64,000 bases of DNA from a virus, in the IMG/VR virus record IMGVR_UViG_3300028840_002431, positions 352,540-416,539 of that record, one strand, 5' to 3'. The first letter of the stretch is position 1; each line of letters opens with the position of its first letter. Below the pieces are notes generated by a model, which was not told the DNA's origin, made no database searches, and saw nothing but the letters and a program-made list of their open reading frames with translations. Below, piece by piece: positions 1-64,000 of the stretch. The position numbers were made by a program, and so were the translations under genes.

Positions 1-924
1 ATATGGTGTTTCCACCTCTGTGTTCGTGGTTGGGTCCCAATAGACACCCGTCACAACATAGTAAAGCGGGGCAGCGTCATCGACACTAATGAACTGATCC
101 GTATTGATGAAACCAGTCCCTCCTGCGCGACTATGGGTCCATGCGATAAACTCGTCGAACCTGTAGTTCTGAAGAGTGCTCGTGAAACGAAGTCGCCCCG
201 CCAACTGTTGGTTGTCGTGGAAGGAGTCCATCCGAATTTCTAACTCATTGCCGAACTCGTCTTCTTCCGTAACCCGGATTCGCAGATTCTTGTTGGCACT
301 CACATCCCATTCGGCCAAGTCCTCGTAGTCCAGGATGTCTGATTCTTCATACTCAATAGGAGTCGTTACCGGTTTCTCGTTAATCCGGTAGTAACCAGAG
401 GTTCCAGACGGTTCTACCGACGCATAGAAGTTGAAACCCAAGAACGTGGCCGTGTCAGTGGTAACAATGACGAGATCACCCTCATCGTCCTGGATTACGT
501 TCTCGATAGGTTGGGGTTTGGCGACGAGAATGTCGATCGTGTCTCTATTCCGATGGACTCTTATTCCCGTGGGAGTCTGTGTTTCTTGAGTGTCCGGCTC
601 CGCCACCCGTGTCACAACAACCGAAGAAGGTGCCGAAACACTCCCTACAATATCCACAGTCCTGATCAGGATTGTGTTAACGCCAAACTCTATGGGCAGT
701 CCGGTCGGATAGACCGATAAATTGGGGATCGTGAAGCCTTGTAGAACAAAGCTTACCAAGTCGGGGTCAGATACGAACGGAGCACCGTTCACAGAGATCT
801 GGATCGAAACCGTTGGGACATCAACGGTACCCTCGATAACGATCGCCTCTTGGTTAGTGGTGAACACAAGGTTAGTGGTGTACCCACTACCGTCTCGAAG
901 CGCTATTTGTGGAGCCGTTGCCAT
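1..924 (-). CDS. FN3-like virion protein, partial (C-terminus beyond window)
   Basis: Open reading frame of 308 codons without a stop, cut by the left window edge. ATG at 924-922 lies 3 bases after the stop of the preceding gene. Seen: short beta-strand-rich segments of fibronectin type III style, notably FLGFNFYAS followed by YYRINEKP, and near the edge PLYYVVTGVY. The same GxNxYRS/YYRVxA signature occurs in the genes at 2824-5004 and 44264-45622. Its place at the end of the baseplate series suggests a baseplate or tail-fibre attachment protein. No enzyme motif is seen. The exact role is unknown. Confidence 0.75.
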   Translation of the reverse strand, partial: MATAPQIALRDGSGYTTNLVFTTNQEAIVIEGTVDVPTVSIQISVNGAPFVSDPDLVSFVLQGFTIPNLSVYPTGLPIEFGVNTILIRTVDIVGSVSAPSSVVVTRVAEPDTQETQTPTGIRVHRNRDTIDILVAKPQPIENVIQDDEGDLVIVTTDTATFLGFNFYASVEPSGTSGYYRINEKPVTTPIEYEESDILDYEDLAEWDVSANKNLRIRVTEEDEFGNELEIRMDSFHDNQQLAGRLRFTSTLQNYRFDEFIAWTHSRAGGTGFINTDQFISVDDAAPLYYVVTGVYWDPTTNTEVETPY

Positions 925-927
925 ACT

Positions 928-2061
928 CTAACCCGATAAGACCGTCCCGCTTAGTGATTGCCGGATAGTTCCGCCTGTTGTGTCTGGGAGTTCCAAAGCC
1001 TCTGGCAACTGCAAGCCACGAGTGAGTTGGATAGGTTCACTAGAACGATTTTGAACAGTACATGTGACGAAAACAACAGTCGGGTCCTGGGTGCTTTGTT
1101 CTAACACCACCGACAAAAGCCTGAACGGAAACTCCCTGTCCGTCACGGTTTGCCCGACATTTTCTTCTTGCTGCCTCTTGATAGACTGCCAACGGTTGAA
1201 AGCTTGGTACAAATCCGCTGTGATAATGTTCTGGGTGAAACCGCCCGCTGCCATCTTCTTGCCTATAGACTCGATGAGTTGAGTCCCGTACCACGTGTGC
1301 AGAGGGTTGCTCCCCTGTATCGTGTAAAAGTCTTTCTGTAGCTCTTGGATGAGCAAAGCCTCATCCCGAAGCTCGATGATCTTGCCATTCCTGTCATAAC
1401 GCCAGTCGTGCTCGACGCCGACGCCACCACACCGCCGACATTCTTCGCGGATCGTAACATACGAGATCTCAACGAAGTCGGAGCCGCTCCGTAGGGGTTC
1501 GTCGAAGATAACCAAACGAGTAGGACGATCCTCAAGGGTTGTGGGATCGCCAACAAGAGTCCACCCCGGAACAAGTTGTTGGCCACGGTAATTCCGGTGT
1601 GCCTGGAACCCGAAGACGCTGGCTGCCGTGCTCGTGCTCTCTATGAAAAAACTGTTGGCCGGACCACTTTCCAGGGTGGATAGCGCCAACCGCTCATTCA
1701 CCACGGAAAAGGTAATACCTCGAACCTGCCGATTCAGGAGCGCCGCCACCCGAGCAGCGTCCATACGATCCAAAGCGGGAAGAACGGCTGTCTGGACACT
1801 TCCCTGGTTCACCGATATGTCCAATGTGTCATCAACCCCAGTCGTGACGCTAAAAGGACCTCTCTTGGTGCCCGAAGTCTTGGCCGGGAGGGAGACACCC
1901 TCCGATGGCACCGAAACCTCGTTATTTAACAAGACTTTGACGGACGTTGTAGATGAAATCGGCCGTATTGGGCGAACAGTCTGTCGGTCGTCGGCTACGA
2001 ACAGCGCCTCTTCGACCACCTCGTGTGGGCACACCTGATCTATTTGCAAGTCAAAAGACAT
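928..2061 (-). CDS. Baseplate wedge protein, gp25/XkdS-like C-terminal domain
   Basis: 377 aa, ATG start, 1-base gap to the upstream gene. Residues about 69-160 form a beta module (PFSVTTGVDDTL ... FFIES ... VFGF) that recurs in the sheath and in the gene at 54528-55640. A Cys pair (C208, C211, in CRRCGGVG) and an N-terminal CPH could bind a metal. Residues about 235-340 (LLIQELQKDFYTIQGSNPLH, then TWYGTQLIESIGKKM and a helix) resemble the gp25/XkdS wedge fold, which tends to carry a 'G-x-NP-x-H-WYGT' type helix-loop. The baseplate gene context supports this. The call rests on pattern memory, not a search. Confidence 0.55.
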   Translation of the reverse strand: MSFDLQIDQVCPHEVVEEALFVADDRQTVRPIRPISSTTSVKVLLNNEVSVPSEGVSLPAKTSGTKRGPFSVTTGVDDTLDISVNQGSVQTAVLPALDRMDAARVAALLNRQVRGITFSVVNERLALSTLESGPANSFFIESTSTAASVFGFQAHRNYRGQQLVPGWTLVGDPTTLEDRPTRLVIFDEPLRSGSDFVEISYVTIREECRRCGGVGVEHDWRYDRNGKIIELRDEALLIQELQKDFYTIQGSNPLHTWYGTQLIESIGKKMAAGGFTQNIITADLYQAFNRWQSIKRQQEENVGQTVTDREFPFRLLSVVLEQSTQDPTVVFVTCTVQNRSSEPIQLTRGLQLPEALELPDTTGGTIRQSLSGTVLSG

Positions 2062-2062
2062 G

Positions 2063-2797
2063 TTACGCCTTCGGCTTGACGGCCCCGTCCAAGGTCCGCT
2101 CGTAAGAAACAGGATCGCCGCGTTCCGGCCCTGGCATATACCCAGCTACAGGGGCGCGGGCGAGCTTACCGTGCGGATCTGGGTCCGCCTTATCGTTCGT
2201 GATCGCCATGTATTGCCGATCATTGGCTAGAGCCTCGATTTCACTAATGTAGAAGGCCAAGGACCCGTCAGTCTCAACACTCTCCTTGAGTAGCCTCAAC
2301 TCGCTGATTTCGGCTTCTAACTGATCGGCGTAATCCAAGGCCCGTTGGATCTTACGCTCTAGGGCCTCCCTCCTCCTGTGGAGGTCCTCACCGACCCAGT
2401 GACGCATCTTTTGGATCAGGAGAGCCGATTCGGCGTCAGACATGCCCAAAACACTAAGAACTTCACCATTGCTCATGAGTTGCGCCGGTTTTGTCTCGTC
2501 CCCGGCAAGCTGGTAGACAGGTTGCTTCTTGCTCCGGACCTGTAAATCGAATTCGACCTCGCCTCCAAGGGCCTCGTAAACCCCAAACAATTTCCCCACA
2601 TATGTGGTGGGCGGGTCGCCAGCGTAAGCCGACGGGACGCCTCCGTCATCAAACGCAAAGGCCAAGTTGCCTATCCGGTCTCGCTCAGACTCCAGGTGTA
2701 CGATCCGAGCGTCAATAAGCTGTACCTGATCCTGTACATACTTCTTGAACCGCTCGAACTGACTGGCCGTAAACGTACCGTTAAAATCAAAAGACAC
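2063..2797 (-). CDS. Coiled-coil virion protein, unknown
   Basis: 244 aa, GTG start at 2797-2795 supported by a GGAGG ribosome-binding site 5 bases upstream. The first residues (MSFDFNGTF) resemble the start of the next gene (MSFDLQ). Residues about 8-45 and about 130-185 are charged and heptad-like (for example LERKIQRALDYADQLEAEI), predicting coiled coils around a central globular part. It lies between two baseplate proteins and overlaps neither. No family is recognised. A baseplate linker is the likely role by position only. Confidence 0.65.
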   Translation of the reverse strand: MSFDFNGTFTASQFERFKKYVQDQVQLIDARIVHLESERDRIGNLAFAFDDGGVPSAYAGDPPTTYVGKLFGVYEALGGEVEFDLQVRSKKQPVYQLAGDETKPAQLMSNGEVLSVLGMSDAESALLIQKMRHWVGEDLHRRREALERKIQRALDYADQLEAEISELRLLKESVETDGSLAFYISEIEALANDRQYMAITNDKADPDPHGKLARAPVAGYMPGPERGDPVSYERTLDGAVKPKA

Positions 2798-2823
2798 TTA
2801 CGCCTCCACGTTATACGGCACCA

Positions 2824-5004
2824 TTAGAAGATCAGAGAAAAAGCCTCCTCAAATGGGCCGATATCAACCGCTACGTACGCAAAGGACACGCCTCCTGTGT
2901 ACCCTCCGGGACCGCTGGGTGGCGGTGTCCCCCCGGCGTTATCGATCAACCTTACCCATTCGTTGACATCCCCTTCCACAGACGGAACACTTAGAATGTA
3001 GAAGCCGACCGAAAGACTTAACACAAAATCCAAAATCGAAATCAAATAAGCCAAGAACTCTTCTAGGACATCGATCTTACGGATAAGAAGATCGATGAAA
3101 GCCTTGAGTTCGTCTATAACACCCTTGTAGGCGTCAAGAAGAGCTTGCATCTTGGCGAGCAAGTCATATAGAAGCTGCCCCGACCAAGGTACGATATCCC
3201 TGAGAAGGCTGATCTGAATCCAGTCCGGGGGCGTTCCACCAAGAGTAAAAGCCTTACAGAAGTTCACAGCCCTTAACACGTTTTCGCGAACTTTGGTGTC
3301 CTCAAAAGCACGAGAGTAAAGAACTCCCGCGTCCTGTACCCCTCCCTGACCCGCCTCCGTGGGGTCCTGGACTTCTGTGATCTCGAACACAAGTTCTGAG
3401 ATATTAGTAGCCGTCAGACCCTCTACGTCCGGGTCGCCCTCAGGGTAAGGGCCTTCCATAAGGGCCTTGAACGAAACGGCGTTGTTGGCCTCTAACATCG
3501 CCCCGGCCACGATCGACGCCAGACGGGTTGAGTTCCTCCTGACCAAGGAATTATTCCAAGGGAGTTCTGGTAGCTCGCCTGTGGCCGGGTCCGGTTGGAA
3601 GATAGAGGTGATATCAGTGGACCCGGCCCCCTCGAACTCCCCGCCAACCAACGGGATAGCCGCAAACGACGACAAAGGCCCGGACAGAGAGGTCAAAGAC
3701 CCTTTTCCAATATCCTCAGGATCTGTGGGATCTTGGGCCTGACCGTTCTCATCCTTATCAGGAGGCAGGTGAAAGTTCAGGGAGAACGCCGTCTGGAACA
3801 ACCGCTTGAGGTTCTCGATGACATCGAAGTCCTCCGGGTATTCCGGAATCCGTATAGGGCTGACAGGGGAAGCCTTTCCCATGACGGGCGCGTCGTTCGG
3901 GTCGGTGCCGGGCCACTCTATAAAAGGGACCTGATCCACCACGTTGGCTTCCGGTGATTTGAAGTTAACTGTCGTGCCCGTGATATCCAGGTTGCCGCTG
4001 TAAGCCCTGACTCTGTAATAATACGTCTTGTTCAACTCAACATCGTCGTCGATGTATCTGTAGGTGCCGAGTTGCCCCAGAAGAAAAGTCGCGGTGTTGG
4101 TAGTGGCGTCGATGACGATATACTTCTGAAACTTGTAGAACGGGTCGTTGTATTGATCGAACAGACGGGTCTTGCGTATGATGTTTTGGCCCGGCTCTCC
4201 GCGAGCCTCGAACTTCGTAGGGACTTCCGCCGTGACCTGACCACAGGCGTCAGGATTCCCTAGCTCAGATACATCGACCTCCCCTACCGCTGGGTTCTTC
4301 TCACTCTTCTCAATGAGGAACCTGGGAGGGATAAACTGAGTAGCAATTTGCCCGAATAGATCGGAGAAACCTGGATCTCCTGGGACAGTTGTCGGAGGCA
4401 GGGACCACTCAACCACAACAGACTCTGGCTGGTCCTGGAACACCTTGACGACAGAAAGTATAGGGTCCCCGTCGTCGCCTAACGGAAGTACTTTGAAGTT
4501 AGCCGGGGCCAAATATTGAGGGGATAGAAACTCCTTACCCAAGAAATCGAGCAGGATTTTCATCAGCCGGACGAGACCCAGCGGCCCCTCTGCGTCCGCC
4601 ACAATAATAACAAACCCACTCTTCGTCACGACCGGGATAGGTTGCGGCCTGTTAGGGTCCCTGGAATCATATAACCCGGCCTTGTAGCGAGTCGTGAACG
4701 CGGGAAAACCACCAACGAAACGGTTGAAGTTAGGATCTACAAGAGGGTCGGGGACATCGAACCACCCGTAAATACCCGTCCGTTTGAGGGCTTCGAATAG
4801 CTGTAAGATCCTCTGGATGAGTGCTTCCAGGAGCGCCTTGAGCGGGTTGCCGAAGTCAATTAAGAAAGCCTTCACAGTCTCCAAAATGGCCTTGATGACC
4901 TCCAAAAAGACCATCAGGGTTTCGAGGATGTTCCTTGCCCCTTCCAGCAAATCCTCGCCGGGGAGTTTGATCTCGAAAGACTGCCAATTTGGAGGTGCGG
5001 CCAT
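2824..5004 (-). CDS. Large baseplate-region protein with FN3-like core and amphipathic ends
   Basis: 726 aa, ATG overlapping the previous stop (TAATG). The N-terminus (about 15-75, rich in Leu/Ile/Phe: LMVFLEVIKAILETVKAFL) and C-terminus (about 600-675) are long amphipathic or hydrophobic helices. The middle contains beta-rich FN3-like sequence including TYYYRVRAYSG near residue 330. The helices could insert in a membrane or pack in the baseplate. No catalytic motif is visible. Genes of this layout sit downstream of very large baseplate proteins in other big myoviruses, to my recollection. The function is inferred from context. Confidence 0.6.
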   Translation of the reverse strand: MAAPPNWQSFEIKLPGEDLLEGARNILETLMVFLEVIKAILETVKAFLIDFGNPLKALLEALIQRILQLFEALKRTGIYGWFDVPDPLVDPNFNRFVGGFPAFTTRYKAGLYDSRDPNRPQPIPVVTKSGFVIIVADAEGPLGLVRLMKILLDFLGKEFLSPQYLAPANFKVLPLGDDGDPILSVVKVFQDQPESVVVEWSLPPTTVPGDPGFSDLFGQIATQFIPPRFLIEKSEKNPAVGEVDVSELGNPDACGQVTAEVPTKFEARGEPGQNIIRKTRLFDQYNDPFYKFQKYIVIDATTNTATFLLGQLGTYRYIDDDVELNKTYYYRVRAYSGNLDITGTTVNFKSPEANVVDQVPFIEWPGTDPNDAPVMGKASPVSPIRIPEYPEDFDVIENLKRLFQTAFSLNFHLPPDKDENGQAQDPTDPEDIGKGSLTSLSGPLSSFAAIPLVGGEFEGAGSTDITSIFQPDPATGELPELPWNNSLVRRNSTRLASIVAGAMLEANNAVSFKALMEGPYPEGDPDVEGLTATNISELVFEITEVQDPTEAGQGGVQDAGVLYSRAFEDTKVRENVLRAVNFCKAFTLGGTPPDWIQISLLRDIVPWSGQLLYDLLAKMQALLDAYKGVIDELKAFIDLLIRKIDVLEEFLAYLISILDFVLSLSVGFYILSVPSVEGDVNEWVRLIDNAGGTPPPSGPGGYTGGVSFAYVAVDIGPFEEAFSLIF

Positions 5005-5180
5005 TAGCTACCGTATTGAAGCTTCTCTAGCTTCCGTTTGAGGCTGGCGATCTCGGCCTTGGTCGCGGCAATACCGAGTTCGCAGACCTGTTTCATGTGT
5101 TCGTTGAGCGCGAAGTTGCGCTTCTCCCATTTTGGAAACTCTTGCTTTTGAGTCTCACCCGGCTTCTTTTCGTTGTCCAT
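5004..5180 (-). CDS. Small charged protein, 58 aa
   Basis: ATG at 5180-5178 gives a 1-base gap from the upstream stop (5182) and the usual TAATG overlap with the next gene. A longer frame starting at 5201 is possible but would overlap the big upstream gene. The product is highly charged, mostly helical (KAEIASLKRKLEKLQYGS at the C-terminus) and may form a short coiled coil. It is placed between two baseplate proteins, so it could be an assembly factor or small baseplate subunit. Function unknown. Confidence 0.6.
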   Translation of the reverse strand: MDNEKKPGETQKQEFPKWEKRNFALNEHMKQVCELGIAATKAEIASLKRKLEKLQYGS

Positions 5181-5181
5181 T

Positions 5182-8100
5182 CTAAGCCTCCTCAACGGCA
5201 AGCAGTTTGATCAGTTGGTTGTAGAAGTCCTCTTGCGCCTCTATCCGATTATCAACGGCTATGGCCTGTTGCACGATCAGGCCGGACTTCAAATTGATCC
5301 TTGTGTCAATCCACGTGTACCGGCCATCGTACAATTTGTCGGTGTTGGCCAGGATGTTCTCGATAAGTTCTATCGTAGCCGGGATATCAGTAGTTAGACG
5401 GGCGTCCACGAGAACGTCCCTGGCATCCAGGTCGGATGTCAGCGTCGGCCGTGCAAACGCCGCTGGAACCCCCGCTACGGGAACCGGGTCGTTAATCAAT
5501 GTCTGGAAGGCGATGGTGTTAGCTTCCAGGGCCGCAATACTCTGATAGAGAGTAAAGAGGGCCTGGACCGTGGCCTTGGACACACCAAAGAGCTTCACGA
5601 TCCGGTAAGAAATACCGGACTGGGTGGCCGGGAAGGGCGTCTCAACCTCCAACTGGGTCTCCGAAAGGACGTTTTCGACCTGATAGATGCCCGCGTTGGG
5701 TCCGGCCACGATGTACACGAAATGGGCCTGAGACACCTCTGATGTAAGAAAGGTGCCGTTCACGTCATCGAGCGTCTTCAAGCCAACGGTTGTCTCTCCC
5801 GTAGCACTGGTGAAGATGTCGGTGAAGACCTGATCCAGGAAATCCAAAATGTACGTTTGCTCGTCGGCGTATACCCCCAACTGGCCCGTCAAAGCATCGT
5901 TCAAAAGAGCCAAGTAGTCGTTGGAGGAACCGCCATACGTGGCCAGCGAGTTATCAATTCGATACGCACCACCGGCTGTAGACGGCAAAGGCGCGTCCAA
6001 CCGTACGTGCGTGTTATCTATAATATCTATGATTTGACGACGCTCCCCAGTGTTAGCACTGGGCGGGTCAACATAAACCACGGTGTAACCTACCCTCGCT
6101 TGACTCAGAAAGATCGCGGTGGCGTCGAAGAGTATGGTTGGATCGGGATCAAACATACCCAACCCGCCCACTGTGATGGAGCTAACCGCTATCTCGAACG
6201 TGACCGCGCCCGGCGTGGACCCGAGTGCCGTGTCCACCGTGATCGTGTTAGCCCCGACGGTCGTTATGCGAGCAAAAGCAGAAGGTCCATCGGGACCAGC
6301 GATGACACGGGCTATATCGTACTTCTCCGGATCTAAAGGCGGAGGAGGCCATGGACCCGCCCCGTTAGTAATGATCGTCCCGGTGCCGTCAATAGTACCT
6401 GTAGCCACGTACGGAGAGGTCGTCAGACCTCTTATGATGCCCGTCGGATTATGGATTATCTGGTCTTCTGTCCACAGGAACCCGTTCTGCTCGTTATCCG
6501 GGTCCGGCGTCTGGATCGGGAAGCTCAGATCCCCGTCGTCGTCTGTGATGCCACCATAAAGGGCCGGGAACTTTTCAGGCGCTGTTAAGGTATTGATCAG
6601 ATTAATCTTACCCGAAAGAGCCTGTTCCTCCTTCAGAGGCGTGTTGGATATCGAAGAAATCTCCTCGATGTAAATGATCTGGCCGCTCTCTCCGTTGAAC
6701 GAGTAATCCCGGCTAAAGAGATAATAAATCAACTCGTCAGGACCGGTTTGAGCGGAGCCGTCAATTGGGGAACGATAAATAGTAGTCCCCACGTCCGCCG
6801 TGCCCGCCAAGCCAGTTATACCAAGAGTAGTCGCTGTGACCGAAGTAACGGTAACAGGCGAACTGCTATCGTTGATATAGGTGCCGTCACGGCGCTGAAC
6901 GATACACTCCATGCCGGTTTTGAAAGGTGGCCGAGCGTACTCCTCCGAGCCTTCCGCGACATCTACCTTGAGTAAAGCCGGACCAGAAAACTCGGTAGAC
7001 TCCATGACGACAGCCCACGCGAGCCGTGTGCGCAAACCAAATACGAGTGTGATATTGGTTGACCCAGTGTCCGCGACCTCGTCCCCGGTTTCCGATGTGG
7101 GCGTGACCGCCGACACAGCGTAGAAATTCTTGTCCGTCGGGTAGAAACGACTCCTGGTTCCAGGGATGTAATACTTCTGGAAGGTGCCGATAGAGGTAAC
7201 AGCGAAAGGCGGGAAGGTTATCTCGTAGGGAGCGTCGGATACCTTGATAACATCGTCAATCTGGTTCGTAACTGGTCCAGGAGGATGCTCCGCGCCCGTT
7301 GTCCCGTCAAACAGCAACAGCCCGTCATTGTTGCCCACAACACGACCGTCCAGAGCACGAAGATAGACTTCGAGGAGGTTGACGGCGTCGTTGTAGAAAA
7401 GAAGCGTGGATCTGGCGATGATATCCTGGTTGGCAAGATGTTTTTCGTCGAAATAAAGAGACGGTCGGCCTTGCTCAAACAGTTGGGGTTGCGAAGCGTT
7501 CTCCGTCTGCGGGCCAGAAGAACCACTGCTCGCGTCTGACGCTATCTCCTGAGCATACTCGCCCCGGAAATTGGTCATCGTCTCAACGCGATAGTAGAAC
7601 GAGTCAGGGGACAGGATGGAATAGTTGGCCAACAAAATCTGGCCCAGCAAACCGTTAGAACTGTTGGGTGTTATCTGACTCGTGTAAGAAGCACGTAGAT
7701 TGATGCCCGCTTCCGCCACTTCGTAGCCCGTGTAAAAAATCGAGAACTCTTCTCTGGCCTTGAGAGCCTCCGAAAAGATTACCCGACCAGAGTTGTCGAT
7801 CTGGAACTGGGTTGGTTCAACGAGAATAACACCCGGTTCCCCTTCGACACGCCGATAGACCGTGTAAGGTTCCGTTAGAACCGGAACACGACTTGTCTGT
7901 ACCTCAGTGGTCGGAGGCTCGAAGATTGGTCGCACCGAGTAAAACAGAAGCTGGGAGCCGGACACATACTGCCGAATCGCATTGGCTGTTAACGAGACCT
8001 CCGTACGATTGGTTTCGCCGTCGTAATCCGTCCCTGACACCTGTAGGAAATCGGTGAAAGAGCCTCCGCTATCCGTGAACAACAACACTGTGCCGGTGCG

Positions 8101-11100
8101 GTAGGCATTGGTCCGATCCCCCGAAATCAAAAACGTGTTGCTCCCACGCGCAATGGCCTCAAAACTCTCAAGCTCCGCTGCGAAATACGACGGAGCCAGC
8201 GGGGCGCTCGTGATAGGAGTTGCTCCTGAAGAGACGAACACGTTCGGGTCCGTGAACGCATCCTGGAAAACCTGATTCCCATAGAGTTCGACAGTGGTCT
8301 CGTTTGTCGTCGGGTTGTATGTCGAGCTACCTATCAGATAGACCTGCTCGTTCTCGATACGAAGCAAGTAGTCTGGTGGGAAGCTCGCGGTGTGGTCTCC
8401 ATGGACGGTGAATTTATTGTTCGGGTCCCCGTTCTCGTCAATCACGGCAATGTTAACAACAGCCGTCAGAATGGGCGGATTGAGCACCGTGATGGTCTTC
8501 TCCCCGCCCACAGCCTGAGTCACGTAGTAGTCGATGTAGACACGCTCGTCCGGCCCGATGGTCGCCCCATGGGGCAGCGCATCTGTCAAATGGTCGTCGG
8601 GGAGAAACGTAATCGTAGATGCCGCCGTATCTACCGTACATTGAACCCCGAGTTCCTGTGGGCGACCGCCTCGAAACACCGCAGGGGGTGGGTCATCAGC
8701 CACATCCAATCCAGCCACGTTGAATTCCAAGGTGGACGTAGGGGTTGGATGATCCTGAGTGATCTCCTTACGGATCAAGAACCGGCCATACTCCTGTTGA
8801 GGAGGATCAGGGTCCGTCGGCGGTTCAGTGGAAGGCGGTTCCGTTGTGTATGTAACCAGGATCTCCTCTAGGGAGAGCATTCGGTCAGTAAATTGGATCA
8901 GCCCCAAACCAGCTTGAAGGATATAGTCGGTCTTGATGACCAGTTCCCGCATCCAGAAGACTTCGGTCCCAAGATCGGCTGCGGAGAAGTTCAGATTACC
9001 CGTCGCCTCGCTTATCTCCACGGTCCCGGCTGGCGGGCTGGTGAAATCAAGGTCCGTAGGTACGAGCACAACCGTGGCAAACTGGGCGGCGGCGGCCGGG
9101 CCGAAGCGGAAACCAGAGGTTGTGACGTATGCCGTCGGGATGTTCAGACGAGGAGCGTTAGTAGCTGGCCCCAGTGACCGTAAGCGTTGTACCTTGGTGG
9201 ACGGATCGATCAGTATCACTTCACCAAAGAACCGGTCCGCGAGGATTTCCCGGTTCTGCCGAATAGTATAAGCCGCCCCGGTAACACTCGCGGGAGACGC
9301 TACGTCCGTCTCCAATTCCGTCGCGGACACAACATTGGCGACCGTGTAGACCCCTTCGGCGGCCGTTGTGGACACCTCTATCAAATACCCAGGTTGAATG
9401 CCCGTGCTGACAAAATCAGCTAGAGGGTCTTCAAATGTGGTCCCTGAAAACGAGGCCACCCCTTCCACGATGATCGGATAGCTCGTTACAAGGGAGACAA
9501 CACCAGAAGTCGGATCAAGTAGTGCGTCAGTCCCAAGAACCAGCGGAGTGTAAGTACCGGTCCCTGGACCTGTCTCAAGCTCCAAAACAATGTTACCAGT
9601 CAAGACCAATGGGTCCGGTAACGCGACACCCGTGGTCGGCTGAAGAATTGGCACCAGTGTCTGATACTTACGCTGGGCGAAATACAACACGCCTTCGTCG
9701 AAGCCGATGTAATACCCAAGCCCTGTCGGCGGAGAAGGCACATCGAGACGCGGGAAATTGCTCGATATGTATGTGCCTTGGCCCTGAGCGATTTCTATGA
9801 CGAGGGGGTAGGCTGGATCGTCGATAGGCGTCGAGGGTAAGAACACCTGAGGGGACGCGATAATAGGGTCGGCCCAAACCGCGTTCGTAACCTCATAAAA
9901 CGCTGTGACATCCTTGATTGTCTGGGACGCATCGAGATTCACAGGTGTGCGTAGGAACCGGACCGAAATACCACGCTCGATCGGAAGGTCTCCGAATATG
10001 ACAGTTACCGACTCCCCGGCATATTTGGCTTGATCGGCGGCCGAAAACTGGACCGCACCGGAAGACGGGTCAACCTGGACCACCCCGGTCTTGCCCGAAG
10101 AGAACAAGGCGCTGTCCAGATACGTGAATTGAGGGAACTGGTAATAAGGGCTGGCGTTAGGGAGCGCGAAAATCAAATCCACGCCGGTCGGCGGCAACCC
10201 TGTGATAGCCGCTGGCGCGGCGATATCGCCCAGTACCTGTCTTGGAAGCGTCAGCCCTTTATCGTACAACACGCCGTCGTAATAAACCGGTGTCCCGGAG
10301 TAGTTAGATATGTCAGTCGGGTTGAACTTCAATCGTCCTGTGTCCAAGGCCCAGTTGACCGTTCCAGACGCCGGGGACGGCAAAGGCTCAGTCGGGAACT
10401 CGACAGTCTCCAAGTACAACCCGAACCCGAACCTCAGTAATGGGATCTGACCGGTACCCGGTATGGGGTTCAAGAGGACAACGTCATCGTCGATCAACCC
10501 GATGCTTGTCGAATCTTTGAACTCGAAGAACTGTTGCTGTTGCCACCGAACAAGCTGACCGGAGTAGGTCGTCAGGTCCCCGGTGTTCCAGTTCAGGTGC
10601 CCTGTCTCAAGAGACAACTCGGCTGTCCCGGAAGGAGGACTGCCAAACCCGGAGTCATCGGCTACGATGGAAACTGTCCAGGTTGTGCCACTTCCCGTGG
10701 AACCGACCGCCAGACGGTATGGCGCTCCCAGCACAGGGGCGGACCTTACCGGAGGTCGAACCGTTATCCGATCGACGTTGGAGTCTACAGTGAGAGTCCC
10801 CGCCTCTGTTACAACGCTCCCAGGCAAAGGTGCGAATCGACCGGCAGCGGCCTGATAATCGAGGCGCTGGACAACCTCGTTCTTGGTCCACCCGAACTCC
10901 GCGTTCGCCAAAAGACCGGCGATTGGCGTCCCCTCAGAGGTGATCAAAACCAGATAATCGTTACGAGGCTCCGACTCATCAGAAGGGTAGGCTGTGTCGA
11001 AAGCCGTCTGATCTGAAATATAGTTGTCCGGCGTCTGTGTGAACGGAGAATTGGCTTGACCAACTCTAATCGGTTCCAACACATATCCGCTGATACTGAA

Positions 11101-11106
11101 AGCCAT
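5182..11106 (-). CDS. Giant repeat-containing baseplate/tail protein
   Basis: 1974 aa, the largest gene in the window, ATG overlapping the upstream stop (TAATG). Almost entirely beta-strand sequence with internal repeats. One repeat type reads 'PPSGT-x-E-x-S-x-ETG-x-L-NW/F...Y-x-G' at residues about 156-190, 244-278, 340-370 and about 695-730. A second type ends in '(L/V)ETPFPATQSGISYRI' and recurs at least four times. An FN3-like FYYRVETM occurs near residue 1180. The last about 150 residues are helical. No enzyme motif is seen. By size and position between spike/hub genes and wedge-like genes it is probably a baseplate scaffold or fibre-network protein. Confidence 0.65.
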   Translation of the reverse strand: MAFSISGYVLEPIRVGQANSPFTQTPDNYISDQTAFDTAYPSDESEPRNDYLVLITSEGTPIAGLLANAEFGWTKNEVVQRLDYQAAAGRFAPLPGSVVTEAGTLTVDSNVDRITVRPPVRSAPVLGAPYRLAVGSTGSGTTWTVSIVADDSGFGSPPSGTAELSLETGHLNWNTGDLTTYSGQLVRWQQQQFFEFKDSTSIGLIDDDVVLLNPIPGTGQIPLLRFGFGLYLETVEFPTEPLPSPASGTVNWALDTGRLKFNPTDISNYSGTPVYYDGVLYDKGLTLPRQVLGDIAAPAAITGLPPTGVDLIFALPNASPYYQFPQFTYLDSALFSSGKTGVVQVDPSSGAVQFSAADQAKYAGESVTVIFGDLPIERGISVRFLRTPVNLDASQTIKDVTAFYEVTNAVWADPIIASPQVFLPSTPIDDPAYPLVIEIAQGQGTYISSNFPRLDVPSPPTGLGYYIGFDEGVLYFAQRKYQTLVPILQPTTGVALPDPLVLTGNIVLELETGPGTGTYTPLVLGTDALLDPTSGVVSLVTSYPIIVEGVASFSGTTFEDPLADFVSTGIQPGYLIEVSTTAAEGVYTVANVVSATELETDVASPASVTGAAYTIRQNREILADRFFGEVILIDPSTKVQRLRSLGPATNAPRLNIPTAYVTTSGFRFGPAAAAQFATVVLVPTDLDFTSPPAGTVEISEATGNLNFSAADLGTEVFWMRELVIKTDYILQAGLGLIQFTDRMLSLEEILVTYTTEPPSTEPPTDPDPPQQEYGRFLIRKEITQDHPTPTSTLEFNVAGLDVADDPPPAVFRGGRPQELGVQCTVDTAASTITFLPDDHLTDALPHGATIGPDERVYIDYYVTQAVGGEKTITVLNPPILTAVVNIAVIDENGDPNNKFTVHGDHTASFPPDYLLRIENEQVYLIGSSTYNPTTNETTVELYGNQVFQDAFTDPNVFVSSGATPITSAPLAPSYFAAELESFEAIARGSNTFLISGDRTNAYRTGTVLLFTDSGGSFTDFLQVSGTDYDGETNRTEVSLTANAIRQYVSGSQLLFYSVRPIFEPPTTEVQTSRVPVLTEPYTVYRRVEGEPGVILVEPTQFQIDNSGRVIFSEALKAREEFSIFYTGYEVAEAGINLRASYTSQITPNSSNGLLGQILLANYSILSPDSFYYRVETMTNFRGEYAQEIASDASSGSSGPQTENASQPQLFEQGRPSLYFDEKHLANQDIIARSTLLFYNDAVNLLEVYLRALDGRVVGNNDGLLLFDGTTGAEHPPGPVTNQIDDVIKVSDAPYEITFPPFAVTSIGTFQKYYIPGTRSRFYPTDKNFYAVSAVTPTSETGDEVADTGSTNITLVFGLRTRLAWAVVMESTEFSGPALLKVDVAEGSEEYARPPFKTGMECIVQRRDGTYINDSSSPVTVTSVTATTLGITGLAGTADVGTTIYRSPIDGSAQTGPDELIYYLFSRDYSFNGESGQIIYIEEISSISNTPLKEEQALSGKINLINTLTAPEKFPALYGGITDDDGDLSFPIQTPDPDNEQNGFLWTEDQIIHNPTGIIRGLTTSPYVATGTIDGTGTIITNGAGPWPPPPLDPEKYDIARVIAGPDGPSAFARITTVGANTITVDTALGSTPGAVTFEIAVSSITVGGLGMFDPDPTILFDATAIFLSQARVGYTVVYVDPPSANTGERRQIIDIIDNTHVRLDAPLPSTAGGAYRIDNSLATYGGSSNDYLALLNDALTGQLGVYADEQTYILDFLDQVFTDIFTSATGETTVGLKTLDDVNGTFLTSEVSQAHFVYIVAGPNAGIYQVENVLSETQLEVETPFPATQSGISYRIVKLFGVSKATVQALFTLYQSIAALEANTIAFQTLINDPVPVAGVPAAFARPTLTSDLDARDVLVDARLTTDIPATIELIENILANTDKLYDGRYTWIDTRINLKSGLIVQQAIAVDNRIEAQEDFYNQLIKLLAVEEA

Positions 11107-11684
11107 TAGATCACCGACCCGAATCCAACACCCACTCCGCCCGCAGGAGAGGCCGAACCCACGATAGGCACAGGTTGAACAAACGCCGCAAAAGTTATGT
11201 CCAAGGCCATGCCAATAGCTGTCGCCGTTTTGATGGACCCTTCACCGACCATCCCCACCGCCGCCAGACCAGTGATCATGGCCGGAATCGCAGAAGCCCC
11301 GACGATCTTGGCCACTCCCGTGCCCGTTCCGATACCGGGATGATTCGTCTGTATAAGCGCCAACGCTATCCAACCTGTCATGAGTCCATTTGATAGCCCG
11401 GTAATCATCAAGGGCGACATCGGGCCTAAGATTCCCATCGATGAAAAGCCGGTATACAAAGAGGCTTGTAAAAGAGGGAACGGTACGATCAATGGTATGA
11501 TGCTGGTGCCTACACCAAGGGTCCCGGTATCAACCGTTGTAACCTTGGCGTAAATCCCAAAGTATTGGCAGACCCCAATCGCCACTCCGAGTGAGAACTT
11601 AGGCACACCGATCCCAATGTTGCCGACGGCAAGTAGGTTCGGGGCGACGAATCCCGTCGCAAGTGCTGGCGGGTTTAAAGGCAT
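11106..11684 (-). CDS. Hydrophobic Gly-rich baseplate-associated protein
   Basis: 192 aa. The ATG at 11684-11682 shares a base with the upstream TGA (TGATG), which decides the start over a longer frame beginning at 11735. The sequence is almost devoid of charge, rich in Gly, Ala, Ile, Val and Pro, with several segments long enough to span a membrane (for example about 63-85 and 140-165). It follows the spike gene directly. Membrane-active or spike-associated roles are conceivable; no motif of the PAAR tip family is seen. Function unknown. Confidence 0.6.
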   Translation of the reverse strand: MPLNPPALATGFVAPNLLAVGNIGIGVPKFSLGVAIGVCQYFGIYAKVTTVDTGTLGVGTSIIPLIVPFPLLQASLYTGFSSMGILGPMSPLMITGLSNGLMTGWIALALIQTNHPGIGTGTGVAKIVGASAIPAMITGLAAVGMVGEGSIKTATAIGMALDITFAAFVQPVPIVGSASPAGGVGVGFGSVI

Positions 11685-13846
11685 CAGACAGATCTCACCA
11701 CAGCGCACCCTTGTAATGGTAAGCCCGTGATCCAATCCAGGCTGGGCGAGCCAGGAGGCAGCATAGGTATACCTCTTGACACACCAAAGGCTGCGGCGGG
11801 CGCTCCAAGGAGGACCTGAGCGGAAGTAAGGACTATCCCCACAGGAGCCGTCAACGTCATGGCTGACCCGGCTGTGAGACTCAATGCCAAACCGGCTGTG
11901 ACCGACACCGCTCCAGCGGCGGCAGCCAGAGACAGTGCTCCGGAAGCGGTAGAAATCGAAACAGCACCCGTCCCGACAGTTACCGAATAGGCCCCAGCCG
12001 GAACATTCACGGCCATGGCACCGCTGGCGACGGTGGTACTCTTTGCCCCAACAGTGATGGTTTCTGCCACTCCACCGGCCAGGACGGTCGATACCTTTCC
12101 TCCGACCACCACGGTTTCCAACACCTGCATGGCGTACTGGTACTGACTCTTCCCGGAGACAAGGACATTGTACTCGCCAGCGTTTACCCCCATGCCGGAC
12201 TGAGCATTGACGCTGTACCGGTCGGCCAGGACAGCGTAGCCGCCGTTCACAGTCGTGGCCTTGGCCCCAGCGACGTTCTCAACACTATCCCCAGAACTGT
12301 AGGCTTCACGGTTGCCTTGAAGGTTCTCGCTGTACGCCACATTGTTGTTGTCCTGGACGCCTTGAGCCTCCACAACATAGGACGAGTGCGTGCGGAATTT
12401 CAGGCCAGCGCCGGACGAACTGCCCTTGAAGTCGAAGACAGCCCCGCCTTCGAGAGTCAAATGGAGAGCAATGTTGTCGGGTTTGGCTGCTCCGAGACGC
12501 ATCTTGAGAGCGCCGTCCATGTTAACTTCGGCGGATACGTTCTTGGTCGCCCCGGAACTATACTTCTCAGCCCTCGACCCTGGAATGTTGACAAACAGCT
12601 TGCCCTGCTTAGAGATAGCGGCGGCGAAGGCGCTCGTCGTATCCGACTTCCCAGCCGGACTTGGCGGCGGCACGATGCGAAGCAAAAAAGCGCCAGCCGT
12701 CGTGTAAGTCTCCTGGTCGTCCAGGGGCGATCTAGCGATAGGCTCTGTAACGAAATTGGCTTTCCCCGTGGCCAGAAAATCATCGAAGATCCTGGGACGA
12801 AGTATCTGACCGTATTGTTGTAGCCCTGTAGACGAGGAGGTGTCGTTCCCGATTAAGGTTCCAAGGATGCGTTCGATGTAGACCGGACGCCTGTCCATTT
12901 GAAAACCATCGACCTCTTCGCGCACCTCCTGAGTCAAATCAGTGGTGTGGGATATCTCTACGCGATCCTCTGTGTACACTTCCGCCACACCCCTGTTGTC
13001 GGGGTTCGCATCCTCTGTGTTCGCGCCAGACAAATTGGCGGGGTAATGAGCCTGACGCCCATTGGAAAACGTTATGGACGGGAATGCTGTTTCATTGTTG
13101 ATGGCGTCCAACACCGTGCCTTCAGACACAGTAAACCGCTTGAGAATGTCACCGCCGTAGTAACCCTCGTCGGTAGTTTTGAGCTTCTTACCCTCTGAGA
13201 ATATGTCGGGCGGCAGAAAGAACCCGCTCCTGCGAGCGGCACCAGAGAGGCGAAACACCCCAGCATCACTCTCCACACGATGTAGGGACTGCGATACCAA
13301 TGTCCTATCGCTGTCTCGAAGCTCGAAGAGATCCCCGGCCCGGTTGATCATCCTCACATCTTTGGTGAGGGCAAACTCAGACCCCGAAGCGGACATCCCG
13401 CCAACGTCACCCGGCTGTAGCTTCAGTCGCTTATAACGGGTCTGAGGGGTGAATACTTTTCTGTAAAGGTCGGCGTCCTCCGGGTCGATCTCGGCCGGGT
13501 TCGACGCGGACAACGGATCAAAACGCATGGCCGAACGTTTGCCGGTAGGGACGTACCCAAGAATCACAGCGTCCCAGATCTGCTTATGGCGTCGCCGGTA
13601 CCCGATGAGCACCATGGAGTTGACCTCAGGAATACCTCCCCAAAAGCTGCGCGGGCCGGTCATAGCCTGAGTCAAATCGATCTCGAAACGTTCCGCTCCG
13701 CCAGTGATCACCCTGACATCACACTTGAGTTCCACCTCGTCAACGCGGGTTATGATCCCGAGCTTTAAGCCGTAAGGGTCTCCCTGATCAACGAACTCAG
13801 TTCCAGGCACGTACCCCGACGGGGTCTTTGGTATATAGTCAGTCAT
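11684..13846 (-). CDS. Baseplate central spike protein (gp5/VgrG/gpV-like OB fold plus beta-helix)
   Basis: 720 aa, TGATG coupling with the hub gene. Residues about 25-105 (GIITRVDEVELKCDVRVITGG ... IGYRRRHKQIWDAVILGYVP, split here) have the pattern of the OB-fold domain of phage spike proteins. Residues about 515-680 are low-complexity Ala/Gly/Val/Thr/Ser repeats of short beta strands (such as TVVVGGKVSTVLAGG), as expected for a trimeric beta-helix needle. No lysozyme domain is visible, so wall-degrading activity may come from the transglycosylase at 17325-19157. The spike pierces the outer cell surface on contraction in known relatives. Confidence 0.75.
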   Translation of the reverse strand: MTDYIPKTPSGYVPGTEFVDQGDPYGLKLGIITRVDEVELKCDVRVITGGAERFEIDLTQAMTGPRSFWGGIPEVNSMVLIGYRRRHKQIWDAVILGYVPTGKRSAMRFDPLSASNPAEIDPEDADLYRKVFTPQTRYKRLKLQPGDVGGMSASGSEFALTKDVRMINRAGDLFELRDSDRTLVSQSLHRVESDAGVFRLSGAARRSGFFLPPDIFSEGKKLKTTDEGYYGGDILKRFTVSEGTVLDAINNETAFPSITFSNGRQAHYPANLSGANTEDANPDNRGVAEVYTEDRVEISHTTDLTQEVREEVDGFQMDRRPVYIERILGTLIGNDTSSSTGLQQYGQILRPRIFDDFLATGKANFVTEPIARSPLDDQETYTTAGAFLLRIVPPPSPAGKSDTTSAFAAAISKQGKLFVNIPGSRAEKYSSGATKNVSAEVNMDGALKMRLGAAKPDNIALHLTLEGGAVFDFKGSSSGAGLKFRTHSSYVVEAQGVQDNNNVAYSENLQGNREAYSSGDSVENVAGAKATTVNGGYAVLADRYSVNAQSGMGVNAGEYNVLVSGKSQYQYAMQVLETVVVGGKVSTVLAGGVAETITVGAKSTTVASGAMAVNVPAGAYSVTVGTGAVSISTASGALSLAAAAGAVSVTAGLALSLTAGSAMTLTAPVGIVLTSAQVLLGAPAAAFGVSRGIPMLPPGSPSLDWITGLPLQGCAVVRSV

Positions 13847-16800
13847 CAGGTGTTAGTTCTTAGCTCAAGTTGTTTGTTGGCCACGTCCTGGCGGAGTTCG
13901 GCAATTCTTTCATCGATAGATTCAATGGCCTTGGGGACATCAGTGCCAACCACAACAGCGTCGGATTCCAATTGCTGGACCAGACGTTCACGGGTTTGCG
14001 TGAGGCGTTGGATGCTGGCCTGATCCTGGCTGATCTCTTTTGTCAACGAAGACTTCTTCGCGTTGCTCCTGAGATTCTTGCCGAACGCCTCCCATGACTT
14101 CGAGATGTTATCCCGGTTAGTTCCGATGGCCCCAGAAGTGGCCTCTGGATCACCCAAGGAGAAACGGTTAGGAGCAGAGAAGGGAGGGGCGAACTGCGAC
14201 GGACGTTCAATCTCCTCGGCTTGTGTGGCAACCACTCTTGGAGTCTTAGGTAAGTAGTCGCCTCGGATAGCCTTTTCAAACTCCTGGTGAGGAGTATCGA
14301 GTTTCTTGTAGAGATCAACTAGAAACCGGTCAACCTTGGAGATCAGTTCTGTGCTGGACTGCCCGAATATGGAATTCTCGGTTTGATACTTGCTCTGCAC
14401 CTCCTCTAATCTCTCTTCCGCCTCCGTGAGGCGGACCTTCAATCTTCTAACCACCCTTTGCTGATCCAGATGTTCGTTGGTGATAGCGGCTACATCAGCG
14501 TCAGGTTGGTTTAGCCGCCGGTCGAGTTCGGCCAATCTTTCCTCCGCCGTGCGTACCTGGGCCGTCAAGGAATTGACGTTCCGGGCGGCAGCTTGTGACG
14601 CCCCGCTATTAACCGGACCGCCCAACGCTTCCAAGGAGGACAAGGCTGTTTGTTCTTCTTCGGCCGACGAACCTCCCGTGAGAGTTCTAACTTGATACCC
14701 GGAATTGATGAAAGCCAGATCTTGTCGCCCTGTAAGACAAACACAGTTCTCATTGTTGTATGTGGAAGCGTCTTTGACGGACATCTCCATCAAAGTTAAG
14801 GCCCGAGACAATTGCGAGGCTTCGACTTCGGGGGAACCCTGATTTTGCTGTGACCCGAGAGGAGCGTTATCGACAAAGTTGTCCCCAACATCAACGAATT
14901 CCGGTTCCCGGCTATCTGGGTTCAGAACGGCCGCGCTCTGTCGTTCCTCAGGAGTCAGAGTGGTCAGAGTTCCGGCCGGGTTAGCATAACCTGTGTGGAC
15001 CGTGGTCAACCCTTGAGACTCGGCTGTTAACATCTCCTGCATACCGCCCGATAACGCCAGTTGCACATCAACCGTGGCCCGGCTCTGAGTTTTGGCGTCC
15101 ACGTTCGTGATCAGTCGGCCGTCCTTCAACGAGACACGTCTGCCATAGCGGTAATGGCCAATGACCTCGAACCCCCTTTCGTCGCTCACCGGACGTATCA
15201 TGGCTGTTTGAGACGCAAGGACATTCAAAGAAGAATCCGACTTCGGCGTGACGTTTAGGTTCTTCTTCGGTAGTGTTAGAATCTCGCTAATCGCGCCGCC
15301 TCTGGCAGAAGCGTCGTGGGCGTAAATGTAGACACCAGCGGAATTCAAACCGTATTGATAACGATTGTTCAGGTACTTGTCGGTCAACGCATCTTCATCA
15401 TTTGCCTTAAACTTCGGATGGATTCTCTCGTCGTAAGCATCCTTGGCTAACTGGGTCTGAGCCTGAGCCTCCTTTGGAACATACTTGTTCGCGCCACCCT
15501 TTTTCTCACCCGCCTGATCACTTATGTCAGCCGGGGCGAACGGCCGAGTGTAAGCCATCACCACGTTCGGATAGCCTACGATTCGACCAGTTTTCGGGTG
15601 CCGTAGAATGAGGGGTTCATAAGGGTTGTCGTCTCCCGATTTAGAATTGAAAGCCTCTTCGGTCGGCGGCACGGAGGCGGCGTTGCGGACATCCAAACTG
15701 AACACGCCGCTTTTGGATAGCTGCCGGGAACTGTAATGAAAGGAGTCGGGAGTCCCCGCCTTGTTCTTTTCCGCTTCACCGGAAAACTTCTGTAACTTCA
15801 ATACTCCGACCCCGCGAGGCGCGATGAACTTGGAACGCTTGGCCGTCAGGTTCAGAGTCGTCATAGCCCGGCTTCCCGCCGAAAAACTATGGCTTATACC
15901 TTGCAGGTACCAGACTTGATCCTTGGGGGCGACATATACAGGGAACCCTATACGCAACTCAGGGCGCATCGGAATCGTCACCGTCCCCCTATGACGACGA
16001 GAGTTGAGCCTGTCCAGCAAATCCAAGCCATGGTAGAACATGGTATGGACGTTGCCCATGAACTCAGAATTGAGGGGCCTTGATCTCCAACCGTACTTTC
16101 TCAATAGGTGGTAGTCCGTAACAGATGTGAACGGTGTCACGTCGGCGGGCATCCCATAGTCGTTAATGCCTCCCCACTGTCCTTGTAGGATAATCTGTGT
16201 GACTACCTCTGACTCCGAATCTCCGAAATCCCAGCTTTCAATATCAATATCCTGAATCCAGGAGACAGGCTTGTTCCCCAACACGTCGAGGTTGTAAAAA
16301 GGCGGCTTGAAGACGATATCCCCTGTCACATCCATGTAAAATTCGAAACCTATGGCCTCCTTAGCAGCGTTCGCCAACTCTAACTTCGTCTGGAATTCAG
16401 ACTGCCAAAGATCTACCTGCCCGGCTTGAGAAAAGACGTTCCGGTAGGCGGCTACATTGGAGGACGTGGGGTCGAATACCATCTGACCGCCATCGTTCCC
16501 CCCGTTGGCGTAGCTTACCGCCGTAGACGCAAAGCGCTTCTTTGGGACGGTGCCCGGTGGATTGCTCTGGGAATAGGCTTGGTAGAGCGTGTCCCCGCGA
16601 ACTGCTACGCCCTGAGTCCCATAGAGAACCAGATTACTCCTCATGCGAGAGAAGCGTTGCTGCCAGTAGCCCATCAAATCAGCCAAAGCAGCGTCAAACA
16701 CCGGCCGTTGGGCCGTTTCTTTTACCAACTGGTTCAAAGATCCTGTTCCCACGACGATGTCCCCGAACGACTGGAAAGCAAGGGAGAAAATAATGTCGTA

Positions 16801-17325
16801 GGGGTTCGTCTGGGCGTAGACGTTCTGCCCCATGTTCCTGCCTCTTTGTCCAGCGGGGACAGTGTAGGCAGGGTTGATGTTCATCTGACAGAGTTCCCAC
16901 CACTTGAGTATGTCCGAACAACTGATGCTAACCGTGTGCTCTCCGCCAGAGTAGTTGTCCGTGACCTCCGTGATGATCCCCCAGAAGATCGGGTAATACT
17001 GCGGAATACCTTCGACCAGATAATACCCCTTGGCATAGATCTCTACTTCCATCATAGGGGTAATGATCGCGGTACCGTCAAAGTAAAAGTCGTCTATAGT
17101 GTGCCTCGGAATCGACAACTGTATAGACGCGCTGCCCGGCACACTCTCCACGCTCAAATCTGTCTGGATAGACGTGATATACCTATTGAAATCAAACGAC
17201 CTGGAGCACTGCGGGCAACTCACCACCTCCTGTTCCCCATTAATGAAAACAATAGCGTCTGGAGCCGTGACTATTGTCGGCCGAACATTGGGGAGAAAAG
17301 TACCCTGGTAAGGTCCACGAGCCAT
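13846..17325 (-). CDS. Baseplate hub protein (gp27/gpD-like) with coiled-coil C-terminus
   Basis: 1159 aa. A TTG codon precedes the chosen ATG (17325-17323), which shares a base with the upstream TGA. The N-terminal about 500 residues look like a gp27/late control D hub: SIQLSIPRHTIDDF, YPIFWGIITEVTDNYSG and VSISCSDILKWWELC are typical. A Cys pair (C37, C40: CPQC) near the start is unusual and may bind zinc. Residues beyond about 880 contain long heptad-rich coiled coils (NSLTAQVRTAEERLAELDRR). The hub connects the tail tube to the spike encoded next. The large C-terminal extension is longer than in typical family members. Confidence 0.75.
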   Translation of the reverse strand: MARGPYQGTFLPNVRPTIVTAPDAIVFINGEQEVVSCPQCSRSFDFNRYITSIQTDLSVESVPGSASIQLSIPRHTIDDFYFDGTAIITPMMEVEIYAKGYYLVEGIPQYYPIFWGIITEVTDNYSGGEHTVSISCSDILKWWELCQMNINPAYTVPAGQRGRNMGQNVYAQTNPYDIIFSLAFQSFGDIVVGTGSLNQLVKETAQRPVFDAALADLMGYWQQRFSRMRSNLVLYGTQGVAVRGDTLYQAYSQSNPPGTVPKKRFASTAVSYANGGNDGGQMVFDPTSSNVAAYRNVFSQAGQVDLWQSEFQTKLELANAAKEAIGFEFYMDVTGDIVFKPPFYNLDVLGNKPVSWIQDIDIESWDFGDSESEVVTQIILQGQWGGINDYGMPADVTPFTSVTDYHLLRKYGWRSRPLNSEFMGNVHTMFYHGLDLLDRLNSRRHRGTVTIPMRPELRIGFPVYVAPKDQVWYLQGISHSFSAGSRAMTTLNLTAKRSKFIAPRGVGVLKLQKFSGEAEKNKAGTPDSFHYSSRQLSKSGVFSLDVRNAASVPPTEEAFNSKSGDDNPYEPLILRHPKTGRIVGYPNVVMAYTRPFAPADISDQAGEKKGGANKYVPKEAQAQTQLAKDAYDERIHPKFKANDEDALTDKYLNNRYQYGLNSAGVYIYAHDASARGGAISEILTLPKKNLNVTPKSDSSLNVLASQTAMIRPVSDERGFEVIGHYRYGRRVSLKDGRLITNVDAKTQSRATVDVQLALSGGMQEMLTAESQGLTTVHTGYANPAGTLTTLTPEERQSAAVLNPDSREPEFVDVGDNFVDNAPLGSQQNQGSPEVEASQLSRALTLMEMSVKDASTYNNENCVCLTGRQDLAFINSGYQVRTLTGGSSAEEEQTALSSLEALGGPVNSGASQAAARNVNSLTAQVRTAEERLAELDRRLNQPDADVAAITNEHLDQQRVVRRLKVRLTEAEERLEEVQSKYQTENSIFGQSSTELISKVDRFLVDLYKKLDTPHQEFEKAIRGDYLPKTPRVVATQAEEIERPSQFAPPFSAPNRFSLGDPEATSGAIGTNRDNISKSWEAFGKNLRSNAKKSSLTKEISQDQASIQRLTQTRERLVQQLESDAVVVGTDVPKAIESIDERIAELRQDVANKQLELRTNT

Positions 17326-19157
17326 CAAACGTCTCCAAGATCAAAATCAAACTCGCCGCCGCCAGTGAAAGCCTCTTCTTCTATCCTCGCCTCTTCGACT
17401 CCGGGGGGTAGGGGCACATCTGGGGCAGGTTGTTCGTTGTTACCCGTGGATAAGGGCGGATCAGCCGAACCTGTCGGCAACGATGGAACGGGAGGACCTT
17501 GACCGTATGTGTACTGATCATCGCCCAGATGATCGAGAAGGAACCAAGCCCGCACCGTAAAGGCGAATGTGTATTCCAACGTAAACGGGTCTGCGTCGGC
17601 CTCGGTGAGGTTGAACGTGTCAAAAGACCCCACGTATAGAATCCCGTCGTAATAAAGGTACACAGAACCTAACACCGAGAGATTCTTGGCGTGAGAGTTG
17701 CTGGCGGCAAGGGGATCGGGAAAATATATACCACCGTTGTTCTTGTAAATAAGCCACAAAGCCAGGAGGTTCTGGTAGCTGGCTGAGAACTGCCGAGCCG
17801 TACGAGAGAGACCAGGGCTATTACCTTCCGTCGTGTCCAAGGAATAGAACGCGGCAATCTTACCGGAACCCTCAATCGTATCCTGGTTGTCGCCCCAGTG
17901 TTCGATGATATGACCGTTCCGGCCCCAACCACCGTCGGCTATCAACTTCTCGGCCGATACCCTGAACGACTGAGGGTTGACCAGAAGACGCAGCGGCGGG
18001 GTCTTGGCCATCTGGTCCAGCGCGTCAAGCGTTTGATTGATCATCGCCCGCTGGGCGTGCATGAACTCCTTCCCAAGGTTTGTCTGATTCAAGTCCTTGT
18101 TGGCCACCGCCCACGCCGTCTTGAACGCTTTGTTAGCGTTCCTGGAACCTCCTTTTGCCCATTTACCCGAACTACGACCGTCTGGCTGAAACGGCTCGTA
18201 CCCAACCGCCATACCAAGCTTACGTCTGGCTTGATTGATCTTGGAACGGTACTTCTTTCTTAACGGTTTCTTCGCCAGACGGAAGGCTACGTCCTCCGGA
18301 GTGAGATACCCCTTCGGCGGGGGCGGCTTATCTAGAGCTTTGTTCCTCTGGTAAGCTGAGCGTTGTCTCTTGGCGTTCCTGTATTCGGGTTCTCTGGCGT
18401 TACCGTGGTAGATAGAACCGTCCGGGTTGTTGAAGCCCCCGAGTGTCACGGCCTTGAGTTCGAAAGCGTTTCTCCCTTTCGACCGACCTTTGTAGAAACG
18501 CTCTATGAACGTAAGCTGTTCCTCCCGAGACATGGTCTCCATATTGTCCCACTGCTCCGGAGTCATACCTATCTTCTTACCCGTGGCCGTTGACTTGATG
18601 AATTGGATCAAACCCTTGGCTGTAACCTTACCGTCCTTATTCTTGGCCCCCGCTGCCGGATTCCAGCCGCTCTCGGCCTGGATCACACGTGCCAACTCTT
18701 CCGGCTGACAACCTAGTCGGTTACACATCACCACATACCGGACCCAGAAGTCCTTGTTTGACGTTGACGTTGGGCCATTAGGCTCCGTCGTTCTCGTTGA
18801 AATACCACCCGTCTCGCCTGGAAGATCTCCCGTGGAAGAAGAACTCACATCCGGGTTTTCCTGTTGTAGCTCTTCCAGGTTTTGCTCTTCGAGGGTGCGG
18901 ATAGTGGCTGTACGATCCAGCAACCGGCCGGTGACGTTAGAAGAAGGTGGAATCAGACCGACAGCGAACATCAACGTCCGCTCTTGTTCCCACGGCTGAA
19001 CCGTCGTTAGAGGAATGAACTGACCGTCAAGAGGGTCCTCGTGGAGCGCGAGAGCATGATAAAAACTCAACAATTCGTAGACGGCTGGCTGATAAAAGTC
19101 GGCCTCCTGTTCGATTTGCTGGTACGTCTTTAGCTCTGAGTTTTCAGTTGTCGTCAT
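17325..19157 (-). CDS. Tail/baseplate protein with lytic transglycosylase (SLT) domain
   Basis: 610 aa, ATGA overlap with the gene upstream. Residues about 135-235 match a soluble lytic transglycosylase core: RVIQAESGWNP with probable catalytic Glu162, followed by AKGLIQF. This would cut peptidoglycan during DNA entry. Residues about 388-545 (LLVNPQSFRV ... IIEHWGDNQDTIEGSG ... IYKNNGGIYF ... YVGSFDTF) are clearly paralogous to the neighbouring gene 19154-19849. So one copy of a tail domain has gained an SLT insertion. A basic linker (about 270-320) separates the domains, and the tail end is Pro/acidic. Confidence 0.75.
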   Translation of the reverse strand: MTTTENSELKTYQQIEQEADFYQPAVYELLSFYHALALHEDPLDGQFIPLTTVQPWEQERTLMFAVGLIPPSSNVTGRLLDRTATIRTLEEQNLEELQQENPDVSSSSTGDLPGETGGISTRTTEPNGPTSTSNKDFWVRYVVMCNRLGCQPEELARVIQAESGWNPAAGAKNKDGKVTAKGLIQFIKSTATGKKIGMTPEQWDNMETMSREEQLTFIERFYKGRSKGRNAFELKAVTLGGFNNPDGSIYHGNAREPEYRNAKRQRSAYQRNKALDKPPPPKGYLTPEDVAFRLAKKPLRKKYRSKINQARRKLGMAVGYEPFQPDGRSSGKWAKGGSRNANKAFKTAWAVANKDLNQTNLGKEFMHAQRAMINQTLDALDQMAKTPPLRLLVNPQSFRVSAEKLIADGGWGRNGHIIEHWGDNQDTIEGSGKIAAFYSLDTTEGNSPGLSRTARQFSASYQNLLALWLIYKNNGGIYFPDPLAASNSHAKNLSVLGSVYLYYDGILYVGSFDTFNLTEADADPFTLEYTFAFTVRAWFLLDHLGDDQYTYGQGPPVPSLPTGSADPPLSTGNNEQPAPDVPLPPGVEEARIEEEAFTGGGEFDFDLGDV

Positions 19158-19849
19158 GCTCCAACCTCTGGTTCTGAGGTGGTAACGATTTTCTTAACGT
19201 TATTAGTGCTCCCGAAGTATTTAGCGCTCGCGTCGTATTTACCTCTTTGTGTTGGATTAACACCCAGGCCAGGAATTCTCATAATCTCCTCTTCGACCTT
19301 GAACGCCCACGACACGCGAAACGCGAAAGGTTGTTCATCGCTCTCTTCGGCGTCGAACGACCGGAAATACCCCAAGTAGGTCCCCCGGTCATACATGAGC
19401 ATCACATGGCCTTGGAGCACAACATTCCCATACGGGTCGTAGACGCTCCCATTATTACGGTATAGGTCGTGGAGGTCCCGGTAACGGTCCCAGGCTATGG
19501 TCTTCTGCCGTAGCACGGACGACAACCCCGTGTAGATGTTCATGAAAGCACCGGTAGAGCCGTCGCAGTTGAGGTCCGAAAGCTCATCGCCCCAGTGTTG
19601 CTCTACGTACCCACCACGGGTCTGGAAACGTTCGACCTTCTTGATGTGGTTCTCTTGGAGGCTCTCCGGATTGACATGCATGACGAGAGCGTGCGGAAGA
19701 AGCACCCTCCGACTGTTGAACGGACTTGTTATCTGAAACGCCATGGGGATATTGGTCTTCCGCCGCTCAAGCCCGTGGGAGTAGTTAGGACTCTCGGTGG
19801 GGACCTGTAGCTCGTCGAAATCAGGGTTTGCTGACGGAATACGTGGCAT
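19154..19849 (-). CDS. Tail/baseplate protein, paralogue of the SLT-bearing neighbour
   Basis: 231 aa. Residues about 52-180 (HVNPESLQENH, YVEQHWGDELSDL, GSTGAFMN, LYRNNGSVYD, YLGYFRSFDA) align with residues about 388-545 of the following gene in order and spacing. This 'VNP ... WGD ... GS(T)G ... NNG' architecture is found in proteins encoded just after tape measure genes in large myoviruses, where they join tube and baseplate; that link is from memory. The C-terminal 40 residues are basic and probably flexible. ATG start with an ATGA overlap downstream. Confidence 0.65.
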   Translation of the reverse strand: MPRIPSANPDFDELQVPTESPNYSHGLERRKTNIPMAFQITSPFNSRRVLLPHALVMHVNPESLQENHIKKVERFQTRGGYVEQHWGDELSDLNCDGSTGAFMNIYTGLSSVLRQKTIAWDRYRDLHDLYRNNGSVYDPYGNVVLQGHVMLMYDRGTYLGYFRSFDAEESDEQPFAFRVSWAFKVEEEIMRIPGLGVNPTQRGKYDASAKYFGSTNNVKKIVTTSEPEVGA

Positions 19850-19856
19850 CTATCCC

Positions 19857-22800
19857 TCAACGCAGACGTTTGTTCTTCTCGAACTGAGCCGTGCCCTCGA
19901 TGACGCGAGCCTGGATAAACCGGCCGAAATCGCCTTTCAACGCCAACTCGACCTTCACACTGCCGCCCCCGCCAGCCCCAGCGGGAAGAATCCGCTCTCC
20001 AACACCTATAGGAGTCCACCCCTCCCCAGGAGGCAATCTGGATAACGTGGCCTTACCATCCACTATACTGGCAACAAGGCCACCAGCTTGCGCTGGTTTC
20101 ACTCTTTTAGCTTCGACAAGGCTCGTAATCGTTGTGTCTGCCACGTCTCCTTTCTTCGTCGCGCCTTCGGCAACTTTCTCTCCAAACGTCGTTGGATCAA
20201 AGGCCCCTGACTTCATGCCTTCGGCCACCATCGCTCGATCTTCAAACGCGGAGTACATGTAATATTCAAAAAGCCCTTTGCGGATGGCTTCGAGAGTGGA
20301 GTCAGTGACCGCTTTCTTGTGATCACTCGAAGGTTTGTCGATAGCCTTCTTGACCTCCTCTACACCCTTAATGGTTTCTTTAGCCCCTGCCGCGACGGTC
20401 TCCCCTACAGCATCCACGGAATCCTTGGTTGACGCTTGAGCCTTCAAGTCCTCCTTGGCCACCTCTTCGGCAACCTTTTTCGGGACCGGCGCGTCGTCAG
20501 GAGGAGGGGAAGGAGCCGCTTTGGCTACGGCCTTGGTTTCGGCCGTGGCTTTAGTTTTGCCCCCGGCTCCCTCGAACCCCGACTCAGCAATCGCCTTCTT
20601 CATCTCACCCAGGTACCACACGAGATAATCAGGACCCATCTCCTTGCTCATCTTGTAGAGTTCTTCTTTCGTGGTACCCACATACCCCGCAATTGACTCT
20701 GTCCCTTCCAACTCCTTTAAACGCTTTTCCCGTTCTTCTTTCGGTAGTTCCCATAGGTCTTTGGAGAGTTCTTGTACTTTCTTATTACCCGCTTCGAGGT
20801 CCGCTATCATCTCCTTCCCCATGGACTCGATCATCAAGTTCCTGGCTTTCCATATGTCACCCTCGGAGTCCTCCAAGGCTTTGGTCATCCTTGGGTCGCC
20901 CACCCTTGTGGCCGCCATTCTGAAACGCTGACCGCGTTCGGCCTCCACCCCACGCCCAACAACCTTGCCGAACTTGTCTCCTAACCACTTGAAGATGTCC
21001 CCTATAGAATGCCACACCCCCATCATGATGTTATAGAGCTTGTTCAACAAGAAATCGGCTATGATCCCCAACCTCTCCGCAATACTAACTTGATGGTCAG
21101 CAATCTCTTTTTGAAAATTCCTTTGGTCTTCGACGCCTTTGATCAAATCCTTTTGTTTAGCGTCCATACTGTGCCAAATTTTTGAAGCCGTGGCGTCACG
21201 GACCTCTTTCGCGGCCCCGTCCTTCTCTAAAGTGACACCCAAATTCTTCATTAGAGTTTCTTCAACAGCGGTGATACCTATCTGCTTACGCAACTCTTTG
21301 AGTTGCTCCTCACTCTTGCCCACTGACTCCTTCTGATACCTCTCGATCTTGAAGGCCAAATCCATTTGTACCTGCTCAACCCCGGCAGCCGCCTTCCGGT
21401 TTTGATCGATCATCTCATCGTTAAAACCGGTCATAGCCTCGAACGCAATCTTCTGTTGCCCCACAAGTTGGGACATCGGTTTGCCGAACCTCTTCTGAGA
21501 GATCTTGTCTAAGATTTGTGTCACAGCTATTGGACTAGCATCTTTCAAAGCAGAGGCTATTTCGATCAGGTTCCCGGAATTTAATTTCCCTTGCATTATC
21601 GTCGCATCGAGTATGGCTTCTCGTTGAGCGCCCGTAAGCTTGTCACTGAACTGCGCCATCGCTTTAACAACGTCTCCTGTTTTACCCTTAGTTATTTCAG
21701 GGCCTAACACCTTAGCTATATCCGGGCCTAGATCGGTAAGCATCCCCTCAACCCTCCGTCCAAGGTCAGCTTTGAGGACCCCCCCTACCTCCTTCTTTCC
21801 CCCGAGCATGACGGCACGGGTCCGATCCAACAATCCTTGGCCCTTGAAAAATTGAGTGATCGTCTGAAGGTATTGTTGGGCATTGCGCGGACTCATGGTC
21901 TTGCCCAGCACCGTCATAACCTTGACTAAGTCAGCCATGCGAAGCGTGAACAACGACAGATCAGCCGAGAAGCTTTTAACGAGTCCGAAGAATTTGTTAG
22001 AGGCCATCCCCGCCTCTTCGGCTCCTCTCGTCATCATTTGAAAACTGGTGTTGACGGTGTCTAAGCCCATGCCTACTTCAGTCATCAACTCACCTTGAAG
22101 CTGGCTTAGCTCATTCAAGCTCACCCCAAAAGCGCGTGAGTAGGCGACGGACATCTGGATCGTATTAGCCATCTCATCGATACCAGCCGTCGCCCTCTCG
22201 GTTTCCTCTCTTAACCGGCGAAGAGTCACCCCCTCCGCTGTCAGGGAACTTATGAACGCCTGAGCGGTGTCTTTGGAAATCCCCCACTGGACGTTACTCC
22301 AATCCATCGCCGCGTCACGTACTACTTTAAGGTCCGCTTCTAACGCTTCAGAGGCGTCTGACACGTCCCCTAAATTCCGGCTTAAGTAACCTGCCGTGCT
22401 CGTTGTCTCTAGTATACCCTTGTGAAATCCTTTGGCCGCTGATTCTGCGTCCATGAAAATCTTCATGAGGCCCATCACAGCGCCTGACATCAACCCTATG
22501 AATGGTGCGGCCTTGGAGAGCACTTTCACTATAGGCCCAAGACCTTTGGCCAGACCACCTGCCCCCCTAGCAATGCCTCCCATCATTCCACGTTTCGCCT
22601 TGGGGTCCATCTTCATTTCGCCCATGGCCATGAACCCCTTCCCGCTCTTCTTTAAGAGGCCCCCTAACGCTTTCCCAGCCCCTGGCAAGTCCTTCTTCGC
22701 AATGAGTTCAAGAGGTTTTGCTATCTCTTTACCTGCCTCACGGGCAGCGTCTATACCCGTGACCATTTCGATGTCTATGTCCTTCTTAGCCTCCTTGGCG

Positions 22801-23171
22801 AGCTTACCAAGCTCGTCCAATTTCTCTTTCTTTCGTTCTTTAATGCCCCTAATCTCTTCTTGTATCGCTGCTACCTTTTCCTCGCTGGCTCCTCGCATCC
22901 TAGCGTCGGCAGTAGCCATCTGCTTGTCGATTTTAGCTATATCGTCTTCAAGCTCCTGCATCGCTTTGAGAGCGGGAGCGAAGGCGGGCTTAATTTTACC
23001 CAGCTTCGTGATGTACTTCCCCATCGTCGTGGAGACATCCCTCTCCTTCTTCTCAATCGCGCCGAGATATTTGTTCGCTGCCTTCTTGAAATGCTCCATG
23101 GACTTGATCACGTCTTTGGTGTCAAGTTGGAACTGCATGTGAAGCACTTCTGATTTGGACGGCTCTGGCAT
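19857..23171 (-). CDS. Tape measure protein
   Basis: 1104 aa, ATG with AAGGG upstream. The protein has an N-terminal helical, heptad-rich part (about 20-160), a hydrophobic Gly/Ala segment about 199-240 (APFIGLMSGAVMGLMKIF), a long helical middle, and an Ala/Pro/Lys-rich linker about 900-960. This is the usual layout of a tail tape measure. Its place directly after two chaperone-like genes and before the baseplate genes is diagnostic. At the general rule of about 0.15 nm per residue the tail would be roughly 165 nm long, an inference. Confidence 0.85.
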   Translation of the reverse strand: MPEPSKSEVLHMQFQLDTKDVIKSMEHFKKAANKYLGAIEKKERDVSTTMGKYITKLGKIKPAFAPALKAMQELEDDIAKIDKQMATADARMRGASEEKVAAIQEEIRGIKERKKEKLDELGKLAKEAKKDIDIEMVTGIDAAREAGKEIAKPLELIAKKDLPGAGKALGGLLKKSGKGFMAMGEMKMDPKAKRGMMGGIARGAGGLAKGLGPIVKVLSKAAPFIGLMSGAVMGLMKIFMDAESAAKGFHKGILETTSTAGYLSRNLGDVSDASEALEADLKVVRDAAMDWSNVQWGISKDTAQAFISSLTAEGVTLRRLREETERATAGIDEMANTIQMSVAYSRAFGVSLNELSQLQGELMTEVGMGLDTVNTSFQMMTRGAEEAGMASNKFFGLVKSFSADLSLFTLRMADLVKVMTVLGKTMSPRNAQQYLQTITQFFKGQGLLDRTRAVMLGGKKEVGGVLKADLGRRVEGMLTDLGPDIAKVLGPEITKGKTGDVVKAMAQFSDKLTGAQREAILDATIMQGKLNSGNLIEIASALKDASPIAVTQILDKISQKRFGKPMSQLVGQQKIAFEAMTGFNDEMIDQNRKAAAGVEQVQMDLAFKIERYQKESVGKSEEQLKELRKQIGITAVEETLMKNLGVTLEKDGAAKEVRDATASKIWHSMDAKQKDLIKGVEDQRNFQKEIADHQVSIAERLGIIADFLLNKLYNIMMGVWHSIGDIFKWLGDKFGKVVGRGVEAERGQRFRMAATRVGDPRMTKALEDSEGDIWKARNLMIESMGKEMIADLEAGNKKVQELSKDLWELPKEEREKRLKELEGTESIAGYVGTTKEELYKMSKEMGPDYLVWYLGEMKKAIAESGFEGAGGKTKATAETKAVAKAAPSPPPDDAPVPKKVAEEVAKEDLKAQASTKDSVDAVGETVAAGAKETIKGVEEVKKAIDKPSSDHKKAVTDSTLEAIRKGLFEYYMYSAFEDRAMVAEGMKSGAFDPTTFGEKVAEGATKKGDVADTTITSLVEAKRVKPAQAGGLVASIVDGKATLSRLPPGEGWTPIGVGERILPAGAGGGGSVKVELALKGDFGRFIQARVIEGTAQFEKNKRLR

Positions 23172-23180
23172 ATCTAACCC

Positions 23181-24461
23181 TTATTTCTTAAACGAGTCTG
23201 TCGCGGGCGTCTTCCGAACCGGGAGTGCTGTCGCGCCTGATGTGTCTCGGTCTGTATTAGCAATCTCAGTAGTTATTTCTGGCCCCGTAGCGCCCCACCT
23301 GTCCAAGAACGCCTCTGTTTTTTCCTGATCAGGCACGGAGTGAAGCTGCATTCGGGCCGCATTCTGAGCCTGGATCTGCTTGGAGCGTTTAACTCTCTCC
23401 TCGACTTCTTGAACCGTTAGACCATCGAGTTCTGACCCTCCAATAACGTTGCGATTCCCAAACCGAGAAGCGCTGGCTTCCGCAGCCTCCTCCCTCTGTC
23501 TCTGTCGAGCCTGATACTGCTCCTTGATTCGACGCTCGTGATCTGCGATGACCTTATCGTGCCAGTCCTGGTCCCCCCGCAGGTCCTTTTCTAACTGATC
23601 GGCCAACTCTTCTACGGTTCGAGGCGCTGTTACCTGGGCACCGGGTAACATGGTGGTCTTCTCCGGAACCTTCTCTCCAAGAACCACCTCTCTCAACAGC
23701 TTGTCCTTTCGAGAGATACGTTCCTCTTTGTCTTTGTTTCTCCGGTCCGTGTCTTGCGCGTAGACTTTGTTCAGACCCTTGCCCGCGAAACAGGAGCCTA
23801 TGAATTTGGCATTGTCCCAGTCTCGCTCGTGTTGATCGTTACGATCTTCCGCCAGATTCAAAGCACGCCAAACATGCTGCGCCCAATTCATTCCCAGTGA
23901 CTGGGTGCCAGCGATTCCTGTGACCGCTGTTGCCGTCAGATCCAGGCCCTTGACTTGCATCCAACGGTATCGAGACATGCTCTCCATGGCGTACGCCTCG
24001 GTTAGAATCGTGGCAGCCGATACTCGTCGATTGATCTCCGAGATGTGTCGGATGATCTTCCGCTTGGCTTTTGTTGGAAGAGGCGAAAACGTGTCGGCTA
24101 TCCTGGGAAGCCACTGGTCACGATCACGGAGGACATTGACCCCCTCCACCATAAATACGCCGTAAGACAAAAAGGTGTCCCAGAAGCCTTTGGCGGCCGT
24201 ATCGTCAAGCAAACCGCTGAAACGTAGAAGCTCAAACTCATGGTGGTTCAAGCTCTTGAATACAAACGGTACGCCATTGATCTCCGCCGACGCTGTCAAA
24301 AATCCGCGAAAAACTAGAGGCTCAACATCCTTATAAACCTTTGGGTTGACTTCGGGTTCCTGGGGCGCAGTGACACGAATATCCTCCACAGGCTTGCCGT
24401 CGTATTCGCTCTTAAGCCTTCTCTGCTCCTCCTCGTATCTCTGTGCAGCATCAGCGGGCAT
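23181..24461 (-). CDS. Putative tail assembly chaperone, second gene
   Basis: 426 aa. The ATG at 24461 directly follows the TAG of the upstream gene and is in the same reading frame. Residues about 50-230 form a globular, helical domain (FVFKSLNHHEFELLRFSG). The C-terminal half is charged and coiled-coil-like (RQREEAAEASASRF). Position between tube and tape measure is where tail assembly chaperones lie in myoviruses and siphoviruses. The sequence itself gives no family proof. Confidence 0.55.
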   Translation of the reverse strand: MPADAAQRYEEEQRRLKSEYDGKPVEDIRVTAPQEPEVNPKVYKDVEPLVFRGFLTASAEINGVPFVFKSLNHHEFELLRFSGLLDDTAAKGFWDTFLSYGVFMVEGVNVLRDRDQWLPRIADTFSPLPTKAKRKIIRHISEINRRVSAATILTEAYAMESMSRYRWMQVKGLDLTATAVTGIAGTQSLGMNWAQHVWRALNLAEDRNDQHERDWDNAKFIGSCFAGKGLNKVYAQDTDRRNKDKEERISRKDKLLREVVLGEKVPEKTTMLPGAQVTAPRTVEELADQLEKDLRGDQDWHDKVIADHERRIKEQYQARQRQREEAAEASASRFGNRNVIGGSELDGLTVQEVEERVKRSKQIQAQNAARMQLHSVPDQEKTEAFLDRWGATGPEITTEIANTDRDTSGATALPVRKTPATDSFKK

Positions 24462-25553
24462 CTATACTCTTGTCGGAGGCTTGAACCTTGGGTTGATCCC
24501 GGAGACCGGGGGTTGATCAAGAATCCTAGCGGCCTTTTTTGGGTCCACCGGCTCCTGTTTTTTCAACTCTGCTACTTCCGGAGCGTCTTCCGGTTGAAGG
24601 ACAGGGATTTCCGCGCCCTCTGGCACCTCAACCCCAATACCGGCTTCAGCTTCAAGGGCAGCGATTTGGGCCGCCCTTGACGACTTCTCGTCCTCGCTCT
24701 TTTCTTCTTGGGCCGACTGGACCGGAGCCTTTCGTCGGGTCTCGATGACCTTCTGTAAAGTCGCGTGAGGGTCTACTGGAACTTTAGCGGGCGGTCGGGC
24801 CGGGGTCTCAGGCTCAGGGGCAGCTTGTGGGGTAGGTGCCGGTTCTGCGGTGCTTTCCTGTGGCCTCTCAACAACTTTGGGGGCCTCTTGGGCGCTTGGC
24901 TCCGGAGACCCTTCTTCGGCCTTCTTCGCCTCTTCGCGAGCCAGTTGGTCGGCCCTCTCCATGGCTGCCTTGGCTTCTTCGGCCGTGCTCTTTTGCATCC
25001 AACCGTGCTCGCCCAATATGGTTTCGACCAAGGCGTTGGGAAGTTCGCCTTCCACCTCCTTGGCTTCCAACAATAGCCTCCGGTACTTCTCCTCCTCAGT
25101 CTCTTCCGGCATTATGAACTTAACACCCTCGTTGGCCTTTCGTTCGGCAGCCTCAAGGACCTCCGAGAACTTCCGGTACGTTGTGAAAATGGCCTCTTTA
25201 CCCCAGGTGTTCACCACGTTAGTAAGTAAGAACGTGTGAAGCTCGACCTTGACGGTACGCATTTCACCGCTCTTCTTTGGATCAGGTTCCTCTACCTCAA
25301 CGTGTTTCACCTCACGAAGATCCACCCCATTGAGCACCACGATAGATCTGGAGAGGTGCTCCTTCTGGTAAGCGTGAAGATAGGCCACGTCCTCAAGGCC
25401 CTCACACGCCTCCATAGAGGCAACATACTCGTCAGGGCGGAGGTTACGGAGCGTGACTTCGCAGTTCTCTACGGTGAAGGTCTCCTCCACAAAGCCGACG
25501 TTCTTGGCCTTGTCGAGGGCATCACTGAGTTTCTTCGCTGTAAGTGTGCTCAT
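24462..25553 (-). CDS. Putative tail assembly chaperone, first gene
   Basis: 363 aa. The N-terminal 180 residues are a compact domain (EVTLRNLRPDEYVASMEACE) of the sort seen in phage tail assembly chaperones. Residues about 205-363 are disordered, rich in Pro, Ala, Glu and Lys. The ribosome-binding site GAGG is inside a 9-bp hairpin (25555-25575), so initiation may be regulated. An A-AAA-AAG heptamer in the correct phase (24540-24534) could cause a -1 slip, but the -1 frame stops two codons later. A same-frame TAG-ATG junction links it to the next gene. Confidence 0.6.
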   Translation of the reverse strand: MSTLTAKKLSDALDKAKNVGFVEETFTVENCEVTLRNLRPDEYVASMEACEGLEDVAYLHAYQKEHLSRSIVVLNGVDLREVKHVEVEEPDPKKSGEMRTVKVELHTFLLTNVVNTWGKEAIFTTYRKFSEVLEAAERKANEGVKFIMPEETEEEKYRRLLLEAKEVEGELPNALVETILGEHGWMQKSTAEEAKAAMERADQLAREEAKKAEEGSPEPSAQEAPKVVERPQESTAEPAPTPQAAPEPETPARPPAKVPVDPHATLQKVIETRRKAPVQSAQEEKSEDEKSSRAAQIAALEAEAGIGVEVPEGAEIPVLQPEDAPEVAELKKQEPVDPKKAARILDQPPVSGINPRFKPPTRV

Positions 25554-25554
25554 C

Positions 25555-25575
25555 TCATCCTCGTTGCGAGGATGA
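25555..25575 (-). promoter_or_regulatory. Hairpin sequestering the ribosome-binding site of the chaperone gene
   Basis: A perfect 9-bp inverted repeat with a 3-base loop ends one base before the ATG at 25553. On the minus strand the arms are TCATCCTCG and CGAGGATGA, and the downstream arm holds the GAGG Shine-Dalgarno 5 bases from the start codon. In RNA the hairpin would block ribosome binding and thereby limit chaperone synthesis relative to the very abundant tube protein encoded upstream. It could also act as an RNA-end stabiliser. Confidence 0.55.
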
Positions 25576-25701
25576 CAGCGTTAAAAACTCGACGTGATTT
25601 ACATCTGGGTTCGAAGGGTACTGCCGGTTACAACATGTACATTTGGTTCAATCTGATTCGATTCACATCTAGTCAACCGCTGTCATCTAGCTCTATGGTT
25701 C
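25576..25701 (-). promoter_or_regulatory. Intergenic region between tube and chaperone genes, possible late promoter
   Basis: 126 bases without a gene. On the minus strand it holds AATCGAATCAGA (25663-25652) and AGATGTAAAT (25606-25597). Similar boxes occur ahead of the sheath gene and near 54116-54530. They may be phage-specific promoter elements, since no clear sigma-70 pair is seen. Function inferred from recurrence only. Confidence 0.3.
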
Positions 25702-26412
25702 TTAGACCGGAACTACTGTGTTGCTGTTATTAGCGAATCTGAGCGAGAAGCCCTTACCTGGACTGCCGTTTGCCGACACCGGAGCAAGGCCCGTGTCGAT
25801 GAATTCGCCGTACTGAGATACACCGTCGATGATATCCGTGACCGTCACGGAACTATTCTCAGCCACCATGGCCGAGTCGGAGGCGTAACTCGCAGAGTAG
25901 GAGTTCAGCCAACAACCCTCGTAGAAGGTCAAAAGGGCGCGAGGTGTAACAATGGGATTGTCCGCACTCGTCGGCCCTGTTGTGACTGTTGCCTCCACGG
26001 AGACACCGTTAGGATCTTGGAGAGAAGATAACTCCGAAAAGACCAGTTCCTGTTTGATGTCGAAGGGCCAACGATGGTGCCGCAAACTCCTGGCCAGTCC
26101 ATCGATGCCGCCCTTGTAACCGAGAATCTGAAACAAGTTCGCTGTGTAAAGCAGCGTCTTGTTCAGGGTCAGGGTCATCGGGTCGGTAACGCCCGGCACC
26201 AACTCAGCAACTTGGTCCCCGTAGCCCACACCACGAACCGGATCGATCGTGCGGGACTCGTCGAAGCCAAACTCCGAGATCACACCGAGTTGTTGGAAAC
26301 CGGCCACGCCCACGGTGTAACCGTAAATCTTACTCTTCTGGCTTACGGCGGCGCGGGTGTTAGGGGCCGTCCCCATCCGGTAGATGTAGTCAGAGGTAGT
26401 TACGTTTGCCAT
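25702..26412 (-). CDS. Tail tube protein
   Basis: 236 aa, ATG at 26412, with AGATGTAAGATAAC just upstream. The sequence is beta-rich and lacks Cys clusters. It shows features of gp19-type tubes: an N-terminal arm, DPVRGVGYGDQVAELVPG followed by MTLTLNKTLLYTANLFQILG, and a C-terminal half with SVTVTDIIDG. It precedes the chaperone and tape measure genes, as tubes do. Separation from the sheath gene by about 8.6 kb is unusual, since the two are normally adjacent. Tube subunits stack as hexamers through which DNA passes. Confidence 0.75.
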   Translation of the reverse strand: MANVTTSDYIYRMGTAPNTRAAVSQKSKIYGYTVGVAGFQQLGVISEFGFDESRTIDPVRGVGYGDQVAELVPGVTDPMTLTLNKTLLYTANLFQILGYKGGIDGLARSLRHHRWPFDIKQELVFSELSSLQDPNGVSVEATVTTGPTSADNPIVTPRALLTFYEGCWLNSYSASYASDSAMVAENSSVTVTDIIDGVSQYGEFIDTGLAPVSANGSPGKGFSLRFANNSNTVVPV

Positions 26413-26448
26413 GTTATCTTACATCTCCCATTTAGCAGCCGGTCAGTG

Positions 26449-27036
26449 TTAGCTTCGCGGCTCGAACAACTTGTGGATCTCGTTGGCTCTCTCAGAAAGC
26501 GTCGAAAGGTCGGTCTCCACCCACGGGTGCGCGAGATCAACGTTCTGAGCAATCTCAGATACGCGAGACGCGATTTTGTGAAGGTCGGTCTTGGCCCGGT
26601 TCGAATCGAACTCCTTACCCTCTTTCAGCAAGTCCTCGATCCTGTCATTTGTGGCCGCCACCTTGGCGAGAATGTCTTCCGCCAACTCCACGTTAGAACT
26701 AAAAGTCTCGTAAGAAGCGGTCTTCTGCATAGCAATCTCCAAATCTGTGGGAAAACTACGATCTCCCTTTTTCATAAGAGAGTTAGTAGTAGATGAATAT
26801 CGAGCACGTTGGAAAGGCAGCAAAGCCCACATTTTATCGAGGTCAACCGAGAGCAAGACTTGGTTGTTCTCGTTAAACGCCTTCAACGCTGCCCTGGCCG
26901 TACGGTTGGTCACAAGCCCTGTAATGAGCTTGAGGACCGAGACCGGTCCCAACATGAAACGCTGACCGTTAGGCATCTGGACATAGTCCACGACCCCGTC
27001 GGTCCCAACTGTTACGAGTGCCAGCCGCTTAGCCAT
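26449..27036 (-). CDS. Unknown protein, 195 aa
   Basis: The ATG at 27036-27034 (MAKRLALVTVGT) is preferred over an upstream in-frame TTG/GTG-type start because it follows AGAGAG and begins the hydrophobic globular domain. Residues about 1-90 mix strands and helices. Residues 110-195 are helical and charged, probably coiled coil (VELAEDILAKVAATNDRIEDLL). A KTAS sequence (MQKTASYETF) resembles the KTA stretches next to the recurrent AFEEAL motif in other small genes. It lies directly upstream of the tube gene. No family recognised. Confidence 0.55.
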   Translation of the reverse strand: MAKRLALVTVGTDGVVDYVQMPNGQRFMLGPVSVLKLITGLVTNRTARAALKAFNENNQVLLSVDLDKMWALLPFQRARYSSTTNSLMKKGDRSFPTDLEIAMQKTASYETFSSNVELAEDILAKVAATNDRIEDLLKEGKEFDSNRAKTDLHKIASRVSEIAQNVDLAHPWVETDLSTLSERANEIHKLFEPRS

Positions 27037-27071
27037 CTCTCTAAGGATGGCTGATAGAAGAAATGTAACGG

Positions 27072-27860
27072 CTACAGATCTGACGGGTAATCGGCGTACT
27101 CGTCGGGGATGTCCTCTTCGGAAGCCCAACGGTCGCCAGACTTGAGGGTTTCGATAATCATACACCCCTGAGCCTTGGACAGTTCCTTCAACTGCACACG
27201 CTTTGGAATGTGATCGTAACCTGTTATGTCCATCAGCCCCAGGTCATGCCACCGGTTGTGATCGATCCCGGCGTCCTTCAACAGGAAAAATATGTAGCCG
27301 ACCTGCTTACTTGTAATCTCTCCCATCAGGCGCATACAACGGCGGTGACGGGATTTAGCTTCGGGAGTGGGATAGCCCTGGAGACCGGCCTCTTCGACCT
27401 CTTCTTCCCGCTCCTTACGCTCCTCCTGGGCCTCTTCTTGCTGCTCTTCTTGGCGCTCCATTTCCTTCTCAGGATCGCCACGTCGCTGGCGAGTCTCTGC
27501 CCAGTTCTCCCAGAACTCCTCGTTGTCGTCGAACTTTTCGGCCAGCTCCCCTACCCGCTTTTTAACATTGTCGCGCCAGTTCTGGGTCCGCTTGACGATG
27601 GGAGCTTTACCCTTTTCTAACGGCCCGTCGTCCTTCAAGCTGATGAGTTGAATTCTGATAGCATCAGCCCCACGACCGGCTCCCATACCGGAATGCGGTC
27701 GGATAGAAGTCCAAACACGGACGCCCACATGCTTTCCGAGTTTCAGGTCGTAATAAATCTCGCCACGGTTGGTACCGTCAGTGGGGCGTAGAGCACGGAA
27801 AGCCCTCTTCAAGAACTTTTCCATCTCCTCCTGAGTGATTTCTACGTATCGAGCGGCCAT
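27072..27860 (-). CDS. Unknown two-domain protein upstream of the helicase in coordinate order
   Basis: 262 aa, ATG start, 3 bases after the helicase stop. Domain 1 (about 1-90: FLKRAFRALRPTDGTNRG, GVRVWTSIRP, GRGADAIRIQL) has a basic, conserved look seen in phage hypothetical proteins of unknown role. A very acidic/Arg-Glu coiled coil follows (about 125-160). Domain 3 (about 180-245: ITSKQVGYIFFLLKDAGI, then LSKAQGCMIIETL) resembles the small helical 'SxKQxxxIxxLLKxxG ... EAxxxIexL' module seen at the ends of phage replication and recombination proteins. Together with the helicase it could act on DNA. Confidence 0.5.
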   Translation of the reverse strand: MAARYVEITQEEMEKFLKRAFRALRPTDGTNRGEIYYDLKLGKHVGVRVWTSIRPHSGMGAGRGADAIRIQLISLKDDGPLEKGKAPIVKRTQNWRDNVKKRVGELAEKFDDNEEFWENWAETRQRRGDPEKEMERQEEQQEEAQEERKEREEEVEEAGLQGYPTPEAKSRHRRCMRLMGEITSKQVGYIFFLLKDAGIDHNRWHDLGLMDITGYDHIPKRVQLKELSKAQGCMIIETLKSGDRWASEEDIPDEYADYPSDL

Positions 27861-27863
27861 GGC

Positions 27864-30800
27864 TTATTCCTCTTCCCAGTCGTCCGGTAGGACGCCTTCA
27901 TACTCAACGGCGGCCGTTCTTACTTCCGGTTCTTCTTCGATGACTTCTTCCCCGACTTCGACTTCTGCCTCCGTCTCAGGTTTCGGCACGTTCTGGCCTA
28001 CCGCGAGACCAGCCTCGCTCACAAAGGGGCTGATACCCGCTGCCTTACCCCCAACCACGTTCGGGCATATGACATTGAGATTCTCAGCGGCCCGGCTCAA
28101 CGCCACATACGCGAGCCGTCGTTCTGATTCTAACTCTTCTTGCTGAACCGCAGGATCGGGCGGCGGTTCCCCCGGCTTGGCGGGAGGAACAATCGGGAAC
28201 CGGCCCTTCGGCATCGCAACATAACAGTTCTTCCACTGCGCTCCTTTGACCGAGTGGACGGTGCCAAGGTAGACACCGGGCGGCGGCTTCCGCTCCTCCG
28301 GGGGTAGATTCTTCTGAGCGTCCTCCCACTTCTTGACATCCACCCTGAGTTCGTCGGCCTTAGCGGCATACCGGTCCATCTTGGCCTTGAAACCGAATGG
28401 CGTGCCTGGGTCCGTGATCATGTCCTCCGGGTCCGTCGGGTCCTTCTTGATCAACTCGAATAAGAAGCTGACGTTGCCGAGTCCTTCGGTCTCGCTTCCC
28501 TCTTCGTCATCACCCGCGTCGGCGGCTGCGTCTTCGTCGTCACCAATGGCGTCCCTGAGGTCCGCCTTGAGGCTCTCGCGGAACGTTTGCTCCACATACT
28601 CAGTACGGCCCGTGACAGAATCCGTGACCGTTGCAGTGCCACGCATACCAAGGATGTCCTCGAAGAGGTCGGTTGTTGTGTACTCAGGATCTTCGGAGCG
28701 GGCCTTCATCTGCCCCATCTCGCCTCGAAGCTCTTCGAGTTTCTCGATGGTCTTACGGAACTTGAAACCGGACTTGGAGCGAGCCAGCTTTCCAGCCAAG
28801 CTCCTCATGAACATGTCGTCTTCCATGGCCGCGATCGGGTTGACCGTTTTGACATCCAGTTCCATCCGCTTGGCGTAACCGTAAAGAGAGTCATTGACGG
28901 CCTGTTCGCATACCTCAGGAGCGACGAAGAACCGATTTGGCTTGTTAAGAACCTCTGCCAGGGCCTTCTGCATCTTCCCGAAGTCGCTCCCCATGACGAG
29001 GTCCACGTAACCCAGGAAAGCCTTTGTTTCAGGCGACCCCAGGAAACTCGAAGTGCCCTTACGGGCGTAAGGGACACCACGGATGATACAAGCCGTCTCG
29101 TAGGCGTGTTGCTCCTTGTTGGTCCGGGTTAGAATCGCGTTGTCCGTCACATTCCCGTCGGCCGTGATGTCGGACTTGATCTCTTCTACAACAGACAGGG
29201 CAGCGGTGGCCTCGTCAGGAGGGTTCCTAACCTCAATGGACGCCATCCCACGCGCCTTGTGTGGAGACGGCACAGCCTCCATGGGGATTTGCTTTTCGTT
29301 GTGCGCAATCAAAGCGTTCGCGGCCTCGACAATTTCCGGCTGGCACCGGTAGTTGGTGCGAATCATCTTGGTGGTCCAGCCCTCTGTCTCGCTTAGACTG
29401 GTGAAGAGGTCCGGACGCGCTCCACGGAAACCGTAGATGCTCTGCTTATCGTCCCCGCAAATCCATAATGATTTCCCATCTTTACCGTCACTGACGTGTT
29501 CAGTCATCTGGGAAATGACCGAGTACTGGACGCCGGACAGGTCCTGAGCCTCGTCCACGATAACGTGATCAAACGCCTGTTGCAGGGTCTTTCTGACGGC
29601 TGGCTCTCGTTTCAGGATGTTGTCGAAGATCACGAGCATGTCATCGAAGTCACCCAGGCGCTGATCGTTAGGACGCCATCGGCCCATGAATCTCTCGTAC
29701 GCCTTCGACTTACACGGGGCGGTCCAGCCAGGGATGGCCCCTTTCAAACCCTCGTACATCTCATACCAATCGGCGGCATCAACTTCTTCGGGAGTCCTGG
29801 CCTCCTCCTTGGCCTTGGCGGGAGTAATGTTGTTCCCGGCCCATTTGGCCTTGGCCAGAAGGACGTTCTTCAACCTGGGGACCTTACGCTCTTCGGGCGT
29901 ATCAGCCGGGTAACAGTCTGACCACATCCGCTGGACCGCTCTGGCGACAGGCGAGCCACCCTTGACGAATCCGCTCCGCCCTTTGGCCAAACCCATTGCC
30001 ATGCGCTCACGACCAGTCCCGTATTCCCCGATGAACTTCTTGAACAGCTTGTGCATTGTGCCGACCGACATCTGAGACACAGAGTCGCCGCCAATCGCGG
30101 TCCCGATCTTCTGTTCTAGCTCGTCGGCCGCCTTCTTGTTGAAGCTCGTCACGAGGATACGACTGGGGTCAACACGCCGATCCTTGACCAGGAACTCCGT
30201 CCGAGAGACGACCGTCGTGCTCTTGCCAGCACCGGCCCCGGCCGCCACGAGAACCCGGCCGTCGGTCAAGGCGGCCATCCTCTGTTCGTCATCCAGCTTA
30301 CGAAGAGGAGCGGGAACGTTGTTGGGGTTCGCAGGGTCGGTGGTTACAGCAACAGCGGCGGCTGTAGCGATTCCTACAACCTCCGACTTGGCGGGAGGTT
30401 CATCAACCTCACCCGACACCACCATGGCCCTCTCAGCGGCCTCCGTGGCTTTCTCCTGTACGTCGAGGAGACGGTCATCCTTCTCACTCACAGCCTGATT
30501 GTGTTCTTCTGAGTCCGGCGACGTGCCCTGTTGGTTCGTGCGGGCTGTCGCGATGGCTGCCACATCTTCGTCGGCTTCTTCCGAACCCACAGCCACGGCA
30601 TTCTGGAAAGAACCGGAACCAGCCGCCTCCGCCGCCATGTCGATCCACCTCCGAAGACGCATGTTCTTCAAAGGGATGACTGCAAACTTGTCGAGAGCGA
30701 CATCAGCGTCCTCGATGTCGGCGGCGGCCATTGCCGCTTTCATCTCCCGGATAGCCTTGTTGGACTTGAATATCTTTCTCAGGGTGGCCGGGCCGCCACG

Positions 30801-31163
30801 TTCGAGGGCGAACTGCATCTGCATTCTACGACGACCGAGACTCGTCGAGTTGCTGGGCAAGAACCGGAACGCCTTGTCCATCATTTTCTTCTGGCTCCCG
30901 GTCGGCATCGCGTCTCCCAGGAACTCTTTGATGGTCCCCACGTGAGCGCGATCAGCCATCTTAACAAGCTGGACGCCTTTCCGGACCAAGTCGTCGTCAA
31001 CCTTGGAACCCGTCGCTTCTTCGAGGTAACGCGAGTAGGTGTCTAACGCGAGTATGAACACAACATACTCAGCGATTTCGAGTTCGCCTATCTCGTCTTC
31101 TTCATCGTCATCGGGAGGCATCGCACCCGAGCGTTGAAGAACTTGCTCTGGAGAAAGTGTCAT
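27864..31163 (-). CDS. UvrD/Rep/PcrA-type SF1A DNA helicase with long N-terminal extension
   Basis: 1099 aa. All expected motifs are seen in order: Q-like DEQRMAAL (about 292), Walker A AGAGAGKST (308-316, Lys314), Walker B/motif II IVDEAQD, motif III GDDKQSIYGFRGA, motif IV TNYRC, motif V TVHSVKGAQW and motif VI VALSRA. It should unwind DNA with ATP, 3' to 5' by family analogy. An extra domain of about 290 residues (Ala/Glu/Asp-rich, no recognised family) precedes the helicase core. The gene sits between tail tube and sheath, away from any replication cluster visible here. Start ATG at 31163. Confidence 0.85.
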   Translation of the reverse strand: MTLSPEQVLQRSGAMPPDDDEEDEIGELEIAEYVVFILALDTYSRYLEEATGSKVDDDLVRKGVQLVKMADRAHVGTIKEFLGDAMPTGSQKKMMDKAFRFLPSNSTSLGRRRMQMQFALERGGPATLRKIFKSNKAIREMKAAMAAADIEDADVALDKFAVIPLKNMRLRRWIDMAAEAAGSGSFQNAVAVGSEEADEDVAAIATARTNQQGTSPDSEEHNQAVSEKDDRLLDVQEKATEAAERAMVVSGEVDEPPAKSEVVGIATAAAVAVTTDPANPNNVPAPLRKLDDEQRMAALTDGRVLVAAGAGAGKSTTVVSRTEFLVKDRRVDPSRILVTSFNKKAADELEQKIGTAIGGDSVSQMSVGTMHKLFKKFIGEYGTGRERMAMGLAKGRSGFVKGGSPVARAVQRMWSDCYPADTPEERKVPRLKNVLLAKAKWAGNNITPAKAKEEARTPEEVDAADWYEMYEGLKGAIPGWTAPCKSKAYERFMGRWRPNDQRLGDFDDMLVIFDNILKREPAVRKTLQQAFDHVIVDEAQDLSGVQYSVISQMTEHVSDGKDGKSLWICGDDKQSIYGFRGARPDLFTSLSETEGWTTKMIRTNYRCQPEIVEAANALIAHNEKQIPMEAVPSPHKARGMASIEVRNPPDEATAALSVVEEIKSDITADGNVTDNAILTRTNKEQHAYETACIIRGVPYARKGTSSFLGSPETKAFLGYVDLVMGSDFGKMQKALAEVLNKPNRFFVAPEVCEQAVNDSLYGYAKRMELDVKTVNPIAAMEDDMFMRSLAGKLARSKSGFKFRKTIEKLEELRGEMGQMKARSEDPEYTTTDLFEDILGMRGTATVTDSVTGRTEYVEQTFRESLKADLRDAIGDDEDAAADAGDDEEGSETEGLGNVSFLFELIKKDPTDPEDMITDPGTPFGFKAKMDRYAAKADELRVDVKKWEDAQKNLPPEERKPPPGVYLGTVHSVKGAQWKNCYVAMPKGRFPIVPPAKPGEPPPDPAVQQEELESERRLAYVALSRAAENLNVICPNVVGGKAAGISPFVSEAGLAVGQNVPKPETEAEVEVGEEVIEEEPEVRTAAVEYEGVLPDDWEEE

Positions 31164-31202
31164 ATCAAAACGCTCCTACTCGTCAATTAAACCAAAGAAT
31201 AC

Positions 31203-31796
31203 TCAACACGGAGGCTCGCAGTCAGGAGGGCAAGGAGGTCGTCCGTAAGGTTCGCAATCAGGGCCTACTATGGGGACAGGCGGATCACAAGGCGGAGATG
31301 TTACAGCCTGGGTCGGCATCGGCGTCTCAGGGAACACCCGAATCTTACGCGGCCTGAAATCCGGACACAGAGCGTGCTCTGTCAAACTGGCCCGGTGGTC
31401 AGCCTCACAAACCTGATTGGACAAATCGGCCCACGAGTTCACCGGGATCGGTATTGTGTTGTCCTCCCACCCCTGAACCGTCGCCAACGGGACGCCGAAC
31501 GCCGTCGCTATATCGGCTTGTGTCAGTTGGAGCGAAAGCCTCAGAAACTCAAAGGTCTCGCCTCTTATGAGACCCATATGGGCCAGCGTGGAAGCGGCCC
31601 TCAGGTTCGAAGCTTGCTGGACTTCGGGCGTGAACTGCACTCCCCATTCATACAAAGTGCCCGGCACCGCCGCGACGAATACGATTCCCGTATCCCCGAC
31701 GGGCATCAAATAGTCGAAGAGACCGACTCTTCCAACCCGCTCTGGATAGTCGGCCTCAAGAACGACAATAGGGAAATCAGGTAGGTCGTCAGCCAC
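31203..31796 (-). CDS. Helix-turn-helix (Xre-type) protein with Cys/Pro-rich tail
   Basis: 197 aa, GTG start at 31796-31794 with AGGAGAGGG four bases upstream. Residues about 83-125 (FLRLSLQLTQADIATAFGVP, then LATVQGWE) are a clear HTH_3-type DNA-binding motif. It is preceded by a beta-rich domain and followed by a tail rich in Pro and Cys (CPPDCEPPC at the end). A promoter-like pair is found upstream. It faces the only plus-strand gene (31854), so it may control the divergent pair and itself. The cysteine tail is unusual for a repressor and might bind a metal or respond to redox. Confidence 0.6.
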   Translation of the reverse strand: MADDLPDFPIVVLEADYPERVGRVGLFDYLMPVGDTGIVFVAAVPGTLYEWGVQFTPEVQQASNLRAASTLAHMGLIRGETFEFLRLSLQLTQADIATAFGVPLATVQGWEDNTIPIPVNSWADLSNQVCEADHRASLTEHALCPDFRPRKIRVFPETPMPTQAVTSPPCDPPVPIVGPDCEPYGRPPCPPDCEPPC

Positions 31797-31817
31797 AGAA
31801 CCCTCTCCTCACAATTA

Positions 31818-31846
31818 ATAACAAAGAATCCTCTCGACGGTGTAAA
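31818..31846 (-). promoter_or_regulatory. Sigma-70-like promoter for the HTH gene
   Basis: On the minus strand TTTACA (31846-31841) and TGTTAT (31823-31818) are separated by 17 bases, matching bacterial -35 and -10 consensus well. The expected start lies about 15-20 bases before the GTG of the HTH gene, leaving room only for the AGGAGAGGG ribosome-binding site. It lies within the 57-base divergent gap. Confidence 0.45.
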
Positions 31847-31853
31847 CTTTCGC

Positions 31854-32723
31854 ATGGACTTAAATGTCCGAATTGAGAAGGGTTTGCCGACCGTTGTGCC
31901 GGATGCGATATCCTTCGAAACAGGCTTAACCAAAGAACAGTTAGAAGACCCGGAAGTGTTGGGGTATGAGCACCACGGGCCTGAATTCTCCGCCTACGAT
32001 AAAGGCGCGTTGCCGAGCTTCTACGAGGACCTCATCCTGGGAAGACCGATGCCCACGACCTTGGCCACTCCTGGGGTCCAGGACATCGACACCCTTCTTG
32101 CCATAGCCTTATTCTTACACCGGGATTTGGCGACCCACCCTTCTACCGCCCACGTTGTTTACACAGTGGACTTCATACACCGGCTTGGTCTACCAGCCCT
32201 GGCCCACCTGGACGACAACCTCGCACGCTTCTTTTCCTCCCTCCGAACCTATTTTCCGGAAGGACTCGGACAACGCGAACTCAGCGACCGGGTCCAACAC
32301 GGCGTCGGCTGGCTCAGAGAGTACATACACGACGGCACTTTAGCGCTCACCGCCCCGTCACGAGCCAGGGTCAGAATCCTGGACCAGGGCACATCAGGTT
32401 TCGTTGTCGCGACCGATGAGTCCGACACCCCTTTGTCGATCCACCTTGTTGACGGTTGGGTAGAACTCTACCGCCTTGGTTTCCTGAGGGGTGTCCTCTC
32501 CAAGAGCGGGCAAAACGACCGAAACTACGTTCTCGCCGCCCGTAAGAGCCTCTTCTTGCCCTTCGACCTGGAAAAGGCGTGCCACATCCTGAACCAGATG
32601 GAAAGCTCCATGGGAGAGCTACCCGACTGGAAGGTGTCAGAAGACGAATTATGGTTGTGGGGTCCGCCAGAAGGAACGTTGATCCTTCTTCGGCATATCA
32701 ACGACGTGCTCGTTAGAGTCTAA
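31854..32723 (+). CDS. Only plus-strand gene; unknown, weakly DHH-phosphoesterase-like
   Basis: 289 aa. ATG at 31854 without a convincing Shine-Dalgarno, so it may be leaderless. Seen: YEHHGPEFSAY near residue 38, DIDTLLAIALFL near 78, HLDDNLARFF near 118, and a conserved-looking C-terminus (YVLAARKSLFLPFDLEKA, WLWGPPEG). The His-His and Asp-x-Asp pattern recalls DHH-type phosphoesterases, but motif order and spacing are not decisive. Its stop overlaps by 4 bases the convergent stop of the minus-strand gene at 32720. It is divergent from an HTH gene, a regulator-target arrangement. Function unproven. Confidence 0.5.
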   Translation: MDLNVRIEKGLPTVVPDAISFETGLTKEQLEDPEVLGYEHHGPEFSAYDKGALPSFYEDLILGRPMPTTLATPGVQDIDTLLAIALFLHRDLATHPSTAHVVYTVDFIHRLGLPALAHLDDNLARFFSSLRTYFPEGLGQRELSDRVQHGVGWLREYIHDGTLALTAPSRARVRILDQGTSGFVVATDESDTPLSIHLVDGWVELYRLGFLRGVLSKSGQNDRNYVLAARKSLFLPFDLEKACHILNQMESSMGELPDWKVSEDELWLWGPPEGTLILLRHINDVLVRV

Positions 32724-32971
32724 CCACCCCGCTTAACCCTAGCGTGGATATCTTTCAGGGCGTCCACAATCTCCGCTTGCTCTTTTTCAAGGTCCGCAAG
32801 ATTCTTCTTGGCCCTCTCCGCCCAATTCGAGGTTTCTCTGAGATCACGTTTGGCGTCGCCCAACGGCCCGGCGAGATTGATTACTCGCACGAAAGCTTCT
32901 TCCAAGTCGTCCTCAATAGAGGCACCCTTCTTTGTTCTAGCCTTGGCGGTCTTCCAGCGGAGATGGTCCAT
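32720..32971 (-). CDS. Small protein with MDxLRWKT N-terminus
   Basis: 83 aa, ATG start. The first residues MDHLRWKT match those of three other genes in this cluster (33256, 34338 and 35013 starts). The rest is helical and charged with a probable coiled coil (WAERAKKNLADLEKEQAEIV). It ends in convergent overlap with the plus-strand gene. No family known. The shared N-terminal peptide suggests a common sorting or binding signal. Confidence 0.6.
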   Translation of the reverse strand: MDHLRWKTAKARTKKGASIEDDLEEAFVRVINLAGPLGDAKRDLRETSNWAERAKKNLADLEKEQAEIVDALKDIHARVKRGG

Positions 32972-32974
32972 GAT

Positions 32975-33256
32975 CTACCTCTTAGCGTCCATCCCGCCCC
33001 ACCAGTAAGCGAACTCCCAAAGACTGCTCGCAAGATTGGCGAAATGGCCTAAAGGAGGCCCTATGGGTGAACGTCCTTTCTTCGCAGCCCTCTCAGCTTG
33101 CTTGGCCGACGCCATCAATTCTGAAAAAGCCTGATCGAACTCGGCTTCCGCCTCCGGGTCGGCCGCCTTGAATCCGGCCTCGTAAGCCCTTTTCAACGTC
33201 TCTACAATAGGGCGATCCATACCCGCTTGTTTGGTTTTCCATTTGAGTTGGTCCAT
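32975..33256 (-). CDS. Small protein with MDxLKWKT N-terminus
   Basis: 93 aa. The ATG at 33256 overlaps the upstream TGA (TGATG), giving the N-terminus MDQLKWKT. An upstream TTG would add five residues but hide this shared motif. A helical stretch follows (FDQAFSELMASAKQAERAAK) and then an aromatic C-terminus (SSLWEFAYWWGG). Function unknown; part of the MDxL[R/K]WK family. Confidence 0.6.
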   Translation of the reverse strand: MDQLKWKTKQAGMDRPIVETLKRAYEAGFKAADPEAEAEFDQAFSELMASAKQAERAAKKGRSPIGPPLGHFANLASSLWEFAYWWGGMDAKR

Positions 33257-34002
33257 CAGATTTGCGCCCAATCATCAAAGCGGGTGTCCTTGAAACCGCC
33301 CTCAATTGAATTCATGTCTACCTGCATTTCCCACTCTTCACCTTCGTAGTCCTCGATGGTGAACACGATAGACTGTTGCTTCTGGCCTTTACCCCCGTAT
33401 TCGTCCCACTTCACATCTTCCACGTCCACCGGAGTGCCAAAAGTCTCCTCGTAATCCTCGTCGTCTCCTGTGAACTGGTTGGTCATTGTGACTGTGACTT
33501 CGACCCCATCCCCAATCGGGTAAGCATTAACGTCACTGATGTAATAGACGGAACCGGCGTGGCCCCCCTTTGGGACAAACTTGTGTTTCCGTAGCTTGCC
33601 GCTGGGCTTCCCTCTCTCATAATAACTCAACCACTTCTCGACTTCCCGGTTTCCGTACCAGTCGTCGTCTCTGGGAAGACCCTTGCGGGCCGCCGCCCTG
33701 ATATCGTCCTCAAGGAACTTGAACACATCCACGTAGAGTTGGACCCCGGAAGACATAACTACATCCCACACACCCATGGCCGCGTAACGAGGTGTGAACT
33801 CCCGGTCCTTGAGCCATTTCTCCACTAGATTCGCGGCTTTACGAGGGTCGAGTTTCCCAACGCTGTGGAGAAGATCCAAGGGAGAGTCCCCACCCATTGG
33901 GTCTTCCCCCCACCACCCGGCAGTCTTGCGCCGAGTGTAAGCTTTTTCAAAAGCCTTCCTCTCGACGACGTTCCTGTAACCCTCTACTACTTTTTCACGC
34001 AC
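33256..34002 (-). CDS. Unknown protein with N-terminal AFEKAY motif
   Basis: 248 aa, GTG start at 34002-34000 with GAGGAG six bases upstream. The N-terminus contains RKAFEKAYTRRKTAG, a variant of the recurrent 'AFEEAL ... KTA' motif. Residues about 60-125 are helical. The C-terminal about 100 residues are beta-rich and acidic (VEVTVTMTNQFTGDDEDYEE), as in a small beta-sandwich. No family or catalytic motif recognised. It is tightly packed with its neighbours. Confidence 0.6.
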   Translation of the reverse strand: MREKVVEGYRNVVERKAFEKAYTRRKTAGWWGEDPMGGDSPLDLLHSVGKLDPRKAANLVEKWLKDREFTPRYAAMGVWDVVMSSGVQLYVDVFKFLEDDIRAAARKGLPRDDDWYGNREVEKWLSYYERGKPSGKLRKHKFVPKGGHAGSVYYISDVNAYPIGDGVEVTVTMTNQFTGDDEDYEETFGTPVDVEDVKWDEYGGKGQKQQSIVFTIEDYEGEEWEMQVDMNSIEGGFKDTRFDDWAQI

Positions 34003-34005
34003 GGT

Positions 34006-34338
34006 TTACTCCTCGTCTTCCGGAGGTGGTGTCCCCGGTTTGTGGCTCTTGTCGGTCGAGTAATGAGCCGGTCGCCACTTGATCTTATACTGACGAGCCA
34101 ACTTTTTAGCGGTCTTAACGGCCTCCTCGAAAGTCTTGGCCCACACAGTCCGAATCGAATCCCGCTCAATGACCTTGCCACCCCGAGATATCCCGACCTC
34201 TGTGCGCCATCCGTCAGACTCCGCCGCAATCACCTGAACCATCAGGGTGACTTTGTCAGAGCCGCCGACAAAATTATACTTCCACCGTTCCTTGTCAGCG
34301 GCCGTTTTCGTGTTCGTTTTCCAGCGAAGGTCGTCCAT
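34006..34338 (-). CDS. Small protein with MDxLRWKT N-terminus
   Basis: 110 aa, ATG start with CGAGG upstream. N-terminus MDDLRWKT. The body (VTLMVQVIAAESDGWRTEVG, then TFEEAVKTAKKLARQYK) has strands followed by a helix, like a small dsRBD-like or general alpha/beta domain, and the tail is Pro/acidic. It is unknown but belongs by its first eight residues with the genes at 32720, 32975 and 34726. Confidence 0.6.
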   Translation of the reverse strand: MDDLRWKTNTKTAADKERWKYNFVGGSDKVTLMVQVIAAESDGWRTEVGISRGGKVIERDSIRTVWAKTFEEAVKTAKKLARQYKIKWRPAHYSTDKSHKPGTPPPEDEE

Positions 34339-34339
34339 A

Positions 34340-34717
34340 TTACCTCGGAAAGATCTTGGCCCGCATTTGATCGGAGTACTCGCCAGGATCTCCGAACTTC
34401 TTGACGAACTTAGTCTCAGCCTTGGCGAGTTCGTCGAACGTCTTTTTGGAGATGTTCTCCAACTCCTTTACGGCGTCCTCTATCTTCTTGATCATGGCTT
34501 CGGCGTCTTTTCTAGCGGGGCCGTCTATAAAGTGAGCCGCGTCATAGTAGTCCCGCTTTGTCTCTGTGAGGTCGTACTCGATATCATGGAGAGTGTTCCA
34601 TACCTTATCGAGACAACGTCCCACGGGTCCGTCCCTAAGGAGGGCCTTACGGTTGAAAGCTGCGTCGAACGCGCTCTTCTCAAGAGCCTCCTTAAAAGCC
34701 TTCACCTCCTTGGACAT
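34340..34717 (-). CDS. Small helical protein with AFKEAL motif
   Basis: 125 aa, ATG with strong AGGAGG seven bases upstream. The N-terminus reads KAFKEALEKSAFDAAF, a clear member of the recurrent AFEEAL motif set. The rest is helical, with a likely coiled coil (MIKKIEDAVKELENISKKTF). No family recognised. Packed tightly between two MDxLRWK genes. Confidence 0.6.
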   Translation of the reverse strand: MSKEVKAFKEALEKSAFDAAFNRKALLRDGPVGRCLDKVWNTLHDIEYDLTETKRDYYDAAHFIDGPARKDAEAMIKKIEDAVKELENISKKTFDELAKAETKFVKKFGDPGEYSDQMRAKIFPR

Positions 34718-34725
34718 AACACCTC

Positions 34726-35013
34726 CTACCGTCGCCGCTTCTTTACGTTTCTCTCCAGGATCTCGGCGGCTCTCCTGGCGTCCATCAAGGAGCGTGTTGC
34801 CTTGCTTATAGGCTCCAATACCGTGTCGGCCTCAAGCATACTCACCACTCCCTGATACTGGATGTTCGACACCATCTCTTCTAACTTCTTGACTGCCCGT
34901 GCGACCGCCATGAACTCCCGATCAACGGTCTTGAAGTCGGTGTCCTTCCAGCCCGCAGAACGCACGACTCCGTCAGACGCCGCGTTCCTTACCTTCCAAC
35001 GCAAAGCATCCAA
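34726..35013 (-). CDS. Small protein with MDxLRWK N-terminus, TTG start
   Basis: 95 aa. No ATG lies in frame near the start. The TTG at 35013-35011 is supported by GGAGG upstream and by the conserved N-terminus MDALRWKV that it produces, equal to that of three neighbouring genes. The product is helical (VKKLEEMVSNIQYQ) with a basic end (KKRRR). It is the first gene after the sheath in transcription order. Function unknown. Confidence 0.6.
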   Translation of the reverse strand: MDALRWKVRNAASDGVVRSAGWKDTDFKTVDREFMAVARAVKKLEEMVSNIQYQGVVSMLEADTVLEPISKATRSLMDARRAAEILERNVKKRRR

Positions 35014-35029
35014 CGGAGCCTCCGGTGTG

Positions 35030-38000
35030 TTAGATCCGCGCCCTCAGATTGAACGTCAGGAGGATGTACAACAGCGGGAAGATCGGGCTGTAGAACATCT
35101 CAAACCTGAGAATCGTGGGATCGTCCTGGTCGATGGTAGCTGTCATGCCCGTGAAGGCTCCGACAATCTCAGCTTGCACGAGAGAGCGGAACAATCCGGT
35201 CATGGAGACCACGACCTCGTTGGTACGCGAAGCCAGGAACTTCGTGCCGATGAACGAGTCCAGGATAGCCCGGCTCTGTTGCTGGACGAAGTCAGCGATT
35301 TGGATGACTGTCGGAAGCCGTGTGAGCACCGAAGTCATGTTGGTGGTCAGGCCCTGACGAATCCGGATAATCGGGTCCAGATCTTCCAGGAGCGTAACAC
35401 CAGCAACCGCTGTCTGGTTCGCCTCGACAGGATCAAGGATACGCGGAATCCGCGTAAAGCCCTGAACCCGACGACGTGTGTAAGGAGTGGCTACATCGAC
35501 AGCCGGGGAAACGACAGCGCCAGCCACAGCGGCTGCGAAGAAGCTGCCATCGATCAGGCTCTCGAACGACTGCCCCAGTTCATCGGTCAAGGTGATAACC
35601 GATGAATCCGGGTAGTAGGCCACGATACGGCTGGAATTCAGCCCTCTGGCCACACTCTGAGCCGTCGTCGCGGAGGTGCCGGACGCGAATCCGATCATAC
35701 CCATCCGCTCTGCCTGATTCCGAGTGTTGCTCTGAATCTCGCAGTGTGAGGTCAGGTGCGTGTATACCGATGTGTCCGTGGACCCCGGAACGATGATATC
35801 CGGCCGGATGTTGCCCGGAAGCGGGGTCGCCAGTTCATCGATCGCCTCGTTGTACGACTGGGCGCTGGCTTGGTTCGTGTTCGGCTCCTTGAGGACCTGC
35901 TTCATGATGAGCAAGACGGCCCCGTTCAGGATCGACAAGTAACCAGACAGCGTCAGACGGTTCTCAGCCGACGTGCGGCCGAAGTTCGCCTCAATCGTCT
36001 TGAGTTGCTGGTAGATCTTGGGCGAGTAGTCCTGCTTCAAGTAGCGGTAGCTGATGAAGTAGAAGTCCCCAACGGCCGGTTCCACACCATCCGGGTTGTA
36101 CGTCACGAGAGACGCAGTGTCGTTCACGCCCACGCCAACGGTGTTTGTGACCAACAGTTCCAGACCACCGATGGAGTAGCGAGGAATCGACGGACTCACA
36201 TGGAAAGTCGTGGAGATCTCCAACGTGAAATACCCGGCTGGATCATAACTCCCGGTCGCGGACGGCAGAACCGTGAACCGAAGACCCGTACGAGCGTCTG
36301 TGTAGGTCTGGCCCGGATAACCGGTTCCAGCGGAACCCACAGCCGAAGTTGACGTTACGTCGTACTTATCGGACGGGTCCTCACCAACGTCTCCGTCGGT
36401 GCCCGGCGTGATGTTGATGCCTGTCGTCGGATTGAATGCCGAATTCGCGGAGTTCACGAATCCGATGCTCGAAGTAGCCGCACCCACCGTCAACGACTCG
36501 ATACGAATGTAGCTGTCGCCAGAGATTTCCTCGACGTAAGCCACAGCACCGGCCGCGAAACCAGCCGTGTCGTTGAGAATGTCCACGACCTCTTGAGCGC
36601 CAACCTGGGTCTGGGTGGCCGCGTCGTTCTGGGTGTACCCTAGTACATCGTTCGCAGAGCCACCGCCAATCAACAGGGAAGACCCGGTATCGTTGGTCGG
36701 GCTGGTCAGACGAATCTTGTCCAGGTTCACCCCGGTGCCCACCGACGCCAAGGCAGGGACCACGGCGTTGATGTCCGCGATAACTGTCGCGGGAAGAACG
36801 GCCGCACCCGCTGTCAGCGTGACGGTGTACTCCACGCCGTCCACAGTGACGACCAGTGTGTCGTTCAGACCGGTGGTGATGTTGAACGGGCCAGCAAGAG
36901 TGCCGAGATACGTGGCCGCCTTGCAGATGGCTCCGGTGGTCCCGTTGGCTTGCTGGAAGGTCGCGAAACCGAGAGTGGTCTCGGCCGTCCCCTGGTTGAT
37001 CGTGACATTCGCCACGTCGTCCAATCCAGCCGGTAGCGCACCCGGAACCTGACGACCCTCAATGATAAAGAAAACGTCGCCGGTAGCCGGTCCAACCTGC
37101 CGGAAGCTGGCCAGATTGTTCGGGGCTGTGGCAATGAAGTTCGGATCAGCGTCGATGGCCGCGTTGATCTCGCCTACGATGAAGGCCGGAAACTGGTTGC
37201 CAGCGGTCAAGCTGATCGTACCAATCGTGAACCCGTCGATCGTAAGATTCAGATCGTTATTAGGAGCCGGGGAGATGGCAATCTTACCAGCGTCCGGACC
37301 GGTCTGAATCGGAGTCACAGCGTCGCCCACCAGGAAAGCCTGGGCAGCCGCCGCCAGATTCGAGGACTGGTTCACGCCGTTGACCTGAGTGACCCAGGTG
37401 GCGGAGAACGGGGAGTAGAAGCTGTACGGAGCCGCTCCCTTGTTCGTGTAGCTCGCGTTGGAGCCAGGGGTCTGCCCGAAGGTCACTGTAACAACCTCGG
37501 ACACCGCCGTGCCGGAACCTGTGTGGAAGGCGTCCGGAATCAACTCCGAGCCACGCGGCCACTGGACGATCTGACTCAGACCGGACTTGGTTCCAAACCG
37601 GACCTCGTAGAGATTCTGATCGAGAATGGTCGAGAACACCGTGTACTCGCCCGTGCCGACCGGACCGGCAACCTGATTGGTCAGGATGAAGGTGTCATCC
37701 GACAACCGGCTGTAGTAGAAGGTCGCGTAGGCGTTATGGTCGGGCGGGACCGGGTCCTTGAGGACGATTCGCCGGTTCACACCATCCACGACAGTGACGG
37801 TCGCAGCCGGGCGGTTCAACGCATCTTGGAGGTTGATGCCCGTGTAAACCCTCACGAGATCCGGTCGGTTCGTCGTGAGCGCCTGACGGCTGTTAGCCAC
37901 CGAATTGAAGGTTTGAAGGCCCAGCGGAGTGCTACGCCCGTTACCCATGGTCGGAACCTCAGGCAACAGAAAGTCGGTGGACGATACTGTGGCCGGAATC

Positions 38001-39319
38001 GTTGTCGTGTCTGTGACCCGGTCACAGAGAGCCAGATAGTACTGACTGTCGATGAGGGTTCCGACGATTTGTCCGCCAGATCCGGTGTCACCATCGAACG
38101 GGGTCGCGCCCGGAGTGGTCGTTTCCGCCGTTACCTGGAAGCTTGCGCCCCAGTTGATGACGCTCACATCCGTGCTTGGGTTCGAGATAACGAAGTCCGT
38201 ACCCTGGATGTAGTCGTTACGACCCGGCGAGATCCCGCACCGCAGTACGGTGGTCACGAGGCTGTTGGGCAGGTAATCGAAGGTGTCCTGCCATGTGTTG
38301 GCCCAGTAGTCGATTGTGACAGTCGAGCCAGGAGCCGGGGCAAACGGCAGCGTGACGATACCGTTGGTGCCGTCAACCGCTTCGGCCACAACCTGTGTAC
38401 CGTCTACCTTGGCAACAACCTTGGACGGATCGGTTGTTGTGATTCCGCCGCTCGAACCATCCACGATTGGCCGGTTGAAGACCCGGAAATCGGCGTTACG
38501 GTTCGTGCTGTTACCTTCGGAGAAGCCCAAAGGACCGTTGGCGGTCCCGTTCCCAATCTCGATGCTGATTGAACTCGTGAACGAGATGTGGTCCCGGCCC
38601 TGACCGTCCGTGAAGACCGAAGTCGAAAGATTTGGAATCGCGGCAGCGTCAATGACCGATTTCAGGGTGGCGGCGCTGAGCGATCCGGCCGGGAACGTAA
38701 CCGTTGACTCCGTGCCGTTCACGTCGATGACAAAGATGTCGTTAACGCCGGTCGCAATGTCAAACGGAGCGTATCCCGGAGAAATCAGATTCGCGTTCTC
38801 AGTTGTGACCTGATCCGACACATCGTCGGTGAACGCTGTGTCTCCCCGGTGGAAGAAATAAGTGACGCGAACGTCGGCTTCCGGTTGGGTAGGCACCTGA
38901 AGGGTAACGAGGCCCTCTTGACCCCGCACAGACCCTAAAGATACGGGTACGCCGTTAACCGTGACAGTGACCGTTCTTGTGTCATTAGTCACCCGACCAA
39001 ATCCCTGGCCGTCTACAATCGGATAGTTCCTAACACGGAACGTCGTGAACGTACCGTCCTGAGCACCTAAGAGCAGGTTTTGAGGGTTCGTCGCATCAAC
39101 AACCCAGCTTTCTGACACGTCTTCGTTGACGATTTGCTGATCAACGGTTGCCGACGAGCCACGAACAAGCTCAAAATCGTTCTGCTCTAACTCTTCTTGA
39201 CCAACACCGATCAGGGCGGGGATTCTAAGTCCAGCCACCAAGTTCGAGGCATTGGTTTCAGTCAGGGTACGTGTGTAGACACCCGGAGGAGCATATGAAA
39301 TGAAGGGGCCAATCGCCAT
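35030..39319 (-). CDS. Tail sheath protein, very large
   Basis: 1429 aa, two to three times the usual sheath. ATG with AGGAG upstream. The N-terminus (FISYAPPGVYTRTLTE) and residues about 1120-1429 (DIIVPGSTDTSVYTHLTSHC ... GFTRIPRILDPVEANQTAVA ... LYILLTFNLRARI) fit the sheath family. The middle is made of inserted beta domains, including at least three copies of a 'TGxND-x-xxVxVxG' module (about 184-270, 680-780 and 805-890) shared with two other genes. Such inserts probably decorate the outer tail surface. The sheath contracts to drive the tube through the envelope. Confidence 0.85.
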   Translation of the reverse strand: MAIGPFISYAPPGVYTRTLTETNASNLVAGLRIPALIGVGQEELEQNDFELVRGSSATVDQQIVNEDVSESWVVDATNPQNLLLGAQDGTFTTFRVRNYPIVDGQGFGRVTNDTRTVTVTVNGVPVSLGSVRGQEGLVTLQVPTQPEADVRVTYFFHRGDTAFTDDVSDQVTTENANLISPGYAPFDIATGVNDIFVIDVNGTESTVTFPAGSLSAATLKSVIDAAAIPNLSTSVFTDGQGRDHISFTSSISIEIGNGTANGPLGFSEGNSTNRNADFRVFNRPIVDGSSGGITTTDPSKVVAKVDGTQVVAEAVDGTNGIVTLPFAPAPGSTVTIDYWANTWQDTFDYLPNSLVTTVLRCGISPGRNDYIQGTDFVISNPSTDVSVINWGASFQVTAETTTPGATPFDGDTGSGGQIVGTLIDSQYYLALCDRVTDTTTIPATVSSTDFLLPEVPTMGNGRSTPLGLQTFNSVANSRQALTTNRPDLVRVYTGINLQDALNRPAATVTVVDGVNRRIVLKDPVPPDHNAYATFYYSRLSDDTFILTNQVAGPVGTGEYTVFSTILDQNLYEVRFGTKSGLSQIVQWPRGSELIPDAFHTGSGTAVSEVVTVTFGQTPGSNASYTNKGAAPYSFYSPFSATWVTQVNGVNQSSNLAAAAQAFLVGDAVTPIQTGPDAGKIAISPAPNNDLNLTIDGFTIGTISLTAGNQFPAFIVGEINAAIDADPNFIATAPNNLASFRQVGPATGDVFFIIEGRQVPGALPAGLDDVANVTINQGTAETTLGFATFQQANGTTGAICKAATYLGTLAGPFNITTGLNDTLVVTVDGVEYTVTLTAGAAVLPATVIADINAVVPALASVGTGVNLDKIRLTSPTNDTGSSLLIGGGSANDVLGYTQNDAATQTQVGAQEVVDILNDTAGFAAGAVAYVEEISGDSYIRIESLTVGAATSSIGFVNSANSAFNPTTGINITPGTDGDVGEDPSDKYDVTSTSAVGSAGTGYPGQTYTDARTGLRFTVLPSATGSYDPAGYFTLEISTTFHVSPSIPRYSIGGLELLVTNTVGVGVNDTASLVTYNPDGVEPAVGDFYFISYRYLKQDYSPKIYQQLKTIEANFGRTSAENRLTLSGYLSILNGAVLLIMKQVLKEPNTNQASAQSYNEAIDELATPLPGNIRPDIIVPGSTDTSVYTHLTSHCEIQSNTRNQAERMGMIGFASGTSATTAQSVARGLNSSRIVAYYPDSSVITLTDELGQSFESLIDGSFFAAAVAGAVVSPAVDVATPYTRRRVQGFTRIPRILDPVEANQTAVAGVTLLEDLDPIIRIRQGLTTNMTSVLTRLPTVIQIADFVQQQSRAILDSFIGTKFLASRTNEVVVSMTGLFRSLVQAEIVGAFTGMTATIDQDDPTILRFEMFYSPIFPLLYILLTFNLRARI

Positions 39320-39483
39320 CAGAATCTCCTTGAGGTTAGGTTATTTCTATCTGGGTCTGGGTGTCATCTTGGAAGTTTACCGTCGGAGGCGTTGGCTTCA
39401 CGGCGATAACGGTCTGATTCGATCCGGATCTAATCTTAGAGAAGCAACACACAACCTCTCGTACAGGCGGAGAAAATAAAACT
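39320..39483 (-). promoter_or_regulatory. Intergenic region upstream of the sheath gene, possible late promoter
   Basis: 164 bases without a gene. It holds on the minus strand GATCGAATCAGA (39424-39413) and AGATAGAAAT (39352-39343), related to boxes near 25600-25663 and 54157-54503. The AGGAG ribosome-binding site of the sheath is at its end. A strong promoter is expected here because sheath is needed in large amounts, but no clear sigma-70 pair is seen. Confidence 0.3.
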
Positions 39484-39906
39484 TTATCGCTTCTCTTGCT
39501 CGCCGGTTAACTGAGATGCCTCTTTCTCCAGCTTCTTACGAGCCTCCTTTCCCTGATCGCTCATAGGTTCATAATCAACATAACCCTCCCCGGTGTGCCG
39601 GATAAGTGCGCGAGTTTCTCCCTGTTTTCTCGCTTCTTCTTTCACCTTGTCGCGCTCTTTGATGTAATCCCACCGCCTCTTAGCGCTACGCCCCACGGCC
39701 TTATCGGCCGTCGGGTAGTCTTGATCATGGACTCCAGAATTGGCCGCTGACGCGCCCCCTTCAGCGAACGAAAATCCGAATCCGGACATTACGAGCGGAG
39801 CTTGATCCTGACACTCCGGGCACTCGTGCGTCGGGTGGTCCCCCACCTTCAAGCTGCGCTCAAAACGAAGATTACACACTGGACACTCAAATACGTATTT
39901 GGGCAT
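39484..39906 (-). CDS. FmdB-type zinc-ribbon protein
   Basis: 140 aa, ATG start with a weak ribosome-binding site. The N-terminus MPKYVFECPVC ... HECPECQ has two CxxC pairs (C8/C11 and C29/C32), the classical FmdB-like zinc ribbon. The remaining about 100 residues are charged and helical with repeated Lys/Glu. FmdB-like proteins in phages are of unknown role, possibly regulators of transcription or assembly. The gene precedes the sheath in transcription order, so it may regulate late genes. Confidence 0.7.
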   Translation of the reverse strand: MPKYVFECPVCNLRFERSLKVGDHPTHECPECQDQAPLVMSGFGFSFAEGGASAANSGVHDQDYPTADKAVGRSAKRRWDYIKERDKVKEEARKQGETRALIRHTGEGYVDYEPMSDQGKEARKKLEKEASQLTGEQEKR

Positions 39907-39939
39907 TTTTTAATCCGATCTGTTATATATTTTGACAAC

Positions 39940-41133
39940 CTAGAGAATTCTCTCGAAATTATTGTTACGACCCGCGATGACGGGGATCGTGGAGAAAAAC
40001 AGATTGCTCTGAACGTCGCCGCTGATGGTGGACGTTTGAGGTTCGTTAGGAGAGGTAGCCCGGTCCGTTTCCGGAGTCGTCGGCGTCGCCTGACTGATTG
40101 TTAGAGGCAACGGGACATGGATCTCCCAGTCCGCCTGGACCTGGAGAGACAGCGAAGCGTTGTAGAAGTAATCGTCCCCCGTCTCGTCGTACACTTCTTC
40201 GGCTTCTCCCCCTATGGAAATGTCAGTGATTTCAATACCTTCGGTGGATAAAGTGTCCCTCTTCTGACCCCAGAGGTACATAACAATGAGATCGGCTATC
40301 TCCTCCATCTGGGTCGTATCCCTGGCTATGGCATCGAAATCAAACGACGCCTCGAACCTCCCTCCAAAAGCCCTTGCGGCCTCAACCCGATCTTCATACA
40401 CAACCACCGCTACCTTATCCCCCTTCTTGGCCCGTTTGCCGAAAGCGAGGACCACACCCGGTAGAGTTTGAAAATCACCAGTGTTCCACCGGAACTTAAC
40501 AGGTCCCACCGACGGAACCGCGTACCTGTAGTCGGCTGTTAGAACGGCCCCGGCCGGTGAACGAGCTATTAGCTCGATCGCCCCCGTGTCGTAATTCACG
40601 TTGTAGTGCTGTCCTTCTACCAACAGGAACTTGTGGTTTTCCCACAGGCGCAATGTTCCGACAACCGGGCGTTGTTGGAGTTGCGCCTCACTCTCAACAC
40701 CTGTTACAAACTTGAGAACCGGCTCGTCGTTGACTGTTAGAAGCGGATCGATCACGAACTCACCCTCTGTTTGAGGATCGTCCGGGGCACTCAGGATTTC
40801 GATGTAGTAAATCCCAGGAGGTGCTGGCATCACGCCGTCGTTCGCTTCTATACAACCAAGGTCCTCCTTGACCCATTCTAACGGGTACTTAGGAGCGCCC
40901 ACGTAAGCCAACATCACATGGCTCATTACCGACCCCATAAAGTTGTCGGCGGAGAGTTGAATCTTGTTAGCGCTGGACCCCTTTACAACAATCCCGAACT
41001 GTGGCCGTTCCTTGAAAGAGTATCGATTCTGAATGTACGGAACGACCTTCTCGTAGACCGGGTGTCGAGAAAAACTATCCTTTAGCTCCAGAACGAGCCG
41101 ACGCTTAAGCGCTTGTGTGAGATAATAATACAC
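39940..41133 (-). CDS. Neck/tail-terminator-type virion protein (putative)
   Basis: 397 aa, GTG start at 41133 two bases after the upstream TGA (TGATGTG). The first 60 residues are helical and basic (LTQALKRRLVLELKDSF), followed by mainly beta sequence with ARAFGGRFEASFDFDAIARD and a helix (MEEIADLIVMYLWGQ). This arrangement is reminiscent of tail completion/terminator proteins that end with a beta-strand pair, and it sits between actin-like and sheath genes. A virion role at the head-tail neck is likely. Family not proven. Confidence 0.5.
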   Translation of the reverse strand: MYYYLTQALKRRLVLELKDSFSRHPVYEKVVPYIQNRYSFKERPQFGIVVKGSSANKIQLSADNFMGSVMSHVMLAYVGAPKYPLEWVKEDLGCIEANDGVMPAPPGIYYIEILSAPDDPQTEGEFVIDPLLTVNDEPVLKFVTGVESEAQLQQRPVVGTLRLWENHKFLLVEGQHYNVNYDTGAIELIARSPAGAVLTADYRYAVPSVGPVKFRWNTGDFQTLPGVVLAFGKRAKKGDKVAVVVYEDRVEAARAFGGRFEASFDFDAIARDTTQMEEIADLIVMYLWGQKRDTLSTEGIEITDISIGGEAEEVYDETGDDYFYNASLSLQVQADWEIHVPLPLTISQATPTTPETDRATSPNEPQTSTISGDVQSNLFFSTIPVIAGRNNNFERIL

Positions 41134-41134
41134 A

Positions 41135-42220
41135 TCACCCGTCTGCGTGCTCTTCCATAGCGAGGACCAAAAGCCCTTCCGCTACGGCTGTCATTGGATC
41201 TCTGGCGGTACGGATCTCGCTGATCTCTATCGGGAACCCGCGCCTCTTGACGGCCTCGAACTCCTCGGTGAAGACCTTCATAAACCCGTTCGCCTTACTC
41301 GTTCCCCCAGACACCACGAATGGGACAGGGTCGGGTAGATCAATAGCTGCCTGAACCTTCTTGAATTGGACCGCGATATTGTCCAAGCAATACTTGATCA
41401 AAGCCCGGATATACAGGGCGATGGCTTCTTCTTCCCGGTTTGTGGGATTTGACAGATCTACACCCTTCTCCTTGATGGCGCACATCCTGGATGCTGTGGA
41501 GCCGATGGCCTTGGCCGCGTGAGCATCGACCCAGTCCCCACATCTCGCCAGGGCGAAGTCCAACCCTTTCACCGTCTGGTAAGACAGGGCTATATTCATC
41601 ATACCGCTGCCGAAAGACGCGGCGAGACCGGAGAAATTCTCGTTCATGCACTGCGAGTAAATAATAGCCATCGCCTCATTCATGGGATGAGGTGTGTACC
41701 CCAACTCCGTGAGGATCTTCCGGAACACCTCCGTGTGGTAGATGATATCCTGGCCGACATCGTCCACAGGCTCAGCCGGAACACTGTAGAAGCAATGCTC
41801 GTTAGGCGAGACCGGCTTGCCGAGCACGTTCTCAATCAACAGGCTCAAAATCTGTTGCGCTTCTAACTCAGCGGACGAAATGATGCCGTGAGACAGCGGG
41901 CGGCGCACCTCCCGCTTGAACAGATTCGCCATGTTGAGAGCCGGGTCCCCTAACACGACAAGGGTGTCTCCTTGCTCGACGTAGTCAACTTGGGACAGGC
42001 GTAAGGTTTTCTTGGTCTCGATGTCCAGATCAATGAACACGTCCCGAATGCGCTTGGTCTCTATTTGATTACCGCCCGTCTGACGAGCCGACACCAAGTT
42101 CATGGTTCCCAAGTCCAGGCCACACCCAGGCGCGGACGCAGTCGCTGGAGCCGGGGCAGCGGGTTTGGCCGGTGGTTGCTGCGGGGGTGGTTGCGGTTGT
42201 TGAGGTTGGTCTTGCGCCAT
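41135..42220 (-). CDS. Actin-like ATPase (MreB/ParM/Ta0583-like fold)
   Basis: 361 aa. A Pro/Gln/Ala-rich N-terminal tail (1-32) precedes the actin-fold core: phosphate-1 GLDLGTMN (34-41, Asp36), NEAMAII (about 181), phosphate-2 ASFGSGMMN (about 201-209) and adenosine-type VVSGGTSKANGF (about 308-319). The phosphate-2 motif lacks the usual Asp (S202 in its place), so ATP hydrolysis may be weak. Known phage actin-like proteins move or segregate phage DNA; here it lies among neck genes. The unusual low-complexity N-terminus may anchor it. Fold call is fairly sure, role is inferred. Confidence 0.75.
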   Translation of the reverse strand: MAQDQPQQPQPPPQQPPAKPAAPAPATASAPGCGLDLGTMNLVSARQTGGNQIETKRIRDVFIDLDIETKKTLRLSQVDYVEQGDTLVVLGDPALNMANLFKREVRRPLSHGIISSAELEAQQILSLLIENVLGKPVSPNEHCFYSVPAEPVDDVGQDIIYHTEVFRKILTELGYTPHPMNEAMAIIYSQCMNENFSGLAASFGSGMMNIALSYQTVKGLDFALARCGDWVDAHAAKAIGSTASRMCAIKEKGVDLSNPTNREEEAIALYIRALIKYCLDNIAVQFKKVQAAIDLPDPVPFVVSGGTSKANGFMKVFTEEFEAVKRRGFPIEISEIRTARDPMTAVAEGLLVLAMEEHADG

Positions 42221-42245
42221 CTGATCTTCTCCAATCTGATCTTAG

Positions 42246-42261
42246 CTCGCCCGAAGGCGAG
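42246..42261 (-). other. GC-rich stem with UUCG tetraloop
   Basis: On the minus strand CTCGCC and GGCGAG pair around a TTCG loop (6-bp stem), directly after the stop of the Dps-like gene and before the actin-like gene. No T-run follows, so it is not a standard terminator. It could stabilise a transcript end or separate the two messages. Confidence 0.4.
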
Positions 42262-42267
42262 AACTGC

Positions 42268-42801
42268 CTATCGACGGTAAGTGTAAGCAACTCGCCCACC
42301 TGCTCGTTGCTGAAGCAGGTATAAGAACTCCTCATGTTTATCAGCTACACCTTGAATCAGGTTATCTAACCCGTTTGTGAGCGTTCCCTTGGCGTCAAGG
42401 CTCTCCCTGGCAGCGTTGAGACACCCAACAACACACTTTTCCGTCGCCAAACTCACGGCCACCATCTCGTCGGCACTCGGCCGATCTTCGGGCGACCACG
42501 CATTGACGAAGACACTCATCACCTCCATCTGAGTAACTGGACACACCAAATCCGGGTGTCCTAAGCCCATGGCCTTCTCAGCCATCTGGTCGATGAAAAG
42601 CTGAGAATCCTCGTACAGACGCTCGAAAAGTATATGGTCCCCGTAATACGAGGGACCAGCCGTCCGCCAATGGTGGCTCTGGTGCATCGCATTGGCCGCC
42701 CTTAGAATCGCTGTAAGCGCTCCCAACTCCGCCATCGGAAGTCCGGCGAAGCTTTGACACGCCTGAGCGAAATAAGGACTGGCCTCATTCGCTACACGCA
42801 T
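42268..42801 (-). CDS. Dps/ferritin-like protein with complete ferroxidase signature
   Basis: 177 aa, ATG start. Residues 25-95 and on resemble the Dps four-helix bundle, with H44 W45, H56, E60, D71 and E75 in the exact spacing H-x11-H-x3-E/D-x10-D-x3-E of Dps ferroxidase centres (HHWRTAGPSYYGDH, then FERLYEDSQLFIDQMAE). Members of the family oxidise iron and protect DNA. A basic C-terminus (RAGGRVAYTYRR) could contact DNA. It lies amid structural genes. It may be a virion or cytoplasmic iron-binding protein. Whether it assembles into cages cannot be seen. Confidence 0.75.
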   Translation of the reverse strand: MRVANEASPYFAQACQSFAGLPMAELGALTAILRAANAMHQSHHWRTAGPSYYGDHILFERLYEDSQLFIDQMAEKAMGLGHPDLVCPVTQMEVMSVFVNAWSPEDRPSADEMVAVSLATEKCVVGCLNAARESLDAKGTLTNGLDNLIQGVADKHEEFLYLLQQRAGGRVAYTYRR

Positions 42802-42807
42802 GATGGC

Positions 42808-43092
42808 CTACTTCCAGTTCTTTTCGCCAGCTTCTTTGCCGCCTTCGCCGCCTTCGTCACCGCCCTTGAGATCCTGGACCATGGCCGAAAACTGAGTCCG
42901 AACCGGAGCGCCCTTAAGAGACTTTCCAGTCCACGGGGACTTGCACGGCATTACCTTCTCATCAAGGTAGAACGTTTTCGAGCCGTCAGTGTACTTCCAC
43001 ATGACGGGAGCCGCCGCCGTCTTTGTCTCAACAGCGGTGCGCTCCGCAATCTCGTTGGCCTGACTCAGTACGCTTGCTTGTCTCGGATGCAT
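42808..43092 (-). CDS. Small unknown protein, 94 aa
   Basis: ATG start; AAAGGGAA lies upstream at a somewhat long distance. The N-terminus (MHPRQASVLSQANEI) and a KTA stretch (VETKTAAAPVMWKY) resemble the motif-bearing small genes. A short beta-like domain (TDGSKTFYLDEKVMPC) and a Gly/Glu-rich disordered tail follow. No family recognised. Confidence 0.55.
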   Translation of the reverse strand: MHPRQASVLSQANEIAERTAVETKTAAAPVMWKYTDGSKTFYLDEKVMPCKSPWTGKSLKGAPVRTQFSAMVQDLKGGDEGGEGGKEAGEKNWK

Positions 43093-43165
43093 GAGAATAT
43101 TCCCTTTGTGTTAAAAACCACGGTTTTCAAAACCACTCCACTTGTGCTTCAACAAGAAAACTTTA

Positions 43166-43762
43166 TCAATGACCCTTCTTTCTCAGTTTTCTGAGGGCGT
43201 TTGCCGCGCTAACAGCGTCAGAAGTGGCGGATTCACCCTTCACGTCGATTCTAACGTTAGCGTCCTCAGGGTGTATCTGATCGGGTAGGTACATGGGGGC
43301 CGACCCGTCTACTGTCTCTTCTTCCGTAACCGGGGCAGCGGCGGTTGCCACTTGGCCCGGCATTACAACCACAGGGCGTTCCTGTAACGCAGCTAGAATT
43401 TCGTCTAATTTACGGGCGGTTTGGGTGTCATCCTTATCCCGTAATTCTTTGTTCTCGGCTTCTAACGCCCTGACTCTGGAAGATAGCTCCTGGACCTGGG
43501 TTTCTAACTGGCTCGTGTTACTGGCGGCTTGTTGAGTCGAGGTCGGCGCGGGTGGCGCTGCCGATGGAAGCTGAAAAAGGTGATGTTGGCTGATCCCCCG
43601 CCACAGATCCTTGGACTGGACCGCCAACTCTCCCGGAATAGTCACTGTCACCCCATGAGGCACTTCCCGGCGAATGTCCTCTATCTTGTGAGACGGGGAG
43701 ACCATCCCAATGACCTTGACATCCCCTCTCCGACTCGCTCGAAAAATATGCCCCTTCATCAT
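43166..43762 (-). CDS. Coiled-coil protein with small N-terminal domain
   Basis: 198 aa; two ATG codons in tandem (43762 and 43759), either may be the start. Residues 1-65 (KVIGMVSPSHKIEDIRREVP, then HGVTVTIPGE) form a small alpha/beta domain. A Ser/Pro/Ala linker leads to a heptad coiled coil (LETQVQELSSRVRALEAENK). The C-terminus is basic. By position it belongs to the head/neck protein group. Function unknown. Confidence 0.6.
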   Translation of the reverse strand: MMKGHIFRASRRGDVKVIGMVSPSHKIEDIRREVPHGVTVTIPGELAVQSKDLWRGISQHHLFQLPSAAPPAPTSTQQAASNTSQLETQVQELSSRVRALEAENKELRDKDDTQTARKLDEILAALQERPVVVMPGQVATAAAPVTEEETVDGSAPMYLPDQIHPEDANVRIDVKGESATSDAVSAANALRKLRKKGH

Positions 43763-44263
43763 TTACCTCGTCCAAGCTTCGCGTATTTTCTTCCGCGCTC
43801 CATCTCTAAATTTCTTCTTGAGAAAGGCCCGTGATTCCTCTTTCGCTTTATCCACAAAACCCGACGGCGGCCTACCGGGATGAACCCACCTTCCGTCAGC
43901 CATCGACTTGGCCGTCGCGCTCCGGAATACCAATTCCCCAGTTTCGGTCACGATGGGTATCGGTTTACGGGCCTTGGTTAACCATTTCATCTGCTCCGAC
44001 TTCTGGCCCTTCACGAGCGGTGCAAATGCCGGGTGAGTCGCCGTGATTTGGAGGCTCGACGGCTTTATCTCAATCTTGATGGACTGGCTTATCGCTCTCT
44101 TGGCCCGATCTGAAAAACCCGTCTGCATCAACTCCCTCTTGACGCGCCGAAGAAGATCCGTCTTCGACCTCTTGAGGATGGTGTTCAGGTCCCCGGTGTT
44201 CGGTAGTTCACCGGGGAGTAAGGGTTTCATGTAAACCCGCGACGCTATGAAGGGCTTAGGCAT
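43763..44263 (-). CDS. Head-tail completion-like basic protein
   Basis: 166 aa, ATG start. Basic protein with the sequence order helix-strand-helix and C-terminal helix (FVDKAKEESRAFLKKKFRDG) reminiscent of HK97-gp10/minor tail-type completion proteins, with VHPGRPPSGFVDKA as the best clue. It is encoded between coiled-coil and neck-type proteins. The match is by pattern and position, not proof. Confidence 0.5.
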   Translation of the reverse strand: MPKPFIASRVYMKPLLPGELPNTGDLNTILKRSKTDLLRRVKRELMQTGFSDRAKRAISQSIKIEIKPSSLQITATHPAFAPLVKGQKSEQMKWLTKARKPIPIVTETGELVFRSATAKSMADGRWVHPGRPPSGFVDKAKEESRAFLKKKFRDGARKKIREAWTR

Positions 44264-45622
44264 CTACCACTCTATGTTTTCCCACACCTTGGTGCGTCCT
44301 CTTAGCTCACGCTCGTCCGGGATGTTGGGTTTCTCGGTTGGCTTTGCTTCCGCCTCAAGCTCCGGGCCGTGAGGCTTGAACTGGACTGCGTCGTATTTGA
44401 CCGGGTCGCCCACCGGGACCTGATACCGGATGTCCTTCTCGTCCAGGTGGCCGATGTTGAAGTGTTGTTGGAGAACCATTCCCCGGTTACTCGGGAACCT
44501 GACCGGGCCTATCGAGTACCGGACACCATTGATCTTCACCAGAAAGTCCCGTTGGGAAAGGATAGGCATCGGGCCTGTCCACACCTCATAAACGTGCTCC
44601 ACGGTCCTTCCCGTATCCCTCTGGGCTTTCCGCCTCTCGGCATCGTCCGGGGCTATCATGGCCTCGTACGGACCTTCATAGCCGCCCAAAACGCCAGTCC
44701 CGTAACACTTCCGACAGTCATTCAAAGGCTGTCCGTAATGCTCTGCCTGGAAGCACGAGCAAGGGACTCCCACCTCCTTACGGATGAACAGCTTCACCCG
44801 CTCACCGCCTTGAGACAATATCCACCGATTACGCCGGACAGCTTCCCGCCAGATATAGTCCAGCTTCTCGATTTCCATCGAGTTGGTGGCCACTGCGTTC
44901 TCAATCGGCGTCTCAACCATCTGCTCGCACTGGACCTGAGTCAGGTCACATTTCAGCGGCACTCCGACGGTCGTGAGCCGGTAAAAGACCCGCTGGTCAA
45001 GATCGGTCTTGAGTAAGGATCGGTTGCGCCGGTACGTGACCGTCACCCGGCTATCGGGACCAGGGACCAACGAAGGGTCTAGCTTCTGAGTCTCGACATC
45101 CGCGTAGATGAACGGGTCGATTTCGACCTCTCCGGAGAACCCATCCACCCGCAATGGCTGGACTGTCTGGCCGTCGATCTTTACCCAAACGTCGTCTGGC
45201 AAATTAGCCGTGACGGCCTGGGACCCCTCCTTGACGATCGGGCAGAGAAGTGTCTTGAAAATCCACCGGGGAGCCTTGGTCCCGGCCCCACACTCGCCCC
45301 TTATAATCCACCGGTCTTCTGTAACCTCCTCGTCGATCACGAGTTCGTTGTCTGTCCGGTCTCGCCAGAAGGAGGCACAGGCCAAGGTGTCAGAAATACG
45401 GAAGAAGGGACCATACTCCGAATCGAAGGAGCGGTAGATGTTAACACCAAGGATTTTGAACTGGCTGTTCAACGCCAGAATCGCCGGATTGTCCCACGTA
45501 AGATCGTATATCCCCGGCTCGAAACCACTGGTCAAGAAGACGTTGAGCGGCGGTAACGGCCACGGAGTCTTTGTATACTCCAGGGTCGTTATGTTCCGAT
45601 CCCGGTTAGTGATATAGGCCAT
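44264..45622 (-). CDS. Neck-region virion protein with FN3-like start and zinc-type Cys cluster
   Basis: 452 aa, ATG start. Residues about 25-95 are FN3-like (GVNIYRSFDSEYGPFFRIS). Near residue 290-320 four cysteines occur in CSC ... DCRKCYGTG, a DnaJ-like zinc-binding pattern. Other strands follow and the C-terminus is Pro/Glu-rich. The FN3 signature links it to genes at the left end (1-924 and 2824-5004). It is encoded upstream of the completion protein. Likely a structural neck or collar component. Confidence 0.6.
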   Translation of the reverse strand: MAYITNRDRNITTLEYTKTPWPLPPLNVFLTSGFEPGIYDLTWDNPAILALNSQFKILGVNIYRSFDSEYGPFFRISDTLACASFWRDRTDNELVIDEEVTEDRWIIRGECGAGTKAPRWIFKTLLCPIVKEGSQAVTANLPDDVWVKIDGQTVQPLRVDGFSGEVEIDPFIYADVETQKLDPSLVPGPDSRVTVTYRRNRSLLKTDLDQRVFYRLTTVGVPLKCDLTQVQCEQMVETPIENAVATNSMEIEKLDYIWREAVRRNRWILSQGGERVKLFIRKEVGVPCSCFQAEHYGQPLNDCRKCYGTGVLGGYEGPYEAMIAPDDAERRKAQRDTGRTVEHVYEVWTGPMPILSQRDFLVKINGVRYSIGPVRFPSNRGMVLQQHFNIGHLDEKDIRYQVPVGDPVKYDAVQFKPHGPELEAEAKPTEKPNIPDERELRGRTKVWENIEW

Positions 45623-45668
45623 GTGGCAAACCTCTACACTAGAGCTTTACCACAAGAAAAAGCGCGGC

Positions 45669-46001
45669 CTACGACGGCGGCTCTCCCGGTGGTGGTCCCT
45701 CTAGGACGCTCAACAAACCAGTCTTCGGGTCTATCTCCGCCTGAACATCAGGTGACAAACCTCTGTCCGTGATCACCTTCTCGAACACCCGTGATTTCTG
45801 CACGTTAACCTGATGGGACGCCGACAATATCTGGACCCGGCTTTCTTCAAGCGCCAAGAATTGGAGGGCTAAATCAATACGGGCCTCGTCCAACTCGTTG
45901 AGGCGCTGGATAACCTCCGGAGGAACGGGGTCGTTCAGGGTTAGTTTCTTGGGCTTTTCCGGCTGTTTTCCGGGCTTTTTGCCAGCGTCTTTTTTGGGCA
46001 T
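45669..46001 (-). CDS. Small helical protein with basic N-terminus
   Basis: 110 aa, ATG start. A Lys/Pro-rich disordered N-terminus (1-20) is followed by a long amphipathic helix (VIQRLNELDEARIDLALQFL) and a Pro-rich end. No family recognised. It may dimerise and bind DNA or an acidic partner. Confidence 0.55.
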   Translation of the reverse strand: MPKKDAGKKPGKQPEKPKKLTLNDPVPPEVIQRLNELDEARIDLALQFLALEESRVQILSASHQVNVQKSRVFEKVITDRGLSPDVQAEIDPKTGLLSVLEGPPPGEPPS

Positions 46002-46018
46002 GTGGGTACCTACACCAA

Positions 46019-47482
46019 TCAGGTAACAGCCTTCACGAATTCAGACAGGGCCTTACGGTACTTACCAGGGGCGCTGCGTTTGAGAGCCTTGAAGAACTCG
46101 TGGGGTTTCAGCATGTCTATCGCTCTGTAGCCACCCAAAGCGTCCGCTTTCTCCTGCCAGTCCCGGTCACGGTAGTCTGGAAACGGAATCGTGCCGGTAA
46201 ACAATTTGACGGCCGACCGAAGCTCCAACGGCGCTGGTAATGCTTCGCCGTCCCTTTTTCGTTCCTTAAGTTGATCCCGATGTTCCTTCTGGGCTTGCTT
46301 CCAGTGCCACTCGAACGAATCAATCGAGTCCGCGAGCCTAGTGTAAAACTCGATGTCGTCCAGGGCGTGAAAGTCCAACTGCCTAACTGAGAGGCCCTGG
46401 TCCTTTAGCCGTTGGCGTAACTTGATAACCTCCGGGTCATCCTTTCTGTACGAAGGGTGTCCGGGGTCGTACTGTTGTCGAAACTCTGGGGTCTGAATCT
46501 TACGAGAAGGGAAACCAGGGCGACGACCCCGCATTTCCGGCAGCATCAATGTACTCCGGTCCACAGCATAGGCCATATAACTCTGAGCAAAATGCTGTAG
46601 CTCGTGCCGCAACGACTTGCCAAGACCCTCTAACCCTTCCCATCGGAGGGTGTCGGGGATAATAATCGTCAGAAGCCTCTGAGGATCGTACCAAAAAGCC
46701 TTGACCCCTTTTGTCGCCTTGGTTGTCAGCTTTACCTTTATCCCCTGCCAACCGAGCTTCGTCCTCTCGATGGACTTCTTGAGGTCTTCTAACAACTGCT
46801 TACGCATCTCCGCGACCTCAGGCTTGGCCGACTCGTCTTTTTCTCCCAGGAACTTAACGGTCCCCTTCAACTCTTCTACGTGCTCGTCTATTTGCTTCTG
46901 GAGTTTCTTTTCCAGATCCTTCGTATCGTATCGCCAGCCCTTGAGATTGATGGGAAACTCCCTCACGGCCTCGTCGCCTTTGAGTGTAACGCCGGGCTGA
47001 ATCCTCTTCTTGATACTGGCTATTTCACGTTGAATGTCGGCTATGTCCTGTCTCTTACTCTCGTAGTGACCGTCCACACGACCCTTGTAGTACTCATACC
47101 TATTGTCGGCTCGCTCTTGAAGATCCTTTTGCTTCTCAGGGGTCATCTTCTGAAACAACCGGATGCTGTCACGTTCCCCAGGATGCCCAAAGACCCACGA
47201 AACGTCGTAGAACGCTTTGTAGTTCTTCCACGTCGGGTTGGTCTTGTACTCTTTGGCGACATCCAAAAGCTGTGACAGCCTCTTATCGTAGTCCGTTTTT
47301 TCCTTCCGACCCTTCAACAAGGACTGTGCTTTCTTAAGTTCATGGTCGGAAACGACGGCTACAACCCAGTCGTAAATCTCTTCGTACATGGCGGGCGGCG
47401 CTTCGAATATCCCGGCGACTCGTAAGGCCGCTTCCCTACGACGGTCGTAGCTGTAGAACGTCGTACGATCGTAGGTGTACAT
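46019..47482 (-). CDS. Putative zinc metallopeptidase (HELQH) with helical N-terminal region
   Basis: 487 aa; ATG overlaps the upstream TGA. The zinc-peptidase motif LRHELQHFAQ (H293, E294, H297) is present, and DDIEFYTRLADSI about 100 residues further on offers a third ligand, as in HExxH-type proteases. The first 280 residues are mostly long charged helices with one short beta section before the motif. A REAALRVA stretch near the start resembles the motif of other small genes. It could process virion proteins or act on the host. It does not look like a classical prohead protease. Confidence 0.55.
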   Translation of the reverse strand: MYTYDRTTFYSYDRRREAALRVAGIFEAPPAMYEEIYDWVVAVVSDHELKKAQSLLKGRKEKTDYDKRLSQLLDVAKEYKTNPTWKNYKAFYDVSWVFGHPGERDSIRLFQKMTPEKQKDLQERADNRYEYYKGRVDGHYESKRQDIADIQREIASIKKRIQPGVTLKGDEAVREFPINLKGWRYDTKDLEKKLQKQIDEHVEELKGTVKFLGEKDESAKPEVAEMRKQLLEDLKKSIERTKLGWQGIKVKLTTKATKGVKAFWYDPQRLLTIIIPDTLRWEGLEGLGKSLRHELQHFAQSYMAYAVDRSTLMLPEMRGRRPGFPSRKIQTPEFRQQYDPGHPSYRKDDPEVIKLRQRLKDQGLSVRQLDFHALDDIEFYTRLADSIDSFEWHWKQAQKEHRDQLKERKRDGEALPAPLELRSAVKLFTGTIPFPDYRDRDWQEKADALGGYRAIDMLKPHEFFKALKRSAPGKYRKALSEFVKAVT

Positions 47483-48402
47483 CAGAAACCTACGAATTTT
47501 CTAGGACTTAGAACGCCCCGGCCGACGTACGGACCGAAGGAACTCCGAATACCAATACCGAACCTGGGTTGTTGTAGACCCTTGACGACGTTGACGGTAA
47601 GCTTCGCCTTCTCGATTTGCTTATCGAATTGGTCTGACGCCGCTTGGTACGCAGACTCGTATTTACTCGACTTATCCAGAGCCAACGAGATGCCACCAAT
47701 GTTGTAGTCGAACTCGTCAGCGATCCAGTTGATCCGCAGAGCCTGTAGGGCGTGGACCATGGCTCCCGTCAACAACAGAGTCCGCCATTCCGGTTGTTGT
47801 GCAACCAATTGATCAACGCTGGAAAATGGGGTCCTAGGCGGTTGGGCCGAAATCATGTCCAAAGAACGTAAGAGGTACTCGTGAAGCTCCACGTCTTCCC
47901 AGATGTAACCGAACACCCGGCTGAATTGCTGGACTGTTTCCTCGTGCGTAGGAGGTCTAAAATGATAGTTCCGGTCCGGGTTGTTATCCCGGAGTAAGAT
48001 CCGCAACCGGCCCATCAGGTTCAACTCTTGAACCGTAGCCTCCAACGCCCCGCCCGTAATCAAACTGGCGCTGGCCGAAGACAACCCGGCCTTATCGACC
48101 ACAGAGAACTCCTGGACGACTTGTTGAGGAGGGCCTCCAACGAGTTCTCGGAAGTTCCACCTGATTCTATAATCGCCAAGATTGGCGTCCAAGGGCACAA
48201 CGATGGATGCGTAGTATTCCCCCACAGAAGGGTTAGCCGGTTCGCGTTTGGGCACGCCCACCAGGACTTCTTGGCCCGTTGTGAAATCGTACAGGCCATA
48301 CGAGATCTCGGCCGCGTTGACCGGGGTGTTAGAAGAATTGACCAGAAAGATGTTCAGGTCCGCCCGGCCAAGTTGCTGCCCTCTGTAGAAAGTGACGCCC
48401 AT
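47482..48402 (-). CDS. Neck/connector virion protein
   Basis: 306 aa, ATG start, TGATG coupling to the next gene. Residues 1-110 form an Ig-like beta sandwich (YYASIVVPLDANLGDYRIRW). The remainder is helical, including NPDRNYHFRPP and an Ala/Leu-rich section (LVAQQPEWRTLLLTGAMVHA), and ends with a Gly/Arg-rich tail. This is a common plan of head-completion or connector proteins in large phages, to my recollection. No catalytic motif. Confidence 0.55.
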   Translation of the reverse strand: MGVTFYRGQQLGRADLNIFLVNSSNTPVNAAEISYGLYDFTTGQEVLVGVPKREPANPSVGEYYASIVVPLDANLGDYRIRWNFRELVGGPPQQVVQEFSVVDKAGLSSASASLITGGALEATVQELNLMGRLRILLRDNNPDRNYHFRPPTHEETVQQFSRVFGYIWEDVELHEYLLRSLDMISAQPPRTPFSSVDQLVAQQPEWRTLLLTGAMVHALQALRINWIADEFDYNIGGISLALDKSSKYESAYQAASDQFDKQIEKAKLTVNVVKGLQQPRFGIGIRSSFGPYVGRGVLSPRKFVGF

Positions 48403-48404
48403 AC

Positions 48405-48800
48405 TTACTCATTGTAGTACAACGCCTGGGCAAGCAAGCTCATCAGGCTGTTTATCTGGCTCACCTTGCCTTCAAAGCGCTTGAACTCTCTGTTGAACGC
48501 GCCGTCACGCATCTTTTTGATGTGCTTCAAAACGTCTCTCGCCCACCGTTCCGAGATGCCGCCCAGAGCCTTTTCGATCTTATCGAGCGCCGTCTTGGTG
48601 GCCGGTTTGATCCTGGGGTACTTGCCCACCAAATCCGCAAGGCGTTTCACCTTGGAGTCTTTTAGGTCTGGTTCAGCGTCCACGATAGCATCGAACCAGT
48701 CGTCAGTGGAGGCGTCCCACGCCGCTGTCCGAACAGCCGCCTCAAAAGCTACACGTGGGTCGGCTTGAAGCGCCTTTTCAAATGCTTTACGCGGGTTCAT
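48405..48800 (-). CDS. Small protein with tandem AFEKAL/AFEAAV motifs
   Basis: 131 aa, ATG start overlapping the previous stop (ATGA). Its N-terminus holds two copies of the recurrent motif (NPRKAFEKAL then DPRVAFEAAV) followed by RTAAWDAS. The rest is helical (WARDVLKHIKKMRDGAFNRE). Function unknown. The same motif closes the upstream gene, so motif copies lie back to back across the gene boundary. Confidence 0.6.
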   Translation of the reverse strand: MNPRKAFEKALQADPRVAFEAAVRTAAWDASTDDWFDAIVDAEPDLKDSKVKRLADLVGKYPRIKPATKTALDKIEKALGGISERWARDVLKHIKKMRDGAFNREFKRFEGKVSQINSLMSLLAQALYYNE

Positions 48801-49222
48801 CTCGCGGCCTTTCTGAGGGCTTCTTCAAAATCCATGCGGGCTGTCTTTTTCTTCTTGGGCTTCTCTGGCCCGCGCCATTTGGTGGTACCCTCGATCCTGT
48901 CCTTGAGAGAAGCGCAGAAGGCTCCCGTGTCCGACACTTTGCCTTCCATCTTCTTCATACACTTCTTGACATCACCGCCGATGGACTTCCAGAACTTCTT
49001 GCGGCTTTCGTCCGTCCAGCCTTCCGGCATGGTCTCCCACTTGGCCGCGACCTTGTCCTTGTCCTGGCCAAACAGTTCCGACGCGGCGACCTTCTCCATC
49101 TCTAGCTCGACCATCTTCTCGGCGCACGGAAGACAGATGTCGGCCACCTCTTCCGCTGTCAGATAGAAGTCGGGTTCCTGAGCTTCCAGAGCCTCTTCAA
49201 ACGCTACTCTCGGGTTGCTCAT
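48797..49222 (-). CDS. Possible nested in-frame gene (141 aa) inside the polyprotein-like gene
   Basis: ATG at 49222-49220 has a strong AAGGAGG site five bases upstream, and its product begins MSNPRVAFEEAL, like the true N-termini at 48800 and 52270. It shares stop and frame with the 632-aa gene. It contains an Cys-bearing helical domain (CLPCAEKMVELE). Either internal initiation produces it as a separate protein, or a lost stop codon fused two former genes. Confidence 0.45.
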   Translation of the reverse strand: MSNPRVAFEEALEAQEPDFYLTAEEVADICLPCAEKMVELEMEKVAASELFGQDKDKVAAKWETMPEGWTDESRKKFWKSIGGDVKKCMKKMEGKVSDTGAFCASLKDRIEGTTKWRGPEKPKKKKTARMDFEEALRKAAR

Positions 49223-50695
49223 GGACGCCTCCTTGGCTAGATAGTTGGAGGGGACCGCCTTCTTGACCGCTTTGGCTACGGTCTGCCCCGCACGGCTGCC
49301 GACATCACTGATGTGGACCTTGCCGCCTTTCCAATACGCTATCTTGTCGCCGCCCATCCAATTGCCATCCAGGCGTTCTCCGTCAGTGGAAAGCTTCTTA
49401 CTCTCCATTGACTTATGCTCATAAAAAGCGTCTATCACCTTCTTATCCTTGGGGCCTAAACGCAAATCAGCTTGCTTCTCCGTGGCTGCAACATGCAAAG
49501 CCGCCTCGAATTCAAACACCGGGTCAACAGAAGCCGTCTTGTCCATGTGTGTGATAACTCCCGTCATGAAGGCCAGATGGGTGTAAGCCTCGTACAGAGC
49601 CTCCATCCGCCGTTCGTAAGAATACCCGGCGAGCGGGGATTCCTGGTCCACCTTGTCGTCCCGGAGTTCCTTGAAGGCTTTTTCGGCCCTGTCGTAGGAC
49701 TCCTGGAGAGCCTTGATCTGGTTCTGGTCGCCACGGGACTTGGAACTCTTCCCCTTGTCGATAACACCATCGGCCAGCTTCATACCGGCCTTGGCTTCAT
49801 CTAACAACCGGTCCTTGGCCTTCTCGATATTGGCTATGGCCTTCTTCTTTCCTTCGTCCCGGTCCCCACGGTACTTGTAGTCGCTGGTCCGGCTCCACGC
49901 CTTTAACGCCCGCTCGAATTGTTTGAAGAACTTGTCAGCGTTCTTCTTACTCCGCTCCGCCTTCCGACGGACCTTCATGTCTCCTAACACAGAGGGAGCG
50001 TCAGGTTGTTGCGGATCGGTCAAGTCTTGCCACACAACATTGTACGCACGCCACACATATAGAAGTTTTCGCATGGCGAACCGGTGTGGATCGGCCGCCT
50101 CATCCGTCTTGGCATCCATGTAGGCGCGGGCCGCCTTGTGCTGGGCCTTCTGGACATTGATGTAACCCTTCTTGATGTCCTCCTGGTCCAGCTTACCCGA
50201 CTTCAAGCCGTCTTCGAGCTTCTTCTGTAGGGCCTTGATCTTCGGGTGGTCGTAGGACTCGTTCTTATCGAGGTCCGCCGCTGGCATGTCATCGATGGCC
50301 CTCTTGGCTTCGTTGGGAAGCCCTCGCAACCACTTGGAGGGGAGCTTCATACCGTCAGGCATCTTCTGAGGGTAGTACTTGTGGTTCTTCTCAGTCCGAT
50401 ACGCCTCTGACCTTTGGTGTGCCGGTTCGTCCTTGATCTCGTCGGAGGCAACCCTGGCCTCCAACACCGTCTGGAACTCGACTGCCGCCAGCTTCGAAAT
50501 CATTCTCTTCTTGCTCTGAATGGTGGCTTCCAGACCCTGTTCGATTGTCTTAGCGTTTTCGAGAGTCAGGTTTTCGACGGCCTTACCCGCTTTCAGGTCG
50601 GCCATGTCTTTGCGGAGCTTTTTCAGATCCTGTTCGTCTCTCTTGAGGGCCTCTTGCCACTCCTTCTTGGTCGTCTCGTAGGCAGCCTTCTCCAT
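48797..50695 (-). CDS. Long helical protein with three internal AFEEAL-type motifs (polyprotein-like)
   Basis: 632 aa. The ATG at 50695 follows GGAG by six bases. A TTG at 50707 would add four residues. The first about 390 residues are charged helices and coiled coil (AKTIEQGLEATIQSKKRMIS). Three motif copies follow: DPVFEFEAAL (about 392), NPRVAFEEAL (about 494) and MDFEEALRKAAR (last residues). Each is preceded by a short K-x-A stretch (DKTAS, AKEAS, KKTAR). This looks like a fusion of separate small proteins, perhaps cut by a protease. An internal start at 49222 is possible. Confidence 0.6.
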   Translation of the reverse strand: MEKAAYETTKKEWQEALKRDEQDLKKLRKDMADLKAGKAVENLTLENAKTIEQGLEATIQSKKRMISKLAAVEFQTVLEARVASDEIKDEPAHQRSEAYRTEKNHKYYPQKMPDGMKLPSKWLRGLPNEAKRAIDDMPAADLDKNESYDHPKIKALQKKLEDGLKSGKLDQEDIKKGYINVQKAQHKAARAYMDAKTDEAADPHRFAMRKLLYVWRAYNVVWQDLTDPQQPDAPSVLGDMKVRRKAERSKKNADKFFKQFERALKAWSRTSDYKYRGDRDEGKKKAIANIEKAKDRLLDEAKAGMKLADGVIDKGKSSKSRGDQNQIKALQESYDRAEKAFKELRDDKVDQESPLAGYSYERRMEALYEAYTHLAFMTGVITHMDKTASVDPVFEFEAALHVAATEKQADLRLGPKDKKVIDAFYEHKSMESKKLSTDGERLDGNWMGGDKIAYWKGGKVHISDVGSRAGQTVAKAVKKAVPSNYLAKEASMSNPRVAFEEALEAQEPDFYLTAEEVADICLPCAEKMVELEMEKVAASELFGQDKDKVAAKWETMPEGWTDESRKKFWKSIGGDVKKCMKKMEGKVSDTGAFCASLKDRIEGTTKWRGPEKPKKKKTARMDFEEALRKAAR

Positions 50696-50707
50696 ACTTA
50701 GCTCCAA

Positions 50708-51448
50708 TCAGTTCCACCCTATTTTACAGTACCGTGTCAGGGTGTCTCCCGGCACGGGAGACGAAATGGCGTCCACCACCTGGAAGTAACAAAGCTCCTC
50801 CACTACAGGATCACTATAACTTCTTTGCCAACGCCATCGAACAGCCCACAACCCCGGCTGACCGCACTCTCCCGCCGTCCCTGTCACGTAATAACACCCC
50901 GGCTTAGACTTGACAGGTTGACGATTGGCGGGGCCTATTCGCTTCAAGGCACACCCGGTCTGCATCTGGTACATGGAGTAACAAATCCAGACTGGATCAA
51001 CGCCTCCCGGAACTTGGTACAAAATGTCCCCCATCGTGAACGTGTGGCCCCAACGAAATACCAACGAAACCGTGGGCGTCGCACAAAGAGGCGGCGGGAC
51101 ATGAACCACGTCCAAATAACCAGTGACGACACCGACGCCGACAATCGGTCGCGGCTGCGATAAGGCGACTCGGGCAGAACCTTGGATGAAACCTTTGATC
51201 CCCATCCAGGCCATCACGTCGCCAGCGACGTTACTACCACCGACCGTGGAACCAGCTAGGTCCTTCAAACTACCGTCGATCAGTTCTCCCGAACCGACCA
51301 CGTAGCCAGACACGTTGAACGTGCTGACCGTGTCCCCGGTTACACTCGAAGAGCCTGTGATGGGATCAACGATATCGAGAGTCAGCGAAGGCGACCCGTC
51401 TACTGTCGCCGCACCTGTCGCCGTTCCGTCGATATCATAAAGAGGCAT
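50708..51448 (-). CDS. Repeat/beta virion protein with Cys-rich C-terminal half
   Basis: 246 aa, ATG start. The N-terminal 95 residues are short Gly/Ser/Val beta repeats (GSSSVTGD, GSGELIDGS, GGSNVAGD) like those of the gene 52842-53624. The C-terminal half contains nine Cys and several Trp (GLWAVRWRWQRSYSDPVVEE) and looks like a separate, disulfide- or metal-linked beta domain. It may be a capsid decoration or fibre protein. Unknown family. Confidence 0.55.
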   Translation of the reverse strand: MPLYDIDGTATGAATVDGSPSLTLDIVDPITGSSSVTGDTVSTFNVSGYVVGSGELIDGSLKDLAGSTVGGSNVAGDVMAWMGIKGFIQGSARVALSQPRPIVGVGVVTGYLDVVHVPPPLCATPTVSLVFRWGHTFTMGDILYQVPGGVDPVWICYSMYQMQTGCALKRIGPANRQPVKSKPGCYYVTGTAGECGQPGLWAVRWRWQRSYSDPVVEELCYFQVVDAISSPVPGDTLTRYCKIGWN

Positions 51449-51463
51449 CCCATCTCTAACTTA

Positions 51464-51847
51464 TCAAGTTTCTTGGACGAGAAGCTGACCCGACGGAAAA
51501 CGCACCTGATCCGATACCAGGACCGTCCGTGGAGTGCTCAGGTTCCCGAAGTACAACATGTTGCCGCCAGAGGCTGCGTCCAGGAGCGCAAACGCCACGA
51601 TTGTCCCCCAGGTCGCTGTGGCCACCGGGAAGGTAATGTCCGTGGTGTTAGAAGTCTGACCGTTGACGGGGGCCGCGAATGTTGCAATCTGACGGCCATA
51701 ACCCCCGCCTGAAACTTCTGTGCCACCGCCTCCAACATTAGGGGCGACTGTGTAAAGAGCGACATAAACCGTTGTCGGGGACGTGTAGGGGGTAGCCCGT
51801 AACGCAGCGTTTATGAAGTTGTCGTCAAGATAATATGTCTTAGGCAT
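51464..51847 (-). CDS. Phage beta-jelly virion protein, paralogue of 53714-54115
   Basis: 127 aa, ATG start. Matches the common phage protein pattern 'NALLDAxLRxTxYTSPxxVYVALYT ... GTEVSGGGY.RQ ... FPVATATWGTIV ... GNMLYFGNL'. The same order appears in the gene at 53714. This family is frequently found in phage virion gene clusters and annotated as tail-fibre or decoration protein. Role not proven. Confidence 0.7.
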   Translation of the reverse strand: MPKTYYLDDNFINAALRATPYTSPTTVYVALYTVAPNVGGGGTEVSGGGYGRQIATFAAPVNGQTSNTTDITFPVATATWGTIVAFALLDAASGGNMLYFGNLSTPRTVLVSDQVRFPSGQLLVQET

Positions 51848-51886
51848 GATCCCTCTATTACGAGAACTGATTAAAGCTTCCGGAAC

Positions 51887-52270
51887 CTACATCCAAAACT
51901 TTCTCTCCGTTAGCTCCAGTCCTTTGTCCTTAGCCTTCGTCTTCAACGACACAACTTCCGCTGGCACAAACCTTCCGGACCAGAAATACCCTACCCGCAC
52001 CACGCCCTGGTACTTCGTGGAGTTGACATCAATCTGCCCTGGCCGCGCCTCTACCCCTCGCATCACGGAGTTAGCACCCTCTCGAACAGCGGCTACAGCG
52101 TCGTCTATCCGACGCTTCGAGGTGCTGGGATCGGCTCCAGCCCACGCGATTTGAATATTGGTACAGAAGAAGGCCCCCTCTTTTCCGGCGTACATTATCA
52201 CGTCCGGGTATGTTTCCCCGTGCGTGGCCGCTTCTTTCAGCGCTTCTTCGAATGCCTTACGAGGGTCCAT
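51887..52270 (-). CDS. Small protein with PRKAFEEAL N-terminus
   Basis: 127 aa. The ATG at 52270-52268 (MDPRKAFEEAL) with AGGTCAGG upstream is chosen over a longer frame starting near 52333. The N-terminal motif is the clearest of the recurrent set. The rest is an alpha/beta domain (VIMYAGKEGAFFCTNIQIAW) reminiscent of small substrate-binding folds. Function unknown. Confidence 0.6.
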   Translation of the reverse strand: MDPRKAFEEALKEAATHGETYPDVIMYAGKEGAFFCTNIQIAWAGADPSTSKRRIDDAVAAVREGANSVMRGVEARPGQIDVNSTKYQGVVRVGYFWSGRFVPAEVVSLKTKAKDKGLELTERKFWM

Positions 52271-52277
52271 CCTGACC

Positions 52278-52703
52278 TCAACAGTTGGGGCAACAATCGG
52301 TGCCCGTTCCGATAAGCGAAGCTGATAGGCCACCGGTTCCGGTGGGTAAGCTCTGTTTAACGTCGAAGTCCTGGGCCAGCACCTGCTTACCTGCTGGGTA
52401 CGACAAGAGGTTTCGCCAATACCCTAACGTGTTGGGCCTGAACCTGACATTGTAGTACCCAGGCTGTCCGGGAACCTCGTGGACATAAACATTCCCGGAC
52501 ACCACCTGTTCGTCCGTGACCCCGACCCCGGAGAGAAGAGGCCACGGCTGGGCCTCATTCTCGTAGAAGATGGTAGAAACCAAGTCGGAAGGAATGAGAC
52601 CCACTACCCGTGTGAAACCGTCCCCCGCGAAGAAGTCAGCCTGATCCAACACTACTTCGTTAGCTTGAACAACTCTCCCTCGCGTGGTGGCAGTGGTTCC
52701 CAT
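52278..52703 (-). CDS. Virion-type beta protein with CCPNC end
   Basis: 141 aa, ATG overlapping the upstream stop (TAATG). Beta-rich body (GNVYVHEVPGQPGYYNVRFR) resembles an Ig-like domain found in connector proteins (compare 47482-48402). The C-terminus ends in CCPNC. No family recognised. Likely a structural or assembly protein by position. Confidence 0.55.
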   Translation of the reverse strand: MGTTATTRGRVVQANEVVLDQADFFAGDGFTRVVGLIPSDLVSTIFYENEAQPWPLLSGVGVTDEQVVSGNVYVHEVPGQPGYYNVRFRPNTLGYWRNLLSYPAGKQVLAQDFDVKQSLPTGTGGLSASLIGTGTDCCPNC

Positions 52704-52855
52704 TATCCAGTCTTCTTAGGTTCCTTGGGACGGTTCTTGTCGCTCCCGGCAGACGCCTTTCCAACCAAAGAAGCGGATACGGACATCCTTCTGACAGGCA
52801 CGACAGACGCCTTGGAAGACCCTTCCATTTTCACTTCGATGTTAGAAGCCGTCAT
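52703..52855 (-). CDS. Small basic protein, 50 aa
   Basis: ATG at 52855-52853, preceded by GAGGAG seven bases upstream, which lies inside the end of the preceding gene (13-base overlap). The peptide is Ser/Lys-rich, basic and probably disordered (ends in KNRPKEPKKTG). The clear ribosome-binding site supports a real gene. Function unknown. Confidence 0.5.
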   Translation of the reverse strand: MTASNIEVKMEGSSKASVVPVRRMSVSASLVGKASAGSDKNRPKEPKKTG

Positions 52856-53624
52856 TGTTTGACTCCTCTTCCCGCCGCCCACGACCCGGTGTCGTAATAG
52901 GTCCGACCGAGAATGACGGGGGCACAGGTGCCGGTGGTACAACCCGTATGGTAGGCACCGTGAGAGGCCGCGCTGTCACAGGGATTTGCGGTCCTCGCAG
53001 GGTGTTAGTAACCGTGATGCCCGCTGGATCGTAGATGATCGCGGAATCACCCGCCACAGTCATGTCCAGGGCACCGACAACAACACCTGTCGGTGTACAA
53101 CTTGAATCCCCAGCCATCGTCGAGGCAGCGTCGTACACAACCGTCGCACCGGGGGACATACTCGAATCAGCGTTCATCGTAACGCTTTCCTGGTCGAATA
53201 TGTCCACGTCCGCTGTGATTGACGAGTCACCAGCCATAGAGGCAGCCGCGTCGTACACAACCGTCGCTCCCGCCCCAAGGTTGGAGTCGGCACTCATCGT
53301 AACGCTTTCCTGGTCGAATATATCCAGGTCCGCCGCTACAGATGAATCTCCGTCCATGGAAGTGGCACCGGCATACGTGACAACAGGTCCCGCACTCGCG
53401 GCGGAATCTCCGTCCATGGACGACACGCCCGCCCAAATTGCAGCGCCTCCCGCACCAACGGAGGAATCCCCGTCCATACTAGAGACACCATCCCAAACGA
53501 CGCCAGCACCAGCACCGACAGCGGAATCGCCGCCCATGGAGGCGATAGCGTCCCAAAGGACGGTAGCACCAGCACCAACGGAGGAGTCCGCACTAAAGGA
53601 CGCACCAATTTCAACAATAGCCAT
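52842..53624 (-). CDS. 20-residue-repeat beta-solenoid protein
   Basis: 260 aa. Residues 9-202 consist of about ten tandem units of 20 residues with the core x-(G/A)-D-S-(S/A/N), for example SMDGDSSVGAGGAAIWAGVS. A unit with DIFDQESV occurs twice, 40 residues apart. The regular length predicts a beta-helix or solenoid. The C-terminal 58 residues are Pro/Val-rich and disordered. Surface decoration or fibre role is likely. No enzyme motif. Confidence 0.65.
   Translation of the reverse strand: MAIVEIGASFSADSSVGAGATVLWDAIASMGGDSAVGAGAGVVWDGVSSMDGDSSVGAGGAAIWAGVSSMDGDSAASAGPVVTYAGATSMDGDSSVAADLDIFDQESVTMSADSNLGAGATVVYDAAASMAGDSSITADVDIFDQESVTMNADSSMSPGATVVYDAASTMAGDSSCTPTGVVVGALDMTVAGDSAIIYDPAGITVTNTLRGPQIPVTARPLTVPTIRVVPPAPVPPSFSVGPITTPGRGRREEESNNDGF
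53019..53600 (-). repeat. Tandem 60-bp coding repeats
   Basis: About ten imperfect 60-base units, coding the 20-residue repeats of the gene 52842-53624. The 37-base stretch around 53178-53214 recurs at 53298-53334 with few changes (120-base offset), indicating recent duplication of a two-unit block. Confidence 0.7.
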
Positions 53625-53713
53625 TAGGCTTCACCTCCGTTAAAAGGGTCAAGAGAAGAGTTGCGGCCGACTGACCGCAACCCCCTCTTACATGGCCCCT
53701 TGTCGGCAAAAGC

Positions 53714-54115
53714 CTAAGACTCAGTGACCGTGAGAGCGCCGATGGCGAAGTTCAACTGGTCTCCGACACCAACGACCTTGGAGGCAGTCAGATTGCCGAA
53801 GTACAGTACGTTGCCAGCGCCCGGTGTGGCGTTGTCAGTGACCGCAGCACCAACCACGGTTCCCCACGCAGCGCCCGCTACGGGGAAAGTGACGGCACCG
53901 GAGTTCGAGGTCGAAGCCGAAGCCGCAGCCGCGAACGTGGCCGCAACACGGTTGTAGAGGGTACCGCCAGCGGTAGTGACCTCTGTTCCCGGCGTTGTTG
54001 CAGTCGGAGTCACAGTGTAGAGCGCAGCGTAGACGTTCGCAGGAGAAACATACGCGACGTTCCGCAACACAGCGTCAAGAAGAAGATTGGATAGAGTTTC
54101 AGCCTTAGCAGCCAT
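53714..54115 (-). CDS. Phage beta-jelly virion protein, paralogue of 51464-51847
   Basis: 133 aa, ATG start with AAAGAGGAA upstream. Sequence order (SNLLLDAVLRNVAYVSPANV, YAALYTVTP, GTEVTTAGG, FPVAGAAWGTVVGAAV, NVLYFGNLTA) matches the gene at 51464 and the wide phage family. The two copies are separated by four genes and are diverged. The boxes in the region 54116-54176 could drive it. Probably an abundant surface protein; role not proven. Confidence 0.7.
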   Translation of the reverse strand: MAAKAETLSNLLLDAVLRNVAYVSPANVYAALYTVTPTATTPGTEVTTAGGTLYNRVAATFAAAASASTSNSGAVTFPVAGAAWGTVVGAAVTDNATPGAGNVLYFGNLTASKVVGVGDQLNFAIGALTVTES

Positions 54116-54176
54116 GGTTATTCCTCTTTCTAGTTGTTGTTAGGGGCCAATTCGCATCTGATTTGATCTCTACCCA
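54116..54176 (-). promoter_or_regulatory. Intergenic region with GATCAAATCAGA box
   Basis: 61 bases without a gene. GATCAAATCAGA on the minus strand (54168-54157) resembles boxes before the sheath and chaperone genes. A possible promoter element for the gene 53714-54115. Confidence 0.25.
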
Positions 54177-54431
54177 CTACGACATATGACAGACCGACTT
54201 CAGCGACTTCACATTGTGGGCATACGGCTGGGCCGGAACCTTCCCGGTGTTGTTAAACCATGCCGTTTTAAGTTCATCGATGTTGGCGATACTCGTATCA
54301 AAAACGAAGTAAACTCGCCCGTTCTCCCTGTCCGTCCTTTTCATCTCCACTCCCGCCGTCTGTAAATAGGCGGCGAAATAGAGATCCGGCGTCCGGAATT
54401 CACCGGGCTTCGATTGAATCCTATTTGACAT
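54177..54431 (-). CDS. DUF5659-like small protein
   Basis: 84 aa, ATG start. The sequence DLYFAAYLQTAGVEMKRTDR and then GRVYFVFD ... LKTAWFN ... Y ... LKSVCH fits the short DUF5659 domain seen in phages and bacteria, of unknown role. Complete at this length. Confidence 0.6.
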   Translation of the reverse strand: MSNRIQSKPGEFRTPDLYFAAYLQTAGVEMKRTDRENGRVYFVFDTSIANIDELKTAWFNNTGKVPAQPYAHNVKSLKSVCHMS

Positions 54432-54527
54432 ATCTCAATCCTCATCTAAGCACCTTTTCGGTGACACTAACTTCATCTTGGGATCTGTTTTTTATCTACA
54501 TCTATATCTGGGTTACTACACTCCGGT
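54432..54527 (-). promoter_or_regulatory. Intergenic region with AGATGTAGAT box
   Basis: 96 bases without a gene. The minus strand holds ACCCAGATATAG and AGATGTAGAT (54503-54494), like the AGATGTAAAT box before the chaperone gene. An A-rich run follows. Possible promoter for the DUF5659-like gene. Confidence 0.25.
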
Positions 54528-55640
54528 CTAAGTGACCGTGAACTCGTTCGAGGCAAGGCTGGTGTACTGCACGATGACCTTGGAACCTGCCACACCAAGG
54601 CTGTTCAGAAGGGACGCGGGGATCACGATGGTGGTAGGAGCAACTCCGCCCTGAGTACCACCCGAAAGCGTGGTCCTGATCGTGTACTGATAGAGCTTGA
54701 CCGAAATCGCCCCACAAGCCGATGTGACCCGGACCACCGTCTGGTCAACCTCAGGGTCAGGGTGCCCAAGGTTGGTTCCCGTGATGGTGATGTCACCCGC
54801 ATTCGGGTTGTCGGACGCCGCGCCACCGATCACTGTGAGAGGAGCCGTGAAGGGCGTAACACCGTCATCTGCCACGACCTCGATAGCCGGTCCCGGCGTC
54901 AGAGGCGGCATGGCCCTCGGATCGGGGTTGTAAGAAGCATCCAGGAACCCGGAAATCATCCCGACCTGAAAGCTCTTAATCGCCACATCAGTGTCGATGA
55001 ACTGAGGGGCGATCGTGTCCGCGAGAGCGTTCAGTTGAGCCAGGGTGGCTCCCGCGCCCACGGTGGCGTACAGAGTCGCCGTAGAAACATCGAGAGGGCC
55101 GCCGACGGGCAGACAGGTCGTAACGACGGTGGCCACTGTCGGCACCGTGAACGAGCCGCCCGCTCCGAAACCAACCACGCCGTTGAACGTGGAGGGTGGA
55201 TCAGCATCGATCTCGACATAACTGCCGACTCCCGGCGTATTGCTCTGTAACACCATGTAGGTGCCAGAATCATCCAGCCGGGCGGTGGCGTCCAAGCCAG
55301 CCGTGGCAATGGCGGTGTTCACGGCGTCCACCAGATCCTGGCCGGAAGCGTATACCGCTGCCGCCACAGTGACCGTGGTGAAGGCTGCCGCCGACGCCAC
55401 CTTGGCCTCAAGAACGTCATCGACGCCGAGAGTGACCGTGGCACCGCCTGAGATGTCCGTCGTGCCTTGAAGACCCGCAGGAATTACCCCTAACGCGCCC
55501 CCGACAACCGTTGAATCGGGTCGTCCAACACGCCGCTCTTGGCCTTCCGGCTCCGTGGGCGGGTTGTACCGACTGATCGGCTCCAGATCCATTAATGCAA
55601 GCGGTCCTGGAATATCTCCTCGAATAACACCAACGCGCAT
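54528..55640 (-). CDS. Virion protein with shared beta module and C-terminal Ig/TIG-like domain
   Basis: 370 aa, ATG start. Residues about 55-170 carry the same beta module as sheath and the gene 928-2061 (GVDDVLEAKV ... GQDLVDAVNTAI ... FNGVVGFG). Residues about 255-370 form an IPT/TIG-like domain (GDITITGTNLGHPDPEVDQT, ... TTIVIPASLLNSLG) that is repeated in the gene at 56063-56671. Probably a head or neck surface protein. No enzyme motif. Confidence 0.6.
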   Translation of the reverse strand: MRVGVIRGDIPGPLALMDLEPISRYNPPTEPEGQERRVGRPDSTVVGGALGVIPAGLQGTTDISGGATVTLGVDDVLEAKVASAAAFTTVTVAAAVYASGQDLVDAVNTAIATAGLDATARLDDSGTYMVLQSNTPGVGSYVEIDADPPSTFNGVVGFGAGGSFTVPTVATVVTTCLPVGGPLDVSTATLYATVGAGATLAQLNALADTIAPQFIDTDVAIKSFQVGMISGFLDASYNPDPRAMPPLTPGPAIEVVADDGVTPFTAPLTVIGGAASDNPNAGDITITGTNLGHPDPEVDQTVVRVTSACGAISVKLYQYTIRTTLSGGTQGGVAPTTIVIPASLLNSLGVAGSKVIVQYTSLASNEFTVT

Positions 55641-55651
55641 AGCCTAGCTCC

Positions 55652-56047
55652 TTATGGTTTTCCGACTGCAACCTCTGTTGCGGGGGTCTCCGTGAACTTT
55701 CCGCGTAGCTGATCCCTTCTTAACAACTTGAGAATAGAACCGTAATCGGAGTAATAACCCGCCACGGCCTTGAGGAACCTGAGTTGGTCCGCTCGCCACG
55801 CGAACTTGGCCTCTCTGGACCAGATCCGCATTCTCCGCAAATATTTGATATACTTTGGCGCATACTCTAGTGTCTTGAACTCGTCCTGTGCTAACTCAAG
55901 GTTCGCCTGTCGTGCCAAAACATCCTTGAGAATAAGTTGGACTTGTCGCATGAGGAACAGGTTCTTCGGCCGCCATTGTTGCTTGACGGCCATGAAGTCC
56001 GAGACATCCTCTTGCTCCAAAATCCATGGGATGTAGTGGTATTGCAC
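55652..56047 (-). CDS. Unknown helical basic protein, 131 aa
   Basis: GTG start at 56047 with GGGAAAACCCGG upstream, weak. The product is helical, rich in Arg, Lys, Leu and Trp (YIKYLRRMRIWSREAKFAWR). It lies between two Ig-domain genes. No family recognised. A DNA- or protein-binding role is conceivable. Confidence 0.55.
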   Translation of the reverse strand: MQYHYIPWILEQEDVSDFMAVKQQWRPKNLFLMRQVQLILKDVLARQANLELAQDEFKTLEYAPKYIKYLRRMRIWSREAKFAWRADQLRFLKAVAGYYSDYGSILKLLRRDQLRGKFTETPATEVAVGKP

Positions 56048-56062
56048 ACCGGGTTTTCCCTG

Positions 56063-56671
56063 CTACGGGGTTACGGCCACCACCGCTGTAAGTTGCTCAT
56101 TAGCGAGCACCTGTACCGAAGACACAGCCGGACCGATGCCTGGAACCAACGCGGCAGGGATAACGATCGATGTCGCTCCCACAGTTCCACCACCGCCCGT
56201 AATCTGCGTCTGGGTTAATGTGACAGCCCCAAAGCCGGTGATGACCACCGACGTGATATCAGGCGGGACCGACAAGAAAGTGGTTCCTGTCAAAGTCAGA
56301 TCGCCAGGGCCGGGGTTGTTGATCTGAGCCACCGTCAACGTCGGGGCTTGCACCTGAGACGCTGTCAGCGACAGAACGTCAATGGCCCCGGATTGCTGGA
56401 AACCGTAGATCTTACCCTTTCCAGCCGAGTGAGTGACTCTCTGGGTCTCCTGTAGATCTATGTACCCCTGAATCAAAGGATACCCAGCGGATGCCTGAGT
56501 GCGGGGAACATAACACTCCTGCTTGGGTTTACCGATTATGCCGTCTCGAACATAGGCATTGGGATCGGCCGTCGAACCGAGACGGTGATATTGCTTGTTC
56601 GGGAGACCGTCATCGATGTCATCGATCAGAATCGCGTTCGAAACAGTCTGTTGGTGAATGAGCCTTAACAT
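56063..56671 (-). CDS. Virion protein with C-terminal Ig/TIG-like domain
   Basis: 202 aa. The ATG at 56671-56669 with GAGAGG upstream is preferred over a longer frame beginning at 56746. The C-terminal about 95 residues (GDLTLTGTTFLSVPPDITSV, ... GATSIVIPAALVPGIG) resemble the Ig-like domain at the end of the gene 54528-55640, so the pair is probably paralogous there. The N-terminal part is unknown. Confidence 0.6.
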   Translation of the reverse strand: MLRLIHQQTVSNAILIDDIDDGLPNKQYHRLGSTADPNAYVRDGIIGKPKQECYVPRTQASAGYPLIQGYIDLQETQRVTHSAGKGKIYGFQQSGAIDVLSLTASQVQAPTLTVAQINNPGPGDLTLTGTTFLSVPPDITSVVITGFGAVTLTQTQITGGGGTVGATSIVIPAALVPGIGPAVSSVQVLANEQLTAVVAVTP

Positions 56672-56846
56672 ATAGCGCCTCTCAATTGGTTCACTAAGAT
56701 CTAAGGATCTCAGCGTGGCACGGGACCTTTTGTGAAAGGCAGCCAATAAAAGAAAGTGCAGAATTTTACTGGCTTCTTCCGTCGATTTCCGAAAGTGTTG
56801 GAAAAACCAACAGCGCCCGCGACGCCGAAGCCTAAAATTTAGCGCT
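56672..56846 (-). promoter_or_regulatory. Intergenic region between modification cassette and structural genes
   Basis: 175 bases without a gene. A TGTTGG/CCAACA stem with a T5 loop on the minus strand (56812-56796) is the only clear secondary structure. The sequence is A/T-rich before the ribosome-binding site. It may separate two transcripts; no convincing promoter pair is seen. Confidence 0.25.
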
Positions 56847-57749
56847 TTATGGAGGGCCTTCTAACAAATTCACGAACTTGTCGATGCAACGCCCCATGGA
56901 ATAGCGGGTCTCCACCCACTCTCTGCACCAAGCCGGGTCTTTAGGCTTTATGGCCCCCAACTCCTCAAAGGTGTTCCAGAGGCACTCTCTGGGCCATATG
57001 GTGTCGGCCCCTGGCCACGCATGGACGAGAGGAGTCAAGCCCATTGCCATAGCTTCCGCGACCCCCATGCCGAAGCTCTCAGTCACGCTCGTGGATATGA
57101 TAAAACGCTTACCCCTCAAGAACTCCTCGGTCCGCACCCACCCGAAATACCTAACATTAGGCAGTTCCAGATCTCGAAAATATAGCTCTATCTCCTCGTC
57201 CTGGAATGTCCCTCCGACATGAAATTGCCGGTCCGCTAACGAGGCCATTACCGCCCGCAAGAGGGCTGGACCCTTTTTCTTGTTCAGATAGCCGACGTAG
57301 GCGACGGTGCTGTCGTCCATAGACGCCTCGTCCTGAAGCTGAAACTTCGTGAGATCAACACCGTTCGGGATAAGATGTAATCTCACCTCAGGGCACAACT
57401 TGGCCATCTTGGCCCCCACGATCTCCTCGAATTTGGGAGACACCACGATCAGATCCGACACGTTAGGCCAAAAAACCCTCTTTAAATACTGATCCTGAGC
57501 CTCGTAACGGTGCAACCGGACAATGAGTCTTGGTTTTTTAGGTAGCTCCCCTAGCCTCTTGGACAAAACGACGGCGTTCTCGTCGCAGAAATCAACGAAT
57601 ATAACGTCCGGGCACAAAGTCTTGACATACTTCCACATATATTCGTTTTGGACGTGCTGTTCCCGATAGACGCTGTGGCCCTGTAGCCTCTCTGCGAGAT
57701 AAGGAGCCAGAGAGAAATTGGGTGTGATTTCGACAACGAGAAGCTTCAT
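56847..57749 (-). CDS. GT4-family glycosyltransferase
   Basis: 300 aa. The ATG at 57749 overlaps the upstream TGA (ATGA); a longer frame from 57824 is less likely. Two Rossmann-like halves are present, with YVGYLNKKKGP in the nucleotide-sugar region and TESFGMGVAEAMAMG, the E-x7-E signature of GT4. It would transfer a sugar from a nucleotide sugar. It closes a cassette with two methyltransferases, a sulfotransferase and a GT2 enzyme, so all may act on one glycan. Substrate unknown. Confidence 0.8.
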   Translation of the reverse strand: MKLLVVEITPNFSLAPYLAERLQGHSVYREQHVQNEYMWKYVKTLCPDVIFVDFCDENAVVLSKRLGELPKKPRLIVRLHRYEAQDQYLKRVFWPNVSDLIVVSPKFEEIVGAKMAKLCPEVRLHLIPNGVDLTKFQLQDEASMDDSTVAYVGYLNKKKGPALLRAVMASLADRQFHVGGTFQDEEIELYFRDLELPNVRYFGWVRTEEFLRGKRFIISTSVTESFGMGVAEAMAMGLTPLVHAWPGADTIWPRECLWNTFEELGAIKPKDPAWCREWVETRYSMGRCIDKFVNLLEGPP

Positions 57750-58246
57750 CGCCACCCCAAAATATGCTTCCGGCCTTCCCTGCCAGAGACTACAGAGGCG
57801 TGTTTGAAGTCCTCTTGGGTCCACCTGGAAATGTGAGCTTCATGCTTGTTTCCGTGGCAAGCGCCCTGCCCGCTCCAGTACGCCGGGGTCGAGACAATGT
57901 AATGTTTCTTCACACCCTCCAACAATTTCTTACCGTCTTCTCGACTCAGATGCTCGATAATATCGACGAGCAAGATCAGATCATACCCCTCGAACGTGGG
58001 CAGAAGTTCCATGACATTCTGGTAGAAAACACGCCGGTAGACGCAGTCATGGACCGGGGATTTGTAGTTTTCAAAAACCTCAACCCCATCCACGATCGGC
58101 GTGAACCCCTTCCAGTATTTTAAATACTCAACACACAGGACACCCCACTTACCGTACCCGGCCCCCACATCCAAAATGGTCCGGGGACACATCTCCATCA
58201 CCTTGTAGACAATGTCCGATATCACTTCCGGCCGACAACTAGGCAT
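57746..58246 (-). CDS. SAM-dependent methyltransferase
   Basis: 166 aa, ATG start. SAM-binding motif ILDVGAGYGKWG near residue 24 and an acidic loop LILLVDIIEHLSREDG near residue 90 mark a class I methyltransferase. It is shorter than usual and lacks a clear substrate domain. Neighbouring glycosyltransferases suggest methylation of a sugar. Confidence 0.75.
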   Translation of the reverse strand: MPSCRPEVISDIVYKVMEMCPRTILDVGAGYGKWGVLCVEYLKYWKGFTPIVDGVEVFENYKSPVHDCVYRRVFYQNVMELLPTFEGYDLILLVDIIEHLSREDGKKLLEGVKKHYIVSTPAYWSGQGACHGNKHEAHISRWTQEDFKHASVVSGREGRKHILGWR

Positions 58247-58247
58247 C

Positions 58248-58835
58248 CTAGCTCCTCACGTAGATATAGAAATCAGCCAAGCTCCCGTTCGAGTGTTTAC
58301 TCATGGGCCATGGATTTTCCACCTTCTCGGCCAATCTCCATTCCGGGAACACTGTTTCCACATGATCCGTAAACTTGCGCTGACGCTCGTAGGTCGAAAA
58401 CCACTTCTCAAAGTTGGAGGAATAGATGGCCACGAACCTCCGGGCGCAACGAAAAAGCGCTTCCATATAAGCTAGATACACCTCATCTTCTACGAGATGA
58501 AAAATGACATCCAGGCTCAAAGTTAGCTCAGCGCTTCCGACCCGGTAGTCCGGATGTTGAACCACCTGAAAGGTCTTGGTGGGATCGCCTTTATACTTCT
58601 CCGAGCAAACGCGGACCGCTTCTTCGGAGACATCTAACCCTGTGTAAACAGGGATCTGGAAAAGGCCCAACTGGTTGCCGTCCCCACACCCCAAATCCAA
58701 CACCGACCGTATCTTGTTCTCTCTCACAAGACGGTTTATTACCTCGGCCTTGAACTCGGCCAACTTGCCGTAGGACCCTCTTCCCGAAGTCCGCCCGCTA
58801 CGGTACCGCTGCTCCCAGTATTCGGCGCTAGACAT
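58248..58835 (-). CDS. SAM-dependent methyltransferase
   Basis: 195 aa, ATG start overlapping the upstream stop by 8 bases. VLDLGCGDGNQL (about residue 45) is a canonical SAM motif and GLDVSEEAV follows as motif II, then SLDVIFHL. A class I methyltransferase of the compact type. It is in an overlapping operon with sulfotransferase and glycosyltransferases, so an O-methylated glycan is likely. Confidence 0.75.
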   Translation of the reverse strand: MSSAEYWEQRYRSGRTSGRGSYGKLAEFKAEVINRLVRENKIRSVLDLGCGDGNQLGLFQIPVYTGLDVSEEAVRVCSEKYKGDPTKTFQVVQHPDYRVGSAELTLSLDVIFHLVEDEVYLAYMEALFRCARRFVAIYSSNFEKWFSTYERQRKFTDHVETVFPEWRLAEKVENPWPMSKHSNGSLADFYIYVRS

Positions 58836-59439
58836 CGTACCCCAGAAACCCGGAAGGCACGATTTCCTTGACGGCCCTCAGGAGGCTCTCGGGAGGCTCT
58901 TTGGGCTGAGTAGGCGGCTTCGCTGGTAACCACCCAACGCGCTCCTTGACCCTCTTGTAACTATCGTGCTTTGGAGTTAGCTCGAACCAGTCGGCTATCC
59001 GGGACAGGATCTCGTCATGCTTGTCGCTTATAAGATCTTCATAACGCACCCAACAACACCCTGTCGTGTACCACTTCGCGTGTCGAAGCCACGACTCCAC
59101 GCCCTGTCTTCCGATGTACTTACCGTTGTCCCACCTGCATAGTGGGTCCATCAACCGCCAATAAGACATCAAAGTATCTACCGGGTGTCGGACGATGTAT
59201 AGCACTCTCCTGTCACGGGCTAAGAGGTTGTGTGTGTACCAGAGACGATGCCACGGTATTTCGGCACGAGTTCCCGGCCCCCACTCCTTATCCCCGTAAA
59301 TGAACTTGTAAGGGGGCGGCATCTTTACCCTGAGAGACATGTCGGGCAACTCAAAATTCTTCCATATAGTAGCAGCCAAAAGATGGGTCCCACTTCTCTT
59401 ATGAGAGCAGAGTCGGATCGGACCGTAGTTAGCTGTCAC
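58828..59439 (-). CDS. Sulfotransferase (PAPS-dependent)
   Basis: 203 aa, GTG start at 59439 overlapping the previous TGA. The 5'-phosphosulfate loop CSHKRSGTHL (K14-T18) and the 3'-phosphate loop YIVRHPVDTLMSYWR (R84, S92) are present in order, followed by WVRYEDLI. These are the hallmarks of cytosolic-type sulfotransferases, which move sulfate from PAPS to hydroxyls. Length is near the short end. It lies among glycan enzymes, so the acceptor is probably a sugar on the fibre or host-facing surface. Seldom seen in phages. Confidence 0.75.
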   Translation of the reverse strand: MTANYGPIRLCSHKRSGTHLLAATIWKNFELPDMSLRVKMPPPYKFIYGDKEWGPGTRAEIPWHRLWYTHNLLARDRRVLYIVRHPVDTLMSYWRLMDPLCRWDNGKYIGRQGVESWLRHAKWYTTGCCWVRYEDLISDKHDEILSRIADWFELTPKHDSYKRVKERVGWLPAKPPTQPKEPPESLLRAVKEIVPSGFLGYDV

Positions 59440-61016
59440 ACTTTTCTCACAAACAACACATCTTTATTGGTCGCCGTTTCGGCGTAACGGCTCCAAGCGG
59501 CGGCATTGTTAGGTCCGCTCAACTGGGCCATCAAAACCAAAGCTTCTTTGAATTCAGCGTTGATACCCAGCGCTTTCATACAATTCTTCTTGGCCCCGTC
59601 CCAGTCTTTGAGGATCATACAGCACCGTGCCATTTGGAGACGGGCTTCGGCCATCTCAGGCCCCCACGTGGCTTGTGCCATGTAAATCCGATACATCTCA
59701 AGGGCCGATTTCCACTGGCCGTGGTAGCCGTACTCCCGCGCCAAATAGAACTTGTGCCTCGAATTCCCCGGATGTTTGGCTACCGCCTTGGTCAAGATTC
59801 GTACCATTCGGCCTTTATCGATGGAGTGTGCGGGACTCACACCATAAACGATCTTGACCCCGCTGTGCCCGTCGGCCGGTCTCGGGATTGTTTCATGCGC
59901 CATACCCTCGAACTTCAAACCTCTTCGGTTCCGCCAGAAGCGTACGGGATAGTTAGATTGACTTCCGCCTTCCGCTTCTAACTCGCACGATAAGGTCCAC
60001 GCCTCTGGGGCCGCATTCGCAGCCGCCTTCCGCAACCGGGAGATACCGTTCTTTTCTAACACCTCGTCGGCGTCGATACTTAGAATCCAATCCGTTGTGG
60101 AACGGGCGATCGCGAAGTTACGGGCGTCGTCGAACTCGTCCTTCCATTCGTACTCTCCGACGCTCACGTTCTTTGTATACTTACGAGCTATCTCCGGAGT
60201 GTTGTCTTCGGAGCCGGTGTCCACGATCACAATCTCGTCGATGCCATCCAGGGACTTCAAACATTTGTCCAGACAAGCGCTCTCGTTTTTGACAATCATG
60301 GCAGCGCCGATCGTGGGTCTCTTCTCAAACTTTTTCTTGGCCCCGGTTTCTGCGATGAATGTGTACTCGGCAGTCTCAGGCTCAATACGAGTCTTGGTGC
60401 TAGTCTCCACCAACTTATGGTAATCACTACGCAATTTGGAGTTCATACCGGTATCGGGGTCGGCGCTGAGTTGGTTCGGACTAATCCCACGCTGGAACGT
60501 CGCCTTGGGGATCTCACCGACTTTCAACCCAACTCTGGCGGCACGGGTGATGAACTCGTAATCGGCCGCGCAACGCCACGGCTCATAGCCTCCCATCCGC
60601 TCCCACGCCTCGTTCCAGATAGCGAATGCGCCGTAAGCGAGTAAACGGTCGTCCGTGACCTGACGAACAATGTCCGCCCCATCTCGTACCGCTACGTGCT
60701 CATCAACAAGAAACGGATAGGGCACATCGTCAGCGCCGAAGAACATAACGTAAGGATGGCTCGCCAGCGGGACCAGAGTGTTAAATACAATGTAAGGGCC
60801 GTGGTTTTCCGGGAACCAAAAAAGCCGTGTATTCGGCGGAAGCGCCAAATGACCCAACTCTTCCAAGGTGTTCTCGCACCCGTCAACGCCGATCAAAATC
60901 TCTAACGGAATCCCCGCCTTGTTTTCCTGTGCGCCGAACGCATCAAGGCAATTACCGATGTGGTCTGCCGCATTCCAAGCAGAGATCACGACGCTCATAC
61001 CAAGAGGCTGTTCCAT
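59436..61016 (-). CDS. Double GT2 glycosyltransferase with C-terminal TPR-like helices
   Basis: 526 aa, ATG start. Two GT-A domains stand in tandem. The first begins MSVVISAWNAADHIGNCLDA and has MFFGADDVPYPF; the second begins GAAMIVKNESACLDKCLKSL, with VDTGSEDNT and LSIDADEVLE (DxD). The last about 130 residues are helical repeats (YGYHGQWKSALEMYRIYMAQ) resembling TPR, a plan also seen in SunS-like O/S-glycosyltransferases that modify proteins. Thus it may glycosylate a protein, with the adjacent collagen-like fibre an obvious candidate. Confidence 0.75.
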   Translation of the reverse strand: MEQPLGMSVVISAWNAADHIGNCLDAFGAQENKAGIPLEILIGVDGCENTLEELGHLALPPNTRLFWFPENHGPYIVFNTLVPLASHPYVMFFGADDVPYPFLVDEHVAVRDGADIVRQVTDDRLLAYGAFAIWNEAWERMGGYEPWRCAADYEFITRAARVGLKVGEIPKATFQRGISPNQLSADPDTGMNSKLRSDYHKLVETSTKTRIEPETAEYTFIAETGAKKKFEKRPTIGAAMIVKNESACLDKCLKSLDGIDEIVIVDTGSEDNTPEIARKYTKNVSVGEYEWKDEFDDARNFAIARSTTDWILSIDADEVLEKNGISRLRKAAANAAPEAWTLSCELEAEGGSQSNYPVRFWRNRRGLKFEGMAHETIPRPADGHSGVKIVYGVSPAHSIDKGRMVRILTKAVAKHPGNSRHKFYLAREYGYHGQWKSALEMYRIYMAQATWGPEMAEARLQMARCCMILKDWDGAKKNCMKALGINAEFKEALVLMAQLSGPNNAAAWSRYAETATNKDVLFVRKV

Positions 61017-61034
61017 ACGCCTCTTTACACCGAC

Positions 61035-62057
61035 TTATACCGTAGTCGCCCGCGAAATAAGCATGGACCAGACGACTTGCCGGTCCGAACCTGTCGCGCC
61101 TCTGTGTATAACCGCCTTGGTCTTCCACTGAGGCAAGACAGTGGCCGGGATATTGTCATAAACGGTCAGGTCGTCGTGGCCTTCCCCAGACATCCACAAC
61201 TTTCGCACGTACGTCGTCAGATCAAGAGACACGTCGAACAAGTTGTGCGTGCCGGTTCCCGGTGTGTACGTCAGAACACCGGTAGCTGCCACATACGTGA
61301 AAAAGCCGTCATTGTTTGACGCCGGTACCGGAACGGCTTTCGTGAAGCTCACATTCGCGTTTAGCGTTTCTTCAAGGTCTATATCCCAGTTAGGGCCATC
61401 AGAACCTGGGGTGCCTGGAGCTACAATCATGTTCGCACCGCCGCCAATACCTAGCTTGGCGTAAGCGCCTGAGCCGGTGTTCTCCACAATGTTCGAGGTG
61501 GCTGGAGCATAGATCGTCAAGTTAGCATAATCACCGTACTCACATCCGTTCCAATGGATACAACCGCCTCCAAGACGCACAGGATGGATATACTGAGACT
61601 CGACTGTGGTGTCGCCCTCTGCGGTCAACTCCGCCCTAAACTCTGTACCCCCGCCAACATTGCCGCCCGTAACATCGTCACCCTCCCCACACCAAACGAC
61701 GTACTGCTCGATGGGCCATGTGTTTGCGGCTACAACGGGAGTGTCCCCCTCAACACTCGGACCATTCAGATGAACGAGAGGAACGCCGTCGGCTGTGACT
61801 GGGTCAGGGAGAGGCTCGCCGGAAGTATTACCAATCAAGCCGCCACAAGGATCGGTAGTATCTCCATCCAAGACAGTCTTGTCAGCGGCGGGTAAAGAGT
61901 TCTTAAAAACAACACCTAACACGTCACCCGTGATGTCGATCCTGTCGAGAGCGATCGTGATGGCGCTCTCTTGGATTTCCTGCGTCAGCCTGGGAGCGTC
62001 GCACTTACCGGCTACAATGTCGTCCGCGATAGAATATGTGTAAGTGGTTTCGGCCAT
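61035..62057 (-). CDS. Tail appendage protein, shared N-terminal domain with neighbour
   Basis: 340 aa, ATG overlapping upstream TGA. The N-terminal about 60 residues (TYTYSIADDIVAGKC, SAITIALDRIDITGD) match those of the next gene upstream (62057-62644), so the two are paralogous there and probably bind the same partner. The remaining beta-rich region, with GGG/NGC segments and Cys pairs, differs. Likely a fibre or tip protein by position next to the collagen-like gene. Confidence 0.6.
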   Translation of the reverse strand: MAETTYTYSIADDIVAGKCDAPRLTQEIQESAITIALDRIDITGDVLGVVFKNSLPAADKTVLDGDTTDPCGGLIGNTSGEPLPDPVTADGVPLVHLNGPSVEGDTPVVAANTWPIEQYVVWCGEGDDVTGGNVGGGTEFRAELTAEGDTTVESQYIHPVRLGGGCIHWNGCEYGDYANLTIYAPATSNIVENTGSGAYAKLGIGGGANMIVAPGTPGSDGPNWDIDLEETLNANVSFTKAVPVPASNNDGFFTYVAATGVLTYTPGTGTHNLFDVSLDLTTYVRKLWMSGEGHDDLTVYDNIPATVLPQWKTKAVIHRGATGSDRQVVWSMLISRATTV

Positions 62058-62643
62058 CAGATCCTCTTCATCAACGAAACACTAGCCCTGCGAATACAAG
62101 CCGCGCCTTGCTTCCCCTGAGCTTTGAACTGTAACTTGATATGTGGTGTGTCGCCTGTGTTAAAATCGATGAACGCTTCCCCGCTGCAATAACGCCATCG
62201 ATTTTTGATCCAATTATCACAACAGTACTCGATTCCATCAACTTCAATTCGGGTCTCAACTCTTGTGGCACTACTATTTGACGTTTTTACTTCATAACTC
62301 CATGCGACTCGATAAGCGCCATCGATTAAGGGATCGAGAGTTGCGTCTATTTTATCCCGGTATTCTGTAGTAGTGCTTATACTCTCCGCTTCATCCGTAA
62401 CAGTCTGAGGGGTATCAGAAACATCCGTACCTTGATGCGCCGCTACAAGGCCGTCCAGTATAGTTTGATCACCACCGCTAAGGGCGTCGTCGAACCAAAT
62501 GTCGCACACGTCCCCAGTGGTAAAGATATAGTACAAAGCAGTGACGATAGCAGAACCATCAATCTCTTTAGAGAGTAGGGTGCTGTTGACCTTCTGGTTC
62601 GGAAAGTCCTCACTAATACTATAAGTATACTTGGTAGCGGCCA

Positions 62644-62644
<1 letters not shown>
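62057..62644 (-). CDS. Tail appendage protein, shared N-terminal domain with neighbour
   Basis: 195 aa, TAATG coupling with the fibre gene. The N-terminus (KYTYSISEDFPNQ, SAIVTALYYIFTTGD, LDG) matches that of the gene at 61035. The rest is a beta domain (AYRVAWSYEVKTSNSSATRV, DGIEYCCDNW) like a small lectin or jelly roll. It probably forms part of a receptor-binding complex. Not a recognised family. Confidence 0.6.

Positions 62645-64000
<1,356 letters not shown>

Follow-up and report, generated by a model that had tools for sequence, protein, structure and literature searches.

In phage T4, the internal proteins IPI, IPII and IPIII and Alt are otherwise diverse but share a short N-terminal peptide, the capsid targeting sequence (CTS). 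Its first 10 residues are enough for packaging, with residues 4 and 7 acting in targeting and residues 8 and 10 controlling processing (PMC9026906). The CTS loads internal proteins for ejection, enzymes for host take-over among them, and is removed by the prohead protease (PMC9026906, PMC3012670). The ADP-ribosyltransferase Alt is likewise a packaged and ejected core protein. In the jumbo phages phiKZ and SPN3US, the prohead protease removes N-terminal propeptides of head and ejection proteins (PMC5694885, PMC10052503); these propeptides are mostly at least 100 residues long and are cut after AxE or SxE, and no single short tag is reused there on many unrelated proteins. In all three phages, T4 included, the prohead protease cleaves after Glu (PMC5694885). 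Ala at position P1 would therefore be a change among the known prohead proteases. In the wider HK97-fold virus world, the maturation protease of herpesviruses, assemblin, cuts the scaffold between Ala and a small residue (xxA/S type; here and below, a slash marks the cut).

Head-packaged or polyvalent ADP-ribosyltransferases of phages are described (PMC9503650) as enzymes that are loaded into heads and injected, their entry into the head having been deduced from fusion to head proteins or from late gene context; a term search of that paper found no shared short tag. No description of the tags reported below was found in the open literature, to which the search was confined.

Four N-terminal tags in a jumbo phage genome

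The window, the whole 64-kb stretch of DNA that was analysed, represents positions 352540-416539 of a phage record of 416,539 bp, its last 64 kb. The phage is a contractile-tailed jumbo phage, the tail sheath of which is nearest, among named phages, to those of uncultured phage LR745208 and Tunturiibacter phage Tunturi_5, with Bacillus phage G more distant. In IMG/VR, relatives of its capsid protein are encoded on 529 stretches and the sheath at 16 loci. A total of 566 genes were called over the genome with our own gene caller, the called starts of which may be wrong in places. PHROGs matches in the head module were obtained for the protease, portal, terminase and capsid protein. The head maturation protease corresponds to phrog_18299 (E 2.5e-9; AlphaFold model with pLDDT 41), and the gene order is portal, protease, scaffold-like gene and capsid, with the prohead protease adjoining the scaffold and capsid genes. 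The protease gene occupies genome positions 15691-17148, its product having a candidate catalytic Ser in TLSMG, and the presumed scaffold gene occupies 14440-15642.

The first-pass annotation had listed seven strings of a PRxAFEEAL motif at the ends of unrelated proteins, in at least six genes of the window. All seven were confirmed as in-frame sequences of the minus strand: MNPRKAFEKAL and DPRVAFEAAV in the gene starting at 48800, MDPRKAFEEAL at start 52270, KAFKEALEKSAF at start 34717, RKAFEKAY at the GTG start 34002, and, inside the ORF 48797-50707, both MSNPRVAFEEAL, with its M at 49222, and MDFEEALRKAAR, which is C-terminal with its M at 48835. The proteins are indeed unrelated, but the motif belongs to the N-terminus and not to the ends in general, the two exceptions being internal in this ORF. 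The full-genome search found copies well beyond the window, in genes at genome positions 82584, 94370, 134322, 134615, 142482, 146412 and 148024. Examples from outside the window, directly after the start codon, are MDPRKAFEQALTAS, MGKPRKAFEEALSKEAA, MSNPRKAFEEAVTREAF, MNPRKAFVNSLLKEAA and MSNPRKAFEQSLRTAT. The consensus of this tag, designated A, is NPRKAFEEAL.

Tag A is one of four N-terminal classes, the others being B (MDxLRWKT, as in MDDLRWKTNTKTAA and MDQLKWKTKQAG), C (YSYDRR, as in MYSYDRRTAS and MKYSYDRRKTAS) and D (VVARYxxA, as in RVVARYKSA and RVVQRYKTAS). About 46 proteins of the genome bear one of the four tags, and in a cluster at 32.7-35.0 kb of the window tags A and B alternate (Table 1). 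The tagged enzymes are a topoisomerase IB, an AAA ATPase, an SprT-like protein and a DUF5662 protein; metallopeptidase and ADP-ribosyltransferase-like calls depend on sub-threshold Pfam matches or short motifs. Searching PHROG and Pfam with the tagged proteins of the window produced no useful match.

Table 1. Tagged genes and related features of the window (positions in the window; all on the minus strand)
Feature	Position	Tag and predicted site	Remarks
127-aa protein	51890..52270	A; MDPRKAFEEALKEA/A at 52229-52270	no Pfam/PHROG match
ORF of 632-636 aa	48800..50707 (ORF 48797-50707)		contains Cys module; [KR]xA excess second-highest in proteome
141-aa Cys-containing module	48800..49222	A; MSNPRVAFEEAL just after KEA/S; C-terminal MDFEEALRKAAR at 48800-48835	in frame inside ORF 48797-50707
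131-aa protein	48408..48800	A, doubled; MNPRKAFEKALQA-DPRVAFEAAVRTA/A at 48723-48800	
487-aa putative metallopeptidase	46022..47482	C, doubled; MYTYDRTTFYSYDRRREA/A	HELQH; genome 398561
Ferritin-like protein	42271..42801	none in this phage	
95-aa protein	34729..35013	B; MDALRWKVRNA/A	TTG start
125-aa protein	34343..34717	A, variant; MSKEVKAFKEALEKSA/F	
110-aa protein	34009..34338	B; MDDLRWKTNTKTA/A	
248-aa protein	33259..34002	A, variant; ...VVERKAFEKAYTRRKTA/G	GTG start
93-aa protein	32978..33256	B; MDQLKWKTKQA/G	
83-aa protein	32723..32971	B; MDHLRWKTA/K	

The tags are 8-25-fold over-represented at N-termini. Compared with the numbers expected from internal frequency, tag A was found at 10 N-termini versus 0.42 (Poisson 3e-11), tag B at 11 versus 1.26 (the 11 include a uracil-DNA glycosylase that was discounted), tag C at 11 versus 0.51 and tag D at 15 versus 1.01. 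In a motif-free test, 33 gapped four-residue patterns recurred in 7 or more of the 501 N-termini, compared with 0-1 such patterns in 25 samplings of internal segments. The counts and this permutation test both speak against the motif being equally frequent in unrelated cytoplasmic proteins, as far as internal positions are concerned. Two apparent tag-B proteins were discounted: the match of the uracil-DNA glycosylase (genome 10074) is its natural N-terminus, and the PG-binding amidase at 128406 (YRWKQKG) was set aside likewise.

Tag swaps between homologues and the level of selection

Homologous proteins were found with different tags. The Cys module that starts with MSNPRVAFEEAL is a stand-alone gene in relatives, and its orthologues bear tag C (L113/L251, L247, L248 and L249) or tag D or a D-like start (G002/L252, L245 and L250). 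The AAA ATPase has tag B in this phage and a D-like start in the relative G002. In L111 and L112, homologues of the ferritin-like protein have tag B, and the one in phage G has MKRLFKKA; a paralogue of the metallopeptidase, at genome 213808, bears tag D (MNLSHRVVARYTEKRA/G). Topoisomerase IB has tag D both in this phage and in relatives. Given these swaps, the tags look equivalent in function and separable from the proteins to which they are attached.

The same data bear on the idea that the tags are remnants of a single duplicated gene family, which is hardly credible and largely refuted. A BLAST comparison outside the tag among the 46 tagged proteins returned one non-self pair, the metallopeptidases 213808 and 398561; they are true paralogues, as common descent would have it, but their tags differ. 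No second pair among the tagged proteins gave a match beyond the tag.

Hardly more plausible is an effect of nucleic acid, by which 5' gene starts (promoter, ribosome site and first codons) would be reused via recombination or kept for translation. The tags do lie exactly at gene starts, and a CTTxTGATAA-like element, only suggestive and partly defined on those same genes, stands about 25 bases upstream of some tagged genes. However, the 45 bases upstream of the tag genes have a pairwise identity of 25-27%, which equals chance, and the tag codons differ synonymously. Selection therefore acts at the peptide level, and a DNA-level origin of the tags, largely refuted by these two observations, was rejected; the different tags on homologous proteins count against it as well.

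A GGTGTA element is present upstream of 48 of 236 other genes, 1 of 26 tagged genes and 2 of 39 genes of the structural region. Being scarce before both of the latter groups, it places the tagged genes with the structural ones, a pattern that is consistent with late expression of the tagged genes rather than proof of it.

A candidate cleavage site in tags, predicted scaffold and capsid protein

The sequence [KR]xA directly follows the tag in 8 of 10 copies of tag A, 6 of 11 of tag B, 9 of 11 of tag C and 6 of 6 of the tag of LR745208 (tag E), against a background of 0.10; it is missing from some copies of A and B. It is rarer after tag D, with 5 cases in this genome by a strict rule; the stricter count was used because in the looser one the searched segment begins inside the tag, which inflates the number. 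For most tags, the distance to [KR]xA is 8-20 residues.

The scaffold was assigned by position, as the gene between the protease and the capsid protein, and by composition, the presumed protein being acidic, Q/E-rich and high in K, E and Q. Across four phages, this predicted scaffold contains 8-10 [KR]xA(small) sites, compared with 1.1-2.4 expected, for example 8 against 1.3; in each of the four it has more such sites than shuffled sequences of the same composition (P<=0.0003), and it ranks 3rd, 1st, 2nd and 1st in the four proteomes for [KR]xA excess. In phage G, the excess in the scaffold-like protein is less clear, the highest value belonging to a protein of 930 aa encoded upstream of the portal gene. 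Compared with 5,839 background [KR]xA sites, those of the tags and of the predicted scaffold favour the same residues, T, E, K and Q at P2 and A, G and S at P1' (P 1e-15 and 5e-11). Near its N-terminus, the capsid protein carries YIKTAAG, with KTAAG exact in 73 of 84 loci; the capsid protein of phage G has ETEEG at this place. This is what one expects if tags, predicted scaffold and capsid protein reflect a common protease specificity for the predicted site.

Alternatively, the tags could be permanent, uncleaved docking peptides for the virion (head, neck or tail), with [KR]xA as only the end of a docking helix. Many of the tag genes in the window are found among neck, sheath and tail genes, some tags are without [KR]xA, and AlphaFold gives the tag of the Cys module a separate short helix of its own, at low confidence in a weak model (pLDDT 60). 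Permanent docking is nevertheless unlikely: four dissimilar tags converge on [KR]xA, the predicted scaffold has the same preference without a tag helix, and most tagged genes genome-wide lie outside the tail cluster.

Proposed role of the tags

The interchangeable N-terminal tags are probably removable capsid-targeting propeptides for head cargo, with packaging and cleavage predicted from the sequence pattern. Capsid targeting fits best because the tags are N-terminal on unrelated proteins, because they are swapped, and because the same [KR]xA occurs in the predicted scaffold and near the N-terminus of the capsid protein. The first-pass annotation had suggested a capsid or scaffold targeting peptide with K-x-A as a possible protease site; this reading is partly supported by the evidence above, but its motif is only one of at least four tags.

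In the proposed mechanism, tags A, B, C and D (8-20 residues) would form a small interchangeable set of addresses for capsid targeting. Proteins bearing them would be made late and would dock by their tag on the head core during assembly. The prohead protease would next act on [KR]-x-A, cutting between its Ala and a following A, S or G so that the mature protein is freed within the head, and would break up the scaffold as well. The cargo, which would comprise dozens of small proteins of no assigned function together with topoisomerase IB, SprT-like and other putative metallopeptidases, the AAA ATPase and the DUF5662 protein, would leave with the DNA into the next host cell. A more speculative extension, to which we give a rather low probability, is that each tag class is the address of a separate surface for docking or stage of assembly (shell, scaffold, portal or neck), dozens of proteins being sorted by class in this way, and that ORFs with several tags, 48797-50707 for instance, encode polyproteins that are processed to cargo in the head.

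Several tagged enzymes, such as topoisomerase IB and the AAA ATPase, act on DNA, and compartments are known in jumbo phages, so that tags might instead sort proteins within the infected cell (phage nucleus, vesicle or replication site) and not into virions. We consider this very unlikely. Import into the chimallivirus nucleus relies on surface residues of folded proteins without a terminal signal (PMC12908238), unlike the terminal tags described here; no tubulin/PhuZ match was found in this phage, G001, G002 or LR745208; and sorting leaves [KR]xA in the scaffold and capsid protein unexplained.

For the motif, the first-pass annotation knew of no described family, but the T4 CTS explains it by function, and the tags appear to match the CTS in the respects that sequence allows to be tested. 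As in IPI, IPII, IPIII and Alt, a short N-terminal peptide (~10-20 residues) is common to otherwise unrelated proteins. In it, the targeting part precedes a P3-x-P1 protease site, predicted in the present case, and the peptide ends at a site like that of the phage's own scaffold, as a sequence match that is weaker for tag D. The tagged set, like the CTS cargo, has enzymes, which would be packaged. The differences are that at least four dissimilar, interchangeable tags occur in one genome, on about 46 proteins compared with a handful in T4, that cleavage is predicted after Ala in [KR]xA and not after Glu, and that by inspection no tag resembles the T4 sequence. With phiKZ and SPN3US, the phage shares its jumbo size, but the peptides to [KR]xA are 8-20 residues long for most tags and are reused on many proteins. 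The predicted site resembles that of herpesvirus assemblin in having Ala before a small residue, with a basic P3 here.

If capsid targeting is correct, sequence alone could reveal the internal cargo of such giant phages: a tag and a [KR]xA site at the start of a gene would mark its product as predicted head cargo, and dozens of orphan genes per genome would obtain first functional leads. Capsid targeting would then extend from T4 to a distant lineage with a new protease specificity, and new peptides would be available for loading proteins into very large capsids.

Relatives have sets of the same tags, with A, B and D in G001 and C and D in both G002 and G003. More distant relatives use other tags. 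In LR745208, MTLRSKLIRLAHxNPxLRPxLLPLLKEAAG occurs at 11 places, and one copy sits between the scaffold-like gene and the gene for the capsid protein. Bacillus phage G, a cultured laboratory phage that allows a direct test, follows the same logic with MKRLIKKAS: KRLx[KR] occurs at 17 N-termini versus 0.7 expected. The tagged proteins of phage G include ferritin-like, ParB-like and deoxyribosyltransferase-like proteins and two weakly ADP-ribosyltransferase-like ones (sub-threshold matches), the latter recalling the enzymes of PMC9503650.

Enlarged head genes in relatives

The prohead protease gene of a 323,174-bp relative (G008) is a single open frame of 1,477 aa, in which two large in-frame inserts lie between the protease segments. 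These inserts are probably inteins. The portal gene is likewise enlarged in another relative, G001, with 1,099 aa versus 597 in this phage.

Additional proteins among the structural genes

Several further features were located (table below). In most relatives, a likely homologue of the UvrD-type helicase follows the sheath gene. By eye, the 361-aa protein looks actin/MreB-like, based on GLDLGTMNLVSAR, and the head-module pair of the uncultured phage LR745208 looks TnpB-like, based on RFIYNWGLA. Homologues of the ferritin-like protein in relatives carry tag B, the recurring N-terminal peptide MDxLRWKT.

Features located in this phage and its relatives
Feature	Position	Setting or detail
Prohead protease frame	G008, 159636-163910	
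UvrD-type helicase, extra N-terminal domain	window 27867-31163	between tail tube and sheath genes
361-aa protein	window 41135-42220	among neck and tail genes
Ferritin-like protein	window 42271-42801	amid structural genes; Pfam E 4e-6
Repetitive structural protein	window 52842-53624	MDGDSSVGAGA-type repeats
Low-complexity reading frame	window 63492-63908	window edge; grouped with repetitive structural proteins
Two TnpB-like proteins	LR745208, 408442-413152	head module, adjoining terminase gene
GGTGTAA element, example sites	upstream of genome 168965, 194372, 296506	

Upstream elements

Across the genome, about 60 genes have the element GGTGTAA at a distance of roughly 19-34 bases upstream of their start; it probably serves as a phage promoter of the early or middle class. 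Another upstream element, AATCTTTAGATTC, was found at about -38 of roughly a dozen genes.
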